Positions 1 through 64,000 of a stretch of DNA of 64,000 nucleotides are shown here, in pieces. The notes under the pieces were generated by a model that had not been told where the DNA came from, searched no databases, and saw only the letters and a program-made list of their open reading frames with translations. The stretch is from the NCBI GenBank assembly GCA_964034945.1, contig OZ035961.1, positions 2,641,001 to 2,705,000 of the forward strand. Reading direction: 5' to 3'. A program made the translations under genes and the position numbers. The DNA comes from Chrysopilus asiliformis. Lineage: Eukaryota; Arthropoda; Insecta; Diptera; Rhagionidae. Each line of letters begins with the position of its first letter. The first letter of the stretch is position 1.

Positions 1-449
1 ACGCATACGCCGCGCCGGCGCGACATCCATAGGACTACATTATGTTGAAATCACACTTGCATGACGATCGATGTTTTTATACCCCGATCTTTCTAACAGG
101 AAAAAAAATATTTAGCGTTGCTGGTAAGTCTGTCTACTTTATGGCAACAATCAGAGAATCGCTACAGGTATAGTCTACATCGGAAGTAACCCTAGCATTA
201 ATATCCCTTTGTCATCTGTGTGGTCCTATGGTCTCTATTCGTCTTACTCCGGGTCCTAAAATAAATTAATCATCATAACATGTTTAGTAAACGATTATTC
301 TATTCGTAATTTTGAAATTTTACATGTTGTAATATATTTTAAGATATACGGAGTGTTACAATGTATATTTAATGATTACTGACCATTCACAGAAAAAAGT
401 GATTAATAAACTCACCTAGAATTTTTGTTGATTTTCAGCCATCGACAAA

Positions 450-1000
450 AACTAGTTGATCTACCAAAAAGTAGACGATAACTTGGTCTGGTTAGATTAC
501 CTTTACCGTTTTCGAGAAAATTGAAAAAAAGTATTCAATTTGTATGGGGAAAGGGGAAAGGGGAAAGGAGTGGTCCAACTGGATTTTATCTTTATAAATG
601 TTTCGATACGACACACAGTTTTCGGGAAAAAAGCATTTCATTTGTATGGAAGAAGCGGGAAGCAGTGGTGCGATTGGATGTTGATGTATGGGTGAGTTAA
701 GTAAAATTTTACCTCAATATTTTTTCAAGATGACCCACCGATTTCGAGGAAATTGCAAAACGCTTTTCTGTTTGTATGGGGGAGGAGGAAAGGAATGGTT
801 CGAGTTTTCCCGTTCAAGAACTTAGCCGAGACATTTACGAGAAACGTAACTATACAAAATTTCAAGTTTCTAGCTCAATCCTTTCGAAAGTTATGGAGTT
901 CACGGACATTTTTCAGAAGTTTTTCGCAAATGTTTATCAATTTGTCTAAACATACATACAAATTATTCTTCAGACATTTTGAAAAATAAATTCAGTCAAT
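450..1000. repeat. Modular repeat, distant relative of the CATACGGG family
   Basis: Three imperfect ~110-bp modules, each with a cue like 'TTTGTATGG' plus a G/A-rich run and 'TTTCGAGAAAATTG', followed by 'AAAATTTCAAGTTTCTAGCTC'-like sequence cut at 990. The layout resembles 5272-5790 and 54640-54857. Frames crossing it are not credible genes. Confidence 0.5.
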
Positions 1001-1289
1001 TTAAATTATTATTTGAAAAAATTCGTTCTATTTTTTTTCGTTTCTTTTATTTTTTTTTTTTTGTTTCTCTTGTGTTAACTTGATTGATGGATGAGGTGGT
1101 TCGGAAGTTTTGCATCAAGATTGATTTTACAGTGATTTTACATAACCAAGTTTTTCAATTACCAAATTCTTCATGGAGGCATTTATTTAAAATTTGATAT
1201 CGAAATTCCTTGGGTAATAAGTGTTGTTTACTAAAAGGCACATTATAGAAGAAAATTTAGGCGGACTTCAGATTCTTACAAAAGAACCG

Positions 1290-1919
1290 GGGCACCAATC
1301 ATGTATTCCGACGCGTCTCTGTCTTTCGACTTCGACGCAGCTTTTAACTCTTGACTTCGCCATATCTGCAGCTTGAAATTTCGCGGAATCGTCACTATGA
1401 GCCTGTTCACATTGGTTGAAATAGTCCGCCTAAATAGGACAGAAACTGGCAACATTAGGGCAAGGTGAGGAAGTGGGACTGCTGATAGGAAAATCATCCT
1501 CAAAACTAAAAACTCCATTCTCAGAGTTCCGCCTGTCGTGCTCTGATTGGTTGGCTGCCACACTGAATGTGTTCCATTGTCATTATTGTTTCGGTCGTCG
1601 TCGATGCAACACGTCGCAGAGCAAAGGCAGCCACGTATTACTTGCAATTCTTTAGAAATGTTCCGTTTCCCAAATGTTTCACGCCAGTCTAATTGCTCAC
1701 AGCTACTGGTTCAAATAGTCTCAATCTGAACACGAGCAATATTTCATCCGTCCTATTTAGGCGGACTATTTCAACCAATGTGAACAGGCTCTATGAATCG
1801 AAACGTGATTCTGACTGTCACTCCAGGAAATTTGAAGCTGCTGATATGGCGAAGTCAAGATTTAAAAGCTGCGTCGAAGTCGAAAGACAGAGACGCGTCG
1901 GAATACATGATTGGTGCCC
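1290..1919. mobile_element. Foldback element family F, copy 1, carrying a nested insert
   Basis: The outer arms run from GGGCACCAATCATGTATTCC to its complement ending GGTGCCC at 1919 and pair over roughly 85 bp or more each. Two uninterrupted copies (40175-40408 and 59731-59964, 234 bp each) show that 1399-1791 is a later insertion at the centre. It has no transposase. The superfamily is unresolved because the duplications around the three copies do not agree. Confidence 0.85.
1399..1791. mobile_element. TIR element nested in foldback F copy 1
   Basis: About 393 bp with near-perfect 40-bp inverted ends, AGCCTGTTCACATTGGTTGA on the left and its complement on the right. Comparison with empty copies of the host element gives a target duplication of either TAT (if ends are GAGCC) or CTATG (if ends are AGCCT). 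No coding capacity is evident. Confidence 0.8.
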
Positions 1920-3654
1920 GGTTGAATTAAACAGCAGATTTATTTTACCTTACAATTTAAATATTACATTCACCTTTAACAAAACTTTATTTGTCTGCAA
2001 AAAAATAACAAAACGTTTTTTAAAAAGCCATTTATTTTAATTATAAAATTAAAACTTTTAGGAGTTTCTGTTAAAAAAATGTTTAATAATAAAATCAAAA
2101 ATGTAGTAACTAACAGACTAACCCGTCCGATAAAATTAGTTGATGCGAATACTTTTACAGCGACGCAAAACTTGTGGTGGTCAGAAACTCTCAAATTTGT
2201 CTACTTTTGATCCATGCTTATATCATGCTCATTTCTCCATTCATCCAGACATAATTTTTCTACATATGCTCTAGTGTACTTTTAAGGTCGTTCCGTTGTA
2301 CTTATTACCCTATACTCAGACTTGCAGTTGGCAGTTGTTGCTGTAGAATAACCGTCGCTTACCCTTATCGCACATTCATCCTATCCTTTCTTTTGCATCT
2401 TTTATTATAAATAGGTAGATACATTTAGAGGCAAAAACCTTTGCAGTTAAGGATATACAGCCCTTTGTTCTTTTTGTTTGCTTAAATTTTGGTTTTTCGT
2501 TCTTTTTCCTTTCCGTTTTCATGCAACGAGTATTGTTGGTTCGTTTTTTTGTTGCTAACGCATAATAAAAGAACTTTGGATCTTTTCCAATTGCAAAGTC
2601 AAAACTGCATGATGCAGGGCGCCTAAAAGAATTACAAATACCTACAAAAACTTCATGAGCTCTGATCCTTGCCAAAGCGATTAATATGTGATATGCATTA
2701 TGTTTCGTATCATTGTGAATTACAAATAGTGCTTCCGGTTTTTATCTGCAATTTAATTGCATCGTATGGTTAAGCCGTTGTTTATATCTGATTGCATGCG
2801 GTTTACCAAAAAAACCAATGGAGTAGGAGTGTTTTTTCATCATACCTTACAACATTTTTACAATTTTCAATTACAACGTTACATCAAAAATTATGCCAAG
2901 TTGAATTCAACGTTGGTTTTTGTCGAAAGAAAAAAAAATGTAAAAAGTTTTCACTTTGAATTACATGTGGTAAATGACGCTAGCTTCAAAAATAAAATGT
3001 TTCGTTTATAAAGAAATAAAATTTACATTCTGGTTTAAAACTTCTTACCGATACCATATATGTATGTTTTTTTTTATCGAAAAACGATCTCAAAGAGAAA
3101 AAATAGGTAGCCATAAACGTTTTAAGAAAATTAACACCTTCCGAAAATTAACTGAAAATAAGTTGGTTTTTCATTGTATAACGCTTATATTCAACTTGCC
3201 GACGACCCATTACCCGAAGAGGTGAATAATGATTTGTACATATTTTATACGACCAATCTTTATTAATATTATACACAAATCTGTTGTATTTGTTCAACAC
3301 TTGTTTTTTTTTATTTGTTGATAAATTATTTTTTATTAAGTTGGTTTTATAATTATACACTAATCGTTTAAATGAACCAGGCATTGCTTTGTTAATTTTC
3401 TGGTCAATACAAATTACTTTAAAATTTTATATGAAGCGATTTTTGCTTTTCAAACGTTAAAAGCATATAAGCAAATTACGGTGCTTCAGAGCAATATTTC
3501 TATTATTCAACTTAGTTTGTAAAATTCGATTTTTTTTTTTTTTGTGAAAGTAAATATTGTTCATGCCTTGTGATTTTTGTTACTGCAGGACCACTAAATA
3601 GATATTAATAATTTTAGACTTCAATTAGATTACAACATCTATTCAATAGTTAAT
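1920..3654. other. AT-rich intergenic, nothing recognised
   Basis: Several short frames exist but have composition bias, alternative starts and no recognisable motif. No repeat termini found. Confidence 0.5.
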
Positions 3655-3658
3655 ATAT

Positions 3659-3876
3659 TGTCACAGGATGTTCGGGACGTTTGGGTGACGGTTTATATTA
3701 AACGAAAACAGTTGAATTTATTATTCTGGTTTAATTCTCGATTTTAGTACACGGTTTGTCTTTTATGTGCGCCTCGGTACGGATTCACGTTACGACTCTT
3801 GTTTCTTCGTCATCGCTCGGGTTACCCGATTGGCTTCTTTTTCCTGACCCTGCGGAACAGAGGTGTCAGGCTGACA
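3659..3876. mobile_element. Solo LTR candidate
   Basis: A 218-bp segment beginning TGTCACAGG and ending GGCTGACA, flanked on both sides by ATAT (3655-3658 and 3877-3880). TG...CA ends plus a 4-bp duplication are what recombination between LTRs of a Ty3/gypsy-type retrotransposon leaves. No second copy is in the window, so the call rests on structure only. Confidence 0.55.
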
Positions 3877-4236
3877 ATATTTAATCTAAGATCTTGAAGA
3901 ATTGATCATAACGTTGATATGTACAATTCCGCTCCCCTTATTCATTTTTAGACAATAAAAATTAATGAAAACTAGGATTCTCAGGCAATCGTGAAATACC
4001 CGATATGGCGTGACTCTAAACTTTCAAAAAGATTCTATTTTATTATAACATTCCGATTGAAATTTTTTAAAGTTTCTCGAGATTGAATTTTTGTATTAAG
4101 TGCTTATGTTAAATTGGATTATGTACGATGTTATCTTTATAAGTTTTTCAACACGACGTACAGTTTTAAAGAAAATCGAAAAAAATTTTACGATGTATGG
4201 AAGCGGGGGAAAGAAGTAGTCTGATTTTGTTCTTTA

Positions 4237-4637
4237 AGGTGCCGCTCCACATGAGAGTAAATGCCGGCGAGAACCTCTCGATAGCAGCTACTCGCAAATG
4301 GACACGTCTCTGAGAGTCGATCGCAGAAACTCGCAAAAACTCGCGAGCTAGTTTCTGCGACCTGTCAAACAAAAGTGATTCTACTCTCTGGTCGACAGTC
4401 GACACGCACCCACTGAACTCTCGGGGAGTTGCTCGCCAGAATCGAACGGCGCGGCGTTTGAATTTCGCTAGTAGCTCTCGAGAACTCGCCAAAGCAAGAT
4501 GTCAAAAAAATCTTGATATTGGTCTTGAAAAGAGAAAAATCGCCGAAATTAACTCTCAAATGGACAACCTCCTGCGAGTAACTCTTGAGAGTTTTTGAGA
4601 GTTACTCGCGTATTTACTCTCATGTGGACCGGCACCT
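4237..4637. mobile_element. TWA-target MITE family M, copy 1
   Basis: 401 bp with inverted ends AGGTGCCGCTCCACATGAGA / complement, flanked by TTA at 4234-4236 and 4638-4640. The interior is unusually GC-rich and full of short inverted repeats of ACTCGC and GAGAGTTACTCGCG. It interrupts a degenerate modular repeat (about 4100-4236 continuing at 4641-4750). The 3-bp TTA duplication suggests PIF/Harbinger. No transposase. Confidence 0.8.
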
Positions 4638-4776
4638 TTAGCGAAATTAACCTCCCATTTTACCAAAAGAAAACTGCTGTGAGACTTTCAAGTCTCTAGC
4701 ACAATTCGTTTCTAAGTTATCGTGTCCATAGACAGACTGACAGACGTACATGGAAAAATCAAGTCGATTCATAATA

Positions 4777-5113
4777 CAGTAATCCCTCCAACTGCGCTTC
4801 TAACTGCGTGGTTTCTAACTGCGTGGTTTCGCAACTGCGCGGTTAAGTTTTTAATACCAAAATTTCGGACTGCGCCGAAAAATTTCTCAGCTGCGCGGTT
4901 TTTTTTATAATTCTCGTGTAAAAAAACATGTTCCTAACACCAAAATTTCATAAAAAGTAGGGTTCACAGTGCGCGATTTCGGTTTGCACGCTCTTTTTGT
5001 GGAACGTATCTACCGCGCAGTATTTACAACGTCAAAGAAGAAAAATACTACTAAAAAACGCACTCGGCACCAAAGGTCATATGGCGCTCTCTATTATTTA
5101 CGGGATTACATTG
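4777..5113. mobile_element. Possible degenerate pogo/Tigger-like element
   Basis: Begins CAGTAATCCCTCCAACTGCG after TA and contains about five repeats of AACTGCG(C/T)GGTT. The right end near 5113 shows only a weak mirror (GGGATTACATTG). Read as an old element; low certainty. Confidence 0.3.
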
Positions 5114-5271
5114 CCATTTTATTCATTTATGCTACATAGTTGCTGAAGCTCCCTAAACATTTATAAAAGAAATCTGCGGCATTAAAAAATTTCCGCCGGC
5201 AGCGTACTTTTTACCTAATCTTTGCCTATAATGCAAAAACATTAGATTAATAGGATGGAAAAGTTATATAA

Positions 5272-5790
5272 ACATAACAAAAGCTATAATTGCCAATCTG
5301 GCAATCATTGGAGACCCGTATGGTGATATTCGTATCAAAATTCGAACAGTTGTACCAAAATTCCACTTTGAAGTCAAACTTTCCAATAAAATTTTTTAAA
5401 ATTTATTCCAATCGGATTTTGATGTATGGGAGTTTTATGTAGAATCATATCCTAAATAACTTTTGTTCTTGCACTTTTTTGATAAGATACACCGTTTTTG
5501 AGACATACGTAAAAAACGTTTTCGTTCGTATGGGGGGTACCCCCCCTCATTAACGAACTTAGCCTCGCATTTTACGAAAAACGGATCTGCGTCAAATTTC
5601 AAGTCTTTAGCTCAATCCGTGCGCCCGCAATCCGCGCCACAGACGAACAGATGGACGGACATGCAAAAATTAATTATTCTCATCATTCTAAACACACTGG
5701 TGTAATTCATTTTTGTGTGTGATGACGGGTTCTTGGCGTTACAAACGGTAAGGCAAAGTTAATATACCCTTTGGTTTCATACGGGTATAA
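5272..5790. repeat. CATACGGG repeat family, copy 1
   Basis: Starts at AACATAACAAAAGCTATAAT with a TTGCCAATCTGGCAA hairpin and ends at TTTCATACGGGTATA. It contains a pentanucleotide-poor version of the GACGGACATGC segment and GCGTTACAAACGGTA near its end. It is inverted relative to 12271-12870, about 80% alike by eye. No coding sequence. Confidence 0.7.
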
Positions 5791-7801
5791 AAATGTCTAA
5801 AGAAAAATGAAATATTTTTTTCGGTTTTCGTTGTTACGTTTTTGGTTATTGTAACAAAATTAATTTTCTATAACCTTAAAACGTAATTCTGAATAAAAAC
5901 CCGCAAAATCATTTCCTTATTTCGTTATGTTACGATACCGTTTTGCATATTTGCACTTTACTGAAATATTATATAAAAATATGTGCCAGCAAAATTAATT
6001 CTTAAGGTAATTAGAAAAATTTGCTCATTTAGTCATACAGAAATTCAAGTGAAATTGTAATATATTTTTACATTCCTACATCTGTCCTAATCTACATCTG
6101 TCTAGAAAATATTAGGGTTGGCTAGAGAGGGCTGCAATTCAATTATTTTATAATATAATTTGAACTATCTCACTTTAACTAAACAAATATTGACAATTTG
6201 ACGGAAACAATTGTTCCACGTGGCCATTCTTTTGAATCCATCAACTCGAACGTTGAAAGCAAAAGTTATGTCAGGTTGCCTAAACATTCCATAGCCATTT
6301 GTAGGTATGGCTATAGTGTGGTTGTCCATACAGTAAAATTCCAAGTGTAGAAAATGATGCAAGTCATTGCCACCTTAACTTTAACGAGCGCGGATACGAT
6401 GTTCCTTACCAGTGACTTGCAATTCAGCAACGAATTGACTATTATACATAACTATGTAATCAAGTAGATTGCTTGCGATCAAAAGAATAGTCGGAACTAT
6501 ACTGAAATAAGGAGTAAGCTTTCAACAAGCTGGTCATAGATCACTGGGTCGGGTCTATAATAATCAAAAGTTTTGTTAAAACGTCTAAATTGACATAAAT
6601 AAAAGCACTTAAAGGATATTATTACTCTCGACTCGCCTAGCCATCATCTACATCCCTATTTCATAATTATGCATATGTTCTATAGTACAAAATAATTGAT
6701 AAGTTTGTAATAACGATGAAAACCATATATTCAACATTCAATTACAATGAAAATATCATTGACCGATAAAAACAAGTAAACGGAGAAATCGAATCGATGT
6801 ATCTATCTTTGATTTGATTTCAGGTGCGAAACAACCTGGTATATTTTGTTTGTTCATAGGTTTTTAGTTTATTTTGCTAAAGATAAAAAATACCTACAAT
6901 CAGCCAAAATCAATGCTAATCAAATGTCTATTTAATTGCATATTGTTCGGGCTCAGTTAGGATAATCTCTGGTGGGATTTTTTTTTTTTTTTTGCTTGAT
7001 AACAAATATTCAAGCTATTCGATTTTTAATTTGATTGTATAATTCGGCACATTTCGATTAGATTTCACTGATAAAGATGAAATCTTAATTGATAGTTGAG
7101 CTAATTCGTTATTAATTACCTTATATTGATTATAATGATTGTTTGATTACAAATAAAATATCTATGATCAATTGTAATGACAAAAATAATTCGATAAGTT
7201 TGGCAACTTTTTATTTAAGTGATATATTATGAACGAAATAAAATTTTATCAATCTATTAACTCGTATCAGTAAAAGAAAAAACTTCTTTTATCATCCCTT
7301 ACCCTTCAACGCAAAAAAAAATTAAAATCATCATTCTGGGTGGTCACGAAATGACTGAAAGATTTTAGCTTCTTCATGCTGATGGGCAACATAGAGCTTC
7401 AAACCTTTAAAGCAAAAGATACAAAGGTGCACTTCACCGCTTCTTGAGAGTGTCATAAGAGGTGGTTCAAAATTTTATATTGTATACAATCGTATGTTTT
7501 GGAGCCAAGTTACATATTGCAATTCTACCTTAACTGCCAACATCAAATTTGAGTGCGTAAATGAATCTTTAATCGATTCTAGATGCTAACAATCTATTCA
7601 GTGGAATTCTCATCTATGCAAAGTGTCATATAGAGATCAATGATCCTATTGTAAACTTGACCCAAATAAGAAATAAATTTAGAATCTCACCAAGGATATT
7701 CCTGACTTAGTTCACACATAATAATGTAACTATTTCCAAACTGTCGTTTTTGAAATTTTTATCATGTTTTATATACAAACTCAAATATCTATTTATCTCA
7801 T
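5791..7801. other. AT-rich intergenic, nothing firm
   Basis: No repeat termini recognised. A 65-codon open frame on the minus strand (6165-6362) has fairly even composition but starts with TTG after an in-frame stop and matches nothing I know. Confidence 0.4.
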
Positions 7802-7805
7802 TTAA

Positions 7806-8056
7806 CATGTTCGTGACATTTGCTTTTTCAACTTTTTTTACATTTGGACATCGTGTACCACAGGTGGTACACTAGCGATTTGTTTTCTGGCGGCTGTGCG
7901 CCATCGATGGTACACGGTGCGTGTTTTTATATTTACTTCATAAAATACTGACAATTTATGTTAAAACTATGTTTTTATACTTACGACTGTCAGGAATATT
8001 CAAAAATCGATTGCACTATGCATGTACCACTGGTGGTACACGATATCATGAATTTG
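7806..8056. mobile_element. TTAA-type MITE family A (piggyBac-like), copy 1, decayed
   Basis: 251 bp between TTAA at 7802-7805 and 8057-8060. Ends are decayed versions of CACGTTCGTGACA. Inside each end is a GTACCACNGGTGGTAC palindrome (7857-7872 and 8025-8040). No open frame of note. Confidence 0.8.
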
Positions 8057-8296
8057 TTAAAATAAGGAAATTTTCCTCAGTTTAAAGAAATTCTTCTTCG
8101 AAAAAATATTAAGATTTGTGTATTTTTCAAATGGTTTTATCCTTGGTCTTTTTAAATGGTTTTAATCTTGTAATTTCGCTAATAAAGGGTCTTTCAATAA
8201 GGACATAACAATTTTGTATTTTAATAAAAACGCACCCTAAAACTTTTTTTATGATCTGGCAATGCTAAAACGTCAATCAAGGTTTACATTTTTATC

Positions 8297-8865
8297 ATGG
8301 TGAAGTTCACGAACGAGCAACGCCACACAGCTGGTCAAACAATTGATCTATTGAAGGAGAAGTTCGGTAATCGTGTAATCTCGAGAAATGGTCCGGTCGA
8401 ATGGCCACCTTGCTCATGCGATTTAAGCCTAAACCACAATTACGCGTGCGTGCGTGCGGCATTATTTTGTTCTGGAATCTAGCAGTTGTCACTGCGTCTA
8501 AAAGTAGAGACTGAGCCTACTCTACGCGGCACGGATGCGGCAACGTGTCGGAGCAACGCGCAATTATACATTTACTCATATAAATGCGTTGTTTTTACTT
8601 TCACCGCGTGGGTGCAGCACGCACGCATGCGTAATTGTGGTTTAGGCTTTAACGCCGTTGGATTTCTTTTTATGGGGTTATGTTAAGTCGTTGGTTTATG
8701 CTAACAAGCCAACAACGTTAGAGGAGCTCAGGAACAATATCGAACGCGAAATTGCCAACGTTCCGGCAGATATGTGTGGAAGAGTGGTGGAAAATTGGCT
8801 CCAAAGAATCAATCAGCAAACGTGCTCGCGGTGGCCATATGAACGACATCGAATTTCATACTTAA
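8297..8865 (+). pseudogene. mariner-family transposase remnant
   Basis: Starts MVKFTNEQR, then jumps by internal deletion to HTAGQTIDLLKEKFGNRVIS, the region normally just after the second catalytic Asp motif. Codons 1-43 end at CDL; after the 223-bp MITE the frame resumes as TPLDFFLWGYVKSLVYANKP and runs to the C-terminal GGHMNDIEFHT block. A 1-base frameshift lies near 8815-8820, since the family-like tail is in another frame from the preceding segment. The third catalytic Asp region (CDLTPLDFF) is present, but the first two catalytic regions are gone. In the full family this enzyme cuts and pastes at TA. Non-functional. Confidence 0.85.
8426..8648. mobile_element. TWA-target MITE inside the mariner remnant
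   Basis: 223 bp with ends AGCCTAAACCACAATTACGC / complement, TTA at 8423-8425 and 8649-8651. Removing it with one TTA restores the transposase reading phase exactly, which proves both boundaries. It contains CGTGCGTGCG and GCACGCACGC inverted repeats. Confidence 0.93.
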
Positions 8866-9145
8866 ATGTAACATGTCCACTACACCTGGAATAAATTTCA
8901 GTCCGATATCTCAATTATTCTGTGTTTTTTTTAAATACAAAATTGTTATATCCTTGTTGAAAGACCCGATACTTGCTCAAAAACGAAGAACTTTTCCCCA
9001 AGGCAAAACCATTCCTTTTTATGCTCCATCTTGTTTTTGTCGAATTTCCAAATGTCGTCATTTTCTATTTTTGGGTTCACTTACACTTCTGTTTCATGTG
9101 CTGCATGCGTCTTCTAAGTTATTTGAAGCTCAAATCCCTGCTATA

Positions 9146-9370
9146 CAGGTAAATGCTGTTTTGCGCCGGTTCGATTTACGCCGATTCACAATTACGCCGA
9201 TTCACAATTACGCCGGTTGGTGCTGGCGTGAGATTCCCCGTTTCGGCCGACACCAGACGACAGTAGGCGCCGCGATTCTAATAGCAGACACACGTGTTCA
9301 TTTTACGCTGATTTTTTTTTACGCCGGTGTCTCTCGGAACGGAACCCCAGCGTAAAACGACGTTTACCTG
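9146..9370. mobile_element. Tigger/pogo-like MITE
   Basis: 225 bp, ends CAGGTAAATGCTGTTTTGCG and CGTAAAACGACGTTTACCTG, TA at 9144-9145 and 9371-9372. CAGG ends with a TA target are typical of pogo/Tigger. A ~14-bp internal repeat (CGATTCACAATTACGC) is doubled. Confidence 0.85.
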
Positions 9371-9745
9371 TACTATTATCGAGTGTATTAACTATGGAAT
9401 TTTTCTTGGATCTGCGAATTTGATTTAACATTTATGGCAGAATTGTAATTGACACGCAAACCCATGCTTGTAACACGAAGGAACTATTCCATAGTGAAAA
9501 CCCTTAAGTTGAAACATATTTATAAATTGAAGAAATACTACCTGATAAAAAAAATGTTACAAATGAAACAAAAAAATCAATTTCTGATTAAATAATTTTT
9601 ATTTATCCGAGAGTGCGCCCCAGGGATATGTACCTGCCTCACCCTGTTTTACACAATTTCAAGTTCATGAACAAAAAAAACCCTTAAGTTGCAAAACCTT
9701 CAAAATCGATTAACTTTTCAAAAAAAACTTTTATTTATAGAAAAA

Positions 9746-10072
9746 CTAGCTTGCATACCCGTCGTTGCCGGGTTAAGTTTTTTCAATTTTTTTTTGATGG
9801 TCTATGTTGGAGCTAAATTTCAGGCCAATCGGCTCGGTAGTTTCCCCGCGAAAGGGTAACATAGAGGAAGAGCTAAGTTTTGAGATTACTTTACCCCCTC
9901 CCCTTACCCCCCCCCCCCCCCCCCTCGCGCTACTTTTCCGTATGCCTATGTTGGAACCAGAACTACCATAGAGACTCATGCCAAATTTCAAGTCAATCGG
10001 TTCAGCCGTTTTTGTGTGAAATAGGAACAGACAGACAGACAGACACCAACTCATTTTTATATATTAGTATGA
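9746..10072 (-). mobile_element. Helitron-like element H1
   Basis: Read on the minus strand it begins TCATACTAATATATAAAAAT and ends with the hairpin ACCCGGCAACGACGGGT, then ATGCAAG and CTAG, between A and T. Two internal modules. An 18-base C run lies at 9907-9924. Non-autonomous: no Rep/helicase. Confidence 0.85.
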
Positions 10073-11826
10073 TTAATGGCTGAAGGTATTAAAATAGTAA
10101 GTGGCATCACGGGTCACCATTAAATTTGATTTCAGTATCTAATATACGTTTGTATTTTTGTTTTTGGTAGCCAAATACCACTCGTTGAAGATAATTTAAA
10201 TAATGAGTACTAGTATTTGCTTAAAAATTGTAATATAGTTCCCTAAAATAATAGTAATTTAGTGTAAAAAGTGCACATCGTATGAGATTAAATAGAAACT
10301 TCTTCTGTCATAAAATGCATATAGCTAGTGCACCAAAAATGATAATATATGTACATAACCTAATCAAAATTTCAAAGGGCATTCATACAAAAAGCAATTA
10401 AAGTAATTATTTTTCCTCAAACTGATAGCATTGGTAAATATATTTACTTGTGATTATGAATAATGACTCATCGAAAGATCATAATGAATTGATCAGGAAA
10501 ATATCCGGAATATTATTTTAAATGCGTAAGTTATTAGGCGACGACACTTTTCTATATTTCTCTGCTGCGGCTGATACTGGAATAAAACTGAGACTTTAGA
10601 CAGTTTGCAGATAATATTGGTTCATGGCCTGAGACCCATTGCCTTAAAAATGACACAGGACCGCTAATTATTGATTCATTTAACAAAATTAGCATTTCGA
10701 TCCATGTTTCCATATCGCTTGGAATTATCTTGAATTCAATTTCTCTACCTGGCGGATGTTTATTAATGCTAAGTGGCTATATATCGTTAAGAGTTTCATT
10801 TTTGTAAGTACAAGTGTCACGTTGTCTACGTCTTAGGTTATCGTGTATTTCCCGCCTTGAAAAAAGAGAAAAAACTCATATTAAAAACCATCTTTTTACA
10901 CAATTATACCGTATTAATATCCATATACAAGCCTCTGTTAATTTACCTTGATGTGATATTTTAAAAATTCCTTTTATTCTTTTTTTCATAACAAATTTTG
11001 ATAACTCCTTCATTAATTCTGTTAAGATTTTCTCGACGATATCTTCTTTAAAAAATATATGACAATACAACGAAAATTCGGTCGTTTACGCAAAATAATA
11101 TTTAACTACCGAACTAAAACAATGACAATCGAATTTTCCTATTTTGTTTTCGCTAAGTGTTTCGGTAAACTTCAATTTTTTTATATAAGACCATGCTAAT
11201 ATAATTAATAATCCCAACACTGACCAATCACCAATCCTAACCTAACCTAACACAAAAAAAATCATTTATTTATATCTTAAGTAGAGTCTAAAACAACATG
11301 TAAATATTTAACTTTAATTTGGAAATGAATACTTTATCCCTTGTCGAGTATTATGGAATTATTTAAACACATTGAAGAGTGAATTTACAACTTAAAAGTG
11401 TGAAACTAAAACAATATTTTTATTCAGAAATTTGTATTGAAAATGGAGTCAATTTCCTATTTTTCGTATTAATTGTAATTGTTTTTTCATGTTAATATTA
11501 CGGACAAATAAAGTTTGAATCTATCTTTCATAGTTAACCATTAAATAAATGAAAAGAGACAACATCGTTAGTAGTCACAGTAAAAAAAACGCCAAGATGA
11601 GAGTTCAAATTGTGGAAACAAACAAAAGATTTATAAGTAATAACAAAACAAAACATAATTTACCTAATATACCTACGATTATTCAACTAATGATTGACAT
11701 TTATTGGGTGTGATATGGTTCGATAAAATCATATAGTAAATATTTATTAAAAACTTTAAAAGTTTTTTTACTATTGACATTGATTTATATTAAACCATTT
11801 AAAACTTCATTTTTTTTTGGAAACAA
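10073..11826. other. AT-rich intergenic, nothing recognised
   Basis: No gene or repeat termini seen. It contains three CCTAA units at about 11235-11250, judged chance. Confidence 0.5.
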
Positions 11827-12129
11827 CACTCAGAAAAATGTCAGGTCAACTTTTTGTCAGGTTAACTCTGACCGCTAGCTGGCTGACAGAGGTTTCCATT
11901 ACATGACATTACATCCTCGAAATGCCTATCTAAGGTCAACTCGTGCAGCTTCCAATGCCCTACTTCACCTGCTCGTGGCTTAATTTCAGAATTTCTCCGG
12001 CCACAGGTCAACACAAGTTTTACTTTCCCTCATGCAGGCGAACGCGTGCCTCGCATAGGCTAAATTTTCCTGCCCGAGGCCAATTACGCCGTATATAGGT
12101 CGTCGAGTTAGCCTCCATTTTTCTGAGTG
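11827..12129. mobile_element. CACTCAG-end MITE, copy 1
   Basis: 303 bp, ends CACTCAGAAAAATG / complement; interior differs in its two halves. Flanks are AA on both sides. Copy 2 (25747-26049) is exactly the same length and inverted. Confidence 0.85.
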
Positions 12130-12270
12130 AAGTATCACACTCAGCAAATTGTTAATTTTTAATTCTGTGGTGATTTGCCAAAACTTGATAAATACATTTT
12201 TTAAATTTTTAACCAAACAATTTAAAAATTCATATAAAATATGACACGACAAAACTGTTCTCTTGCTGAC

Positions 12271-12870
12271 CATACGGGTATAATGGTGAAACCAAAGGGT
12301 ATACTAACTTTGCCTTACCGTTTGTAACGCCAAGATCCCGTCATCACACAAAAAAATGAATTACACCAGTGTGTTTAGAATGATAAAAATAATTAATTTT
12401 TGCATGTCCGTCCGTCTGTCCGTCCGTCCGTCCGTCTGTCCGTCCGTCTGTCCGTCTGTCTGTCCGTCTGTCCGTCCGTCTGTCTGTGGCACGGATTGCA
12501 GGCGCACGGATTGAGCTAGAGACTTGAAATTTTGCGCAGATTCGTTTTTCGTAAAATGCGAGGTTAAGTTCGTTAATGGGCAAAAATGGACCATTAGGCG
12601 GGGTACCCCCCATACGAACGAAAACGTTTTTTGCGAATATCTCACGGTACATGTTATCAAAAAAGTACAAGAACAAAAGTTATTTAAGATATTATTCTAC
12701 ATAAAACTCCCATACATCAAAATCCGATTGGTATAAATTTTAAAAAATCTTATTGGAAAGTTTGTCTTCAAAGTGGAATTTTGGTACAACTGCTCGAATT
12801 ATGATACGAATATCACCATACGGGTTTTCAATAATTGCCAGATTGGCAATTATAGCTTTTGTTATGTTTT
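12271..12870. repeat. CATACGGG repeat family, copy 2
   Basis: The longest copy. Starts CATACGGGTATAATGG, carries a ~75-bp CCGTCTGTC/CCGTC simple repeat (12406-12486), a GGGGTACCCCCC palindrome (12600-12611) and the ATTGCCAGATTGGCAAT hairpin (12835-12851) close to its right end. The end hairpin recalls Helitron-like elements, but no CTRR terminus is seen. Confidence 0.7.
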
Positions 12871-13117
12871 TAAAGTTTAAATTAACTTTTAAAATAAATG
12901 TTTAATTAACGAACAAATTAAAAATTTCATCATATCGTGTTTTTTATGAAATTTTTAAATTGCTTCGTTGAAAATTTGAAAAATGCATTAATCAATTTTT
13001 TGCAAATTACCACAGAATTATTCTTTGGTCCTTAAAGAACTGAAATTTTTAAAATGATCCGTCTTCAAGTTCTTAAAATTCGTTTCAAAGTTAATCATCA
13101 ATATCTACCAAAAACTA

Positions 13118-14217
13118 CACTGAGCGAAAAAGTCATAGAAAACGCATATGAATTCGTATGTTTCAACTATAAAAGGGCGCCATTGCGCAAAATTGTAAGA
13201 TTTACATTGAGCAATGTGAAACACGGCCGCATTGTGAATTCAACATTTTGCCATATGAATTGATACCCATATTGTGCATTTTAAGCAGCAAATATGCGGC
13301 GTTTTCTTTCTCCCTCGAATGGTTACTTAGCTTGGTGAGTGAACAGAGATGAACAAATTAAAACGTAAACAGAAAGCGAACAAGAAAAATCTAATGGCGA
13401 TAAATTAATCGAAACTTTTTGTGGAGTATTATTTTATAATGGACTTTTCCTCCGATTGCATGTCGTGATTTTAGTTGCCACGAAAATTTTTCGACAATAT
13501 TGGATCTGAAATTTAAACAGATTTTAATGGGCCATCAAATTATTTAGTTTTTAATGAAAAATTTCTTTAATTTTATTTTACCGGTCAAATTTATTTTTTC
13601 TTTTGCAATGAAATTTTGATGCCAATAAAATTATGCTGTTTTAAAAATGTCTGCTATCCACTTTTTATGCAATATCCTTCAGTCATTCGGCTGAAATAAG
13701 AAATTTAATTCTCGAAGCGAAATCGTTTGCATTAAATGTCAATGGGAAATATGGCGGCTGAAGGCATCAACTTTTTACATTTGAAAATACAAAGTTAACC
13801 TCACAAAAATATAAAAGTATAAGTTGAAATGCATGATTTTATAGTCGAAAAATGTAATTTCGTATGTAAGTCGAAAAATGTAAAGTCGAAAAATGTAATT
13901 TCGGATTTTATTAACTCACATGTATTAAATGATATGGAAAATTGTAAAATTTACAAATCTTCAATGTAAAATTATATATGATTTATATTATTTTGTATTT
14001 TACTCTGGGTTTTTCAATAGTACATATCAATTCATCAACAAACAATGTAAAATTTACCATGAAAACATAGTTTTCCCTGTTTTCATATTAATGTATATGT
14101 AAGATCAATAAGTTTATATTGAAAATTGCATGCTTTTCCAATTTGGGGAAAGTTTTTACAATGCGAAGATTTACAATGCATCATTGTAAATATCGCAATG
14201 GGGTATTTCTCTCAGTG
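13118..14217. mobile_element. Candidate 1.1-kb TIR element
   Basis: Starts CACTGAGCGAAAAA after TA and ends TATTTCTCTCAGTG before TA (14218-14219). Short imperfect ends, AT-rich interior with several copies of GTCGAAAAATGTAA (13842-13905). No transposase. The ends look like those of the CACTCAG MITEs. Confidence 0.5.
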
Positions 14218-14360
14218 TACATTTTTAAAATATAAAGTATTGGCAATATAATTTTTTTAGGGTTGTGCGTCGTTGCAATTGCATAAAAAGTACATAAAAT
14301 TTGTGATGTGAAGATCTCGAATATTTCGCGTCACATGAAATATATAATTTATATAATTTA

Positions 14361-14760
14361 CTAGCTTGCATACCCGTCGTTGCCGGGTTAAGTTTTTTGT
14401 CTAAGTTTTAGAATACGAAGAAAACCCGAAAGAACTTAAAAACTTTTTAATGGGTCTATGTTGGGGCTGGACCCCCGACGAACATCTGTGCCAAATTTCA
14501 GGCCAATCGGTTCAGTAGTTTCCCCGCGAAAGAGTAACATAGCGCAAGAACTAAGTTTCGAAATCACTTTACCCCCTCCGCTTACTCCCCCACCGCTCGC
14601 GCTACTTTTCCGTATGCCTATGTTGGAACCAGAGCTACCACAGATACTCATGCCAAATTTCAAGTCAATCGGTTCAGCCGTTTTTGCGTGAAAGAGGAAC
14701 AGACAGGCAGACAGACAGACAGACAGACACCAACTCATTTTTTTTTTATATATTAGTATA
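14361..14760 (-). mobile_element. Helitron-like element H2
   Basis: Complete hairpin/CTAG end at 14361 and two modules. The opposite end stops at TATACTAAT, lacking the usual TC, where a Tigger-like fragment follows. Confidence 0.8.
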
Positions 14761-14841
14761 ACCGCGTTGTAGGGAAATTTTCGCATTTTTCCAACCGCGT
14801 TGTAACGTTGTAAAGGTACCGCACTGTAGGAGATTTACCTG
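14761..14841. mobile_element. Tigger/pogo-like fragment
   Basis: Short sequence with repeated ACCGCGTTGTA units ending GGAGATTTACCTG followed by TA, matching a Tigger-type right end. Its left part is missing where it meets the Helitron-like copy ending at 14760. Confidence 0.5.
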
Positions 14842-16699
14842 TATTCATAAATCAATGTTTTTTTTTAATCCTTTTTAAAGATATCACAACTGACGGGCTG
14901 CTGCCCGATCTGCTCGAAATGAGGTTTCGAATTTACTATTTTTTTACGGAGCTGGTACACCTACGGTATTACAAGAACTAGATTTATACAGCTCATATTC
15001 TCACACAACTTTTGAGGTGAATTGTATTAATAAAGCGGATAAAAATTCAATTAATTTGTAAGTAAACATACGTGGCTTCCAATTTCAATAATTTAACAAA
15101 ACTCCTAAAAAGTTTATTAAGTGCCGTTTTCACCAACAAAACTTAGCAACTTATGTACAACTTAAATTATTTAAGTCGAAGAATTTCTACGGTTTAAGTA
15201 GGCTAACCGCAACTTAATTTTTTAAGAATAATACGCGCAAACGGGCCTAAGAAGAACATGACAAATATGGGCTACTAAGATCGAGCCAAACTAAATTATA
15301 ATGATTAATAGGCGTTGAAATTCAACTTATTTTACACTATTGCAATTTATTATCACATTAATAAAATAATTCTTTTTTATAAAAATTCTTTATTAATAAC
15401 CAATTGAAAAACCGTTTAATTAAGGGTGATCTCAAAGTCCACTGATTACACAATAATATTTATTTCGTTTAATATGGAACTCCAATGCACATATAATTGA
15501 CATATACTTTACTAAAAAAAACCCTTTAAATACTCATAAACAGTAACGTTCACAGCTTTACACTTGCCACGCATTTTGAAATCCAAATCAAAGATTGAAA
15601 ATCTTTTGTAAAAAGTGTATGAAAAAAATCATTTAAAATTATAGAATCGAAAAATGTAAATAGCTTTTCAAAATACAAAATGTTAAATGTCAATCATCAC
15701 AATTAAAATCACTTCTCCTACTCTATTAAACACTAATAAACACTAGAATTTCACGAATTTTTACAAGACTCCAGCGATTAGGAAGTTTGTTAGATGCCAA
15801 TTGGAAGTCACCAAATCGTATGAAATTTGTTACAAAACAGTCAGTTACCGGACACATATCATCGATACTACCAATCCTTAACGGGAGAGTTTCGCGTTTT
15901 CCCAAAATCGAAAAGAAATAATAAAAAAAATATGCTGTATTTATCTAGAGATATGCGGTTGTATATAAACAAAAACAAAAAAAAAATCGTAAAAAGGAAA
16001 AGGAACTAAAACAAGCACCTTTCAATAGAAACAACGTATACTCAACTTACATATTAATATGTATATGACGAGTATTCCAGTATATTCATTTGTTTATACT
16101 TTATATCGATAAAATTTATATACAAGTATGTAATTATATTGATATCCTCGGATAAAGTGAGGATGAATGTTAATAAAATGAAGAAAACTAAGCCAAAGTC
16201 TATGATGATATAGATTTCAATATAGCAAAAGTCTTCGTATTCAAAATTGTATACCAGAAAATATGTAGAGAAACTGTAGAGAAAGACACGTTATTTTCCT
16301 TCCGTTGAAATGCGCGGATATTCGTGACAGCCAAATATATCCGATTCTGTCTCTACTAATGGATCACATTCAATGGTGCTGCTCACTATCTACCTACCTA
16401 CCGAATATGTAGATTATAGAGCAAAGAACCATCTTCTACACTGAAAAGACCGTATAGAGCGAGATGTCTACTGTGTCGACCACGTCACAATCGTTTTATA
16501 CTTCAGTTTTGGGGGTTGAGGTATAGTTATCGGGTGGATACCGGATATCTAATGCATGTAGCAATTGACAGATAGGTATTTGTAGTTAGCAATGAAATCA
16601 CAATTCTGTATAGTTGCCACCATCCGACTGACAAATATCCAACTGGCATAGCATTCACAGAAGGTAGGTAGATACGAGAATACAAAGCTATATTCAACA
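14842..16699. other. Repeat-poor upstream region of fkh
   Basis: AT-rich single-copy-looking sequence. The only repeat-like signal is a weak one near 15120-15250, where GTGCCGTTTTCACC is loosely mirrored by GCGCAAACGGGCC, possibly an old foldback MITE. No plausible gene is seen. Confidence 0.4.
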
Positions 16700-17450
16700 T
16701 TGATGTGTTAATATATGGTGTATGCTGTATCTAAATGCGCACCAATTCCGAACGCTCGCAGCATAGAAGGAAAAGCGGACAAACAATGGTGAGTTCTATA
16801 TTTTTTTATAAGAACACGACACAAGCGTAGATAAGCCAGGGGTAGCTATCTAACTATCGATCCATGTCGGTAAGTTAAAAAATCATTCCAGCTGCTACGA
16901 ATGAGCAACAAAATCATGGGAACAATGGCAACGATAAACGGATTTTCTGGATAAAAATGCATACACAAGCCTTGTTGGTTCGTGCACCTTCCACTCAAAT
17001 AGGCGTGACTCGAAAAGGATATTCCTTGTCTTCCGACAATTTTGGTTGCCTGGGAAACGACCACAAAACGAAAATGATACCAAACTCCGGGATTGGTCGA
17101 GACGAGTTACCAATTCGATCTGATTGGCTGGATTTCAGTGATATGATCCCCTCCGTTTTGAAACGGGCACATGGTAGGGATATTTTCTACAGGGTATTCA
17201 CGTTTTCTTCCTCACACCCAGGGGTGGTGTGCTGGTTTGAGCTCTTGTACTCGTTTGCTTGTAAAACCCGTTTGCGCGATGATCTTTTGTAGGTAGGAGT
17301 GTAGACTGTGGAATTTGGATGTAGAAACTGCTGCGATGATGGCGACAAGGCCAGGCTAGCTAGCTAGGAGCACTTGAGAGCTCGATATTTGTTAGTAAGC
17401 CAAATAGTAAGTAGGCATTCCCCTCTGCAAACAGTCGCATCTTATTTTGA
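16700..17450 (+). promoter_or_regulatory. Candidate fkh promoter/upstream regulatory block
   Basis: This block is visibly less AT-rich than its surroundings and free of recognised repeats. It contains ATTGG (inverted CCAAT) motifs near 17091-17096 and 17122-17128 and a short ATTGA/ACTGA repeat at about 17488-17523. Small frames cross it but none resembles a known protein. I infer a regulatory role from position about 1.5-2.3 kb upstream of the fkh ATG and from base composition; no TATA box or initiator can be assigned with confidence. Confidence 0.3.
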
Positions 17451-19005
17451 ATACCGAATACACAGCATAACAGCATACATCTCACTAAACTCAACTGAAT
17501 TGAATTGAATTGAACTGAACTCAACGGAAAGAAGAAGACTTTGAATTTTGTGTGTGCTTTTTGTCTAAACTGTAAACTCTCTTTTTCAATCGAGTGTGTA
17601 CAGAAGTTTTTTCCGAGACCAAACTTTTTGACTCCTATTAACAATATTACATTAACATTTAAATTGCGGATTAACGATAGATAATAGAATCAAACAAGTT
17701 TCAAATATTATTCGTGTATATTTGCAAAGAAAATATCTGGAAAATTTATTAATCGCGAGACGGTCGGTACGGTTTCGGTTTTATAATTGCTACACAAGTT
17801 CTTAAAATAATATAAACATTTTTTGTGAATTATTAAGTGAATCTTAACAAAAAAAAAACTTGTGCAAATCGGAATAATGTCGTTTGGAAACAAGTTGTGT
17901 ATTTTGTAGAATTGCAACTGGATTTTATTAAAGTGTATATATAAATGTAATATTAAATCGAAAAGTGTCTAAAAAAAAATAAAAAAAAATCCCTAAAATA
18001 TATACCTTGGTGATATCTAAATATCCGCTTTACCTGTTGCCAATATGATGAGTTTAGAATCTTATGCTCAAGTCTATTGGTCTAGCAACCTATTGAGAAT
18101 TTCATTGTTGACTCTTGGTACACAGTGACACTAAAGAACCGATGGTACTACTAAATTCAGCATATATTTGTTCGTTGTAGAGGCCAGTTAAGTACAAGAT
18201 ACATTGAAGTGCGATAGTAAAACAAAGTTAAAGAAAACCGATAGCAAATCAAAGTGAAATATTGGTTTATATTAGAATTATAGTATCTATAGTAGAGTAA
18301 AATGAATATTCTGTGTCCTAATAATTCATTTTTTTATTTATGACTGAACAACAGTTTTTACACATCATCATATACGATTATATGTATACGTACAATTTTT
18401 TTTTTAAATAAGTACTCGTGTTTGATGTGCCTACCGATCTCTGCCTGCAGGAATAGGGTTAACGCAAAATATGCAAAAGCATAAATAATTGTAAAAGATT
18501 GTTTCGAATTTCCGCTCGCTTATGTTGGAATTCATTTGCATTGAAATCGTTTGAGCCATCGTGTAAAATCAATGATAAGAGATCAACAACAAAAATTAAA
18601 GGATATTGTAAAGGATAATACATTACAGTGGTAAAATCCATTTCAAATAAATGTACACACATACGTGTGTGCATATACAATAACCAGCGACGTAACTTGT
18701 GCAGAATAATAGAAAGCCACAAACGACGAAGACGAAGAGTATTGCTGAAAAAAGGATGTTTACTTAGAAAAGTGTTTGCCCTGTCAACTAAAAAGCTTTT
18801 TATCAGAATTGTGTTTGTATATATGTGTGCATTCGAGTGGTACAAATAATAACACTGCAAACATCAAGTTAGTGTCGCTGCTGGGAATAGCAGAGAGCAT
18901 AAACATAGTCCCTTTTGTGAATGGTTTCTACTTGCCAAGCCGACCGAGTACCATAAAACAATACAAAGCGGCAAAGGTGTTAAACTATCAAAGGTATAAA
19001 AAAAA
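17450..19005 (+). other. Probable fkh 5' leader and possible leader intron
   Basis: This stretch before the fkh ATG has no long plausible reading frame. It contains A-rich leader-like sequence (for example 18196-18260, rich in CAAAG and GTGAAA). A good splice-acceptor-like site ends at 18450 (CTGCCTGCAG followed by G), so 18451-19005 could be the proximal leader joined to a farther 5' exon. Short upstream ATGs occur, for example at 18470. The transcription start and any donor site cannot be fixed from sequence alone. Confidence 0.4.
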
Positions 19006-20319
19006 ATGCAAAAATTATATCCCGAAACAACAAGTGCCGCTGCGGGTATGTCCGGCGGCAATATGAGTCCTATGGCACCGACTTATAGCATGAATACGAT
19101 GGGAATGTCTGTCGGTGGAATGACGTCGGTATCACCTCAAAGTGCGAGTTTCGGTACGAGCGTTCTAGGATCAGCGGCCGGAATGAGCAGTATGGGGGCA
19201 GCGGCAGCCATGAATTCTATGAGCGGCAACTGTATGACACCGAGTACAATGGGCTATGGGGGTTCAATGGGATCTCCGCTTGGGAATATGGGGTCCTGCA
19301 TGGGTACAGGCATGTCTTCAATGGCCGCAATGGGTGGCTATACAACTGTTGGAACGATGGCTAGCGGACGTGATATTGAGACAGGATCACCAAATTCTAG
19401 CGTACTGCAGAGGTCTCGAGTAGAGAAACCAACAACATATAGACGAAGCTATACACACGCGAAACCGCCTTATTCCTATATCTCACTAATAACGATGGCC
19501 ATCCAAAATAATCCTTCCAGAATGCTCACCCTATCCGAAATCTATCAGTTTATAATGGATCTATTTCCATTTTACAGACAGAATCAGCAGCGCTGGCAAA
19601 ATTCGATTAGACATTCGCTAAGTTTCAACGATTGCTTCGTAAAGATACCGCGCACACCGGATAAGCCTGGTAAAGGATCATTCTGGACACTGCATCCCGA
19701 TTCGGGTAACATGTTTGAGAATGGATGCTATCTTCGCCGGCAGAAACGGTTCAAAGATGAGAAAAAGGAAGCCATGCGACAAATGCACAAGAGTCCTTCA
19801 CATAGTATCGAGGCAACGAGTCCGGGCAAAAAGGATTCTGTACACGATGATCACCACCACCATCATCGCGATCACAAGTCTACCGCAGATTCCCAAGTAT
19901 CCGGCATAATATCATCTGCGCATAGTAAGGACGCTGAAGCTTTGGCCATGTTGCATGCTGGCGCGGAACTGTGTTTAGGCCAACAAGGACCACATGGCCC
20001 GCCACATCACCAACAATTGCAACAGGAGGAGCTATCCGCTATGGTAAATAGGTGCCATCCATCGTTGATAAGTGACTATCATCCTATGCATCATCTTAAA
20101 CAGGAGCCAACAGGAGGTTATACGCCATCAAATCATCCGTTTTCAATTAATAGGCTCCTGCCAACTGAATCTAAAGCCGATATTAAAATGTATGATATGA
20201 GCCAATATGCTGGGTACAACGCCCTAAGCCCACTTTCGAACTCACACGCTGCCTTGGGTCAGGATTCCTACTACCAGAGTCTAGGTTACCACGCGCCAGC
20301 TGGCACGACTAGCTTGTGA
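19006..20319 (+). CDS. fkh: Fork head (FoxA-class forkhead transcription factor), complete
   Basis: This 437-residue protein is a nuclear DNA-binding regulator of the FoxA/HNF3 class; in Drosophila Fork head specifies gut and salivary gland fates. The winged-helix domain spans about residues 151-250, beginning [17 protein letters not shown] and including helix 3 [15 protein letters not shown]. Before it lies a Met/Gly/Ser-rich N-terminus (1-120). After it come a His run (283-287), an LKQEP segment (364-368, which fits a SUMO consensus), the conserved [12 protein letters not shown] block (377-388; the equivalent FoxA region II binds Groucho/TLE) and a C-terminus ending [11 protein letters not shown], matching my memory of Drosophila Fkh. 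The ATG is preceded by an in-frame TAA six bases upstream (18997-18999), so the start is firm, and MQKLY matches the family start. There is no intron in the coding region. At 437 residues it is shorter than Drosophila Fkh, mainly through a less repetitive N-terminus. No frameshift or missing DNA-contact residue was noticed. Confidence 0.98.
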
Positions 20320-20960
20320 CATCAGTATCCCCTAGCGTAAGGACGGGAGGTGTTCTCGGTAGCAGCAGTAGCGCAACAACAACAACAACAACACCACCAG
20401 CATCATTATCAGCAGCACCAACAGCAGCAACAACCTCGAGTGATGCCATCGTCATCCTTACCGCATTTCCAAAGACAAAATCATAAACAACAAAAACCGC
20501 AATTCAATTGGTTCCAGCATCCACAAGACACTGGATGCATTGTTCCGCTTCGTAAGTAAACTCTAATTGACCTTAACAATGAATACGTGTGGAGTGTAGA
20601 AAAATTCCACGTCTTTTGCACTATCCATCCATAATTATGAAGAGCCACCGCCATGTACTTCGTTTATGAACCATACTATGACGCCGGCCACTGTGCGGCG
20701 CGACTAGATCAGTTATGCTATAGTCCAGCGGCTTAGGCGTTTTCTTTTATATTGTAATTCTCATAAACAACATACCGATGTACATACAAATTAGACTTTG
20801 TCTACTAAAGGGTTGAAACCTTCTGATATTTTCAACTATAGCAAAATAGACAATAAAATCGCTAATTGGTCATAATTTGGCGGCATTTGGCTCGCACGTT
20901 TCACGTTACCTTTGTATTTCATGTAAATAAAGGCCTATTTATAATTTTAATTAAACCCTA
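20320..20960 (+). other. fkh 3'UTR with polyadenylation signals
   Basis: Sequence directly after the fkh TGA starts with CAA/CAG-rich repeats (20370-20440) and runs to AATAAA hexamers at 20852-20857 and 20926-20931, either of which could direct polyadenylation. A Gln/His-rich frame lies at 20350-20559 in the same phase as fkh, but it follows two in-frame stops (TGA 20317, TAA 20338) and has no ATG at its head. I treat it as UTR. Confidence 0.6.
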
Positions 20961-21879
20961 TAAAAAAAATATTCAAAACCAAGAAATTTAAACCCACGTA
21001 CAGGTATATTAAAATGATTAGTTTTTTTTACATAAATATTAAAGATTTTTTCCAGCAATTATGTAGCTAATATCAAAAACAAAAAACAGAAAGGCTTTCT
21101 ATAAATAAATATAGGTATAAAAAATATGTAATTTAATTCAAGGTGATTTAGAAACTAAGCATAAGTAATAAAGAAAAAAACGTGAATTGAGTTGTTATAG
21201 GAATTAAATATTTTTCTATTATTTTTATAGGCACAGCATTATTATTTTTTCTATTTTAGTTTAATAATATTTTTATTATGAAAATCTCATTCGGAATTAA
21301 ACATTTTACATAGGTACTATAAAGCTAAATAAAAGTAATACTCGTTTAAAAAAAAACGTTTTGATTCAAATAATTTCTTTTAGGATCAATTTTATTTTGA
21401 ATTACCAAATCAAAAAATCTCAACTTTGTTTGCAGTTAAGCCTAAACTATCAAAGACAAAATTTGAATGATTAAATAAAATTGGAAATGGCCAAAAATTA
21501 AATATGAATTTGTAATTTAAAAAACTTGGCGTGTTTCAAAAAAAAAAAACAAATGTTAAATACCTTAATTATAGATAAAAATACTCGTTTTGCATTTACC
21601 TGCTACGACTCAGTTTTTATATCTTTAACGTTTCAATTTGTATGAAATTTTAGTGAAACCTAAAATTATATTTCATTGTACTTTTGGTTCTCTAAAAATA
21701 CAAAAGTAAGTAATTATGTAAAATGAAAATCAGGTAACAATAGAAAATTATAACAAATAAATATCATTGGATGTGCTTCAAACTAATGGAAGTGGCGTAA
21801 CATCAAGTTTTAGGCCCTATGCGAAAAAATTTTACAAACCCCTCAAAATTGAAACCCTTGGTATATCTTTTATCTTATT
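20961..21879. other. AT-rich intergenic, nothing recognised
   Basis: Very AT-rich sequence downstream of the fkh polyadenylation signals, with many short A and T runs. I see no gene, repeat termini or RNA structure. Confidence 0.5.
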
Positions 21880-21883
21880 TTAA

Positions 21884-22102
21884 CACGTTCGTGACATCGT
21901 GTACCACTGGTGGTACATGTACAGTTTTTTAAAACCGCACGAGTAAATAGTGCGGTAGTGTTTTTGTGGAAGTAATATAAAAACACGCACCGTGTACCAC
22001 CGATGGCGCACAACCGACAGAAAACAAATCGCTAGTGTACCACCCGTGGTACACGATGTCCAAATGTAAAAAAAAGTTGAAAAAGCAAATGTCACGAACG
22101 TG
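21884..22102. mobile_element. TTAA-type MITE family A, copy 2
   Basis: 219 bp with perfect CACGTTCGTGACAT / complement ends and TTAA at 21880-21883 and 22103-22106. Carries GTACCACTGGTGGTAC and GTACCACCCGTGGTAC just inside the ends. It is the first clear transposon downstream of fkh. Confidence 0.9.
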
Positions 22103-22106
22103 TTAA

Positions 22107-22916
22107 GAACTGAAGATTTATACAGATGTTTAAAAAACAGTTTTTTAAAGATCCCTTTATATTGGGTTATCGCCTTCCACAGTTACACCACTAATTGAAT
22201 GCCCCACTTTTTACAATTTGGAATTTTAAAACAGTTTTCTAACTATTCACTTAACCGTTTCAATTTGAGCAAGAAAGAAATTAGAGAAAAATACATATCC
22301 CTGACAAATAATAATTTGGGTAATTTGGGGAAAAAATCGTCATTATTTAAACTTTGCAAGAATTTTAGAATAACTTGAATAATTTACATTATTGTTTAGT
22401 TAATTTCAACATTTATAAAAAAAATGCCACATCTCAGATTTATATTCCGAATTATGCTGATTTTAAAATTCAGTTACAAAACGAACTCGCATTAAATAAT
22501 AACGGAATCATTGCAAAGACCTAAATATAAAAAAAAATTGAGAAATGATACAAAGAAAATAATGTAAATACTAGAATTTAAGTAACTCTGAATCATAACG
22601 CAGATTTACAAATAGCGATATTAAGAAATTTTATTAACATCATTTAGGCCAATCCTTTTACGTGCAATGATGATCCTATTATATAGATTTATTAATAACA
22701 TTGCAATTATTTCATGTATTTTATTGTTTTCTAGAAGAAAATACTTCAAAAATGTTGACGATTCTTTTAAATATAAACCTATTTTCATATAAGTTAAGTG
22801 AATTTTTCAATTGATTTGCTAATATTGAGTAATAGTCGATATATTTTCATTCAATGCAAAATGAACTAAAAACAATACACGAAGCATCCATTAGAGATCT
22901 TTGCTAATTGATCTGC
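22107..22916. other. AT-rich intergenic, nothing recognised
   Basis: No gene, repeat end or structured RNA noticed. Confidence 0.5.
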
Positions 22917-23239
22917 GTCTATTTCATACGCAGGACAAATTGCCGGGCATTTCATATTCCAGCATGGCACAGAATAATTTAATATTACAGCCCAATATAG
23001 CCTTTTTCACTGCCCTGTTCTGCCAATCATTGATAGATTTAAAAAAAAGTCTCTACCGGACATACTATGACGAGCCTAAATTTGCAGGGCAAATAAATAA
23101 AAGCTATTTTACGATATTTCAAAAACTATTAATTTTAAAAACAGCAGGGCAACGAGTTTCTTATTTTTTCATCAAAACCCACTGTTTTTGATTGACCTGC
23201 AAGAAGCATGGCAAAACTTGCCCTGCGTATGAAATAGAC
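22917..23239. mobile_element. Candidate TIR element
   Basis: 323 bp with ends GTCTATTTCATACGCAGG / near-complement. TTGATCTG (left, one base off the end) and TTGAGCTG (right) could be a decayed 8-bp duplication. The interior repeats the words GCATGGCA and GGGCA(A/T). Confidence 0.55.
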
Positions 23240-23658
23240 TTGAGCTGAGCGATTTTTTATAAGGAAAATGAAGCAAAATTTCTTATTTAAAAGAAAACAC
23301 CAAAAAAAATTAACATATAAGGGTTGCCACCAGTCCCATATATGGTATGATACTCAAAAAAATTGAGGCAGTACGTCAAGAAATTTATAAAAGCACTGTA
23401 CCGTATATGGTACGGTAGGTCCAAATGGGTTAATAAAAATCGAGTCATCTTAAACAGGATTCTTCAAAAGAAGCACGACCTATCTAATAGCGAAAATACG
23501 ATCAAAATTCCTTCTGAGACTTGGGGAAATAGTATAAGAGGCATTACAGGAATGAGATGAACTGGATTTTTGCTCGCGAATTCAAATTTCTTCAGGGATT
23601 TGACAGATTGTTGACGACTTTTTTAACATATATGCAAATAGTTTGAATTGTAGTTTAA

Positions 23659-23893
23659 CACGTTCGTGACATTTGCTTTTTCAACTTTTTTTGCATTTGG
23701 ACATCGTGTACCACGGGTGGTACACTAGCGATTTGTTTTCTGGTGGTTGTGCGCCATCGATGGTACACGGTGCGTGTTTTTATATTACTTGTAAAAATTT
23801 GCGTCCACAAAAAAACTACCGCACTATTTACTCGCGCGGTGTTAAAAAAAAACTGTACATGTACCACCAGTGGTACGCGATGTCACGAACGTG
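23659..23893. mobile_element. TTAA-type MITE family A, copy 3
   Basis: 235 bp, opposite in orientation to copy 2, with TTAA at 23655-23658 and 23894-23897. Subterminal palindromes GTACCACGGGTGGTAC and GTACCACCAGTGGTAC. Its right TTAA overlaps the target duplication of the next element (23899-24392). Confidence 0.9.
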
Positions 23894-23898
23894 TTAAT

Positions 23899-24392
23899 CA
23901 CCCCTATTCCCGTAACCGGCGGGACGTGTATACGCCACCCAAGTTTTATCTCGATCGAATGAAATTTTCTTATTCTAGTAGACGTAGAAACGCAGTTTTA
24001 TTCAGCCCCGCGCTGACTATTTTGACAGTTTTGCTGATTTGATACGCATGAAGTTTTATTTGTTCAATTAAATGATTGTACTACGTCTAGTTAGTTTTTC
24101 CTGACCTTCAAAACTTATATTTAGTTAAAATTCATTGAATGTATAAATAAAATTCACATTTTTATTCAAACTTTCTATTTAATTGATTGGTCCCGCAATG
24201 ATTTACTCGCGGGAAATAAATGTATGGAAAAGTCAAAACATTCGCGGGTGCGTTTAGTGTAATACCGAAAGTAAAACGTTTTCAGCACCACGGCACACGC
24301 CGGGACAATTGCGTTTAGTAGAATGCAAATTTTCTGCGGGACACGCCAAATCCCGCGGCGTACACGTCCCGCCGGTTACGGGAATAGGGGTG
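23899..24392. mobile_element. Long-TIR element abutting MITE A copy 3
   Basis: 494 bp with ~32-bp inverted ends starting CACCCCTATTCCCGTAACC. AAT occurs on both sides (23896-23898, 24393-24395). The interior shows more CCCGCG/CGCGGG inverted repeats. Superfamily unresolved. Confidence 0.75.
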
Positions 24393-24395
24393 AAT

Positions 24396-25746
24396 ATGTC
24401 AAGAATTTCTGTGCAAATTTTCAACTATATCGAACCAAGCATTTAGCCGTTCAGTTTTTAAAAACGTGGGATATGATTGTAAAAACAAAACCGGGGGCTA
24501 AAACGAAACTACACATATCGCCTATAAGGTTACCTTTCCAAATGTCTAAGATACTGGTACGAAAAAATCGCGATAAAATCAATTAAATGATTTTCCAGCC
24601 AAATCTGTCCTACAAGAAAATTTCACAAAACATAAATTTTGCAAAGTTTTTACAAAAGGGAAACATCCTTTAATATTCTGTCGCAAATACGACATTTGGT
24701 TTTAAGTATTCTGTGCTCTAATGTCCGTTTTACTACAGACATATTTTCGTAAAAGTGTTTTACCCATAAGATCTATTAAAATGTAAAACGCCCTTATTAA
24801 TTTTAAAAACATATGTTAAAGCATCGGTCAATGAGTTCTTTTTTTTTTTGTTCTTTTCATTTTCCCACCAAAATCTACCAAGGCATGTATTTTATGAATT
24901 GCGTCCTGTAATGCTAATACTTGTCCATTTGCTAGGGTGGAACGGGCGACGCAAATTATTAATTTGTACTGAGGAATCGTTGCTAAGAGTTAGTAAAACT
25001 CTCATAAAACCATTGATTAAACATTCACCACCAGTTTTGGTGGAAGCACAAATATTCCATGTGAGCTGAATGAAGAAGTTTTACTTTGTTCCATCGGTCA
25101 GCTAAACAGTTATCGCAAAAAAGTTAAATAATTTAATTTTTAGTTCATGTGCTAAATCCAATTTTAATTTTTTTAAATGAAATGAATTGCAAATAAATTA
25201 ATTAAAATGTTCAAAAATTTTATTTATGTAAAATCTAATAAAACCTGTAATAAATATATTGTATAAATTTATAAAATATTAAATTAAAATAAGCATTTAT
25301 TAATTAGTTTACTAAGATAATTCTAATGAAAGAAAATTTATCATCTCGATAGTTAATAATGGAAATTATTAGAAATATCGTTTTGTCACGAAATATAATT
25401 AAAAATTATGAAATAAAAATGAATTTAAATGTTTAAAATTTATAAATGTTCTTTTTTATTTTTCAAATATAATTATTTAACAAAAAGTTTCAGGATTCAT
25501 CAACGAAATAAGTTTATGTTGCAATGATATAAAGAAATGAAATATAAATACAATTGATAAATTATGATAAACTGTATTCGGTGAATCAGTTCATGATTAA
25601 TTTCTGATTCTTGGTTATCTCGATCATTTAGCATTAAACTCAATTGCCACAAGATTTGCCAACGATATTCGCTGTAAAATTCCACTGAAATTAAAATTAC
25701 AAGGATGGTGTATGGTATAACTATATGTCTGATTCCATAGTGTGTA
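24396..25746. other. AT-rich intergenic, nothing recognised
   Basis: Includes an extremely AT-rich tract (about 25120-25480) with no coding or repeat signal that I can support. Confidence 0.5.
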
Positions 25747-26049
25747 CACTCAGAAAAATGGAGGCTAACTCGACGACCTATATACGGCGTAATTGGCCTC
25801 GGGCAGGAAAATTTAGCCTATGCGAGGCGCGCGTTCGCCTGTATGAAGAAAAGTAAAACTTGTGTTGCCCTGTGGCCGGAGAAATTCTCAAATTAAGCCA
25901 CGAGCAGGTGAAGTAGGGCATTGGGAGCTGCACGAGTTGACCTTAGATAGGCATTTCGAGGATGTAATGTCATGTAATGAGAACCTCTGTCAACCAGCTA
26001 GAGGTCAGAGTTAACCTGACAAAAAGTTGACCTGACATTTTTCTGAGTG
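25747..26049. mobile_element. CACTCAG-end MITE, copy 2
   Basis: 303 bp, inverted relative to copy 1 with few differences. Flanked by TA on each side, which would fit a Tc1/mariner-type target, but copy 1 shows AA, so the superfamily stays open. Confidence 0.85.
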
Positions 26050-26090
26050 TAGTATAGCTATATGTCTGAAGTATAGAATGAGTACTCTTA

Positions 26091-26236
26091 GGCCTATGTT
26101 ACACACACACGGCAACTTTAAGCGGCGACTTTTCTTAAGTATAGGCGAAAGTAGTGAGGGAAGCGGTGGCCCCTCACTTCTCTCGCCTATACTTAAGAAA
26201 AGTCGCCGCTTAAAGATGCCGTGTGTAACATAGGCC
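26091..26236. mobile_element. Short TWA-target foldback MITE
   Basis: 146 bp, nearly a perfect palindrome: arms of about 65 bp from GGCCTATGTTACACAC inward, TTA at 26088-26090 and 26237-26239. The end shares TTACACAC...GGCAACTTT with the element at 36265. Confidence 0.9.
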
Positions 26237-26544
26237 TTACGGATTTTCTTTTTTTCCCTCTGAAATATATTACGTTCCGTTTTATCTCTCTTTTTTACCG
26301 ACACGATGTTTCATTTCATTTGTCAATATTAAGGAGAAATGGAAATTGTTTGTAATTGACAATGAAATGATATAATTGATTTTTGCTTATATTTTAGACC
26401 AAAAACTCCAAGCGAATGAAATATGTACCTCGACAGAAGTACTTGAGTTTTTCCGAAAAAAATACTTCTCCGCCTCAAAAAAGGTTTTTTTTTTAAAATC
26501 TGAAAACAACAGCATTGAAAATTCATCGAAAAAATGCAAACTAA

Positions 26545-26840
26545 TCATACTAATATATAAAAATGAGTAGGTGTCTGTCTGTCTGTCTGTTCCCCTTTTA
26601 CGCAAAAACGGCTGAACCGATTGACTTGGAATTTGGCATGACTTGAAATTTGATAAAAAGTAGCCAGAGAGGTGGGGGGAGTAAGGAAAGGGAGTAAAAT
26701 TATCTCGAAACTTAGTTTTCCCTCTATGTTACTCTTTCGCGGGGAAACTACTGAACTGATTGGCCTGAAGTTTAGCTCCAAGAAAGACCATAAAAAAAAT
26801 TGAAAAAACTTAACCCGGCAACGACGGGTATGCAAGCTAA
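26545..26840 (+). mobile_element. Helitron-like element H7
   Basis: Shortest complete copy (296 bp), TC start, CTAA end, flanked by A and T. The middle is deleted between the GACTTG(A/G)AATTTGGCATGA cue and the G-rich linker. Confidence 0.85.
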
Positions 26841-27279
26841 TTTTTAAATAAAGATATGATTCCCACAACTGATTTTTTTTTTAAATCAGTTTCATGAAAT
26901 AATAGTGTAATAGCTTTTAATTAGATTTTCAAATGTGGCAAATTTTGGCTTCCATATTTATTTTAATCACCATGCAAATCGACGTTCGTGATGCTGTCGC
27001 CGCAACGCTAGTGTTTACAATTGACAACAACACAATTGCAAATTAATCCAAGTTGCAGTACTTATGCAATAGGAAATGGGTGGTTTTAAAGCACACGGAG
27101 CAGATTTCTCTAAAGGAATTTTTGGCAATGACAAATAGATTGAAAATACAACGATGTTGTGAATTTGCCCAATTCGTGTAGAATTACTTTATTTTACATT
27201 TTATATGCCTTTTTTCAGGCTCGAAGATGCGAAATGTTCTTTTTCATCGAGAGGAATCCGGTACTAGAATTGAAATGAT
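26841..27279. other. Intergenic, nothing recognised
   Basis: Sequence between Helitron-like H7 and the foldback element at 27285; no signal noted. Confidence 0.4.
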
Positions 27280-27284
27280 TTGCA

Positions 27285-27643
27285 ATGCCCAGAGATCCTC
27301 AATAACTTTTAGTTGAAACTTTTCCGGCGAAATATATCGAGGTTTAGTATTTTTTATGTATGTGCATTGTGGAAATGACAGGGCCCAAAATTCTGATTAA
27401 TGAAGAAAAGTGTTACAGGAACAGATCATATTTCTCTCAACAAGAAATACACTTCAGGCAAAAAGCAGAAATTTCTGATTAAAATGAAAATTTCCCTTTA
27501 CAAATTGCTTTGAAAATGAAGAGTTTCGTTAAGTCAAATAAATTTACATTATAATTATAATTCCCAAAAGTTTTAATTGAATTACCGAACTTAAATTTCG
27601 CCGAAAAAGTTTCAACTAAAAGTTATTGAGGATCTCTGGGCAT
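27285..27643. mobile_element. Foldback element with ~50-bp arms
   Basis: 359 bp, ends ATGCCCAGAGATCCTCAATA / complement, with TTGCA on both sides (27280-27284, 27644-27648), a possible 5-bp duplication. Single copy here. Confidence 0.75.
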
Positions 27644-27806
27644 TTGCAACCTACATACAGCCAACTAAAAAACCTATTTTATATTCAACGATAGCATGTC
27701 AGAGGATAGAGATAGAATCAGCCAATGTACTATAAAAATTCTTTTGTTTCTCTCGAGTTTACAGAAATCATATGAAATCTTTATAAATATTTGTAATTTT
27801 TCTTAA

Positions 27807-28027
27807 CCCTCTAACCGGAATATTTCCGAAAAAAATTCACCAAAATATGACTTTCAACTTGCGACAGACCGTAACCAAGACAACGTACAGGGCTAAATTT
27901 TTTCCAGCATGTAAAGCGATAACTTACAAAAGTCAGTGTAACACGTTCCGGCGATTAAAATTGTTACCCATTATAAACAAGCGAATTCCCTGAAGCACGC
28001 CTTTTGTCGGACATTCCGGCTAGAGGG
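27807..28027. mobile_element. TTAA-type MITE family C
   Basis: 221 bp between TTAA at 27803-27806 and 28028-28031; ends CCCTCTAACCGGAATATT and near-complement CATTCCGGCTAGAGGG. CCC ends with TTAA are typical of piggyBac. The left end runs into a CGGAATATTTCCG palindrome. Confidence 0.85.
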
Positions 28028-28685
28028 TTAAGCATTATGAAAGTACAGCGGGACTTCGATTATGCGAGTCGTCATTTTCTTAATTTCGCATTATCTGAGA
28101 CAATACCCAGAGTGAAAAAATCTAGCACATTCTTTTACTGGGAATTTAGCCGGTTTTAGTACAAAATTAATATAGAATTTCGGACTACAATGTGGTAGAT
28201 TACTAGTGAAAACATTTGCTTCATTTTATTCACTCGGACCTATTTATACAAGAATTCGAATATGCTGCGTATGAAATGTTCCACATTATCCATTACATTA
28301 GTTGTATAAGTTTTTAATTATAATGAAAGTTTGTTTAACTTGAATAAATAAACATAACGTATAAATCAACTACTTTCTGTTAACTTACTTGATCAAAAGT
28401 CATTTCAGTTGCTGTTATAAATATGAATTCAGTATTACCTATTCGTTGGAGGCAGAACCTATTTTATTTAGAACCTATTTAAAAACAACATTATTATAGT
28501 TGGGTATACATTATAATCCTCGCTTTACAAAGCAGTTCAAAGCTTTAAAACTGCTCTTTAGATACGGATTTGCCAAGCGAGACGTTTAGTTGTATGGAAT
28601 TTGGCTCCTGAATTTAAAAAAATACACATATACTTTATATCAAACCAAGCCAGGAATTATAACAATATAACTTATCATGATATAC

Positions 28686-29457
28686 TCATACTAATATATA
28701 AAAATGAGTTGGTGTCTGTCTGTCTGTCTGTCTGTTCCTCTTTCACGCAAAAACGGCTGAACCGATTGACTTGAAATTTGGCATGAGTGTCTGTGGTAGT
28801 TCTGGCAAAGAACAAATAATCTAGAGAATAAACTCTTAGAACAAATTTTTGACAAATTTCCCCTTCGAAGGGGGGAAAAATGTCCCTATCATTCACTAGC
28901 TACGGCCTAAAAGTTAATTACTTTTAGACTAGGGAGCACGAAGCAGAGAGAACATTTCTCGTCGTATCTATTCAATGAGATGGAGGAATCGAATGGATAA
29001 TTTTGTCCGTGTTACATCGGATCCTCTTGCTTCATCTCACAGTGGAAAAATTTTCTCTAAAAATTTGTTCTAAGAGTTTATTCTCTAGATTATTTGTTCT
29101 CTGGTTATGGTTCCAACATAGGCATACGGAAAAGTGTCGCGAGGGGTGGGGGGAATAAGGGGAGGGGGTAAAGTGATTTCGAAACTTAGTTTTTGCTCTA
29201 TGTTACTCTTTCGCGGGGAAACTACCGAAGCGATCGGCCTGAAATTTGGCATAGATGTTCTTCGGGGGTCCAGCCCCAACATAGACCCATTAAAAAGTAG
29301 CCCGATAGGTGGGGGAGTAAGGGGAGGGGGTAAAGTGATCTCGAAACGGGGAAACTACCGAGCCGATTGGCCTGAAGTTTAGCTCCAACATAGACCATCA
29401 AAAAAAAAAAAAAAGTTTGAAAAAACTTAACGCGGCCACGACGGGTATGCAAGCTAG
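28686..29457 (+). mobile_element. Helitron-like element H8 with nested insert
   Basis: TC start at 28686 and CTAG end at 29457 followed by T. The first module is split by a 292-bp TIR element (28809-29100). After it come two further modules. Confidence 0.85.
28809..29100. mobile_element. TIR element nested in H8
   Basis: 292 bp with ~42-bp inverted ends starting AGAACAAATAATCTAGAGAA. CTGGCAA and CTGGTTA on the two sides may be a decayed ~7-8-bp duplication, which would fit hAT, but this is not clean. A CCTTCGAAGG palindrome and CACTAGCTACGG lie inside. Confidence 0.75.
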
Positions 29458-31672
29458 TTATAACATATAATACTATAAATATCTAGCCTTTTTGAAAAAC
29501 TCGAGAATAAGTTCAATGGCCATGTAAAATATGTATATATCTTTTATATTCGGTAACGTTGGTAAACGAATATGATGTACTAAAAAACATGTGATTGAGT
29601 ATAGTACAAATTTTATTCATTTAAAAAAAATCAAAAAATACCTATGCTACAGTGTTTTATCTAAATATCAATCACACCACTATAAATATAGTGAAGTCAT
29701 AAAGTTTTCTTTTATCGATATCATACAGGTTTGTTGATAAAAAATTTCAATCTACACTAACAAAAAAAAACTATCGCGTGCGATTCAAATGCATTTTTCA
29801 TATCAACATCTAAGTGAAGGTATCACACTTATTTTACTCGATGATTCATGACTGTTTCTTTTCAAGATATACAGTGTGCAGTTGTTAATTTAGTTTTATA
29901 GCTCGTTCGTATATTAGTGGTTTTTTACCAACACACAAATCAGAACTATCTACACCTATAAAATGAAATGTATGGTATATATATTAATTTTTAATATCCG
30001 AACTTATGGAATAGTAAACTTGTAATAAATTTTAAGGCTAACTCGTCCCGACCGCAAAATATTCTCAAAAATAATATCTGAATTGAAATCAGACTGCAGT
30101 GTTGAGTCGAGAATTTCGCCCTTATGTATAAATATAAGATAAAATGCCACTTTTGGAACGCACAAATAACTTAAGATAAGGGAAGTTTAAAGCGCTATCA
30201 AATATTCGTTGTTCAAATACAAGGAAAAACCAGAGTATATGAAAGGCAAAAACCGAAACCGAGATGCCAGACGGTAATAAACGACCGCAACGGATAAAAC
30301 TCTCTCTTGTCTGCATACGGATTACTTTTATATATGGCAAATGAGATAGGTGTTTCATAAACTAACTAGAAACCGCTGAATTTAAAGGTAATGTAAATAA
30401 AATTATCGCTTTTAAAATTGAAATTAGTCCTTTCCCAAAGTCACGTCATACTCGCACAAAGAACTGAAACTCTGAGATCATGTTCAACTAATTACCGCTT
30501 TTTGTTTAATTGCTTCGTGTATAATCTCTATTACAAAAGATAATCTTTTTAAAACCAAGCCAACTTAATGAAAGAACAAAGCATTAATGGTTAATTTTTT
30601 TTTGTCTTTGGTATAGCAATGATAACAACCACCCTATTTTGGGTCAAAAGAAAAAAAAATATTTGCTGAAGATTATTTGTAATAGGAAACGCGTATGAAT
30701 GAAACGAAAATAAAATAAGTCAATAATACCTCCATTTACATGTCCCTCGATCTCGTTCAATTTAACGAGAGTCCGATCCCTTGGCCAAAACATAATGCGG
30801 AATCTCTGAAAACAACATCACATAAATTTCGATACTTTTTTTATAATTAGATACATTGATCACAAGTGTTAGAAAATTTTCCACACAAAAATACATACAG
30901 AAATGGAAAAAAAGAGAATATATCGGAATTTTTTAGCCATGATCAAAATCCTCATTTTGCAGGGCCCTAATAACAATATTTACATTGCATATAGTATTAA
31001 ACAATTCCGAAGAAAAAATCAAAATAGTCGTTGGTCAATTTTAAAATTGTTTGCATCATGGAATAACTCGGAAATTCACGCTTAATATTAAAGCTAACTT
31101 CTTGACGTGGTTATAAATTATCACCTGAGTCGAAAGGCGAGCCTAGACATTTTTCTGTACTCATGGAAGTTACAGTCAGCGGATTCAAATAAAGTAAAAC
31201 TCGAGAAAAAACGACGTTTTTTTTTCTTCTGTCGCTATTGGGAAAAAATAAAAAGGTGAAAAAGCTGTGAAACTGACAAGGCGCGGTTCTCAAATGTTTT
31301 TATTTTATTTTATTTACTTTTCAACATCGTCAGATATGGCAGACACATTTTCTTATTCGAAGTTTATTTGCGTTTAGTGAACTCCCCAATAGGTGTTTCA
31401 TTTAATAGAGCACGTCATCAAAAAATAAGGGTTGATGATACAAGACTTCTACAAAATTTCTGTGTGTATTAAAGAAACATCTATTTACGTGTACGTGTAT
31501 AGAAAATACACTACAATTATAAACTATAATTTACGTGCACGCTTAGAAAATACATAAAATTATAACCTTCCCGAAATAATCCAAAGACAGTGTGGTCTCG
31601 GTAATGTGGACATTTTTTTGGTTCCAGTAATATAGACACCTTAAGATTTTACACAGGGTTTACACGTAAGAC
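29458..31672. other. AT-rich intergenic, nothing recognised
   Basis: No repeat boundaries or credible genes in 2.2 kb. Short frames on both strands show no motif. Confidence 0.5.
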
Positions 31673-31675
31673 TAA

Positions 31676-32309
31676 AGGCCCAACTATGATAGACATAAGA
31701 ACGCATATGTAAATGTCAAATTCCCAACGAATGTTGACATACATAGCTGTCAACATTAAAGCTAACCATAATAGGCATAGATTGACATAAGTAAAGTTAA
31801 ATTTTTCTCGATAGTAATTGACAAAGTTGAAGGAAAAAAATAGTGAACTGAAAAAAATTAAAGAAATATTTGAAATTGTGAAGTGCTTAAAAGAATTAAG
31901 TGACCTGAAAGATGAACTGGATGGATACGGCAGAAAGAAGCGTTCATGTGATTTACGAGAAATCAATCGCGACAGGAAAACGCATGGATACTACGTAGTC
32001 ACCTTCTTAAAAATAAAAAGGCTTGACCCGGATCAATTTTTTATTCATACGAGAATGACCACAAATGTCTTTGACTATCTGTTGTCCTGCTTGAGTCCCT
32101 TTTTTGAAAAATTTTAGGTTATGTTCACTATTTACATATGCCAGTTCCATTTGTATCGAATTATTCATGCTTAACGAATGTTTAACGAAGGTTTGAAAGT
32201 GGCAACAATCTTGACACATGTCTATTGTGGGTATTAACACTGACTTTCTTATTCTGGAAATGACATATGCAGCTAAATATGCGTTCTTATGTCTATCATA
32301 GTTGGGCCT
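31676..32309 (+). mobile_element. PIF/Harbinger-type element, copy 1, with transposase fragment
   Basis: 634 bp; ends AGGCCCAACTATGATAGACA / complement (about 40 bp each), TAA at 31673-31675 and 32310-32312. It is longer than copy 2 because it keeps a ~280-bp coding segment. Internally deleted. Confidence 0.9.
31818..32117 (+). pseudogene. PIF/Harbinger transposase N-terminal fragment
   Basis: An open frame of about 99 codons, immediately preceded by stops and without an ATG near its start. The first half is a charged Lys/Glu-rich segment. The second half, RDRKTHGYYVVTFLKIKRLD followed by PDQFFIHTRMTTNVFDYLLS, fits the conserved N-terminal region of insect Harbinger (HARBI1-like) transposases, where a 'DP..FF.Y.RM....F..LL' pattern precedes the catalytic DDE domain. 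The frame stops at 32115-32117 and no catalytic residues follow. The flanking inverted ends and TAA duplication agree with this family. Non-functional. Confidence 0.75.
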
Positions 32310-32757
32310 TAACAGTCGTGAGCGATATCTCATCTTATCAAAATCTCTGGTGTAAACGCATGAAAGCGGCATATATCGTAACTCAAGTCGTATGCGAAAA
32401 CCTCATACAATCTGAGCTTCGACTTGAACTGAGACTAATTTTACATTTGGGTTATTGACATGTTAAACTGGTGAATTTATACAGATAAAATGAAAGTTTA
32501 AGGAAAATCTCATCGAAATTATATCCCGAAATAATTCGAAGCGCTAGGCATACGAAAACAAGGCCGACAAAACTCGTTGAAGTGTCCACCTTTTTCTTTC
32601 CAGAGAAGATTTGTTAGCAGATTTACTTTGATGTCAACTTTTTTTTTTGCTAACTTTTCAGCGCTTTTTGGCATATTCCAAACATAGGTTGATTATAACT
32701 TTATCGAAAAATATTTAGCGAAGTACATTTAAAAAAACTATTTCCATTATTTAAATA

Positions 32758-33185
32758 CTAGCTTGCATACCCGTCGTTGCCGGGTTAAGTTTTTTGTCTA
32801 AGCTTTAGAATACGAAGAAGAACTTAAAAACTTTTTAATGGGTCTATGTTGGGGCTGGACCCCTGACGAACATCTATGCCAAATTTCAGGCCAATTGGTT
32901 CAGTAGTTTCCCCGCGAAAGAGTAGCATAGAGGGAAAATTAAGTTTCAAGATTACTTTACCCCCTCCTCTTACCCCCCCCCCCTCCCATTACTCACCCCT
33001 CCCCTTACCCACCCCCCCCCCTTACTCCCCGCACCCCTCGCGCTACTTTTCCGTATGCCTATGCTGTAACCAGAACTACCACAGACACTCATGCCAAATT
33101 TCAAATTAATCGGTTCAGCCGTTTTCGCGTGAAAGAGGAACAGACAGACAGACAGACACCAACTCATTTTTATATATTAGTATGA
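32758..33185 (-). mobile_element. Helitron-like element H3
   Basis: Both ends present. The C-rich linker between modules is expanded into several CCCC(A/T)CCC tracts (32959-33035). An extra TTTAGAATACGAAG segment next to the hairpin is shared with H2 and H12. Confidence 0.85.
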
Positions 33186-34659
33186 GTAACTATGTATTAT
33201 ATTAATCAAAAAAGTGATCACATACTTTAGGCCCGATAATATAACCAATTCGGCAATATGGACAATGGCTGATTTCTAAGTGTCCACATTACCGAAAACA
33301 CTGTATTTACTAATTTTTTGCCTTTTCATATTTGTGTCATGTAAAAACGATATTACAGTTTAATTAAATATATAGTAAAATTTCAGGTTTTTCAAAAAAA
33401 GGCAGACACTATCAGCGATTTTTTTAAAAGAACCTTTACACTGGACAAGTCATAGTCTTTGTAAAATTTTTACATTTTGAAAAAAGCAAAAAATACATAC
33501 ACTGTACGTTATTTTGGGTGAGTATTCATTTCTTCACAATTTAGATTACAGGAGTTCTACAAGCATTTCAATTTTTCAATTACAGGCCTACAAATACACA
33601 TAAATGTGCAATATTGACGAATTTTAGGGCGCATGTCGAGTACTTATATACAAATTTCCTTTAATATTGTATCAACATAATTCACGTTTATATACACTTA
33701 CATAAGAATGTCTCCTTGCGCCACCAGCACATGGTGTCTTTTACGACACCAACAAAAATAATTCTTGTCATTAGATATGGACATGCCTCTAAGTCGATTG
33801 TGCCAATGTTCATTTACACGTTTGTTAAAAAATTGAACATCTACAGTTTATATTCAAAATTAAATTAATTTAGCTAAACTACAAATTTTCAATATCGTAT
33901 TGTTTGTGTGAAGTTTTTTAGTCTTATAACCGGCTCTTGCATGCTCCAAAAAGAATCTGGATACATAGAATAATTTATTCTAAAATTGATATGTTTAGGA
34001 TTGAAAATTCGTAATTATTATTATTTTCTACGGGCAAAATTTGATAAATATCATTTAAAGCTGAAAACTCATCTTATTTCATATTTTGTAGATATTTTTT
34101 TAATTCGATTAAAGTGAGTGACAGTATCAGAGGGTAATGGTATTATAAGCCTATGTGATGTGTTTCGGTAATAATCCGCGAATCAAACTTATGGTCACGT
34201 ATAAGGACGATACAAACACGACAAACACTATGCTATTCCTCATTGGTTGATCGTTTAAAGTTTCTAGAGTATATCAATTCCCGAATGAATTACTGCGACT
34301 GTTCAGAACAGATAAGGAAATCTTCTAAATTAATACTTTTATAATGAAGATGACGTACATTAAAATTACACATGCTTACTGAAGAAAAGTGTTTTAAGTA
34401 ATGTTTGTTTGTTATCTCCTAAATTTATCGAGATAGTTCGTACTTTTCTCTCTATATATCTGTTTCTACATGCATTTGGATATTTTCTGTTTTCAGTCAC
34501 CACTAATCCTTTGTCACTTGAAAATCCCTCTATCACTTCAGTCAGATACTCTACTCGCATCGATCGCGCTTTGGATTGTAGAAGTGCCTGTATTTATACG
34601 AGCACCAGGTATACTAGAAATTTCTCGATCTTTCCAAAAGACGCTCGTTCTCGTTGGTC
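33186..34659. other. AT-rich intergenic, nothing recognised
   Basis: No supported gene or mobile element. Confidence 0.5.
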
Positions 34660-34662
34660 TAA

Positions 34663-35014
34663 AGGCCCAACTATGATAGACATAAGAACGCATATGTAAA
34701 TGTCAAATTCCCAACGAATGTTGACATACATAGCTGTCAACATAAAAGCTAATCTTCATTTTACCTCAAGTGGAAATTAATATGGCCACAATATTATTAA
34801 ATTCACACTAAAATTTTAGGTTATGTTCACTATTTACATATGCCAGTTCCATTTGTATCGAATTATTCATGCTTAACGAAAGTTTAACGAAGGTTTGAAA
34901 GTGGCAACACTTTGACACATGTCTATTGTGGGTAATTAATAACATTGACTTTCTTATTCTGGAAATGACATATGCAACTACATATGCGTTCTTATGTCTA
35001 TCATAGTTGGGCCT
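34663..35014 (+). mobile_element. PIF/Harbinger-type MITE, copy 2
   Basis: 352 bp, same ends as the element at 31676 and TAA at 34660-34662 and 35015-35017. It keeps about 90 bp of left and 190 bp of right sequence and lacks the transposase fragment. Confidence 0.9.
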
Positions 35015-35017
35015 TAA

Positions 35018-36261
35018 CGTCTTCCTCATTTGTCTGGGTCAGTCTGTCAGTGTGTCGGTCTGTCAGTCTATGTACAAGATTTCTCAAAAACTACTGAAGC
35101 TAGAGCCACAGATATGTTTGGTCCTGGAATGGGACGATCCTGTCAAGTTTAGATGAAAATCCGTCAAGCGTAACCAAAATGGCGTCTTTTCAAAAATCGC
35201 AATTTCATTTTTTGCAATTTACTCCGAAACTACCCGTTTTTGAGTAGTCTTATGTATGACAAAACTTAGAAACAATAAAATTTCCAACATTTTGGTCGTT
35301 TATTAGAACTACATATTTTAAGCCGTTATCCAAATATGCCGTTATTTAAAAAAAAAATCAGGTTCTTTTTCAAAAAATCCGCAGTCTTGTTTTTTTTTAC
35401 ATTTCTTTCTCTTCTGACACAAAAAAATCTATGTCAAAAATCTTCCAAAAAGCTTACATTTTTATTGACTTGCAACACCGCGTAAATTTTTAACGTCAAA
35501 TCTATTTTCCCACAAAATTTTAATATTTCACATGAAAAGTAATAAATTAAATATTATGAGCATTAAAGTTGTGCAAATATCCATATCTTCATACTTTGAG
35601 CCTTATTATGTTAATGTAATCGCTTGATACCTCGAAGATTGGAAAATATCACTATTATATTTCTCCATTCTACTTTTCTCTGGCAACAAGCATTGGAGAC
35701 AGTGCCTGAGTCCACTGATAGAAGTAAATGACATCCTCTTAAAAACCCATAAATCATAAAAGAGAACGTATGCTGAATAACAGTTCTTATCATTTATTTC
35801 CAGACAGACCTCGTCACGTAATGCGAAATTATGATGCATTTGAAATTTTGTGTCACTTAGAATAAAATCATATTTAGTAGTAGGGTTTTGTGTGGCACTT
35901 GTGGACATTTTTCTAGTTTAACTTCCTAAAGAACAAGCAAAACATTAATATGCTTTTTTTATTGTATTTCTATATAGCTACTTATTTTTTCCAAAAAAAG
36001 AGATATAGTCTACTGGGGATTATATTTACATCAAATTATATGAACAACTGGAGTATATGACATTAAAAATTTATGTTATATTGATGATCTGGAGTGGAAT
36101 CGCTATCACTGGTTAATGGAAATTACCACCCGTGAATTTTTTGGGCGTCGATAAGAAGAGAACTAAAAGATTTGTTGTCCAATCAGTCAGATGAAAAGAG
36201 GAATCTACAAAGGTAGACAGTTTTTCCTGTATTATCAAAATTTTAAAGCTTTCTCACAACC
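35018..36261. other. Intergenic; possible degenerate repeat at its start
   Basis: 35030-35200 has GTCAGTCTGTC simple repeat then CTCAAAAACTACTGAAGCTA-like sequence recalling the other modular repeats, single copy here. The rest is AT-rich without recognised content. Confidence 0.4.
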
Positions 36262-36264
36262 TAA

Positions 36265-36624
36265 GCGCGGTATTACACACGGCAACTTTCGGGCTTACTT
36301 AAGCCGATTTTCGGGAGAAACGACTGAGGAGGGAAAAGTTGCCACTCGAAATCATGGCTTATCGACAATCTGCATACATGCAAAGCGTGTGAACCGGTTT
36401 GGGAAGAGTAGTAGGCAGAAATTATTTTCGTTCTGACCGTCAACAGGTAAAGATCTTGGGCAGTATATGAGCAGCAGCAATTTCAATGGTTTGACCACAT
36501 ACACACATGTAAACTTGTGTAGCATATGCAAACAGGATTGGCTTATTTAAGCCACAAATGTAAGCACATTGGCTTATTAAGGCCAAAAGTTGCCGGCTTA
36601 AATAAGCCAAGTGCAATACCGGAC
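36265..36624. mobile_element. TWA-target MITE with repeated GGCTTA/TAAGCC palindromes
   Basis: 360 bp; ends GCGCGGTATTACAC and GTGCAATACCGGAC, TAA at 36262-36264 and 36625-36627. It holds four short palindromes of the GGCTTANTTAAGCC type (about 36289, 36540, 36571, 36593). Imperfect ends suggest age. Confidence 0.7.
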
Positions 36625-36627
36625 TAA

Positions 36628-37218
36628 GTCACAAAAATCCACAATTGACAATCACCAACCTGACGCGATTCCGCTCCTTAATTCAAGATGCTTTAATTTT
36701 CATACAAACACGAGTCTACTGTATATTATAAGATTATACGTTTGTTTGAAAAACTAAATAAAAATAAGTATACCAGTACAATTTAGGAATAGCATAATTT
36801 GAGTATAATACGACTAAAAAAAATCAGGAAAAAAAAATAGTTTGACTTGTTCGCTAAATCGGAACAAATTCTTTTGTGCCGAAAAAAGGCATGACCACCA
36901 ATTTGTTTCACAATACCTACATGTTTCACAATACCTACCCCAATTGTCTGTCCCTTCCATTGCTACGTGCAAAAACATATTGTATGTAGAGCTGACAATG
37001 CTTTACAAATCGAATTACATCCCATTTAACAAGACTACCTGCTGTTACTCAGTGTCATGATATAGAACCTTATCTGCACTAAAAGACTAATAAAAGATTT
37101 CACACGATTTCGGGTTCATTCATTAATGGCAACTAAATATGGTCTTTTTAATATCTGTTTAGATTTTTGTTATTTTGGCAATGTTGTGTAAATTACAGCA
37201 GTTGGAAATTATATGATA
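36628..37218. other. Intergenic, nothing recognised
   Basis: Only a short direct repeat (ACATGTTTCACAATACCTAC, 36910-36940) was noticed. Confidence 0.4.
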
Positions 37219-37320
37219 CTAGCTTGCATACCCGTCGTTGCCGGGTAAAGTTTTCTCAATTTTTTTTTTTTTTTTTGATGGTCTATGTTGGAGCTAAACT
37301 CGGTTCAGCCGTTTTTGCGA
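37219..37320 (-). mobile_element. Helitron-like element H4, terminal part
   Basis: Normal hairpin/CTAG end and poly-T, then the module breaks into GGTTCAGCCGTTTTTGCGACC, showing an internal deletion. The following 37321-37740 has a different modular body (see next entry). Confidence 0.7.
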
Positions 37321-37740
37321 CCGTTCCATGCATCCAAATCCAATGGGACCAATCCTTCCTTTTTCTCTCATGCAAATGGATTTTTTTCATAAAGATTTAC
37401 ATACATCAAAATCTGATTTTGAAAATAATCACGTTATCCTTACAGCTCCTCCCGTTATCCTTACAGACATCAAAATCAGACTCAGCGACCCCATAGACCT
37501 CCAAATGAGATTTTTTCCCGAAAAATTTGAGAAAAAAAGATAATCACGTTATCTTTTCAGGACCTTTCGCTGTTCTTACAGATTTCTTCATGCCAGCATC
37601 GGATTCAGCGACCCCAAAAACTCCCCAGAATAGATTTTGTTCCGGAAAATTTGTGGAAAAGGATAATCACGCTAGGGCCTTCCCTTATCCTTACAGAGAC
37701 GAAGTAGGGAAAAATTGTATTGTCATCGGACTTACGTAAG
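37321..37740. repeat. Alternative modular body (CAGCGACCCC modules)
   Basis: Three loose ~115-bp modules with ATAATCACG(T/C)TA, TCCTTACAG and GA(C/T)TCAGCGACCCC(A/T). The same CAGCGA(C/T)CC cue follows the Helitron-like end at 54860, so this appears to be the body of a second Helitron-like subfamily. Outer limit near 37740 is uncertain. Confidence 0.5.
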
Positions 37741-38709
37741 TCAATCGGATGTGTGGAAGTGGTTCAAAATTGGAGCTTTTAAAAATATTTATAAAAAAAA
37801 CTGTGCGTCAAGCATTTATGAATTTGGGTAAATTGATTTTACTTTTAAAGGGAAAAATAAAAAATAAAAGAAAGATTGAATATAAAAAATATTCGATATC
37901 ATCAGATGTACACTTTTTGACGATATCAATGATTTTTGTGTCATTATGTATAAATTTCGCACTAATACAAAGAAACTAGCCTACAAAGTCATCGATATTC
38001 AGTTTCTTAGCATATACATATTGTTACTGACAGTTGAGAGGTTTTCATAAACACCAATTTCCCTTCATTATACAACAAGCATATAGGATTTCTGTGTATT
38101 ATATGGCTATATCATATTAAGGTATCAATATATTCCCACCAACAAATCCTTCTGCCATTTCCAATTTTATTCTGCAATATATTCTCCATATTCGTCCTAA
38201 ACCAGATTGTCTATTCGAAAATTTCGTAATTGAGTGATTGTGTGTATGTTTGGTAATGCACTCTGTGAAAGTGTTACCCGATGTCTAATATCGAACAAAT
38301 CGAATGTGTACCCAAAGAAAATATTGGCACAAGGAATTTCCTCTTTAGCTTATGTATTTACAATTTTATTCAATCTTCGAGTTGTAGACGAAAACAAAAG
38401 GTTTTAGGTTCTCTGTTTGTCAAAATCGGTACCTATTATGTTGCACATTGATTTAAAATTTAAATCTTTCAAGGTTTAAATTTCGCAACGCTTCAAAGTT
38501 AAAGTACGTTAAAACTTGCAAAAAAAAAACTCCAAAAAATAAGTCATTCATTAACTTGAATTGTAAAAGGATATATGACAAGACATACACAATAATCCAT
38601 ATTTTTTAAAAAGGTTTTTCATGTGTGGAGATATTAACATTTTTAAGGAACAATTTTAATTGACTCAATTTCAAATATTCTCGAAATTTTTCCGTTATTT
38701 AAAGTCTAA
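37741..38709. other. AT-rich intergenic, nothing recognised
   Basis: No gene or repeat ends identified. Confidence 0.5.
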
Positions 38710-38929
38710 TTGAGGCGTTGAGAACGAAATAGGTCCAACCCCAAAATCGACTTTTCGAGATAAACGAATTTCAAAATTTTGTAGAAATTGTCACCGAGCT
38801 AGTGACCACGGCTTTTTGTGTAAAAAGTTCATATTCGGAAAAATTACATAAAAGGAGTTAAGTTTTCAATTGAAATTAGAAAATTTTAATTTCAATGGTT
38901 TTTCCAAAAAAAAATTTGTGGGTTAGAAC

Positions 38930-39865
38930 CAGTGTTGTTCCTCTACGCGTAGACTTTAACCCTTCGTTGGACTCCTTGGTACAATTGTACCAATTTCAAC
39001 TTTGAACATTCGATTAGTATGCTAAATATATGCATAGAAACTTAAAATTTCAGGAATGCCTCAATTAAGGTTTGAAAATAATTTTCCGAAAACCAGAATA
39101 TGTTTTAATATTTTGGGTTCCTTTTGAAGCTAAAAAATAAAAAAATGTGCGCCGTTGATCCCCCTTGGTACATTTGTACCACCCGTGTGCAGTGTACATA
39201 GTGTACACTTTTGTAAATGTAAAATCCTGCAATTCAAAAGGTAATCAACAAAAAAAATATTGGCACTTATGGCACCATATGAAATTCCCACTGGTACAAT
39301 TGTACCAGAGGGGTCCAAAGTACGTTGTATGAAATAGGAGTCCAACGAAGGGTTAATTTTCTATACTTCAGTGTAGACAATAGCGTAGACTAAAGATTTG
39401 GGGTAGACAATGTAGACAATGTCGACTTTGCGTAGACAATGTAGACTTTCTCATAGCTGTCAAAACAAAGTGAGTCATATATCTAATACTATACTATATA
39501 GGAAATGGCCAATTACAAGAAATGGCGAAGCGCTGGTGTCCCTAAAGAGTTCAATTTATATGAAAACTCGCTAATTGGGCTCCTCAGAGGCACCAGCGCC
39601 GTGCCTTTAGATTGCATGCATAGAATTAGAATTGCCATTAAAGTTTGCTGCGAAGTTCTTATGTACAGCATTTGGCGATTGCTTCCCGGAAATTGTGCTT
39701 TATTATGTTAAAATTAATTGAAGAGAATGAGATTTTAAAACTAAATCAGCTATCCTTTATTTTATTGATTGTCTACGCGTAGAGAATAGACCATTGTCTA
39801 CAGTAATAATCTACGCGTCGACAATGCTGTAGTCTACATTACGTAGACTACGCGGCACAACACTG
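38930..39865. mobile_element. hAT-like non-autonomous element, middle level of the nest
   Basis: Ends CAGTGTTGTTCC and GGCACAACACTG, flanked by GTTAGAAC (38922-38929) and ATTAGAAC (39866-39873), an 8-bp duplication with one change. The interior has many GTAGACAAT and CTACGCGTAGA units and a 68-codon frame (39505-39711) of unknown meaning. Confidence 0.85.
38960..39352. mobile_element. TTAA-type MITE family D, inner level of the nest
   Basis: 393 bp, perfect ends CCCTTCGTTGGACTCC / complement, TTAA at 38956-38959 and 39353-39356. GGTACAATTGTACC palindromes sit just inside both ends and a GGTACATTTGTACC one lies in the middle. Confidence 0.92.
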
Positions 39866-40174
39866 ATTAGAACACTTTTACTCTCAATGCCTCAAATAAT
39901 CAAAGCAAAAGAATTTGCAAGCAATAGTGGTCCAACTCACGTTTGTCTGTTATGGGTTAGACCATTTTTACATTTTTCAACTTGCTCTCATAGTGAGTGC
40001 AGAATTGAAACTTTTATTTATAACTTTGTTAATAATATTATATTGTATACCGATTTTTTCCCCCAAAAAATTTACAACGAATAGGAATATAAAAACCGTA
40101 AAACCCAGAATCTCGATTTTGGATTGTACCCATTTCGTTCCCAACGCCCCAATTGTTAGCTCGGTTTCAGATCA

Positions 40175-40408
40175 GGGCACCAATCATGTATTCCGACGCG
40201 TCTCTGTTTTTCGACTTCGACGCAGCTTTTAACTCTTGACTTCGCCATATCTGCAGCTTGAAATTTCGCGGAATCGTCACTATGAATCGAAACGTGATTC
40301 TGACTGTCACTCCAGGAATTTTGAAGCTGCTGATATGGCGAAGTCAAGAATTAAAAGCTCCGTCGAAGTCGAAAGGCAGAGACGCATCGGAATACATGAT
40401 TGGTGCCC
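40175..40408. mobile_element. Foldback element family F, copy 2
   Basis: Intact 234-bp palindromic element starting GGGCACCAATCATG and ending CATGATTGGTGCCC. Transcription would give a long hairpin. It lies 22 bp beyond the outermost element of the nested stack at 38710-40152. Confidence 0.85.
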
Positions 40409-42500
40409 TGGCCCGTAAGAAATTCTGGTTATGGGCCTGTTTCAGATTCATACATTACGATATGATAACATGAGAAATGGACCAGTTTCATTTTCAAAAT
40501 GATTTTTTTTTGTTTACGCTATTATTTATGTTAATTTGTTACAATTCGTTTATTATTCTATGATGGTCAGATTTCTAATGAATCTAACCGGCATCAGAGA
40601 CAAGTTTAAAAAATCTGAATACTATTCAATAGAATGCCCGTTCCGGATGTTTTTAAACTTTTTGGTCTATATATGTATATATAGTATGAAAATAAAAAAA
40701 AAAATACAAAAAACATCATATAGAATCTTTGAAAGAACCAAAAATAATTGTTTGCGGACTTCTCGTTTTGACGTCTTTTTGGCCAACAAAAACTTTGTGT
40801 TCAGGTAAGAATCTTTATAGACTAGCAACGAGATACTAAATACTATTCATCCGTTGAATCATTGAATAAAGGAGAATCTAATTTGTATGGAACCGAAACC
40901 ATTCTCCTATAGTTGTCACAAAATTGTCTATTTGTAATTTCTATTATAATGCCTTCAAAAGTCGACACCGACAATATTTCTACCAAGGCATGTTTCAAAA
41001 CAAGATGTTGAGTAATTGTATGTTCTTACAACTGGACATTTATAAAATAACAAACATAAGGTATCAAACAAATCGTCATAGAGTGAAATAACTGAATTTT
41101 GGAACACGACAAAAATAAAATATATATAAACATATTGAAAAAGATAGCAATTTAGAATCGGAAGGAGGAAGTCATTTATGTGCAAACAAATAACGCGTGT
41201 TTTCATACATTCCCTTATTTGACGTAGCAGCATCGTTTTGTATTCGGGCCTTGTATTTTGTATTCAATTTCAATTGAATGAATATTATCAAACTAGATTT
41301 TTTCCCGATTTTGTCCTGATGAGAAAATGTTTTTCTTCGCTCGCTCAGTCATCAAAATGTTTTGTGGCCATAAAAGGCATTTTAAGGTCTCCTCACTCTT
41401 TGTTCATGAATGATGACAAATGGAAAATGTTTACACAACTGCATAAATAAGCGAAAAGTTTCAAAGCAAACATACTCGTTTATCGGGGCGTAATGATAAC
41501 ATTTTAACAAAAGAGAAGCGATACATTTTTGTTACACCTTCAAAATATCTTTTAAATATGAATTTAATTTAAATTCATATATCTTTTTCTTTTTATTATC
41601 ACCAAAAAAAACAATTCTTGTCGTCCTACAGCAAAAAATCGACGGCAACCTAGGTATTTGGGGTACTTTGAGTGTAGAGAAAAATTGTCGTTTCCAGATA
41701 TCTCTAAATTTTGAAAAAAAACCCACTTCCATTTATGTGGCAAGTGTGAAAAAGACATCGAGAAGGTACTTTGGTTAAAAGTTACAATATCAGAACAATA
41801 TAGTTAGGTATTGGAAAATACATTTGTAAATGTGCTCGTAAGTGTTTTACTTTTCGTGGCAAATCCATGCTTCTGACACATAAGTTTAGATTATAATAGA
41901 ACCAAAACAATTCTAATCCAAATACATAACAAAGCCTCACTCCATTATTTCATCGTTTAAATCTCAACAAACACCGAGATAGTGTACTTGGTAAACACCT
42001 GCACGCGGCCAATTTTTCATTACAACTTTTTATAAATCTCAACAAACGAGCAATTCAGCTCATGCGTTCACACTTATTACGATCTTGGTCCTTTAATAGA
42101 AAATTGAATACGCCACGTGCCACCATCGTCAGTTGGTTGCAGCCTCTTCAAAACACTTGAAATCTTCAAGTTTTCACCGCGTACAAATTACAAAAACTCA
42201 ATTCAGATTTCGATTTGTGGGTAGGAAAAATTTACTGGCCTATCCGATTTTTATTTTCTTACGGAAAATATATTTTTTTCGGTTATTTATTCATAATTTC
42301 CGAAAAAAACACTTCAATAAAAAACAGTTTTCTCAAGAATAAATCCCTAAAAGTTAATACTAGTAATTTAACTAATTTAACTACAAAAAAGATCGTTTTG
42401 AAACTTAATCCTTTATGTTTTATATAATCTGAACCTCGCAAAACGTGACTCTTATAACGCGGCATTTTTTAGAAAGCAAACTCATGGGATTTATTGTAAA
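40409..42500. other. AT-rich intergenic, nothing recognised
   Basis: Contains one neat hairpin at about 41557-41581 (ATATGAATTTA, 3-base loop, complement) of no known role. No supported gene. Confidence 0.5.
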
Positions 42501-43200
42501 CTAGCTTGCATACCTGTCGTTGCTGCAAACACGTTGGCTACCAGCCAAAAAAAACGCTTACTCCGCTGGGAAAAAACGCAAAAATCATTTCTGTACTTTG
42601 TGAGTCACCAATGAACACAAGATCAATACAGACAAAAACGAATTCCATGCTCCACAAAAAAAACCCCCTTTGTACCGCACGAGCGACTGCACTCAACCAT
42701 GGAACTTGAGAAACTGACGGTAATGACAATAGTGTACACCGGTGACTCACATGGTAGCCAACGTGTTAATTTTTTTCATTTTTTTTTATGGTTTATGTTG
42801 GAGTCAAACTTCAGGCCAATCGGCTCGGTAGTTTCCCCGCGAAAGGGTAACATAGAGGAAGAGTTAAGTTTCGAGATCACTTTACCCCCTCCCCTTACTG
42901 CCGCATCTCTCGGGCTACTTTTTAATGGGTCTATGTTGGGGCTGGACCCCCGGCGAACATCTATGCCAATCGGTTCAGTAGTTCGGCCGCGAAAGAGTAA
43001 CATAGCGCAAAAACTAAGTTTCAAAATCACTTTACCCCCTTCCCTTACTCCTCCCACCCCTCGCGCTACTTTTCCGTATGCCTATGTTGGAACCAGAATT
43101 ACCACAGTTACTTATGCTAAATTTCAAGTCAATCGGTTCAGCCGTTTTTGCGTAAAAGGGGAACAGACAGACAGACAGACACCAACTCATTTTTGTATGA
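42501..43200 (-). mobile_element. Helitron-like element H5 with nested MITE
   Basis: CTAG end at 42501, then the hairpin is interrupted by the TTAA-type MITE at 42530-42765; three modules follow, ending GTATGA at 43200. The last eight or so bases of the usual TATATATTAG are lost. Confidence 0.8.
42530..42765. mobile_element. TTAA-type MITE family B, copy 1, nested in H5
   Basis: 236 bp, ends CACGTTGGCTACCA / complement. TTAA follows at 42766-42769; the left side reads CAAA, a decayed TTAA. Empty Helitron copies have GGGTTAAG here, so the TTAA in the Helitron end was the target. A GTACACCGGTGACTC near-palindrome lies inside the right end. Confidence 0.8.
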
Positions 43201-43920
43201 TGATATAACTTTTATTGTGAAGGCTGTTTTTTCTCTAGTGCACATTTTATCCACAAATCATACAATGATTAAATTATCTTAAATACAAATATATTAACTT
43301 TACCGTGGAAAGAATACATTTTTTCCTCTAAAATACCAATATTGTAGTATTAGTAGTTTTAACCTTTATTGTTGTAATTAAAAAATAGAATAAAGGTACT
43401 TTGAATTTAGAATTCAAACAAACTATAGTTGTCTCATTTAATGTTTCTATCACAATATTACAAATATAACATGCCATAAAATGATATCTTAGTTGTGTAT
43501 GTAATTATACATACATAACTGACTCCCCTTCAACAAAATCCTTAACATTTGGCAGATTTACTCCCTCGCAATTCAAATCACTGCAGGGTTTCTTAATCCT
43601 TCGTAATAGAACTCTTAAGGACTAGCCTTTTATCAATCATCTTGGTATTATCCGCTATACAACACTTTATGTTCCTTTATATTAGGCAGGGATGCAAACC
43701 GAGAAAAAATCGTGTACCGTTACACAATTCGTTATGTAACGAAATTCAAATTTTGTTTACAAATTTTGTACCAAAAACAAAATATTTTCGATACCAAAAA
43801 AGTTGCTTAAAAGATTTTCTTTTTCGTATCTCCAGAAATAGAGTGAATCTGGCCAAAACAAAGTCCGACTTAGAATCAAAATATGATTTAAAAGATACTA
43901 CCCCAATATTTATACTCCAT
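43201..43920. other. AT-rich intergenic, nothing recognised
   Basis: No gene or repeat ends identified. Confidence 0.4.
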
Positions 43921-44100
43921 ATGATATACCATATACGAGTATATTAGATTTAGTATACCATTTGTAACGCATCGAAACAATTATCACCCAAAAATTTACT
44001 ACACCTAAAAATATCTTAGGGTTGACAAAAGCTTTTGATTTCTTCATCTCCGTCCGTCTGTCTGTCTGCTATGGACTTGAAATTTTGTATAGTAAATGGC
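43921..44100 (-). repeat. Modular repeat fragment (GCGTTACAAAYGG type)
   Basis: The inverted counterpart of 54700-54857: shares GATGCGTTACAAA, TATACTAAATCTAATATACT and a GTCCGTCTGTCTGTC tract. It leads into the 15-bp minisatellite. Confidence 0.6.
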
Positions 44101-44108
44101 TAGACCAA

Positions 44109-44241
44109 CTGCACCTTAGCGTACTGCACCTTAGCGTACTGCACCTTAGCGTACTGCACCTTAGCGTACTGCATCTTAGCGTACTGCACCTTAGCCTACT
44201 GCACCTTAGCGTACTGCACCTTAGCGTACTGCACCTTAGCC
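44109..44241. repeat. 15-bp minisatellite, about 9 units
   Basis: Tandem CTGCACCTTAGCGTA units, with CATC in unit 5 and GCCTA in units 6 and 9. Because the period is a multiple of three the array is open as a repeated LHLSV peptide, but this is not evidence of coding. Confidence 0.95.
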
Positions 44242-45354
44242 TTAGTAGCTCAATGAATTTTGATGTTTTGAGATCTTCTATACAAAGTTTCTGCTAATAA
44301 TAGATAAAAACCTGTACCAAAATGGGAGATAATTGGTTTGGTCTTTCAGGATGCAAGAAAAATAGAACCCATTTTACAAAAATCCTACCCATTTTATTAC
44401 TTTTATTAATTCTGCATTGCAGCTGGATCTCCGGAGAACACTCATGCTAAACTGATTTCGGGATTTTTTTGGGGGAAGTATAACTGACCAATAACCAAAC
44501 TCATTTTAGTATCGTTTACATGTGTGTGAATAAAAGATTTTCAACATTCCTCAAAAATGACTACCTAAAATCTTACCGTAATGTTTCATTTAGTAATTAA
44601 TTGCAAATTCTTGTATTTTTAAATCCTGAAAAAAATCTGCATCGACATCTCTAAAGCCGCCGCTACTAAGCTTTCAGAATACTAGATCAAAAGTCGTTTC
44701 ATCTTTTTACACATGGACGGTACAGACTCAATGATGAGTATAATTATAACTTTTCACATTTATCTATATACTCGTATTTTCGCAAAGCAGCTTGTTAAAA
44801 TTCACAAAGGGTCTGACTCAGGAATAACTTCTACTGCTTTTGCCTCATTATGCGTCTATTAAGTTCAGAAAATGAATGACGAGTGTATAACTATACGAGT
44901 ACATGAAAAAGCTTTAAATTTTCTTATTTTAACCCAGTACATCTGAGTTATTGACTAAGTCAGTTGGACAAAAAATTCAATGGGTTTAAACTTTGTTTCT
45001 GTGAAAACGACTAAAAAGTCTTCTGATTTATTTTATATTATATAAAAAAATCCTTAAAAAAAATTGAAAAACTGCGAAATGAAAAAAATTCTCAGTTTAA
45101 AATTGGTGTGCATCAGGAAAATCTATTTGTCGTTAGATTTGTATAGCAAGAAATTTTAAATTTACTCCAATGATTTTATACTTTTTAAAGATTTTTTTAG
45201 AGGCTAATTTTTTGAAGAATTTTTTTAGTCGGGAGTTTTTTAAAATTGTTCACTTTAATTTTTTCACTCTTTTTAAATATAATAGTGAAAAAAAAAACTT
45301 TTAATGTTCCATTGAATTTCAAGTTTCTCTGCCAGCAGTTTGTATTTTTATATT
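44242..45354. other. AT-rich intergenic, nothing recognised
   Basis: No gene or repeat ends identified. Confidence 0.5.
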
Positions 45355-45799
45355 CAGGGTATTCACAGTCCTCTTTTAAATTGCGAGTAATTTTACCGCT
45401 CGGGTAATTCGATCAAATTTAACAGATTTTTACCGAGACGGTAACTTGATTCATGTAAAAATGAATTACCGGATTCGGTAATTGTAGACATCGCGAGTCG
45501 CGCTAGTAATGTTTTTAGTTGTCAAATTTTCTCGCTGGTTATCTCATCGGACTGCAAATTTTTTCAATTTTGATAGCCATTGCCATAATAGAAATTCAAA
45601 AGAATACATCAAACATGGATTTAAAGGTATGTGACATATTTTACAATCAAATTCGCAGTTCATGATTTGGTCACGTATCCAATAAAAGAGCTGTTCTCAA
45701 ATCTGTGCTGTGGGATGTTCACAGCAGAATATTTTCAGTCTTTTAATATTACCGAAAACACCAAATACCGAAAATTAAAAGAGGACTATGAATACCCTG
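45355..45799. mobile_element. hAT-like TIR element
   Basis: 445 bp, ends CAGGGTATTCACAGTCCTCT / near-complement. Flanks TTTATATT and ATTATGTT agree at 6 of 8 bases, a possible old 8-bp duplication. It contains ATGGATTTAAAG followed by GTATGT (45615-45632), like a first coding exon with a splice donor. Confidence 0.7.
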
Positions 45800-46051
45800 A
45801 TTATGTTTTTTGATTCACAATTTTTTTTTTTTCAAACTGGCAATAACGAAATCGAAATCGGTTCATTGAATTAAAATATATAAGGATGGGTCTTAAAAGG
45901 AGGGGCCGAATTTTTATGCTCGGAAACATTTCTGTCATCATTTCCAACCGAATATCGAAAACGGGATCGAAATTGGTTCAGTGAATCTACCCATTCCGTT
46001 CCGTCGCGTCGGGGGTAAAAAAGGAATTGAATTTTTTAAAAACTATTCTTA

Positions 46052-46377
46052 TCATACTAATATATAAAAATGAGTTGGTGTCTGTCTGTCTGTTCCTCTT
46101 TCACGCAAAAACGGCTGAACCGATTGACTTGAAATTTGGCATGAGTATCTGTGGTAGTTCTGGTTCCAACATAGGCATACAGAAATGTAGCGCGAGGGGT
46201 GGGGGGAGTAAGGGGAGTAAGGGGAGGGGGTAAAGTGATCTCGAAACTTAGCTCTTCCTCTACGTTACCCTATCGCGGGGAAACTACCGAGCCGATTGGC
46301 CTGAAGTTTAGCCCAACATAGACCATCAAAAAAAAATTGAAAAAACTTAACGCTGCAACGACGGGTATGCAAGCTAA
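46052..46377 (+). mobile_element. Helitron-like element H6
   Basis: Compact complete copy, TC start to GCAAGCTAA end between A and T, with a single fused module. The hairpin has one mismatch (ACGCTGC...). Confidence 0.85.
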
Positions 46378-47392
46378 TTTTACATAATTACAAGAAAAAC
46401 CGAATGATTTTAAGCTAAAACTTTGGCGTGAGACAAATTTGAGACAATAACCTGTGTGGCCCAATATTTTCGATATCAAATGATAGAACTAAAATTTTGG
46501 CATTATTTAAAACGCATGCTATAAATGGAACATATGTGTAAATTAGCTAAAGTAATTAAATCACTTACTGCTTGTTGTCATGCGTTTTTAAAGTAATTTA
46601 ACGTATTTTTTTTTCTTTTAATATATAATAAAGTATGGAATATTTGAAGAAAGGTCAAAAGCCATATGTGAACATTTAACACGAATATATAAAACTCTGA
46701 AATCAAGAAGGGAAGCACTATTGGTAAACAACCAAAAAATATAAAACATATTTTCTTGATATTTGATTTGCTTGCTTGTATAGAACCCGACCGGTACATT
46801 TCGAAAATATATGAAATAATTTTACAACCTTTTATTTCATATGTGGAAGACTTAAGTTTTTGAGGAACTCAGAAAAATTTATACTTTGTACAACGAACGG
46901 AGAAGGAATTGTCCGACTGTGGAACAGATGTAAATTAAATTTTTTCGTCATTACAGCTCTTTGACAGTAATAATATCCCAAATTATAAATTTTAAAAATT
47001 ATTTTTTACATTTGTGCGCTTTTTGTCTTTTAAGTCGGTTCTATTTTAGAAAAAAAAATCGTTGATACTTATTAATGGAAAATAAATATCTGGTAAAAAA
47101 AACTTTTGGGAGGATTTTCGGGGAAAGAAGGGGGGGGGAGAAGGGAGAGGAGAGAAGGGAGGGGAGAGAAGGGAAGATGCAACTCGATATCTCTAACGAT
47201 GTAAAATCAAGCAGAATAGAGGGTATGACGAGATATTCCACAGGGGGAAAATATATAAAAGAACATTCCTGGTGTTTTACAGAAAATATCACAATAAATT
47301 TAAACTCGATATATCTAACAATCTAGAATCTAAAAGTGAAGGGTTCGAGGGGATAGGTCCAAAGAAGGGAAACATATTAAAGAACATATCTA
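46378..47392. other. AT-rich intergenic with a purine tract
   Basis: A G/A-only tract of about 50 bases lies at 47126-47177 (GGAGAAGGGAGAGGAGAG type). Otherwise nothing recognised. Confidence 0.5.
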
Positions 47393-47623
47393 GGGCCTTA
47401 TTCTAGAACTCGTACCGAGTCAAATCTCTACCGAGTGGTACAAAAAACGATTCTTGAACTCGGAAACGAGCGATCTCTCTCAAAAGATAGTTTCAGATTC
47501 ATGTTGACTCACTCGGCAGGCTAAACGTCACCGAGCAAGAAATCGCTCGTTTCCGAGTTCAAGAATCGCTTTTTGTAGCACTCGGTAGAGATGTGGCTCG
47601 GTACGAGTTCTAGAATAAGGCCC
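47393..47623. mobile_element. Foldback element (GGGCCTTATTCTAGAAC ends)
   Basis: 231 bp with about 90-bp arms, GGGCCTTATTCTAGAACTCG / complement, broken by small mismatches. The target duplication is not clear. The interior repeats ACTCGG and CCGAGT. Confidence 0.8.
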
Positions 47624-47898
47624 CTGGTGTTTTACTCAATACAAACACAAAAAAATTCAACTCGTTATCTTTACTCAACACAACACAAAAATTTCAACAC
47701 GGGATAGCGCCACGGGAAGAAAACTTTTAGCGGCACCCAATTAGGAACTTTCTCTACAACTTTCTCTTTGGAATCACCAAAATCGGTCAATCCAGTTAAA
47801 AGTTCTGCGTGAACATCCATAAAAATACATACATATGTGTAGAATTGAGAACCTTGTCCCTTTTAGAAGTCGGTTAAAAATCAAACTTATATAAAAAA

Positions 47899-48475
47899 CT
47901 AGCTTGCATACCCGTCGTTGCCGGGTTAAGTTTTTTCAATTTTTTTTTTTTTTATGGTCTATGTTGGAGCTAAACTTCAGGCCAATCGGCTCGGTAGTTT
48001 CCCCGCGATAGGGTAACATAGACGAAGAGCTAAGTTTCGAGATTAATTTACCCCCTCCCCTTACTCCCCCACCTCTCGGCCTACTTTTTAATGAGTCTAT
48101 GTTGGGGCTGAACCCCCGACGAATATCTATGCCAAATTTCAGGCCAATCGGTTCAGTAGTTTCCCCGCGAAAGAGTAACATAGCGCAAAAACTGAGTTTT
48201 TAAATCACTTTACCTCTTGCCCTTACTCCCCTTACTCCCCCCACCCCTCGCGCTACTTTTCCGTATGCCTATGTTGGAACCAGAACTACCACAGACACTC
48301 ATGCCACATTTCAAGTCAATCGGTTCAGCCGTTTTTGCGTGAAAGGGGAACAGACAGACTGACAGACAGACTGACAGACAGACTGACAGACTGACAGACA
48401 GACTGACAGACAGACTGACAGACAGACTGACAGACAGACTGACAGACACCAACTCATTTTTATATATTAGTATGA
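47899..48475 (-). mobile_element. Helitron-like element H9
   Basis: Complete, CTAG end and TATGA end between A and T, three modules. The usual 3-4 GACA units are expanded to about 98 bp of GACAGACAGACT repeats (48351-48448). Confidence 0.88.
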
Positions 48476-49831
48476 TATGATGATGATTCAGAGGATACAC
48501 TCTGCTAAAAAAAAGTTATTAATATTGTATATGTGCCTATTTGTACAATTTATAAGTAAACATTTCAAATAATGAACTTTTTAATTCGTCGATATCTACA
48601 TTTATGTAAATTATAAATTTTACTGTCTACACGTTTTAGCTTAATTAATAAAGTTTTACACAAAGCATTTTCAGATAAATACAATTTACAATCTTTTTTT
48701 CTTAAGAATTTTTGAAAACAAGGTTTATTAAACGAGAAAGGCACAGAAAATGGTTATTAAATGACATCGAAAGGATTGGAGGTATCCAAGAAGACAGAAA
48801 ATTGCAAAAGTAAAGGTTTCTATTTATAACAAAGTTGAAAAAACTAAAAATTGAAATTCCTTGTGATGTTCTCCACGTTTGCCACATACAAGTTAAGCTA
48901 ACAACTCTTATACTGAAATTAAAACTGAAAGCAGGAAAAAACTTCTTAGAGAAAGATACTTCTTTTTGAAGGTAGATATCCTAATAAACAGGTATGGGAA
49001 CCTCAATCAAAATGAGTTCTTTTACTAATAACAGAATTGTTTTGTGTAAAATACAAATATACGAGAACTCCACTGCGCGTAAAAGTGTTTCATTGTGCTC
49101 ACATATATAAGTACAATCATGAATATAGATGCATAATAAACTGTACACATCTTCAATATATTGTACTGAAAGAGGAATTATAAAAAAAAGTATTAAAGAC
49201 AGAATAAGTTTCTACTGTTATTGTGTTACACAAATCTCCGAATATATCACATAAACAACAAAGTTCAACTCCTTTAATTAAAAGCTCTCATCCTTTCGAC
49301 TGAGAAAGACTCCCTACCAAAGTTCTTTAATAACAGGACACTTTCTTCTATACATTTTAAGTATTGCCTTATTCTTCTATCTCCTTACATAACACTGAAT
49401 AAGGAAAAAGGAGGAGCCAGCCTCGGTTTAAATGGGACCGGATGGATAAATTCTGTTTCATTGCGAAATAATTTGACGTTAATTATTTATTAGTTTGTCT
49501 TGAATTTCTTGTGAAAAGTCTCATTCTTGCTACGTTCTATGAATTTTAATTTCTAATGGCGCACAGCGTGTATAAAAATACATTTCTCATCTTGGTCCAT
49601 AAATTTTTGATTAATAAACTATATTTATTATAGTAAGCTCAAAAAGAATAACCAAAAAGAATTGATTTTGATCTAATCTGCCTATTTTACAAAATTCACA
49701 AAAAAAGTTAAATAATAAAATACAGAATTTATATATCTTCAATTATTGCTCCTCTAGTATTGAAACAGCAAAGTTAACAGGTGTATTTAAATTACTAAAG
49801 CCACACAAAATACAATTGTTTTATTATGATA
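48476..49831. other. AT-rich intergenic, nothing recognised
   Basis: No gene or repeat ends identified. Confidence 0.5.
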
Positions 49832-50516
49832 CTAGCTTGCATACCCGTCGTTGCCAGGTTAAGTTTTTTCAAATTTTTATTTTTATTTTTTTGATAGTCT
49901 GTGTTGGAGCTAAACTTCAGGCCAATCGGCTCGGTAGTTTCGCCGCGAAAGGGTAACATAGAGGGAAAACTAAGTTTCGAGATGACTCTACCCCCTCCCC
50001 TAACCCTTCCATCTCTCGGGCTACTTTTTAATGGGCCTAATGGGTCTATGTTGGGGCTGGACCCCCGACGAATATCTATGCCAAATTTTAGGCCAATCGG
50101 CTCGGTAGTTTCGCCGCGAAAGGGTAACATAGAGGGAAAACTAAGTTTCGAGATGACTCTACCCCCTCCCCTTACCCTTCCATCTCTCGGGCTACTTTTT
50201 AATGGGTCTAATGGGTCTATGTTGGGGCTGGACCCCCGACGAATATCTATGCCAAATTTCAGGCCAATCGGTTCAGTAGTTTCCTCGCGAAAGAGTAACA
50301 TAGCGCAAAAACTAAGTTTCGAGATTACTTTACCCACTCCCCTTACCCCCCCCCCAGCTCTCGCGCTACTTTTCCTTATGCCTATGTTGGAACCAGAACT
50401 ACCACAAACACTCATGCCAAATTTCAAGTCAATCGGTTCAGCCATTTTTGCGTGAAAGAGGAACATACAGAAAGACAGACAGACAGACACCAACTCATTT
50501 TTATATATTAGTATGA
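49832..50516 (-). mobile_element. Helitron-like element H10
   Basis: Complete copy with four modules. Two middle modules (about 49914-50096 and 50097-50276) are almost identical, including the unusual GTTTCGCCGCG, so they arose by recent tandem duplication. Confidence 0.9.
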
Positions 50517-52179
50517 TTTTACTTCTTTTGATTGCTTATAAACCAGGCCTTTATAGAGAACGGAATAAAAATCTCTATATGAAAAGTTATAGTGGTTTTG
50601 AATGTCAATAACAACGTAGATTGTACTTAGCCATTGTTTAATATTCTCTATCCTAAATATCCTAAGAGCTTTGGAGTGTAATTGTATTTTTCGCTGTAAG
50701 TGCTTTCGGTTTGAAAAATAAGTGAAGGGATAAGGTTTATAGCACAGAAATAACAATGTTTTAACAATTGTGAAACAATAACAACTTTATGTGTCACCGG
50801 ATACAACTAAAATACCAGCCCCTTTTGGTAACTGTTATGAGACGGTGGTAATAATAAAACTTCATAGAAAACAGTAATTGCTTCAATTTGCTTCCAAAAC
50901 ACTTAAATCTCAAGTAGGTCGATTTTTGTGGTTTTACTTGGCCGCAGTACAATATTTTGTGCTGTATATAGAAATAATTCAAAACAAACGTACGTCGATG
51001 CACTACACTAGCAAAGCCCTTTTAAAAATGTCACTTATTCACCAAAGTGCTTTTATTTGCTGATATTTTATTCAGTTTGCTCCTTTCTTCCTTATTTTGA
51101 TTAATCGAATTTCCTTTGCCCCGTCGACATTTTATCAACTTAAAGCGTCTACGCAATACACGCACAGAAAAACAATCCCAACATTTTATTAACTTTGGTG
51201 TCGTAAATAAGTTCAAGATGTAGAGATAAGTTGATATATAGTTTTTCCCAAACATGTTTATCTTAATTCCTAGAGATATGATTGAATTTTGCTATTCTAA
51301 TTGTTATTAAACGGATCTTTTTTAAGGTAGAACAACTGACTTCATCAGTAATGGTTTTAATAGTTTATGAAGGATTTTTTTTTTCTTGTATGTTTTCAGT
51401 TTTCCGTTATGCCCATTAAACTTGTACCAAAAAAATTCTTATTAAATCCTAGATGCTTCTTCACTTCATTCGCTAATACATATATATATCATCATCTCGC
51501 AAAGCGTCATCATGTTAAACTGCAGCAGAGCTTTTCATTTCTTTCGAAAAGTCCATTCTGAAGAATAAAGAAACTAATATAAAATTAACAAAGGTAGGAT
51601 AAGCGCAAACAGAATCCGGGTCTAACTCAGTCCACCAGATATCCGTATATTTGACTTTATTTCAAGCAGCAGAAACCCTTCTAACACAAACATGTCCCCA
51701 ACTTCCATTTATAAGTATATATCTAGGATTCCTGTGTACACTACTCACTCATGATGAATGAGTTAAGATCGCATAAGTTAAGTAAGACATCACGAAGTTG
51801 AAAAGCACTTGTTAAAATATTAACAGATGTCCAAGAGTATGAACGCACGACATCATATTTTTTTCGTTTTTGATCCTTGGGCTTTAGTGGTAGTACAATA
51901 TCCTGTCTACCCACTGCACTCGTAATCTGCCAAGAGTACGATTTCTTTCATATATAAGTTAGAGGGGTGTGCATTGCCGTAAAATACCTCAATTTCAAGC
52001 GTGAAAATGAACTCTCAATTGAAATAAAGATTTTTATATCAGAAAAATACTTTCCACTTAGATATTTAAAAAATTTAAAAAAATTTTGAAAGACAAACTT
52101 TCATTTTTAAAAAAATATTCGGAAAAGAACAAAAATAGTTTTTTTTGGTTCCTCGTTTGGTTCCGACAAACTGCAATTT
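50517..52179. other. AT-rich intergenic, nothing recognised
   Basis: No gene or repeat ends identified between Helitron-like H10 and H11. Confidence 0.5.
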
Positions 52180-52620
52180 TGCATACCCGTCGTTGCCGGG
52201 TTAAGTTTTTCAAATTCTTTTTTTTATGGTGTATGTTGGAGCTAAACTTCAGGCCAATCGGTTCAATAGTTTCCCCGCGAAAGGGTAACATAGAGGAAGA
52301 GCTAAGTTTCGAGATCACTTTACCCCCTACCCTTACTCCCCCACCTCTCGGGTTACTTTTTAATGGGTCTAAAATTTATGCCAAATTTCAGGCCAATCGG
52401 TTCAGTAGTTTCCCGCAAAAGAGTCTCATAGCGCAAAAACTAAGTTACGAAATCACTTTACCCCCTCCCTTTACTGCCCCCACCCGCGCTACTTTTCCGT
52501 ATGCCTATGTTGGAACCAGAACTACCACAAACACTCATGCCAAATTTCAAGTCAATCGGTTCAGCCGTTTTTGCGTGTTAGAGGAACAGACAGACAGGCA
52601 GACGCCAACTCATTTTTATA
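52180..52620 (-). mobile_element. Helitron-like element H11, truncated both ends
   Basis: Hairpin end present but GCAAGCTAG is cut to GCAAAA; the other end stops at ATGAG and runs straight into a CATACGGG repeat. One module is partly deleted. Confidence 0.75.
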
Positions 52621-52977
52621 CCCGTATGGTGAAACCAAAGGGTAGGTATAATAGATTTGCCTTACCGTTTGTAACGCCAAGATCCCGTCATCACACACAA
52701 AAATGAATTACACCAGTGTGTTTAGAATGATAAAAAAAAGTTGAATTTAGCATGTCCGTCCGTCTGTCCGTCCGTCTTTGGCGCGGATTGCGGGCGTACG
52801 GATTGAGCTAGAGACTTGAAATTTTGCACAGATCCGTTTTTCGTAAAATGCGAGGCTAAGTTCGTTAATGGGCAAAAATGGACCATTAGGGGGGGGGGGG
52901 GGGGGGGTACCCCCCATACGAACGAAAACATTTATTGTGAATATCTCAAAAACGGTGCATCTTAACAAAAAAGTCCA
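52621..52977. repeat. CATACGGG repeat family, copy 3, truncated
   Basis: Joined on the left to a truncated Helitron-like copy and cut on the right by a TTAA-type MITE fragment. Contains a 19-base G run (52889-52907) where other copies have shorter G tracts. Confidence 0.65.
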
Positions 52978-53223
52978 ACAAAAAAACGCTTACTCCGCTA
53001 GTATACACTGGGAAAAAATGCAAAAATCATTTCTGTACTTTGTGAGTTACCAGTGAACACAAGATCAATACAGACAAAAACGAACGAATCGAATAAAATA
53101 TAACGGACAAAAAAAACCCCCCTTTGTACCGCACGAGCGACTGCACTCAACCATGGAGTTTGAGAAACTGACGGTAATGATAATAGTGGGTGTACACCGG
53201 TGACTCACATGGTAGCCAACGTG
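52978..53223. mobile_element. TTAA-type MITE family B, copy 2, left end missing
   Basis: Matches 42547-42765 but begins inside the element, fused to the CATACGGG repeat. The right end GGTAGCCAACGTG is followed by TTAA (53224-53227). It carries an insertion of about 20 bp after AAAAACGAA relative to copy 1. Confidence 0.75.
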
Positions 53224-53227
53224 TTAA

Positions 53228-54247
53228 GGCGGCAAGGGTACCAGAGCCGTCTCTGCTTTAACAACTGACTCTCCTACCTCTTATTCCACCTTCAAGCAGT
53301 CTCAAGATTCAGGTCAAGCTACTCCACGGTTTTCTCCTGCAAGGATCACAAACAAACGCAGACCCTCGTTGCGCAGTGCGCACATGGAAATCGCGCAGAT
53401 TAAAAATTTCTACAAAGTTATGGCCGCGATCAAACTTTGGTAATAAAAACCTAATCATCACATAAAGAGCATACAAAAAATTTGAATTCTTTATTTGAAA
53501 TTTCATTAAAATTTAGAGAGAAATAAGGAATTTAAATGGCTGCCAACAATTCAACATTTAGTCAAGTCTTATATTTCGAGTTACAATTGATCAATCAATG
53601 CAAAGCGACAAAAAGAAAAGCACTCCCATCCCATCAACTCAAGGTGCCAGGTAAGCACACCCATCCCAGGCAATCATCGACTTTAAAATAAAACAAAATA
53701 TTGACTTAGCGGCAAAAGATAAAAACAGCCCGAATGCTCAAATCCTTGTAGGTTGCGTCGACATGAAAACTCTTATGATCATTTCAGCTCATTGTGGCAT
53801 TCAGATTTCTGTTTGCTTTAAAAGACCACCCAAACTGAGGCTTCTATGTGCAAACTTTTAGAACCATTTTTTTTTTGTAACTATGATTTTGTATTTAAAA
53901 AAAAATAATTCGCTGATTGCACAATTTATGGTAATGCTCCCACAAGATTCATAATCGTTATACTAAATTATGTAATTTCATGCAAGCTTACAAAAAAGAT
54001 GCAATTTTATAATATTATGATGTCCAAGAATATGTAGCTTTAGGCTATTAAAATTTTAATTTATTTTCATCACGTGATGTATCTAAATTGTAATATGAAC
54101 TATACAGAGAACCTGATAAAAACCAATAAAGTCCGTAAGCCAAAAAAATTTTTAATAAAAAAAATTATTACACAAAATGTCTGACTAAAAGTAAAAAGAC
54201 AAAAATACTGCTGGGATTTTGAGTGTGACGGGATAGTAAAAACAACT
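53228..54247. other. Intergenic, nothing recognised
   Basis: 53230-53410 is less AT-rich than the surroundings, but no protein or RNA was recognised. Confidence 0.4.
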
Positions 54248-54250
54248 TTA

Positions 54251-54630
54251 AGGTGCCGCTCCACATGAGAATAAATACGCGAGTAACTCTCAAAAACTCT
54301 CGAGAGTTACTTGCTGAAGGTTGTCAATTTGAGAGTTAATTTAGGCGATTTTTCTCTTTTCAAGACCAATATCTAGATTTTTTTGACATCTTGCTTTGGC
54401 GAGTTCTCAAGAGCAACTAGCGAAATTCAAACGCCGTTCGCATATGGCGAGCAACTCTCCGAGAATAGGTGCGTGTCGACTGGAGAGTAGAATCACTTTT
54501 GACAGCTCGCAGAAACTAGCTCGCGAGTTTTTGCGAGTTTCTGCGAGCGACTCTCAGAGACGTGTCCATTTGCGAGTGGCTGCTATCGAGAGGTTCTCGC
54601 CGGTATTTACTTTCATGTGGAGCGGCACCT
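54251..54630. mobile_element. TWA-target MITE family M, copy 2
   Basis: 380-bp copy of the element at 4237, inserted in the opposite orientation and flanked by TTA at 54248-54250 and 54631-54633. A ~25-bp deficit relative to copy 1 lies inside. It again sits beside modular-repeat sequence, which continues to 54857. Confidence 0.8.
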
Positions 54631-54633
54631 TTA

Positions 54634-54857
54634 GCCTTGCCATTTGCGAGAAACGCAATTATACAAAATTTCAAGACTCTAGCTCAATGCTATCAAAAGT
54701 TATGGTGAAGGACGGACATACGAATGGACAGACACACAGACGGTCGAACATGCGGAAATCAAAATCTTCACAAATACTTGGTGTAGTTTGTGGTGTCCGA
54801 CGATTGGTTCGATGCGTTACAAACGGTATACTAAATCTAATATACTCCTATATGATA
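54634..54857 (+). repeat. Modular repeat fragment (GCGTTACAAAYGG type)
   Basis: Follows MITE M copy 2. Contains GAAACGCAATTATACAAAAT, the GGACAGACACACAGACGG tract and ends GTTACAAACGGTATACTAAA, abutting Helitron-like H12. Confidence 0.6.
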
Positions 54858-54859
54858 TA

Positions 54860-55180
54860 CTGGCTTGCATACCCGTCGTTGCTGGGCTAAAGTTTTTTGT
54901 ATTATACGTTTTAGAATACCGAAAATACGGGAAAGAAATTTTGAGAAGAATCTTTTCCTTGTAGGACTTTCGATTTCGAATTAGTCTAACATCACATTCA
55001 TGATCAGCGATCCCGAAAATCCAAAAATATCAATTTTTCCCAGAGAAAATGGAAAAAATAATATTAGGTTATCCTTGCAGGTAATTCGGTTTCGAATTTT
55101 CAAATTGTAACACTGGATTCGTGATCAGCGACCCTGAAAACTCTTAATGCAGTGGATTTTCATATTCAGTGGTTTTTCAT
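54860..55180 (-). mobile_element. Helitron-like element H12, second subfamily
   Basis: End reads GCAAGCCAG (a CTAG variant) with the hairpin, then TTTAGAATACCG and two modules of the CAGCGA(T/C)CC(C/T)GAAAA type rather than the main body. The far end near 55180 is not defined. Confidence 0.6.
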
Positions 55181-55358
55181 ATTTTCGGTAACTTTAATTC
55201 GCATAAAATAATAATTTCAGGATTCTCCGGAACGTTGTCAAATTGAGGTTTCGGGTAATCGAGAATAACAGAAGAAAATAGTAAAGCTGCTAAAGAAGGA
55301 AAAATCTGCATCTGTCCGTGATGTGGGGGAAAAAAATGAAATACTACTTGAGTTTTAA

Positions 55359-55577
55359 CCCTTAATTGATGAGGTGGGTCCAGTGGACCCACATTGACTT
55401 TTCTCTCTTTGCTATTTATCATGTTTTCAGCACAGTGACTCTGAAATCTTCAGTACCTTCATACAGTATGGTATTGTATGCCGAGTTAAAAGCACGGATT
55501 TGGTATGTGATTAGAACAAGTCCATTGGAAACCAGCTCATCATTTACGCATATGATTTTCACCTCATAAATTAAGGG
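55359..55577. mobile_element. TTAA-type MITE family E
   Basis: 219 bp between TTAA at 55355-55358 and 55578-55581, ends CCCTTAATT(GATGAGGT) / near-complement. A GTGGGTCCAGTGGACCCAC palindrome lies directly inside the left end. Confidence 0.85.
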
Positions 55578-55581
55578 TTAA

Positions 55582-56744
55582 TTTAATAGAAAGGTATTTT
55601 TTAAGTATTAAAAAAATGAAAGCACTAGTATATTTTTTTCCAGCACTCTCAACCAATATAAGACGATTTGTCTACTTGGGTTCAATCAGCACTAAGGTGT
55701 ATATTAGGGCAAATTTCTCAAATAAATTTTTGAGTTTTAAAGAGGGCAAATATTTCTTATTCAGTCCTTACACAAATTACTCTGAACTGTATTTTAATTG
55801 ATGTCGATTTAATCAATTTTTAACGTGAATATTTCAATTAGCTTCATTCAATTAGTATAATTTTTTCTTTTGTCTAATTTTGCTCTTCTATTTCAAAGTT
55901 TGTAGAATTCCTTTTTTTTTATCAGATTCAACCGCAAGATTTTATACCATGAATTTATCGGACATTTCAAGGGTTACTCAACCAAACTGATTTCATTTCT
56001 TTTCTGATTATTCAATTTACACTCGTTAATGATGACCGAAGAAAAATGTCTTCGATGATTTGCATTTTAATTCGATTGGGGAAACTTTTCGTGGAGAAAA
56101 CGATCAGCAATAAGGTACCAATTAGTTGATTATTAGAATAAAATAATGTTATGCGGATTTGAGAAAAATGTTGTTAAGTGAATCATTTATTTGTGAAATG
56201 ACAAGATAATATCAAATGCGACTGAAATGAAATAATGCTGTCTTTGTTGACTAGTTTTTTCAAAGTTTATCGCCTATGGCTGTAAATTCAAATTTTCCAT
56301 TGCATTAAGCTGCCCATAACAAGGCACCGAGAGAAATTTTCAACTGATAAGATAAGAAGAATATGGTCGGAAAAACTATGGTCGGAGATTTTTTATCTCG
56401 TCTTGTAAAAGCCAGTAAAATGTTGGATTTATTTATGGATAATAGTGTAAACACATTTAAAATGAATTTGACAATTATCCTATTGTTACCAATTCTAAGA
56501 ATCATATTAAGTCACCGAACTCTATCAGTTTGTTATATTATCTCCCATTTTTATCAACATAGATCGTAATACCTCATTACTTAGCCATATTTAAATCTCG
56601 TTTAATTTTAATATATTTCAAACTAAAAATTTAACGCATTTTTCTACCCTGTAAAAACATTATACTATATGTAGTTACGTAAGTGACCCGTACGGATAAA
56701 AAGAAATGATTTTTTTTAGATACAGCGAAGAATTTAGAAATAAG
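55582..56744. other. AT-rich intergenic, nothing recognised
   Basis: No gene or repeat ends identified. Confidence 0.5.
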
Positions 56745-56997
56745 TTGGAGCTAAACTTCAGGTCAATCGGCTCGGTAGTTTCCCCGCGAAAGAGTAACAT
56801 AGCGCAAAAACTAAGTTTCGAAATCACTTTACCTCCTCCCCTTACTCCCCCCACCCCTCGCGCTACTTTTCCGTATGCCTATGTTGGAACCAGAACAACC
56901 ACAGACACTAATGCCAAATTTCAAGTCAATCAGTTCAGCCGTTTTTGCGTGAAAAAGGAACAGACAGACACCAACTCATTTTTATATATTAGTGTGA
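56745..56997 (-). mobile_element. Helitron-like element H13, hairpin end missing
   Basis: Retains two modules and the TCACACTAATATATAAAAAT start, reading on the minus strand, but stops before the poly-T and hairpin. Confidence 0.75.
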
Positions 56998-57810
56998 TAT
57001 GATTACTTTAAACTAAAAATTTATTAACTCGAGTCATGCAATACCGAGACACAAATAAATCGCACACACATTACCTTTAAAATATGTAAATTTAACTAAG
57101 GAGAAGGATTTCACTGATTTAAACGAAGCATTGACTGTCACAATCGGCACGAGATAAGTTTAAACAAAACAAACCGTCGATAGTATAAAAGACAATTTCA
57201 AGGCCAAGGACACACTTAATTTTTACTGTCAATATTCAACAGAGTGTGGAGCATTCGGGCAACAACAACAACAACAGTAACAACAAGAAATGACTACACT
57301 TCTTCATAATACATACCTTAGCTAAGGATGAAAAGCGAAAAGTGTGTTTCATCCAACTGTAGAGCCGACGACTACCCCGCAGTATGAACCGTCGATAAGA
57401 AAAGCAAATTGGGGGAAGTGGGGACCTTTTTGAAGGTTTGGTAAGCAAAGTCTTCCTACGTTCCAAGGCTTTTTTTTACTTAGGCATTTGGTTATTTGTA
57501 AAGCTCCCCGTAGCAAAATAAATAGCAAAAAAAAAGAAAAAAACGCGAAGCATGGAAATCATTACCAAATATTTGGAAAAGGATATTTGCCTCAAATACA
57601 AATAGACGACACTTTACCTTAAAAGAATGTTCTATTGGATGGTTGAACAAGTAAGTTAATTACGAATTCACTTCGTTTTGTTTTTTTTAGCTCTTATTGC
57701 AAAAGCACAAGAAACATTTAAAAAATTCCCAGACTAATCTGTATCGTCAATTGCAGAAAAAATGTGTGGTTCACATTTATGTATTCGGGCCAGAAAAACT
57801 AAAAAGTTGA
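56998..57810. other. Intergenic, nothing recognised
   Basis: A (CAA)n-like run lies at 57260-57290. No supported gene. Confidence 0.4.
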
Positions 57811-58752
57811 TCATACTAATATATAAAAATGAGTTGGTGTCTGTCTGTCTGTCTGTTCCTCTTTCACGCAAAAACGGCTGAACCGATTGACTTGAAATTT
57901 GGCATGAGTGTCTGTGGTAGCTCTGGTTCCAACATACGCATACGGAAAAGTAGCGCGAGGGGTAGGGGGAGTAAGGAGAGGGGGTAAAGTGATTTCGAAA
58001 CTTAAGCTCGGTTTAGACGAGACAAGTAACTTGCGGCAAGTAGACGTAAATACACGCGATTTGACCTAGTGTGCGACGCTCGCATATGTGTGAGAATACT
58101 TGCCGCTCTCTCGAAAATAATAGAAAGCCATTCTATTTTTGTGGCAAGTAAAAACCAATACAAGAACATGGAACCGTGTACACAAGAGGTGGTTTTATGT
58201 GTGTGTGTTTCGGTTCATTTTATATTTGCTGCTTTGCCAGAAAACGTCGTAACATTTTAAGGAAAAAACGACACGGGTATAACAAACTCGTCGGCAACAA
58301 ACAGTTTTAGGTCGAAATTCGCAAATTTTTCCACAAAAAAGAGTCGTGATATTTTTTCTCAGAAAATTTTAGGTTATGTTTTCCTTCGGCTGTCATTCTA
58401 CTTGAAATGATTTACTTGAAACGTGTAAACTAAGCAAACTACTTGCCTCTCTTTACTTGCCCCAAGTTACTTGTCTCATCTAAACCGAGCTTTAGTTTTT
58501 GCGCTAAGTTACTCTTTCGCGGGGAAACTACTGAACCCATTGGCCTGAAATTTGGCATAAATTTTAGACCCATTAAAAAGTAACCCGAGAGGTGGGGGAG
58601 TAAGGGGAGGGGGTAAAGTGATCTCGAAACTTAGCTCTATGTTACCCTTTCGCGGGGAAACTACCGAGCCGATTGGCCTGAAGTTTAGCTCCAACATAGA
58701 CCATAAAAAAATTGAAAAAACTTAACGCGGCAACGACGGGTATGCAAGCTAG
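57811..58752 (+). mobile_element. Helitron-like element H14 with nested MITE
   Basis: TC start after A, CTAG end before T. Split after GAAACTTA by a 487-bp MITE; the Helitron sequence resumes at TTAGTTTTTGCGC. Otherwise three modules. Confidence 0.88.
58005..58491. mobile_element. TWA-target MITE nested in H14
   Basis: 487 bp with ~29-bp ends AGCTCGGTTTAGACGAGACA / near-complement, TTA at 58002-58004 and 58492-58494. Boundaries are proved by other Helitron copies, where CTTAGTTTTTGC is continuous. No transposase. Confidence 0.92.
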
Positions 58753-59728
58753 TTACAAATAAATTACTAATCTATATATTTTTTCAAAGTTTTGACAATA
58801 CATAAATATACCTTATTAGGTTTATTTCCCAAAAAAAAAATTGCTGTCGTACAACAATTATCACACAAGCTGCACAAAATTCTGGAAGTACGTCAATCAT
58901 TCATTAATCTTGGAATAATTTTTCATTCAACGACCCATAAAAACTAGTATAGATTTGCCAGGCATTTGCACTTGTTTAGAAAATCTCAAACAAATCCTGA
59001 ATGACATTTTGATGTGGTTTAGTATATTTATAATACAATATCAGACGATATTTTTTTTTTCTTCTTTGTTTCATCGGCCACTTGCTAACGCATATGATTG
59101 CATTGAATTTGATTGCTGTAGCCACAAACACCCTCCTTGTCTGAATTTCGTATTTGGAAACAGTTTAACAGAGTGGTGTAACAATGAGAACAACACCAAC
59201 AGCGTAATGTTTTAAAATCTCCTGAATCCGGTTAGAAGGGCTTCACCACCCCTTTACTATACAAATAATAATGTGACGCTTATTGTGACAATTATTTTAT
59301 TGCCCTTTGTTCAGATTGTCGGGGGTTGACGAGTATTTCCCATATATGAAAAGTCCTCCACTGCCACTGATGTTGCCACTGACAAGGGCAGTTTTAATAT
59401 AGAGGGTGGATAAAAGCGAATTCACAACTAAAATATAAAAAAAAAAAAAATATTATTTGAGGTCGTGTTGATATGCCGTTTGCTCTTGCTATTGGCATGT
59501 AATTTTCCCCTTTTTATCTGACCCAATTGCGAGCATATGTGAAAATAAGCCGTGACAAATGGCTCAATTTACTCGATCCGTTTGGGTTGTAGCTGCCAGA
59601 TAAACTAACTTTTATTGGTACTATATGATATGTATTTAAACTTTTAAGTAGAAAATAGAGCTAATGTAAAAATAATAAAATAACTAATTAATACGCACTA
59701 TATGTCTTATAGTTTTTTTTTTCTTATT
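58753..59728. other. AT-rich intergenic, nothing recognised
   Basis: Several short frames on the plus strand, none with recognisable motifs. Confidence 0.4.
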
Positions 59729-59730
59729 CA

Positions 59731-59964
59731 GGGCACCAATCATGTATTCCGACGCGTCTCTGTCTTTCGACATCGACGCAGCTTTTAACTCTTGACTTCG
59801 CCATATCAGCATCTTCAAATTTCCTGGAGTGACAGTCAGAATCACGTTTCGATTCATAGTGACGATTCCGCGAAATGTCAAGCTGCAGATATGGCGAAGT
59901 CAAGAGTTAAAAGCTGCGTCGAAGTCGAAAGACAGAGACGTGTCGGAATACATGATTGGTGCCC
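59731..59964. mobile_element. Foldback element family F, copy 3
   Basis: Intact 234-bp copy in the same arrangement as copy 2, but with the two central halves swapped, so it lies in the opposite orientation. Arms agree almost base for base with the other copies, suggesting fairly recent spread or strong arm-to-arm correction. Confidence 0.85.
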
Positions 59965-60624
59965 AGATTCTTTGATTTTTTTTTAGGACAAAAATCCTTT
60001 ATATCGAACAAGGAATGTAATTTCTAATTGTTTAGAAATTTTTTATGTTTAAACGACAGGAACTAATCCGGTTTACATTTGTTTAGATACTCTTCGTAAA
60101 CCACGTTGATCTTATATATATATATAATAATTATTGCACTAAGATGAGAGGCCTGAGGATACAATTAAACATCAATTTCATCTGCGAGACTAACTAATCA
60201 TCCCATCGTGTGGGACAAGTCGTCAAAATGTCAACAAACATCTTTGACAAAATAGAGTGTACCATTAACACTGAAAGCTACCTCGAAATGAAACGGAACG
60301 AGTGTAAAATGCAAACATGTACACAAATACCGGAAGAATTTTTCGTCATTGATTTTTTATTTTGCTCCGTTTTCCAGCTTACTTCAAGCTTCAAGGATCC
60401 ACATTTTTGCAGGAAAAATAAACTCTCTGGATAAACAATTCAATAGCGAACGAACACCGGAGGTAGTACCTCTAGGGCGCCATTTCCGCTTTCTATCAAA
60501 CTTCAGTCAGCTTTCCAGTATTTGTGTGACTTTTCCTCGCCTCGCTGTTTTTTTTTTATTCCTTTATTTTCAAACATCGGGGAAAAATTGGAAGAACAAC
60601 CAGCTAAAGCAGAGAAAATGAACA
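59965..60624. other. Intergenic, nothing recognised
   Basis: Contains a short TATATATATATATA run near 60114-60126. No supported gene. Confidence 0.4.
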
Positions 60625-60864
60625 CTAACAACACACCACGGGTGAATCGAAATCCCCTTGAAATGGGGAAAAGAAGGAAAAATCAGTCGCCAAATATTTG
60701 ACAACGAGTAACAGTAGCAGTAAGCGAGTGGGGCTTCCCTTGCCGAAGCCGCCCCCTAGCACTCGGAAAAGTGAAAAACTCCTGAATGTGGCGCTGACGT
60801 AGCCCAGATAAAAACCAATGGTGAAAACGAATATGGTGGCTGTAAATGGGACAAATCGCATCAT
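60625..60864 (-). CDS. Possible small membrane-protein ORF or exon (uncertain)
   Basis: A 79-codon frame from ATG at 60864 to a stop at 60625-60627, open further upstream to at least 60927 without an ATG. It starts MMRFVPFTATIFVFTIGFYL and continues GYVSATFRS, a ~22-residue hydrophobic stretch like a signal anchor or single membrane span followed by basic residues; a second hydrophobic run (RLLLLLLVVKYL) comes later. Base composition is less AT-rich than in neighbouring DNA. I do not recognise the protein. It could be an exon of a gene running on the minus strand, a small ORF, or chance. Confidence 0.22.
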   Translation of the reverse strand: MMRFVPFTATIFVFTIGFYLGYVSATFRSFSLFRVLGGGFGKGSPTRLLLLLLVVKYLATDFSFFSPFQGDFDSPVVCC

Positions 60865-60929
60865 TCCTCCACTGTTTAGGTAGACGAGTCTGTGTAGACT
60901 CTTCTTATAATTTCCAGTCAAATTCACAT

Positions 60930-61929
60930 AATGTCGGCTAAATGTTAATTTTAATATTTGTTTTTGTTTATTTCATTTATGAACAAATACACTCAAAAAA
61001 TATTTGCAATCAAAATATTTGCCAGGAGGTGGTTCATTGTGTTCGTTCTTCTTGTCATGCCAAATAAAATGTTTGCCGCCGTATGAGGCAAAATATACGG
61101 CTGTGGCAGTTGACAGTTAGCCAACGTAATCATGATGATCGCTATTAATATACAGATTTATTTTTTAGGTAATAAGGGTCTTATTGTACATGTCCTTGTC
61201 TTTTCCGACTTTATCTTAACCACTTTTGAATTTTCATCTTAGAAAGGCGGAACACTATCGGCAATTACAATGAGCATAAAATGTCTGCAGCAAATCAAGA
61301 ATTGACACCTTCGCGGATACATGAGGCCAAGAACAGTTAGCCATCCTAGTTAAAAAAAAAATCCGTAGACACAATAAAGTAGACACAGCAATAAACAATA
61401 CCAATAATAATAATTAGTGTTCACCAACAATGTTGTACATGGCAAATAAAGTAGGAAACAATCCAGTTTTATTTTCTCGTGTATACTTTTCGCCCAAAAT
61501 AAAAATATAATGAAAAACTAAAATATTTATCCAGTTGTTTGCTAAATAATCGCCAGGTATTAGTTTAGCTGATTGCCCTGTCGATGTTGGTGGTGAAAAT
61601 TGGAAATGGATTTCGATGACAGTCAGCGTGGTGGCAGGCTTGCGCCTATATTGCATAATTGCTAGCCGTAAATATTTACCAGCAGTTTTTCCACTAGAGT
61701 AGATCAATGCGATTCATGTTGTTTAACTTGGTTTGATAAATACTAAACAAGCACCAATACTAGCAACGGCAATGACAACATGAGGAATAGGATCCAGTGT
61801 TTCAAATATTTTATTTGAAAGTATTTCTTTGCCAATTTAGTTAAAATCTTCTACTTTCCTAATAAGATGGATCTAAATCAAGATCTCATTGATTCATCAT
61901 GTATGTAGTGCGTAAAAAAAAGATTTTGC
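60930..61929. other. Intergenic, weak ORF only
   Basis: A 97-codon minus-strand frame (61414-61707) begins with TTG and has no recognisable domain; not supported as a gene. Confidence 0.4.
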
Positions 61930-62141
61930 CCGGACCATTTCTCGAGGTTACACGATTACCGAACTTCTCCTTCAATAGATCAATTGTTTGACCAGCTGTG
62001 TGGCATTGCTCGTTCGTGAACTTCACCATGATAAAAATGTAAACCTTGACTGACGTTTTAGCATTGCCAGATCATAAAAACAGATTTAGGGTGCGTTTTT
62101 ATTAAAATACAAAATCGTTATGTCCTTGTTGAAAGACCCTT
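61930..62141 (-). mobile_element. mariner-like element, copy 2, truncated
   Basis: 5' part only, from the AAGGGTCTTTC terminus (TA at 62142-62143) through the start codon to GAAATGGTCCGG, where similarity stops at 61930. It carries the same MVKFTNEQ/HTAGQ deletion junction as copy 1, so both come from one deleted source. Confidence 0.8.
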
Positions 62142-62432
62142 TATTTACAAAAAATTTCAAGTCGCTAACTCAACCCGTTCTCGAGTTATTTAAGATACGT
62201 AAAACGAACAGACCGACAGACTGATGCACGGACATCCTCATAATTTTGCATGAAACGGATTTCGAACAAATCAGAAAGTTTCTTTCTGCCCCCTTTCTCG
62301 AGTCGGTCTCCGTCATGGATACAATACTTTCCCTCTATGGCAGAAGAAAGTAAAAACAGTTCAGGTTGGGAAAGCAACGGAGAACAGCGGTCGTGTTTGT
62401 TGACGCGTCAAAGACGGGTGTAAGAGCTATAG

Positions 62433-62908
62433 TCATACCAATATATAAAACTGAGTTGGTGTCTGTCTGTTCCTCTTTCACGCAAAAACGGCTCAACCGA
62501 TTGACTTGAAATTGGGCATGAGTGTCTGTGGTAGTTCTGGTTCCAACCTAAGCATACGGAAAAGTTGCGCGAGGGATGGGGGGGTAAGGGGAGGGGGTAA
62601 AATGATATCGAAACTTAGCTCTTCCTCTATGTTACCATTTCGCGGGGAAACTACTGAACCGATTGGCCTGAAATTTGGCATAGATATTCGTTGGGGGTCC
62701 AGCCCCAAAATAGACCCATTGAAAGCTAGCCCGAGAGGTGGGGGAGTAAGGGTAGGGGGTAAAGTCATCTCGAAACTTAGCTCTTCCTCTATGTTACCCT
62801 TTCGCGGGGAAACTACCGAGCCGATTAGCCTGAAGTTTAGCTCCAACATAGACCATCAAAAAAAAAATTGAAAAAACTTAACCCGGAAACGACGGGTATG
62901 CAAGCTAG
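62433..62908 (+). mobile_element. Helitron-like element H15
   Basis: TC start (preceded by G rather than A), three modules, hairpin with one mismatch, CTAG end before T. Confidence 0.85.
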
Positions 62909-64000
62909 TAATTAAATAAAAGCGAACAGTTACAATAACAACAAGTTGTAGCTAAAAGTTAATTTTGAATGCAAAAAGATAAATTTAATATCAAAACATC
63001 ACACCGAAAATGTAATACTAGCAGAATCGCAACTAAAAGCAAATAAAATCACATTTAGATTTTCAGAAAAAATTGTTGCAGATAATGTATCAAAAAATAT
63101 TCAATAAAACAATATTTTTTTCCAAATCCAAAATTAAATTAAGATTTTTGCATAACATCTCTGACATTTGAAAGAATTGATTTTTAAATACTATTCTACA
63201 AATAACATATTTCCGCTTTGCATAAAAATAAAATGCTCTCCACCGTTCTATGTCTTCTGTTACACCCAGTATTAACTATAGAGATTTCCCAACGATTTTC
63301 CACAGACAAACTGAACCAACAAATTGATGTTTTAATTAAAAAGTTGACACCTCAAAACAAACAGCATCCTATTCAAACATATTGAACATTTTTCTAGTTT
63401 TCATTTATTCTATCCAAAAGGGACATCATCCTATTCAATTTTGTCTATTCTACAGGGAAATGGACATTTTCTTTATACGCTATACGTATGTTGAAATAGT
63501 TTGGGAAAAAAATCTTTTAATAAACTGGCCGCATGCGCATTCTATCACATTTACAGATACTTGTACACTTTTAAGAAAATAAGATGAACACAATATAAGA
63601 AATGAGAAAATCAACCAGCAATAAGCAAAGAAAACCAACCAAATATTATACTTAACATTTCCATAATAAATCTAAACTGCGTCCGATAACAATACATTAT
63701 CCTTTTGTAAACATACTATAGATGGACGGATCCTTTTTTAACCCCCAATATCAAAATTCATCATCATCATACGTCGCTGCACGTTAGACGCCTTACTCTA
63801 TACCAACCAAAGCGGACCTTTTAATGGAATGAAACGCTCAAATTCTTCCTTTTTCGTATATAAACATATATATTTTTTTACATAGGTAAAGACGATTCAT
63901 ACATACTTATGGTAACTACGACAAAGGACGGATCTGATAAGTTATATGAGATATATCTACTATCCACCTAGGTTTATCTCTATATATATATATATATATA
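62909..64000. other. AT-rich intergenic, ends in TA microsatellite
   Basis: No gene recognised. The last ~20 bases (63979-64000) are a pure TA repeat continuing off the window. Confidence 0.5.

Follow-up and report, generated by a model that had tools for sequence, protein, structure and literature searches.

Subterminal palindromes of TTAA-flanked MITEs in the fly Chrysopilus asiliformis follow a piggyBac layout linked to transposase class

The window analysed here, 64,000 nucleotides of Chrysopilus asiliformis (Rhagionidae; assembly GCA_964034945.1, contig OZ035961.1, positions 2,641,001 to 2,705,000), raises a simple question: why do short elements with different terminal sequences all carry a palindrome close to their ends? 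A first-pass annotation had listed five unrelated TTAA-flanked MITE families, A to E, each with a short inverted end followed at once by a palindromic word. The coordinates and words that it named are all present in the sequence.

Family A has three copies with TTAA at both flanks: A1 (7806..8056, minus strand, 251 bp, right TIR decayed), A2 (21884..22102, plus strand, 219 bp) and A3 (23659..23893, minus strand, 235 bp). Their LE, which we take to be the promoter-side end, is the right end of A1 and A3 and the left end of A2. D (38960..39352, plus strand, 393 bp, class I layout as defined below) and E (55359..55577, plus strand, 219 bp) are likewise flanked by TTAA on both sides, with LE on the left, as is element C (27807..28027, 221 bp, TIR 14/16), listed on the plus strand with its orientation not set. 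The claim of TTAA flanks thus holds for A, C, D and E but not for family B: B1 (42530..42765, minus strand, 236 bp, LE on the right) has TTAA on the right side only, its left TSD having decayed to CAAA, and B2 (52978..53223, minus strand) keeps an intact right LE and a truncated left end. The insertion point of B1 lies within another interspersed repeat, which reads TTAA in three of its four printed copies (9744, 47897 and 52172) and TAAA in the fourth (37217). Among 30 fetched genomic copies of A, including A2 of the window, 25 have TTAA on both sides.

A search for paired inverted ends over all 652 TTAA sites of the window (ends of 16 bp with 12 or more matching, the leading four identical, 80-3000 bp apart) gave eight pairs: A2, A3, C, D and E were all recovered, along with one cross-pair (A2 left with A3 right) and two others. 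The two further TTAA inverted-end pairs of the window lie at 59789-59906 and 26122-26209. Neither Rfam (gathering threshold) nor a tRNA search gave any match in the window. The short TIR starts with C in A, B, D and E. "Unrelated" proved too strong for these families: their palindromic words are family-specific, but A and B both start with CAC and share CACGTT, and B, D and E have the core GT[C/A] in common, at bp 20-22.

Whatever the word, the LE palindrome of A, B, D and E is centred 25-25.5 bp from the terminus. In A the axis is at bp 25.5 in each copy (A1, 8023..8040, minus; A2, 21900..21917, plus; A3, 23861..23876, minus), and a second palindrome is centred 57.5 bp from the RE terminus in A1 (7853..7872, minus) and A3 (23706..23725, minus) and 58.5 bp in A2 (22035..22054, plus). 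A2 holds an additional decayed copy with its axis at 22001.5 (RE 101.5). D carries a perfect 18-bp palindrome at axis bp 25.5 (38976..38993, plus), an inner copy centred 214.5 bp from LE (39165..39182, plus) and an RE copy centred 53.5 bp from that end (39291..39308, plus). The presence of palindromes at both ends of A and D is therefore borne out. That the palindrome follows the TIR at once is true of one end only: at the other it sits deeper, by 28 bp in D and 32-33 bp in A. In E, the word GTGGGTCCAGTGGACCCAC (55374..55392, plus, axis bp 25.0) recurs nowhere else in the element, RE included, when at least 12 of its 19 letters must match. The imperfect palindrome ascribed to B has the same axis, bp 25.5, but amounts to an 8-bp core, CACCGGTG, in B1 (42737..42744, minus) and B2 (53195..53202, minus); B1 has a decayed copy at RE 80.5. 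C had been given the same plan wrongly: its palindrome CGGAATATTTCCG (27816..27828, plus, 5+3+5) is centred at bp 16 and overlaps the TIR, and its bp 24-26.5 zone palindrome is not significant (shuffle p 0.67).

The palindromes of A, D and E are above chance level. Among 127,920 centres of the window, 20 palindromes score perfectly (8/8 arm pairs); in ten of these GC makes up 25% or more, and nine of the ten fall within A, D or E. When 1304 TTAA-anchored ends of the window were scanned blind for palindromes with their centre at bp 24-26.5, E, D, A1 and A2 took the top four ranks and A3 the sixth. A2, D and E each reach p 0.002 by dinucleotide shuffle, the lowest value that this test can return.

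The first-pass annotation did not know of such sites being described; they are in fact already published for T. ni piggyBac, MER85/PGBD3, piggyBat and MER75/Looper. The 19-bp internal repeat of T. ni piggyBac is a palindrome at bp 17-33, with its axis at about bp 25, and others have shown that a CRD dimer binds it (PMC7351741). In human MER85/PGBD3, a 16-bp palindrome lies 3 bp inside the 5' TIR and was shown to be needed for PGBD3 binding, its replacement cutting binding by 80% (PMC3459987). piggyBat has imperfect palindromes (PMC11707139), and binding by its CRD has been shown too; the inner repeats of human MER75, MER85 and Looper are drawn as palindromic (PMC12324416). The window finding reduces to this known piggyBac layout. 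The T. ni ends (IFP2, LE35/RE63) resemble those described here in TTAA, TIR, palindrome axes at LE bp 25 and RE 53, and the CRD dimer site; LE bp 7-35 is repeated in the RE interior, and the LE/RE offset of 28 bp (53 minus 25) is that of D. The words, however, differ. D and the eight class I families have a third copy near LE 200-217, the T. ni comparison being with LE35/RE63 rather than the full element.

TTAA MITEs of insects and corals, coral CMITEs for example, are similarly short, TTAA-flanked and piggyBac-related, and the main text of the CMITE paper (PMC2872659) has no word beginning "palindrom". A literature search with the MITE end sequences returned only unrelated subjects, judged by title. 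Pattern matches in IMG/VR (four stretches for the T. ni TIR, two for the A TIR) were rejected and read as chance, since none of them runs on into a piggyBac end. In viral contigs, scans by protein alignment gave 124 and 91 pattern matches, none confirmed.

Do the MITEs have transposase-bearing partners in the same genome? For B the answer is yes: L037, an autonomous-looking element of 2444 bp with an identical TIR (14/14), encodes a 575-aa PF13843 transposase and carries the subterminal palindrome. Its sites are spaced by 42 bp at LE and by 44 bp at RE (copies at 89.5 and 133.5). D has a TTAA-flanked relative of 1589 bp, L084, with palindromes at 25.5, 215.5 and RE 53.5, but its PF13843 (DDE_Tnp_1_7) domain is only a remnant (24.0 bits against a cut-off of 22.4), closest to class I. 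L080 and L082 are copies of D and L085 is another relative, none of them readable by exact end words. End words of A, E and C, at up to three mismatches, flank no transposase in the 40 transposase loci (duplicates included) of 124 matches. A second C copy with both end words lies in or beside locus L059 and does not flank its transposase. End searches with A and E gave copies of MITE length only among the best 40 of 1020 and the best 40 of 758 candidates, respectively. B and D are thus tied to piggyBac-like transposases of this genome. From their TTAA, ends and palindrome we infer that A and E are piggyBac elements as well; C is probably one too, though it has no palindrome at bp ~25. The contrast drawn earlier with shared descent was wrong in part: B and D can be tied to one superfamily, and the half-sites of the class I words retain GTC as their core, always in one register.

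A survey of the piggyBac transposase families of this genome extends the pattern. The first set comprised 30 loci in 19 families, L037 among them; L063 was dropped for want of a convincing TIR, and L044 and L050, repeats of F03 and F10 with no pair of ends, were left out. Ends were the best TTAAC pair with four identical leading letters, and for F05, F07 and F19 the LE axis was picked manually. A held-out set of ten further loci, hand-picked from the same list, gave four new families (H1-H4); L067, L072 and L073 were set aside as F17, F05 and H1, and L071, L074 and L076 for having no usable end pair.

A palindrome centred at bp 24-26.5 is significant by shuffle test (p < 0.05) in 15 of the 19 families (Fisher 3e-19). 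The remaining values are p 0.48 for F19 and 0.05-0.08 for F05, F16 and F17. The stronger palindrome of this zone is on the gene's 5'-side end in 21 of 23 transposase-bearing families, F07 and F19 scoring higher on the wrong side. Off-axis scores exceed zone scores in F05 (28), F06 (21), F07 (28) and F19 (40.5); in F17 they do so by a small margin on its stronger side (16.5). The palindrome of L074, which is a class I transposase locus, lies at 15.5. In all four held-out families the LE axis lies at 24.5-25 on the gene's 5' side, and the inner copy is missing in one. Counting copies from 13 matching letters of 18-19, and leaving out B's family, an RE copy is present in 21 of 22 families and an inner copy also in 21 of 22, against a chance expectation from shuffled half-sites of about 0.1 per class and window. 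This threshold is only just reached by both copies in F08 and F17 and, in F06 and F07, by the inner one.

The copies adopt two geometries, which follow transposase class. In class I (T. ni-type), the RE copy lies at ~50-53 and the inner LE copy at ~200-217; in class II (piggyBat-type CRD), they lie at ~137-142 and ~350-400. The LE/RE offset is 25-28 bp in the eight class I families, and D shares this layout, with the same word at LE ~25 and RE ~53, 28 bp apart. CRD profiles were built from four class I families, matching T. ni piggyBac, and nine class II families, best matching piggyBat; the CRD of F01 is in neither. Independently of geometry, class was checked through protein similarity in H1-H4, F13, F14, F16, F17, L074, L077 and L084, and by tree for 16 rows, in which F01, F02 and F10 are long branches. 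Class windows for the copies were set once the positions of the first set were known, which leaves H1-H4, L077 and PGBD3 alone as independent tests of position. L077, an element of another organism and the one confirmed among 70 pattern matches of a prokaryote-genome scan, fits the layout roughly (zone p 0.011, mononucleotide shuffle). PGBD3 has three palindrome copies, of which the final one is separated by 114 bp from the 3' TIR, close to the class II RE position by arithmetic that assumes a TIR of ~14 bp; its palindrome too is imperfect. Its word is different, PGBD3 is domesticated, and MER85 retains a single palindrome. piggyBat (Myotis lucifugus) has its imperfect palindromes 3 bp inside the core motif on LE, yet its own layout is three LE motifs 44 bp apart and an RE without palindrome, unlike the class II families here with palindromes at RE ~140 and LE ~375. 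L037, whose transposase scores highest against piggyBat among solved structures, is nearer to piggyBat in its spacings than these families are, except that its sites are not confined to LE. Across the 22 families compared, which fall into two classes, the arrangement of end palindromes is linked to transposase class and with it to CRD type, the latter checked in four class I and nine class II families.

A, B, D and E are very probably non-autonomous piggyBac-superfamily elements whose bp ~25 palindrome is a site for a transposase CRD dimer, the dimeric binding site suggested at the outset being the best reading of a palindrome also present in L037 and L084. By analogy with the systems above, piggyBac-like transposases of the same genome would move the elements and insert them at TTAA. 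The transposase core would recognise the terminal ~16 bp, and two subunits would use their C-terminal cysteine-rich zinc domains (CRDs) to grip the LE palindrome about its two-fold axis. Additional dimers may bind where this word is repeated, at RE and in the stretch from LE to the gene: the RE copy probably aids synapsis, the inner one is probably regulatory (autoregulation or inhibition).

Alternatively, the palindromes might act as DNA, a cruciform or hairpin aiding excision or stalling replication. Several words are near-perfect palindromes of 16-20 bp, and a preprint notes that such repeats could theoretically form these structures (PMC12324416). However, many arms are imperfect or just 5-6 bp about an unpaired centre, the T. 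ni and MER85 sites are protein-bound, and the axis stays at bp 24.5-26.5, with copies at near-fixed distances, while the word changes. We rejected the idea as very improbable. More improbable still is a convergent likeness, the elements belonging to another TTAA-targeting superfamily such as Sola3. TTAA targeting is not exclusive to piggyBac, and A and B start with CAC, not CCC; but the same CAC ends flank the piggyBac transposase of L037, CAC opens the PF13843 families F16 and H3, and D has a PF13843 relative. Host transcription-factor sites acquired by transposons would agree with the one copy found upstream of the longest frame's first ATG in the 19 families compared, but a single host factor would yield a single word, whereas the words are family-specific, copied at both ends and arranged by transposase class: this reading, rejected too, is extremely improbable. 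Chance palindromes spotted after the fact, which may account for C, are otherwise a practically negligible explanation, rejected on the in-window ranking, the 19-family test, the held-out families and the element of another organism.

Beyond the CRD-dimer reading, we lean, just past even odds for all its parts jointly, towards a three-site code for piggyBac. Each family would own a palindromic word that alters symmetrically in step with its CRD and stands at three places, LE axis bp ~25, a single RE position and a single inner LE position, in two distance classes fixed by the CRD fold. Class II would be the piggyBat/PGBD type, common to flies and primates, so that ends would be predictable from the transposase and vice versa. 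On this reading, MITE copy number is far higher in A and E, which dropped the inner site, than in D, which kept it, as would fit an inhibitory or autoregulatory operator. A 2021 paper finds no straightforward correlation between CRD fold and end organisation in the available data (PMC8086355); the class-geometry rule is therefore the new part, and we found no published account of it or of a three-site rule in the open-licence literature. According to the same paper, the survey of Bouallegue et al. sorts piggyBac ends into four structural groups (PMC8086355), which may overlap with the three-site rule.

The palindrome layout was known from piggyBac; what is added here is that most of the related families studied repeat it at near-fixed positions. 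The class-geometry rule would allow ends to be predicted for uncharacterised piggyBac elements, would show which sites a vector should retain or lose and would open the inner site's role to experiment. Amplified MITE families that have lost given sites are natural deletion experiments, E having amplified with one detectable palindrome.

The palindromes of the window's TTAA-flanked MITEs lie at a nearly constant distance from one end. Counted from the terminus, the axis falls at 25.5 in A1, A2, A3, B1, B2 and D and at 25.0 in E; we call this promoter-side end LE and the opposite one RE. The first-pass annotation gave one plan to all five families, and its named words and coordinates are all found in the window sequence. 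The plan stands for A, B, D and E at one end; C departs from it (axis 16, p 0.67 for the zone at bp 24-26.5). The palindromes that it placed near both ends of A and D exist, those at RE being deeper: 57.5 in A1 and A3, 58.5 in A2 and 53.5 in D. T. ni piggyBac, scored identically from published sequences, has axes at 25.0 (LE) and 53.0 (RE), so D carries its 28-bp offset. A third copy lies in D, 214.5 bp from LE; in A a further, decayed one lies 100.5-101.5 bp from RE. Decayed copies of the B word lie 80.5 bp from the left border in B1 and 74.5 bp in the truncated B2. For E, a search for an RE copy found none.

In the window, 20 of 127,920 centres score 8 of 8 arm pairs. Ten of these 20 are at or above 25% GC, and nine of the ten fall within A, D or E. 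Among 1304 TTAA-anchored ends, the top four for a zone palindrome are E, D, A1 and A2, with A3 sixth.

A blind search for exact TTAA pairs with inverted ends recovers A2, A3, C (27807-28027), D and E. It also gives one A2/A3 cross-pair and two further pairs (59789-59906 and 26122-26209). The latter two have perfect 16-bp inverted ends starting with neither CCC nor CAC; ends resembling those of 59789-59906 also occur near 1355 and 40240. A1 (7806-8056) has TTAA at either side. The left TSD of B1 is CAAA, and its flanks match an interspersed repeat whose element-free copies carry TTAA at the B1 site in three of four examined (9744, 47897, 52172) and TAAA in the fourth (37217). B2 has lost its left end. 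The repeat family, built around TTGCATACCCGTCGTTGCCGGG with (ACAG)n-like tails, has many copies in the window (for example 9741-9916, 14419-14594, 47898-48235 and 50009-50355), in one of which B1 is inserted. Another TTAA-CCCATT end lies on the minus strand at 23310-23429; its palindrome (CGTACCATATACGGTACA) has axis 24.5 and recurs 89.5 bp in. This appears to be the LE of an unlisted element close to class II (piggyBat-type), with no matching partner end within 4 kb. A 15-bp unit, ACTGCACCTTAGCGT, is tandemly repeated at 44093-44257, and the window also holds a fork head gene (ORF 19000-20319). Among the matches listed, the closest relative of this gene is from Hermetia illucens, at 87% identity, and two sand flies come next (81%); the host is accordingly a fly, probably close to the lower Brachycera.

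We searched the 429-Mb genome for copies and transposases. The PF13843 profile gives 124 matches; 30 loci were taken first, and 40 transposase loci were read overall. The 30 yielded 19 families with readable ends (F01-F19), L063 being dropped and L044 and L050 yielding no end pair. Each family was scored in the zone at the better of its two ends, with p obtained by shuffling. The first-pass annotation proposed testing TTAA MITEs for an excess of subterminal palindromes over shuffled controls; in these transposase families p is below 0.05 in 15 of the 19 (Fisher combined p 3e-19). The others are F05 (0.068), F16 (0.054), F17 (0.074) and F19 (0.48). F06 and F07 pass, yet have stronger palindromes off-axis, at 21 and 28; off-axis scores are also stronger in F05 (28), F19 (40.5) and, slightly, on the stronger side of F17 (16.5).

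In a transposase tree of 16 rows, with long branches for F01, F02 and F10, families F03, F11, F12, F15 and F01 separate from eleven others (support 100/99). The CRD, the C-terminal cysteine-rich zinc domain, was profiled for each group, leaving F01 out of both. The profile of F03, F11, F12 and F15 has T. ni piggyBac as its top match (6x67, E 8e-4); the T. ni CRD alone (5lme) gives E 0.02, and an unrelated ribosomal protein E 0.017. The profile of nine of the eleven other families matches piggyBat (9c0f, E 3e-6), the next match being at 0.33. We refer to the groups as class I (T. ni-type) and class II.

The positions of the further word copies split by class. Each element was scanned with its family's LE word, and copies were counted from at least 13 matching letters in class windows. 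These windows were fixed after the scans, making the following counts partly circular for the first 19 families: class I has an RE copy at 49.5-53 and an inner copy, between LE and gene, at 200.5-216.5, each in 8/8; class II has an RE copy at 137.5-141.5 (13/14, F19 missed) and an inner copy at 350.5-398.5 (13/14, H4 missed). With shuffled half-sites, about 0.1 would be expected for each class and window. No family has a copy of at least 13 letters in the opposite class's windows, where the highest is 11. The 13-letter threshold is only just reached by F17 and F08 (both copies) and by F06 and F07 (inner copy). In 19/19 families the first ATG of the longest open frame comes after the inner copy as one moves in from LE, the gap being, for example, 43 bp in F01, 44 in F07 and 72 in F10; this frame is truncated in several families, and the true start is possibly nearer the inner copy. 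Such a placement suits an operator or inhibitory site.

Ten further hand-picked PF13843 loci gave four held-out families, H1-H4. By protein similarity, judged separately from geometry, H3 is class I and H1, H2 and H4 are class II. Their LE axes are 24.5, 24.5, 25.0 and 24.5, on the 5' side of the ORF in all four, and their RE copies lie at 140.5, 139.5, 52.0 and 140.5. Inner copies occur at 371.5 (H1), 382.5 (H2) and 203.0 (H3); none was found in H4. Over the 23 families, the stronger zone score is on the 5' side of the ORF in 21, the exceptions being F07 and F19. The H4 element, at L075 (C1:65567700-65572000), contains an F09-type transposon end (TTAACCCTTTCACTCGGC...) lying 118 bp in from its left end, either a nested insertion or a chimera. 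Locus L074 (C1:68397100-68401400) is an exception: class I by protein and with a normally placed inner copy (203.5), it has its first copy centred at 15.5. This position is closer to the terminus than usual by roughly a helical turn, and much like the axis at 16 in C.

Beyond the fly, a complete-looking piggyBac with an open 615-aa frame (L077) occupies a contig of 3.25 kb (QNXQ01000067.1) that is catalogued with an Aquifex MAG, probably animal contamination. Its protein is class II and its LE axis 24.5 (zone p 0.011, mononucleotide shuffle). Inner copies lie at 384.5 and 425.5 and RE copies at 150.5 and 191.5, each with 13-14 of 18 letters; the RE copy is about 10 bp past the fly range. Human PGBD3 has three palindrome copies, one near the 5' TIR, one 59 bp ahead of the ORF and one 114 bp from the 3' TIR; in MER85 the palindrome is 3 bp inside the 5' TIR (PMC3459987). 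By our arithmetic, assuming a TIR of about 14 bp, the 3'-side PGBD3 copy would be at about RE 137. PGBD2-4 reportedly have a Pgm-like Cys/His arrangement, a fold suggested for the piggyBat CRD (PMC8086355).

We aligned the words on the palindrome axis, numbering letters from the terminus. All eight class I words contain G-T-C, the G falling at bp 19-21; at 20-22 the words of E and B read GTC and those of D and T. ni GTA, and the A word has neither core. Outer letters vary with matched changes across the arms (arm positions 4-9). Two-sided versus one-sided differences number 62 versus 29 in class I and 214 versus 103 in class II, as pairwise counts, not independent events, with no computed null. 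The first-pass annotation favoured a conserved requirement over shared descent. The class I words, with their common GTC core, are partly homologous and did not arise independently.

Of the transposase partners with the same ends, also proposed there, one was found for B; for D there is a relative with a transposase remnant. Locus L037 (2444 bp) has B's TIR, 14/14 letters at either end, and a 575-aa ORF matching PF13843 (2.4e-85); compared with solved structures, the ORF scores 179.7 bits against piggyBat and 105 bits against T. ni piggyBac. Its site pattern is distinctive: LE 25.5, 67.5 and 256.5; RE 89.5 and 133.5. The D relative L084 (1589 bp) carries the three D sites, at 25.5, 215.5 and RE 53.5. 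A fragment encoded in it scores 24.0 bits against PF13843 (cut-off 22.4), and the locus is nearest to class I transposases. In none of the 40 loci read, roughly one in three of the 124 matches and including duplicates, is a transposase flanked by the end words of A, E or C. C has a further copy, bearing its two end words, next to the transposase element L059 (near L059 3756-3994). The C TIR starts CCCTCTA, as in class II families F07, F08 and H2, and differs from L045 and L069 at 3 of 18 letters.

At first look A has 1020 genome candidates, the best 40 scoring 97-100%; E has 758, the best 40 scoring at least 98%; D has 56, of which 40 were scored, with 46 matches. All 30 A copies read (window A2 included) have axes at 25.5 and 57.5/58.5, and 25 have two-sided TTAA. 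The four E copies read, including the window's, are all 219 bp with TTAA. Exact end words delimit a complete D at four of six loci read, the window's own among them; all four keep three sites, the inner one at 214.5-216.5. E has amplified with a single detectable palindrome; A has done so lacking an inner LE copy at the distances of either class. D retains three sites and has far fewer candidates. With three families compared, an association of inner-site loss with high MITE copy number is only a hint.

In T. ni piggyBac, the core binds the terminal repeat and a CRD dimer binds the palindrome, bending the DNA; the cryo-EM structure places this dimer on bp 17-33, its minor-groove centre near bp 25, while RE bp 34-63 nearly repeat LE bp 7-35, and a second dimer is likely required in cells (PMC7351741). 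The fly transposases would bind likewise, core on terminal repeat and CRD dimer on palindrome. A third LE site restricts piggyBat transposition (PMC11707139), and the inner LE copy may be an operator or inhibitory site. The first-pass annotation knew of no description of such sites; palindromic internal repeats are already on record for piggyBac (PMC7351741), MER85/PGBD3 (PMC3459987), MER75 and Looper (PMC12324416) and piggyBat (PMC11707139). In the open-licence literature searched, we found no statement that places the axis near bp 25 in many families of a single genome, or that divides RE and inner positions by CRD class; a 2021 paper sees no straightforward correlation of CRD fold with end organisation in existing data (PMC8086355). 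Judged from sequence, the window's MITEs belong to a known kind and are ordinary examples of it; the mark that they carry, a putative binding site, is real and has functional meaning. The three-site, two-class rule is the part that deserves specialist attention.
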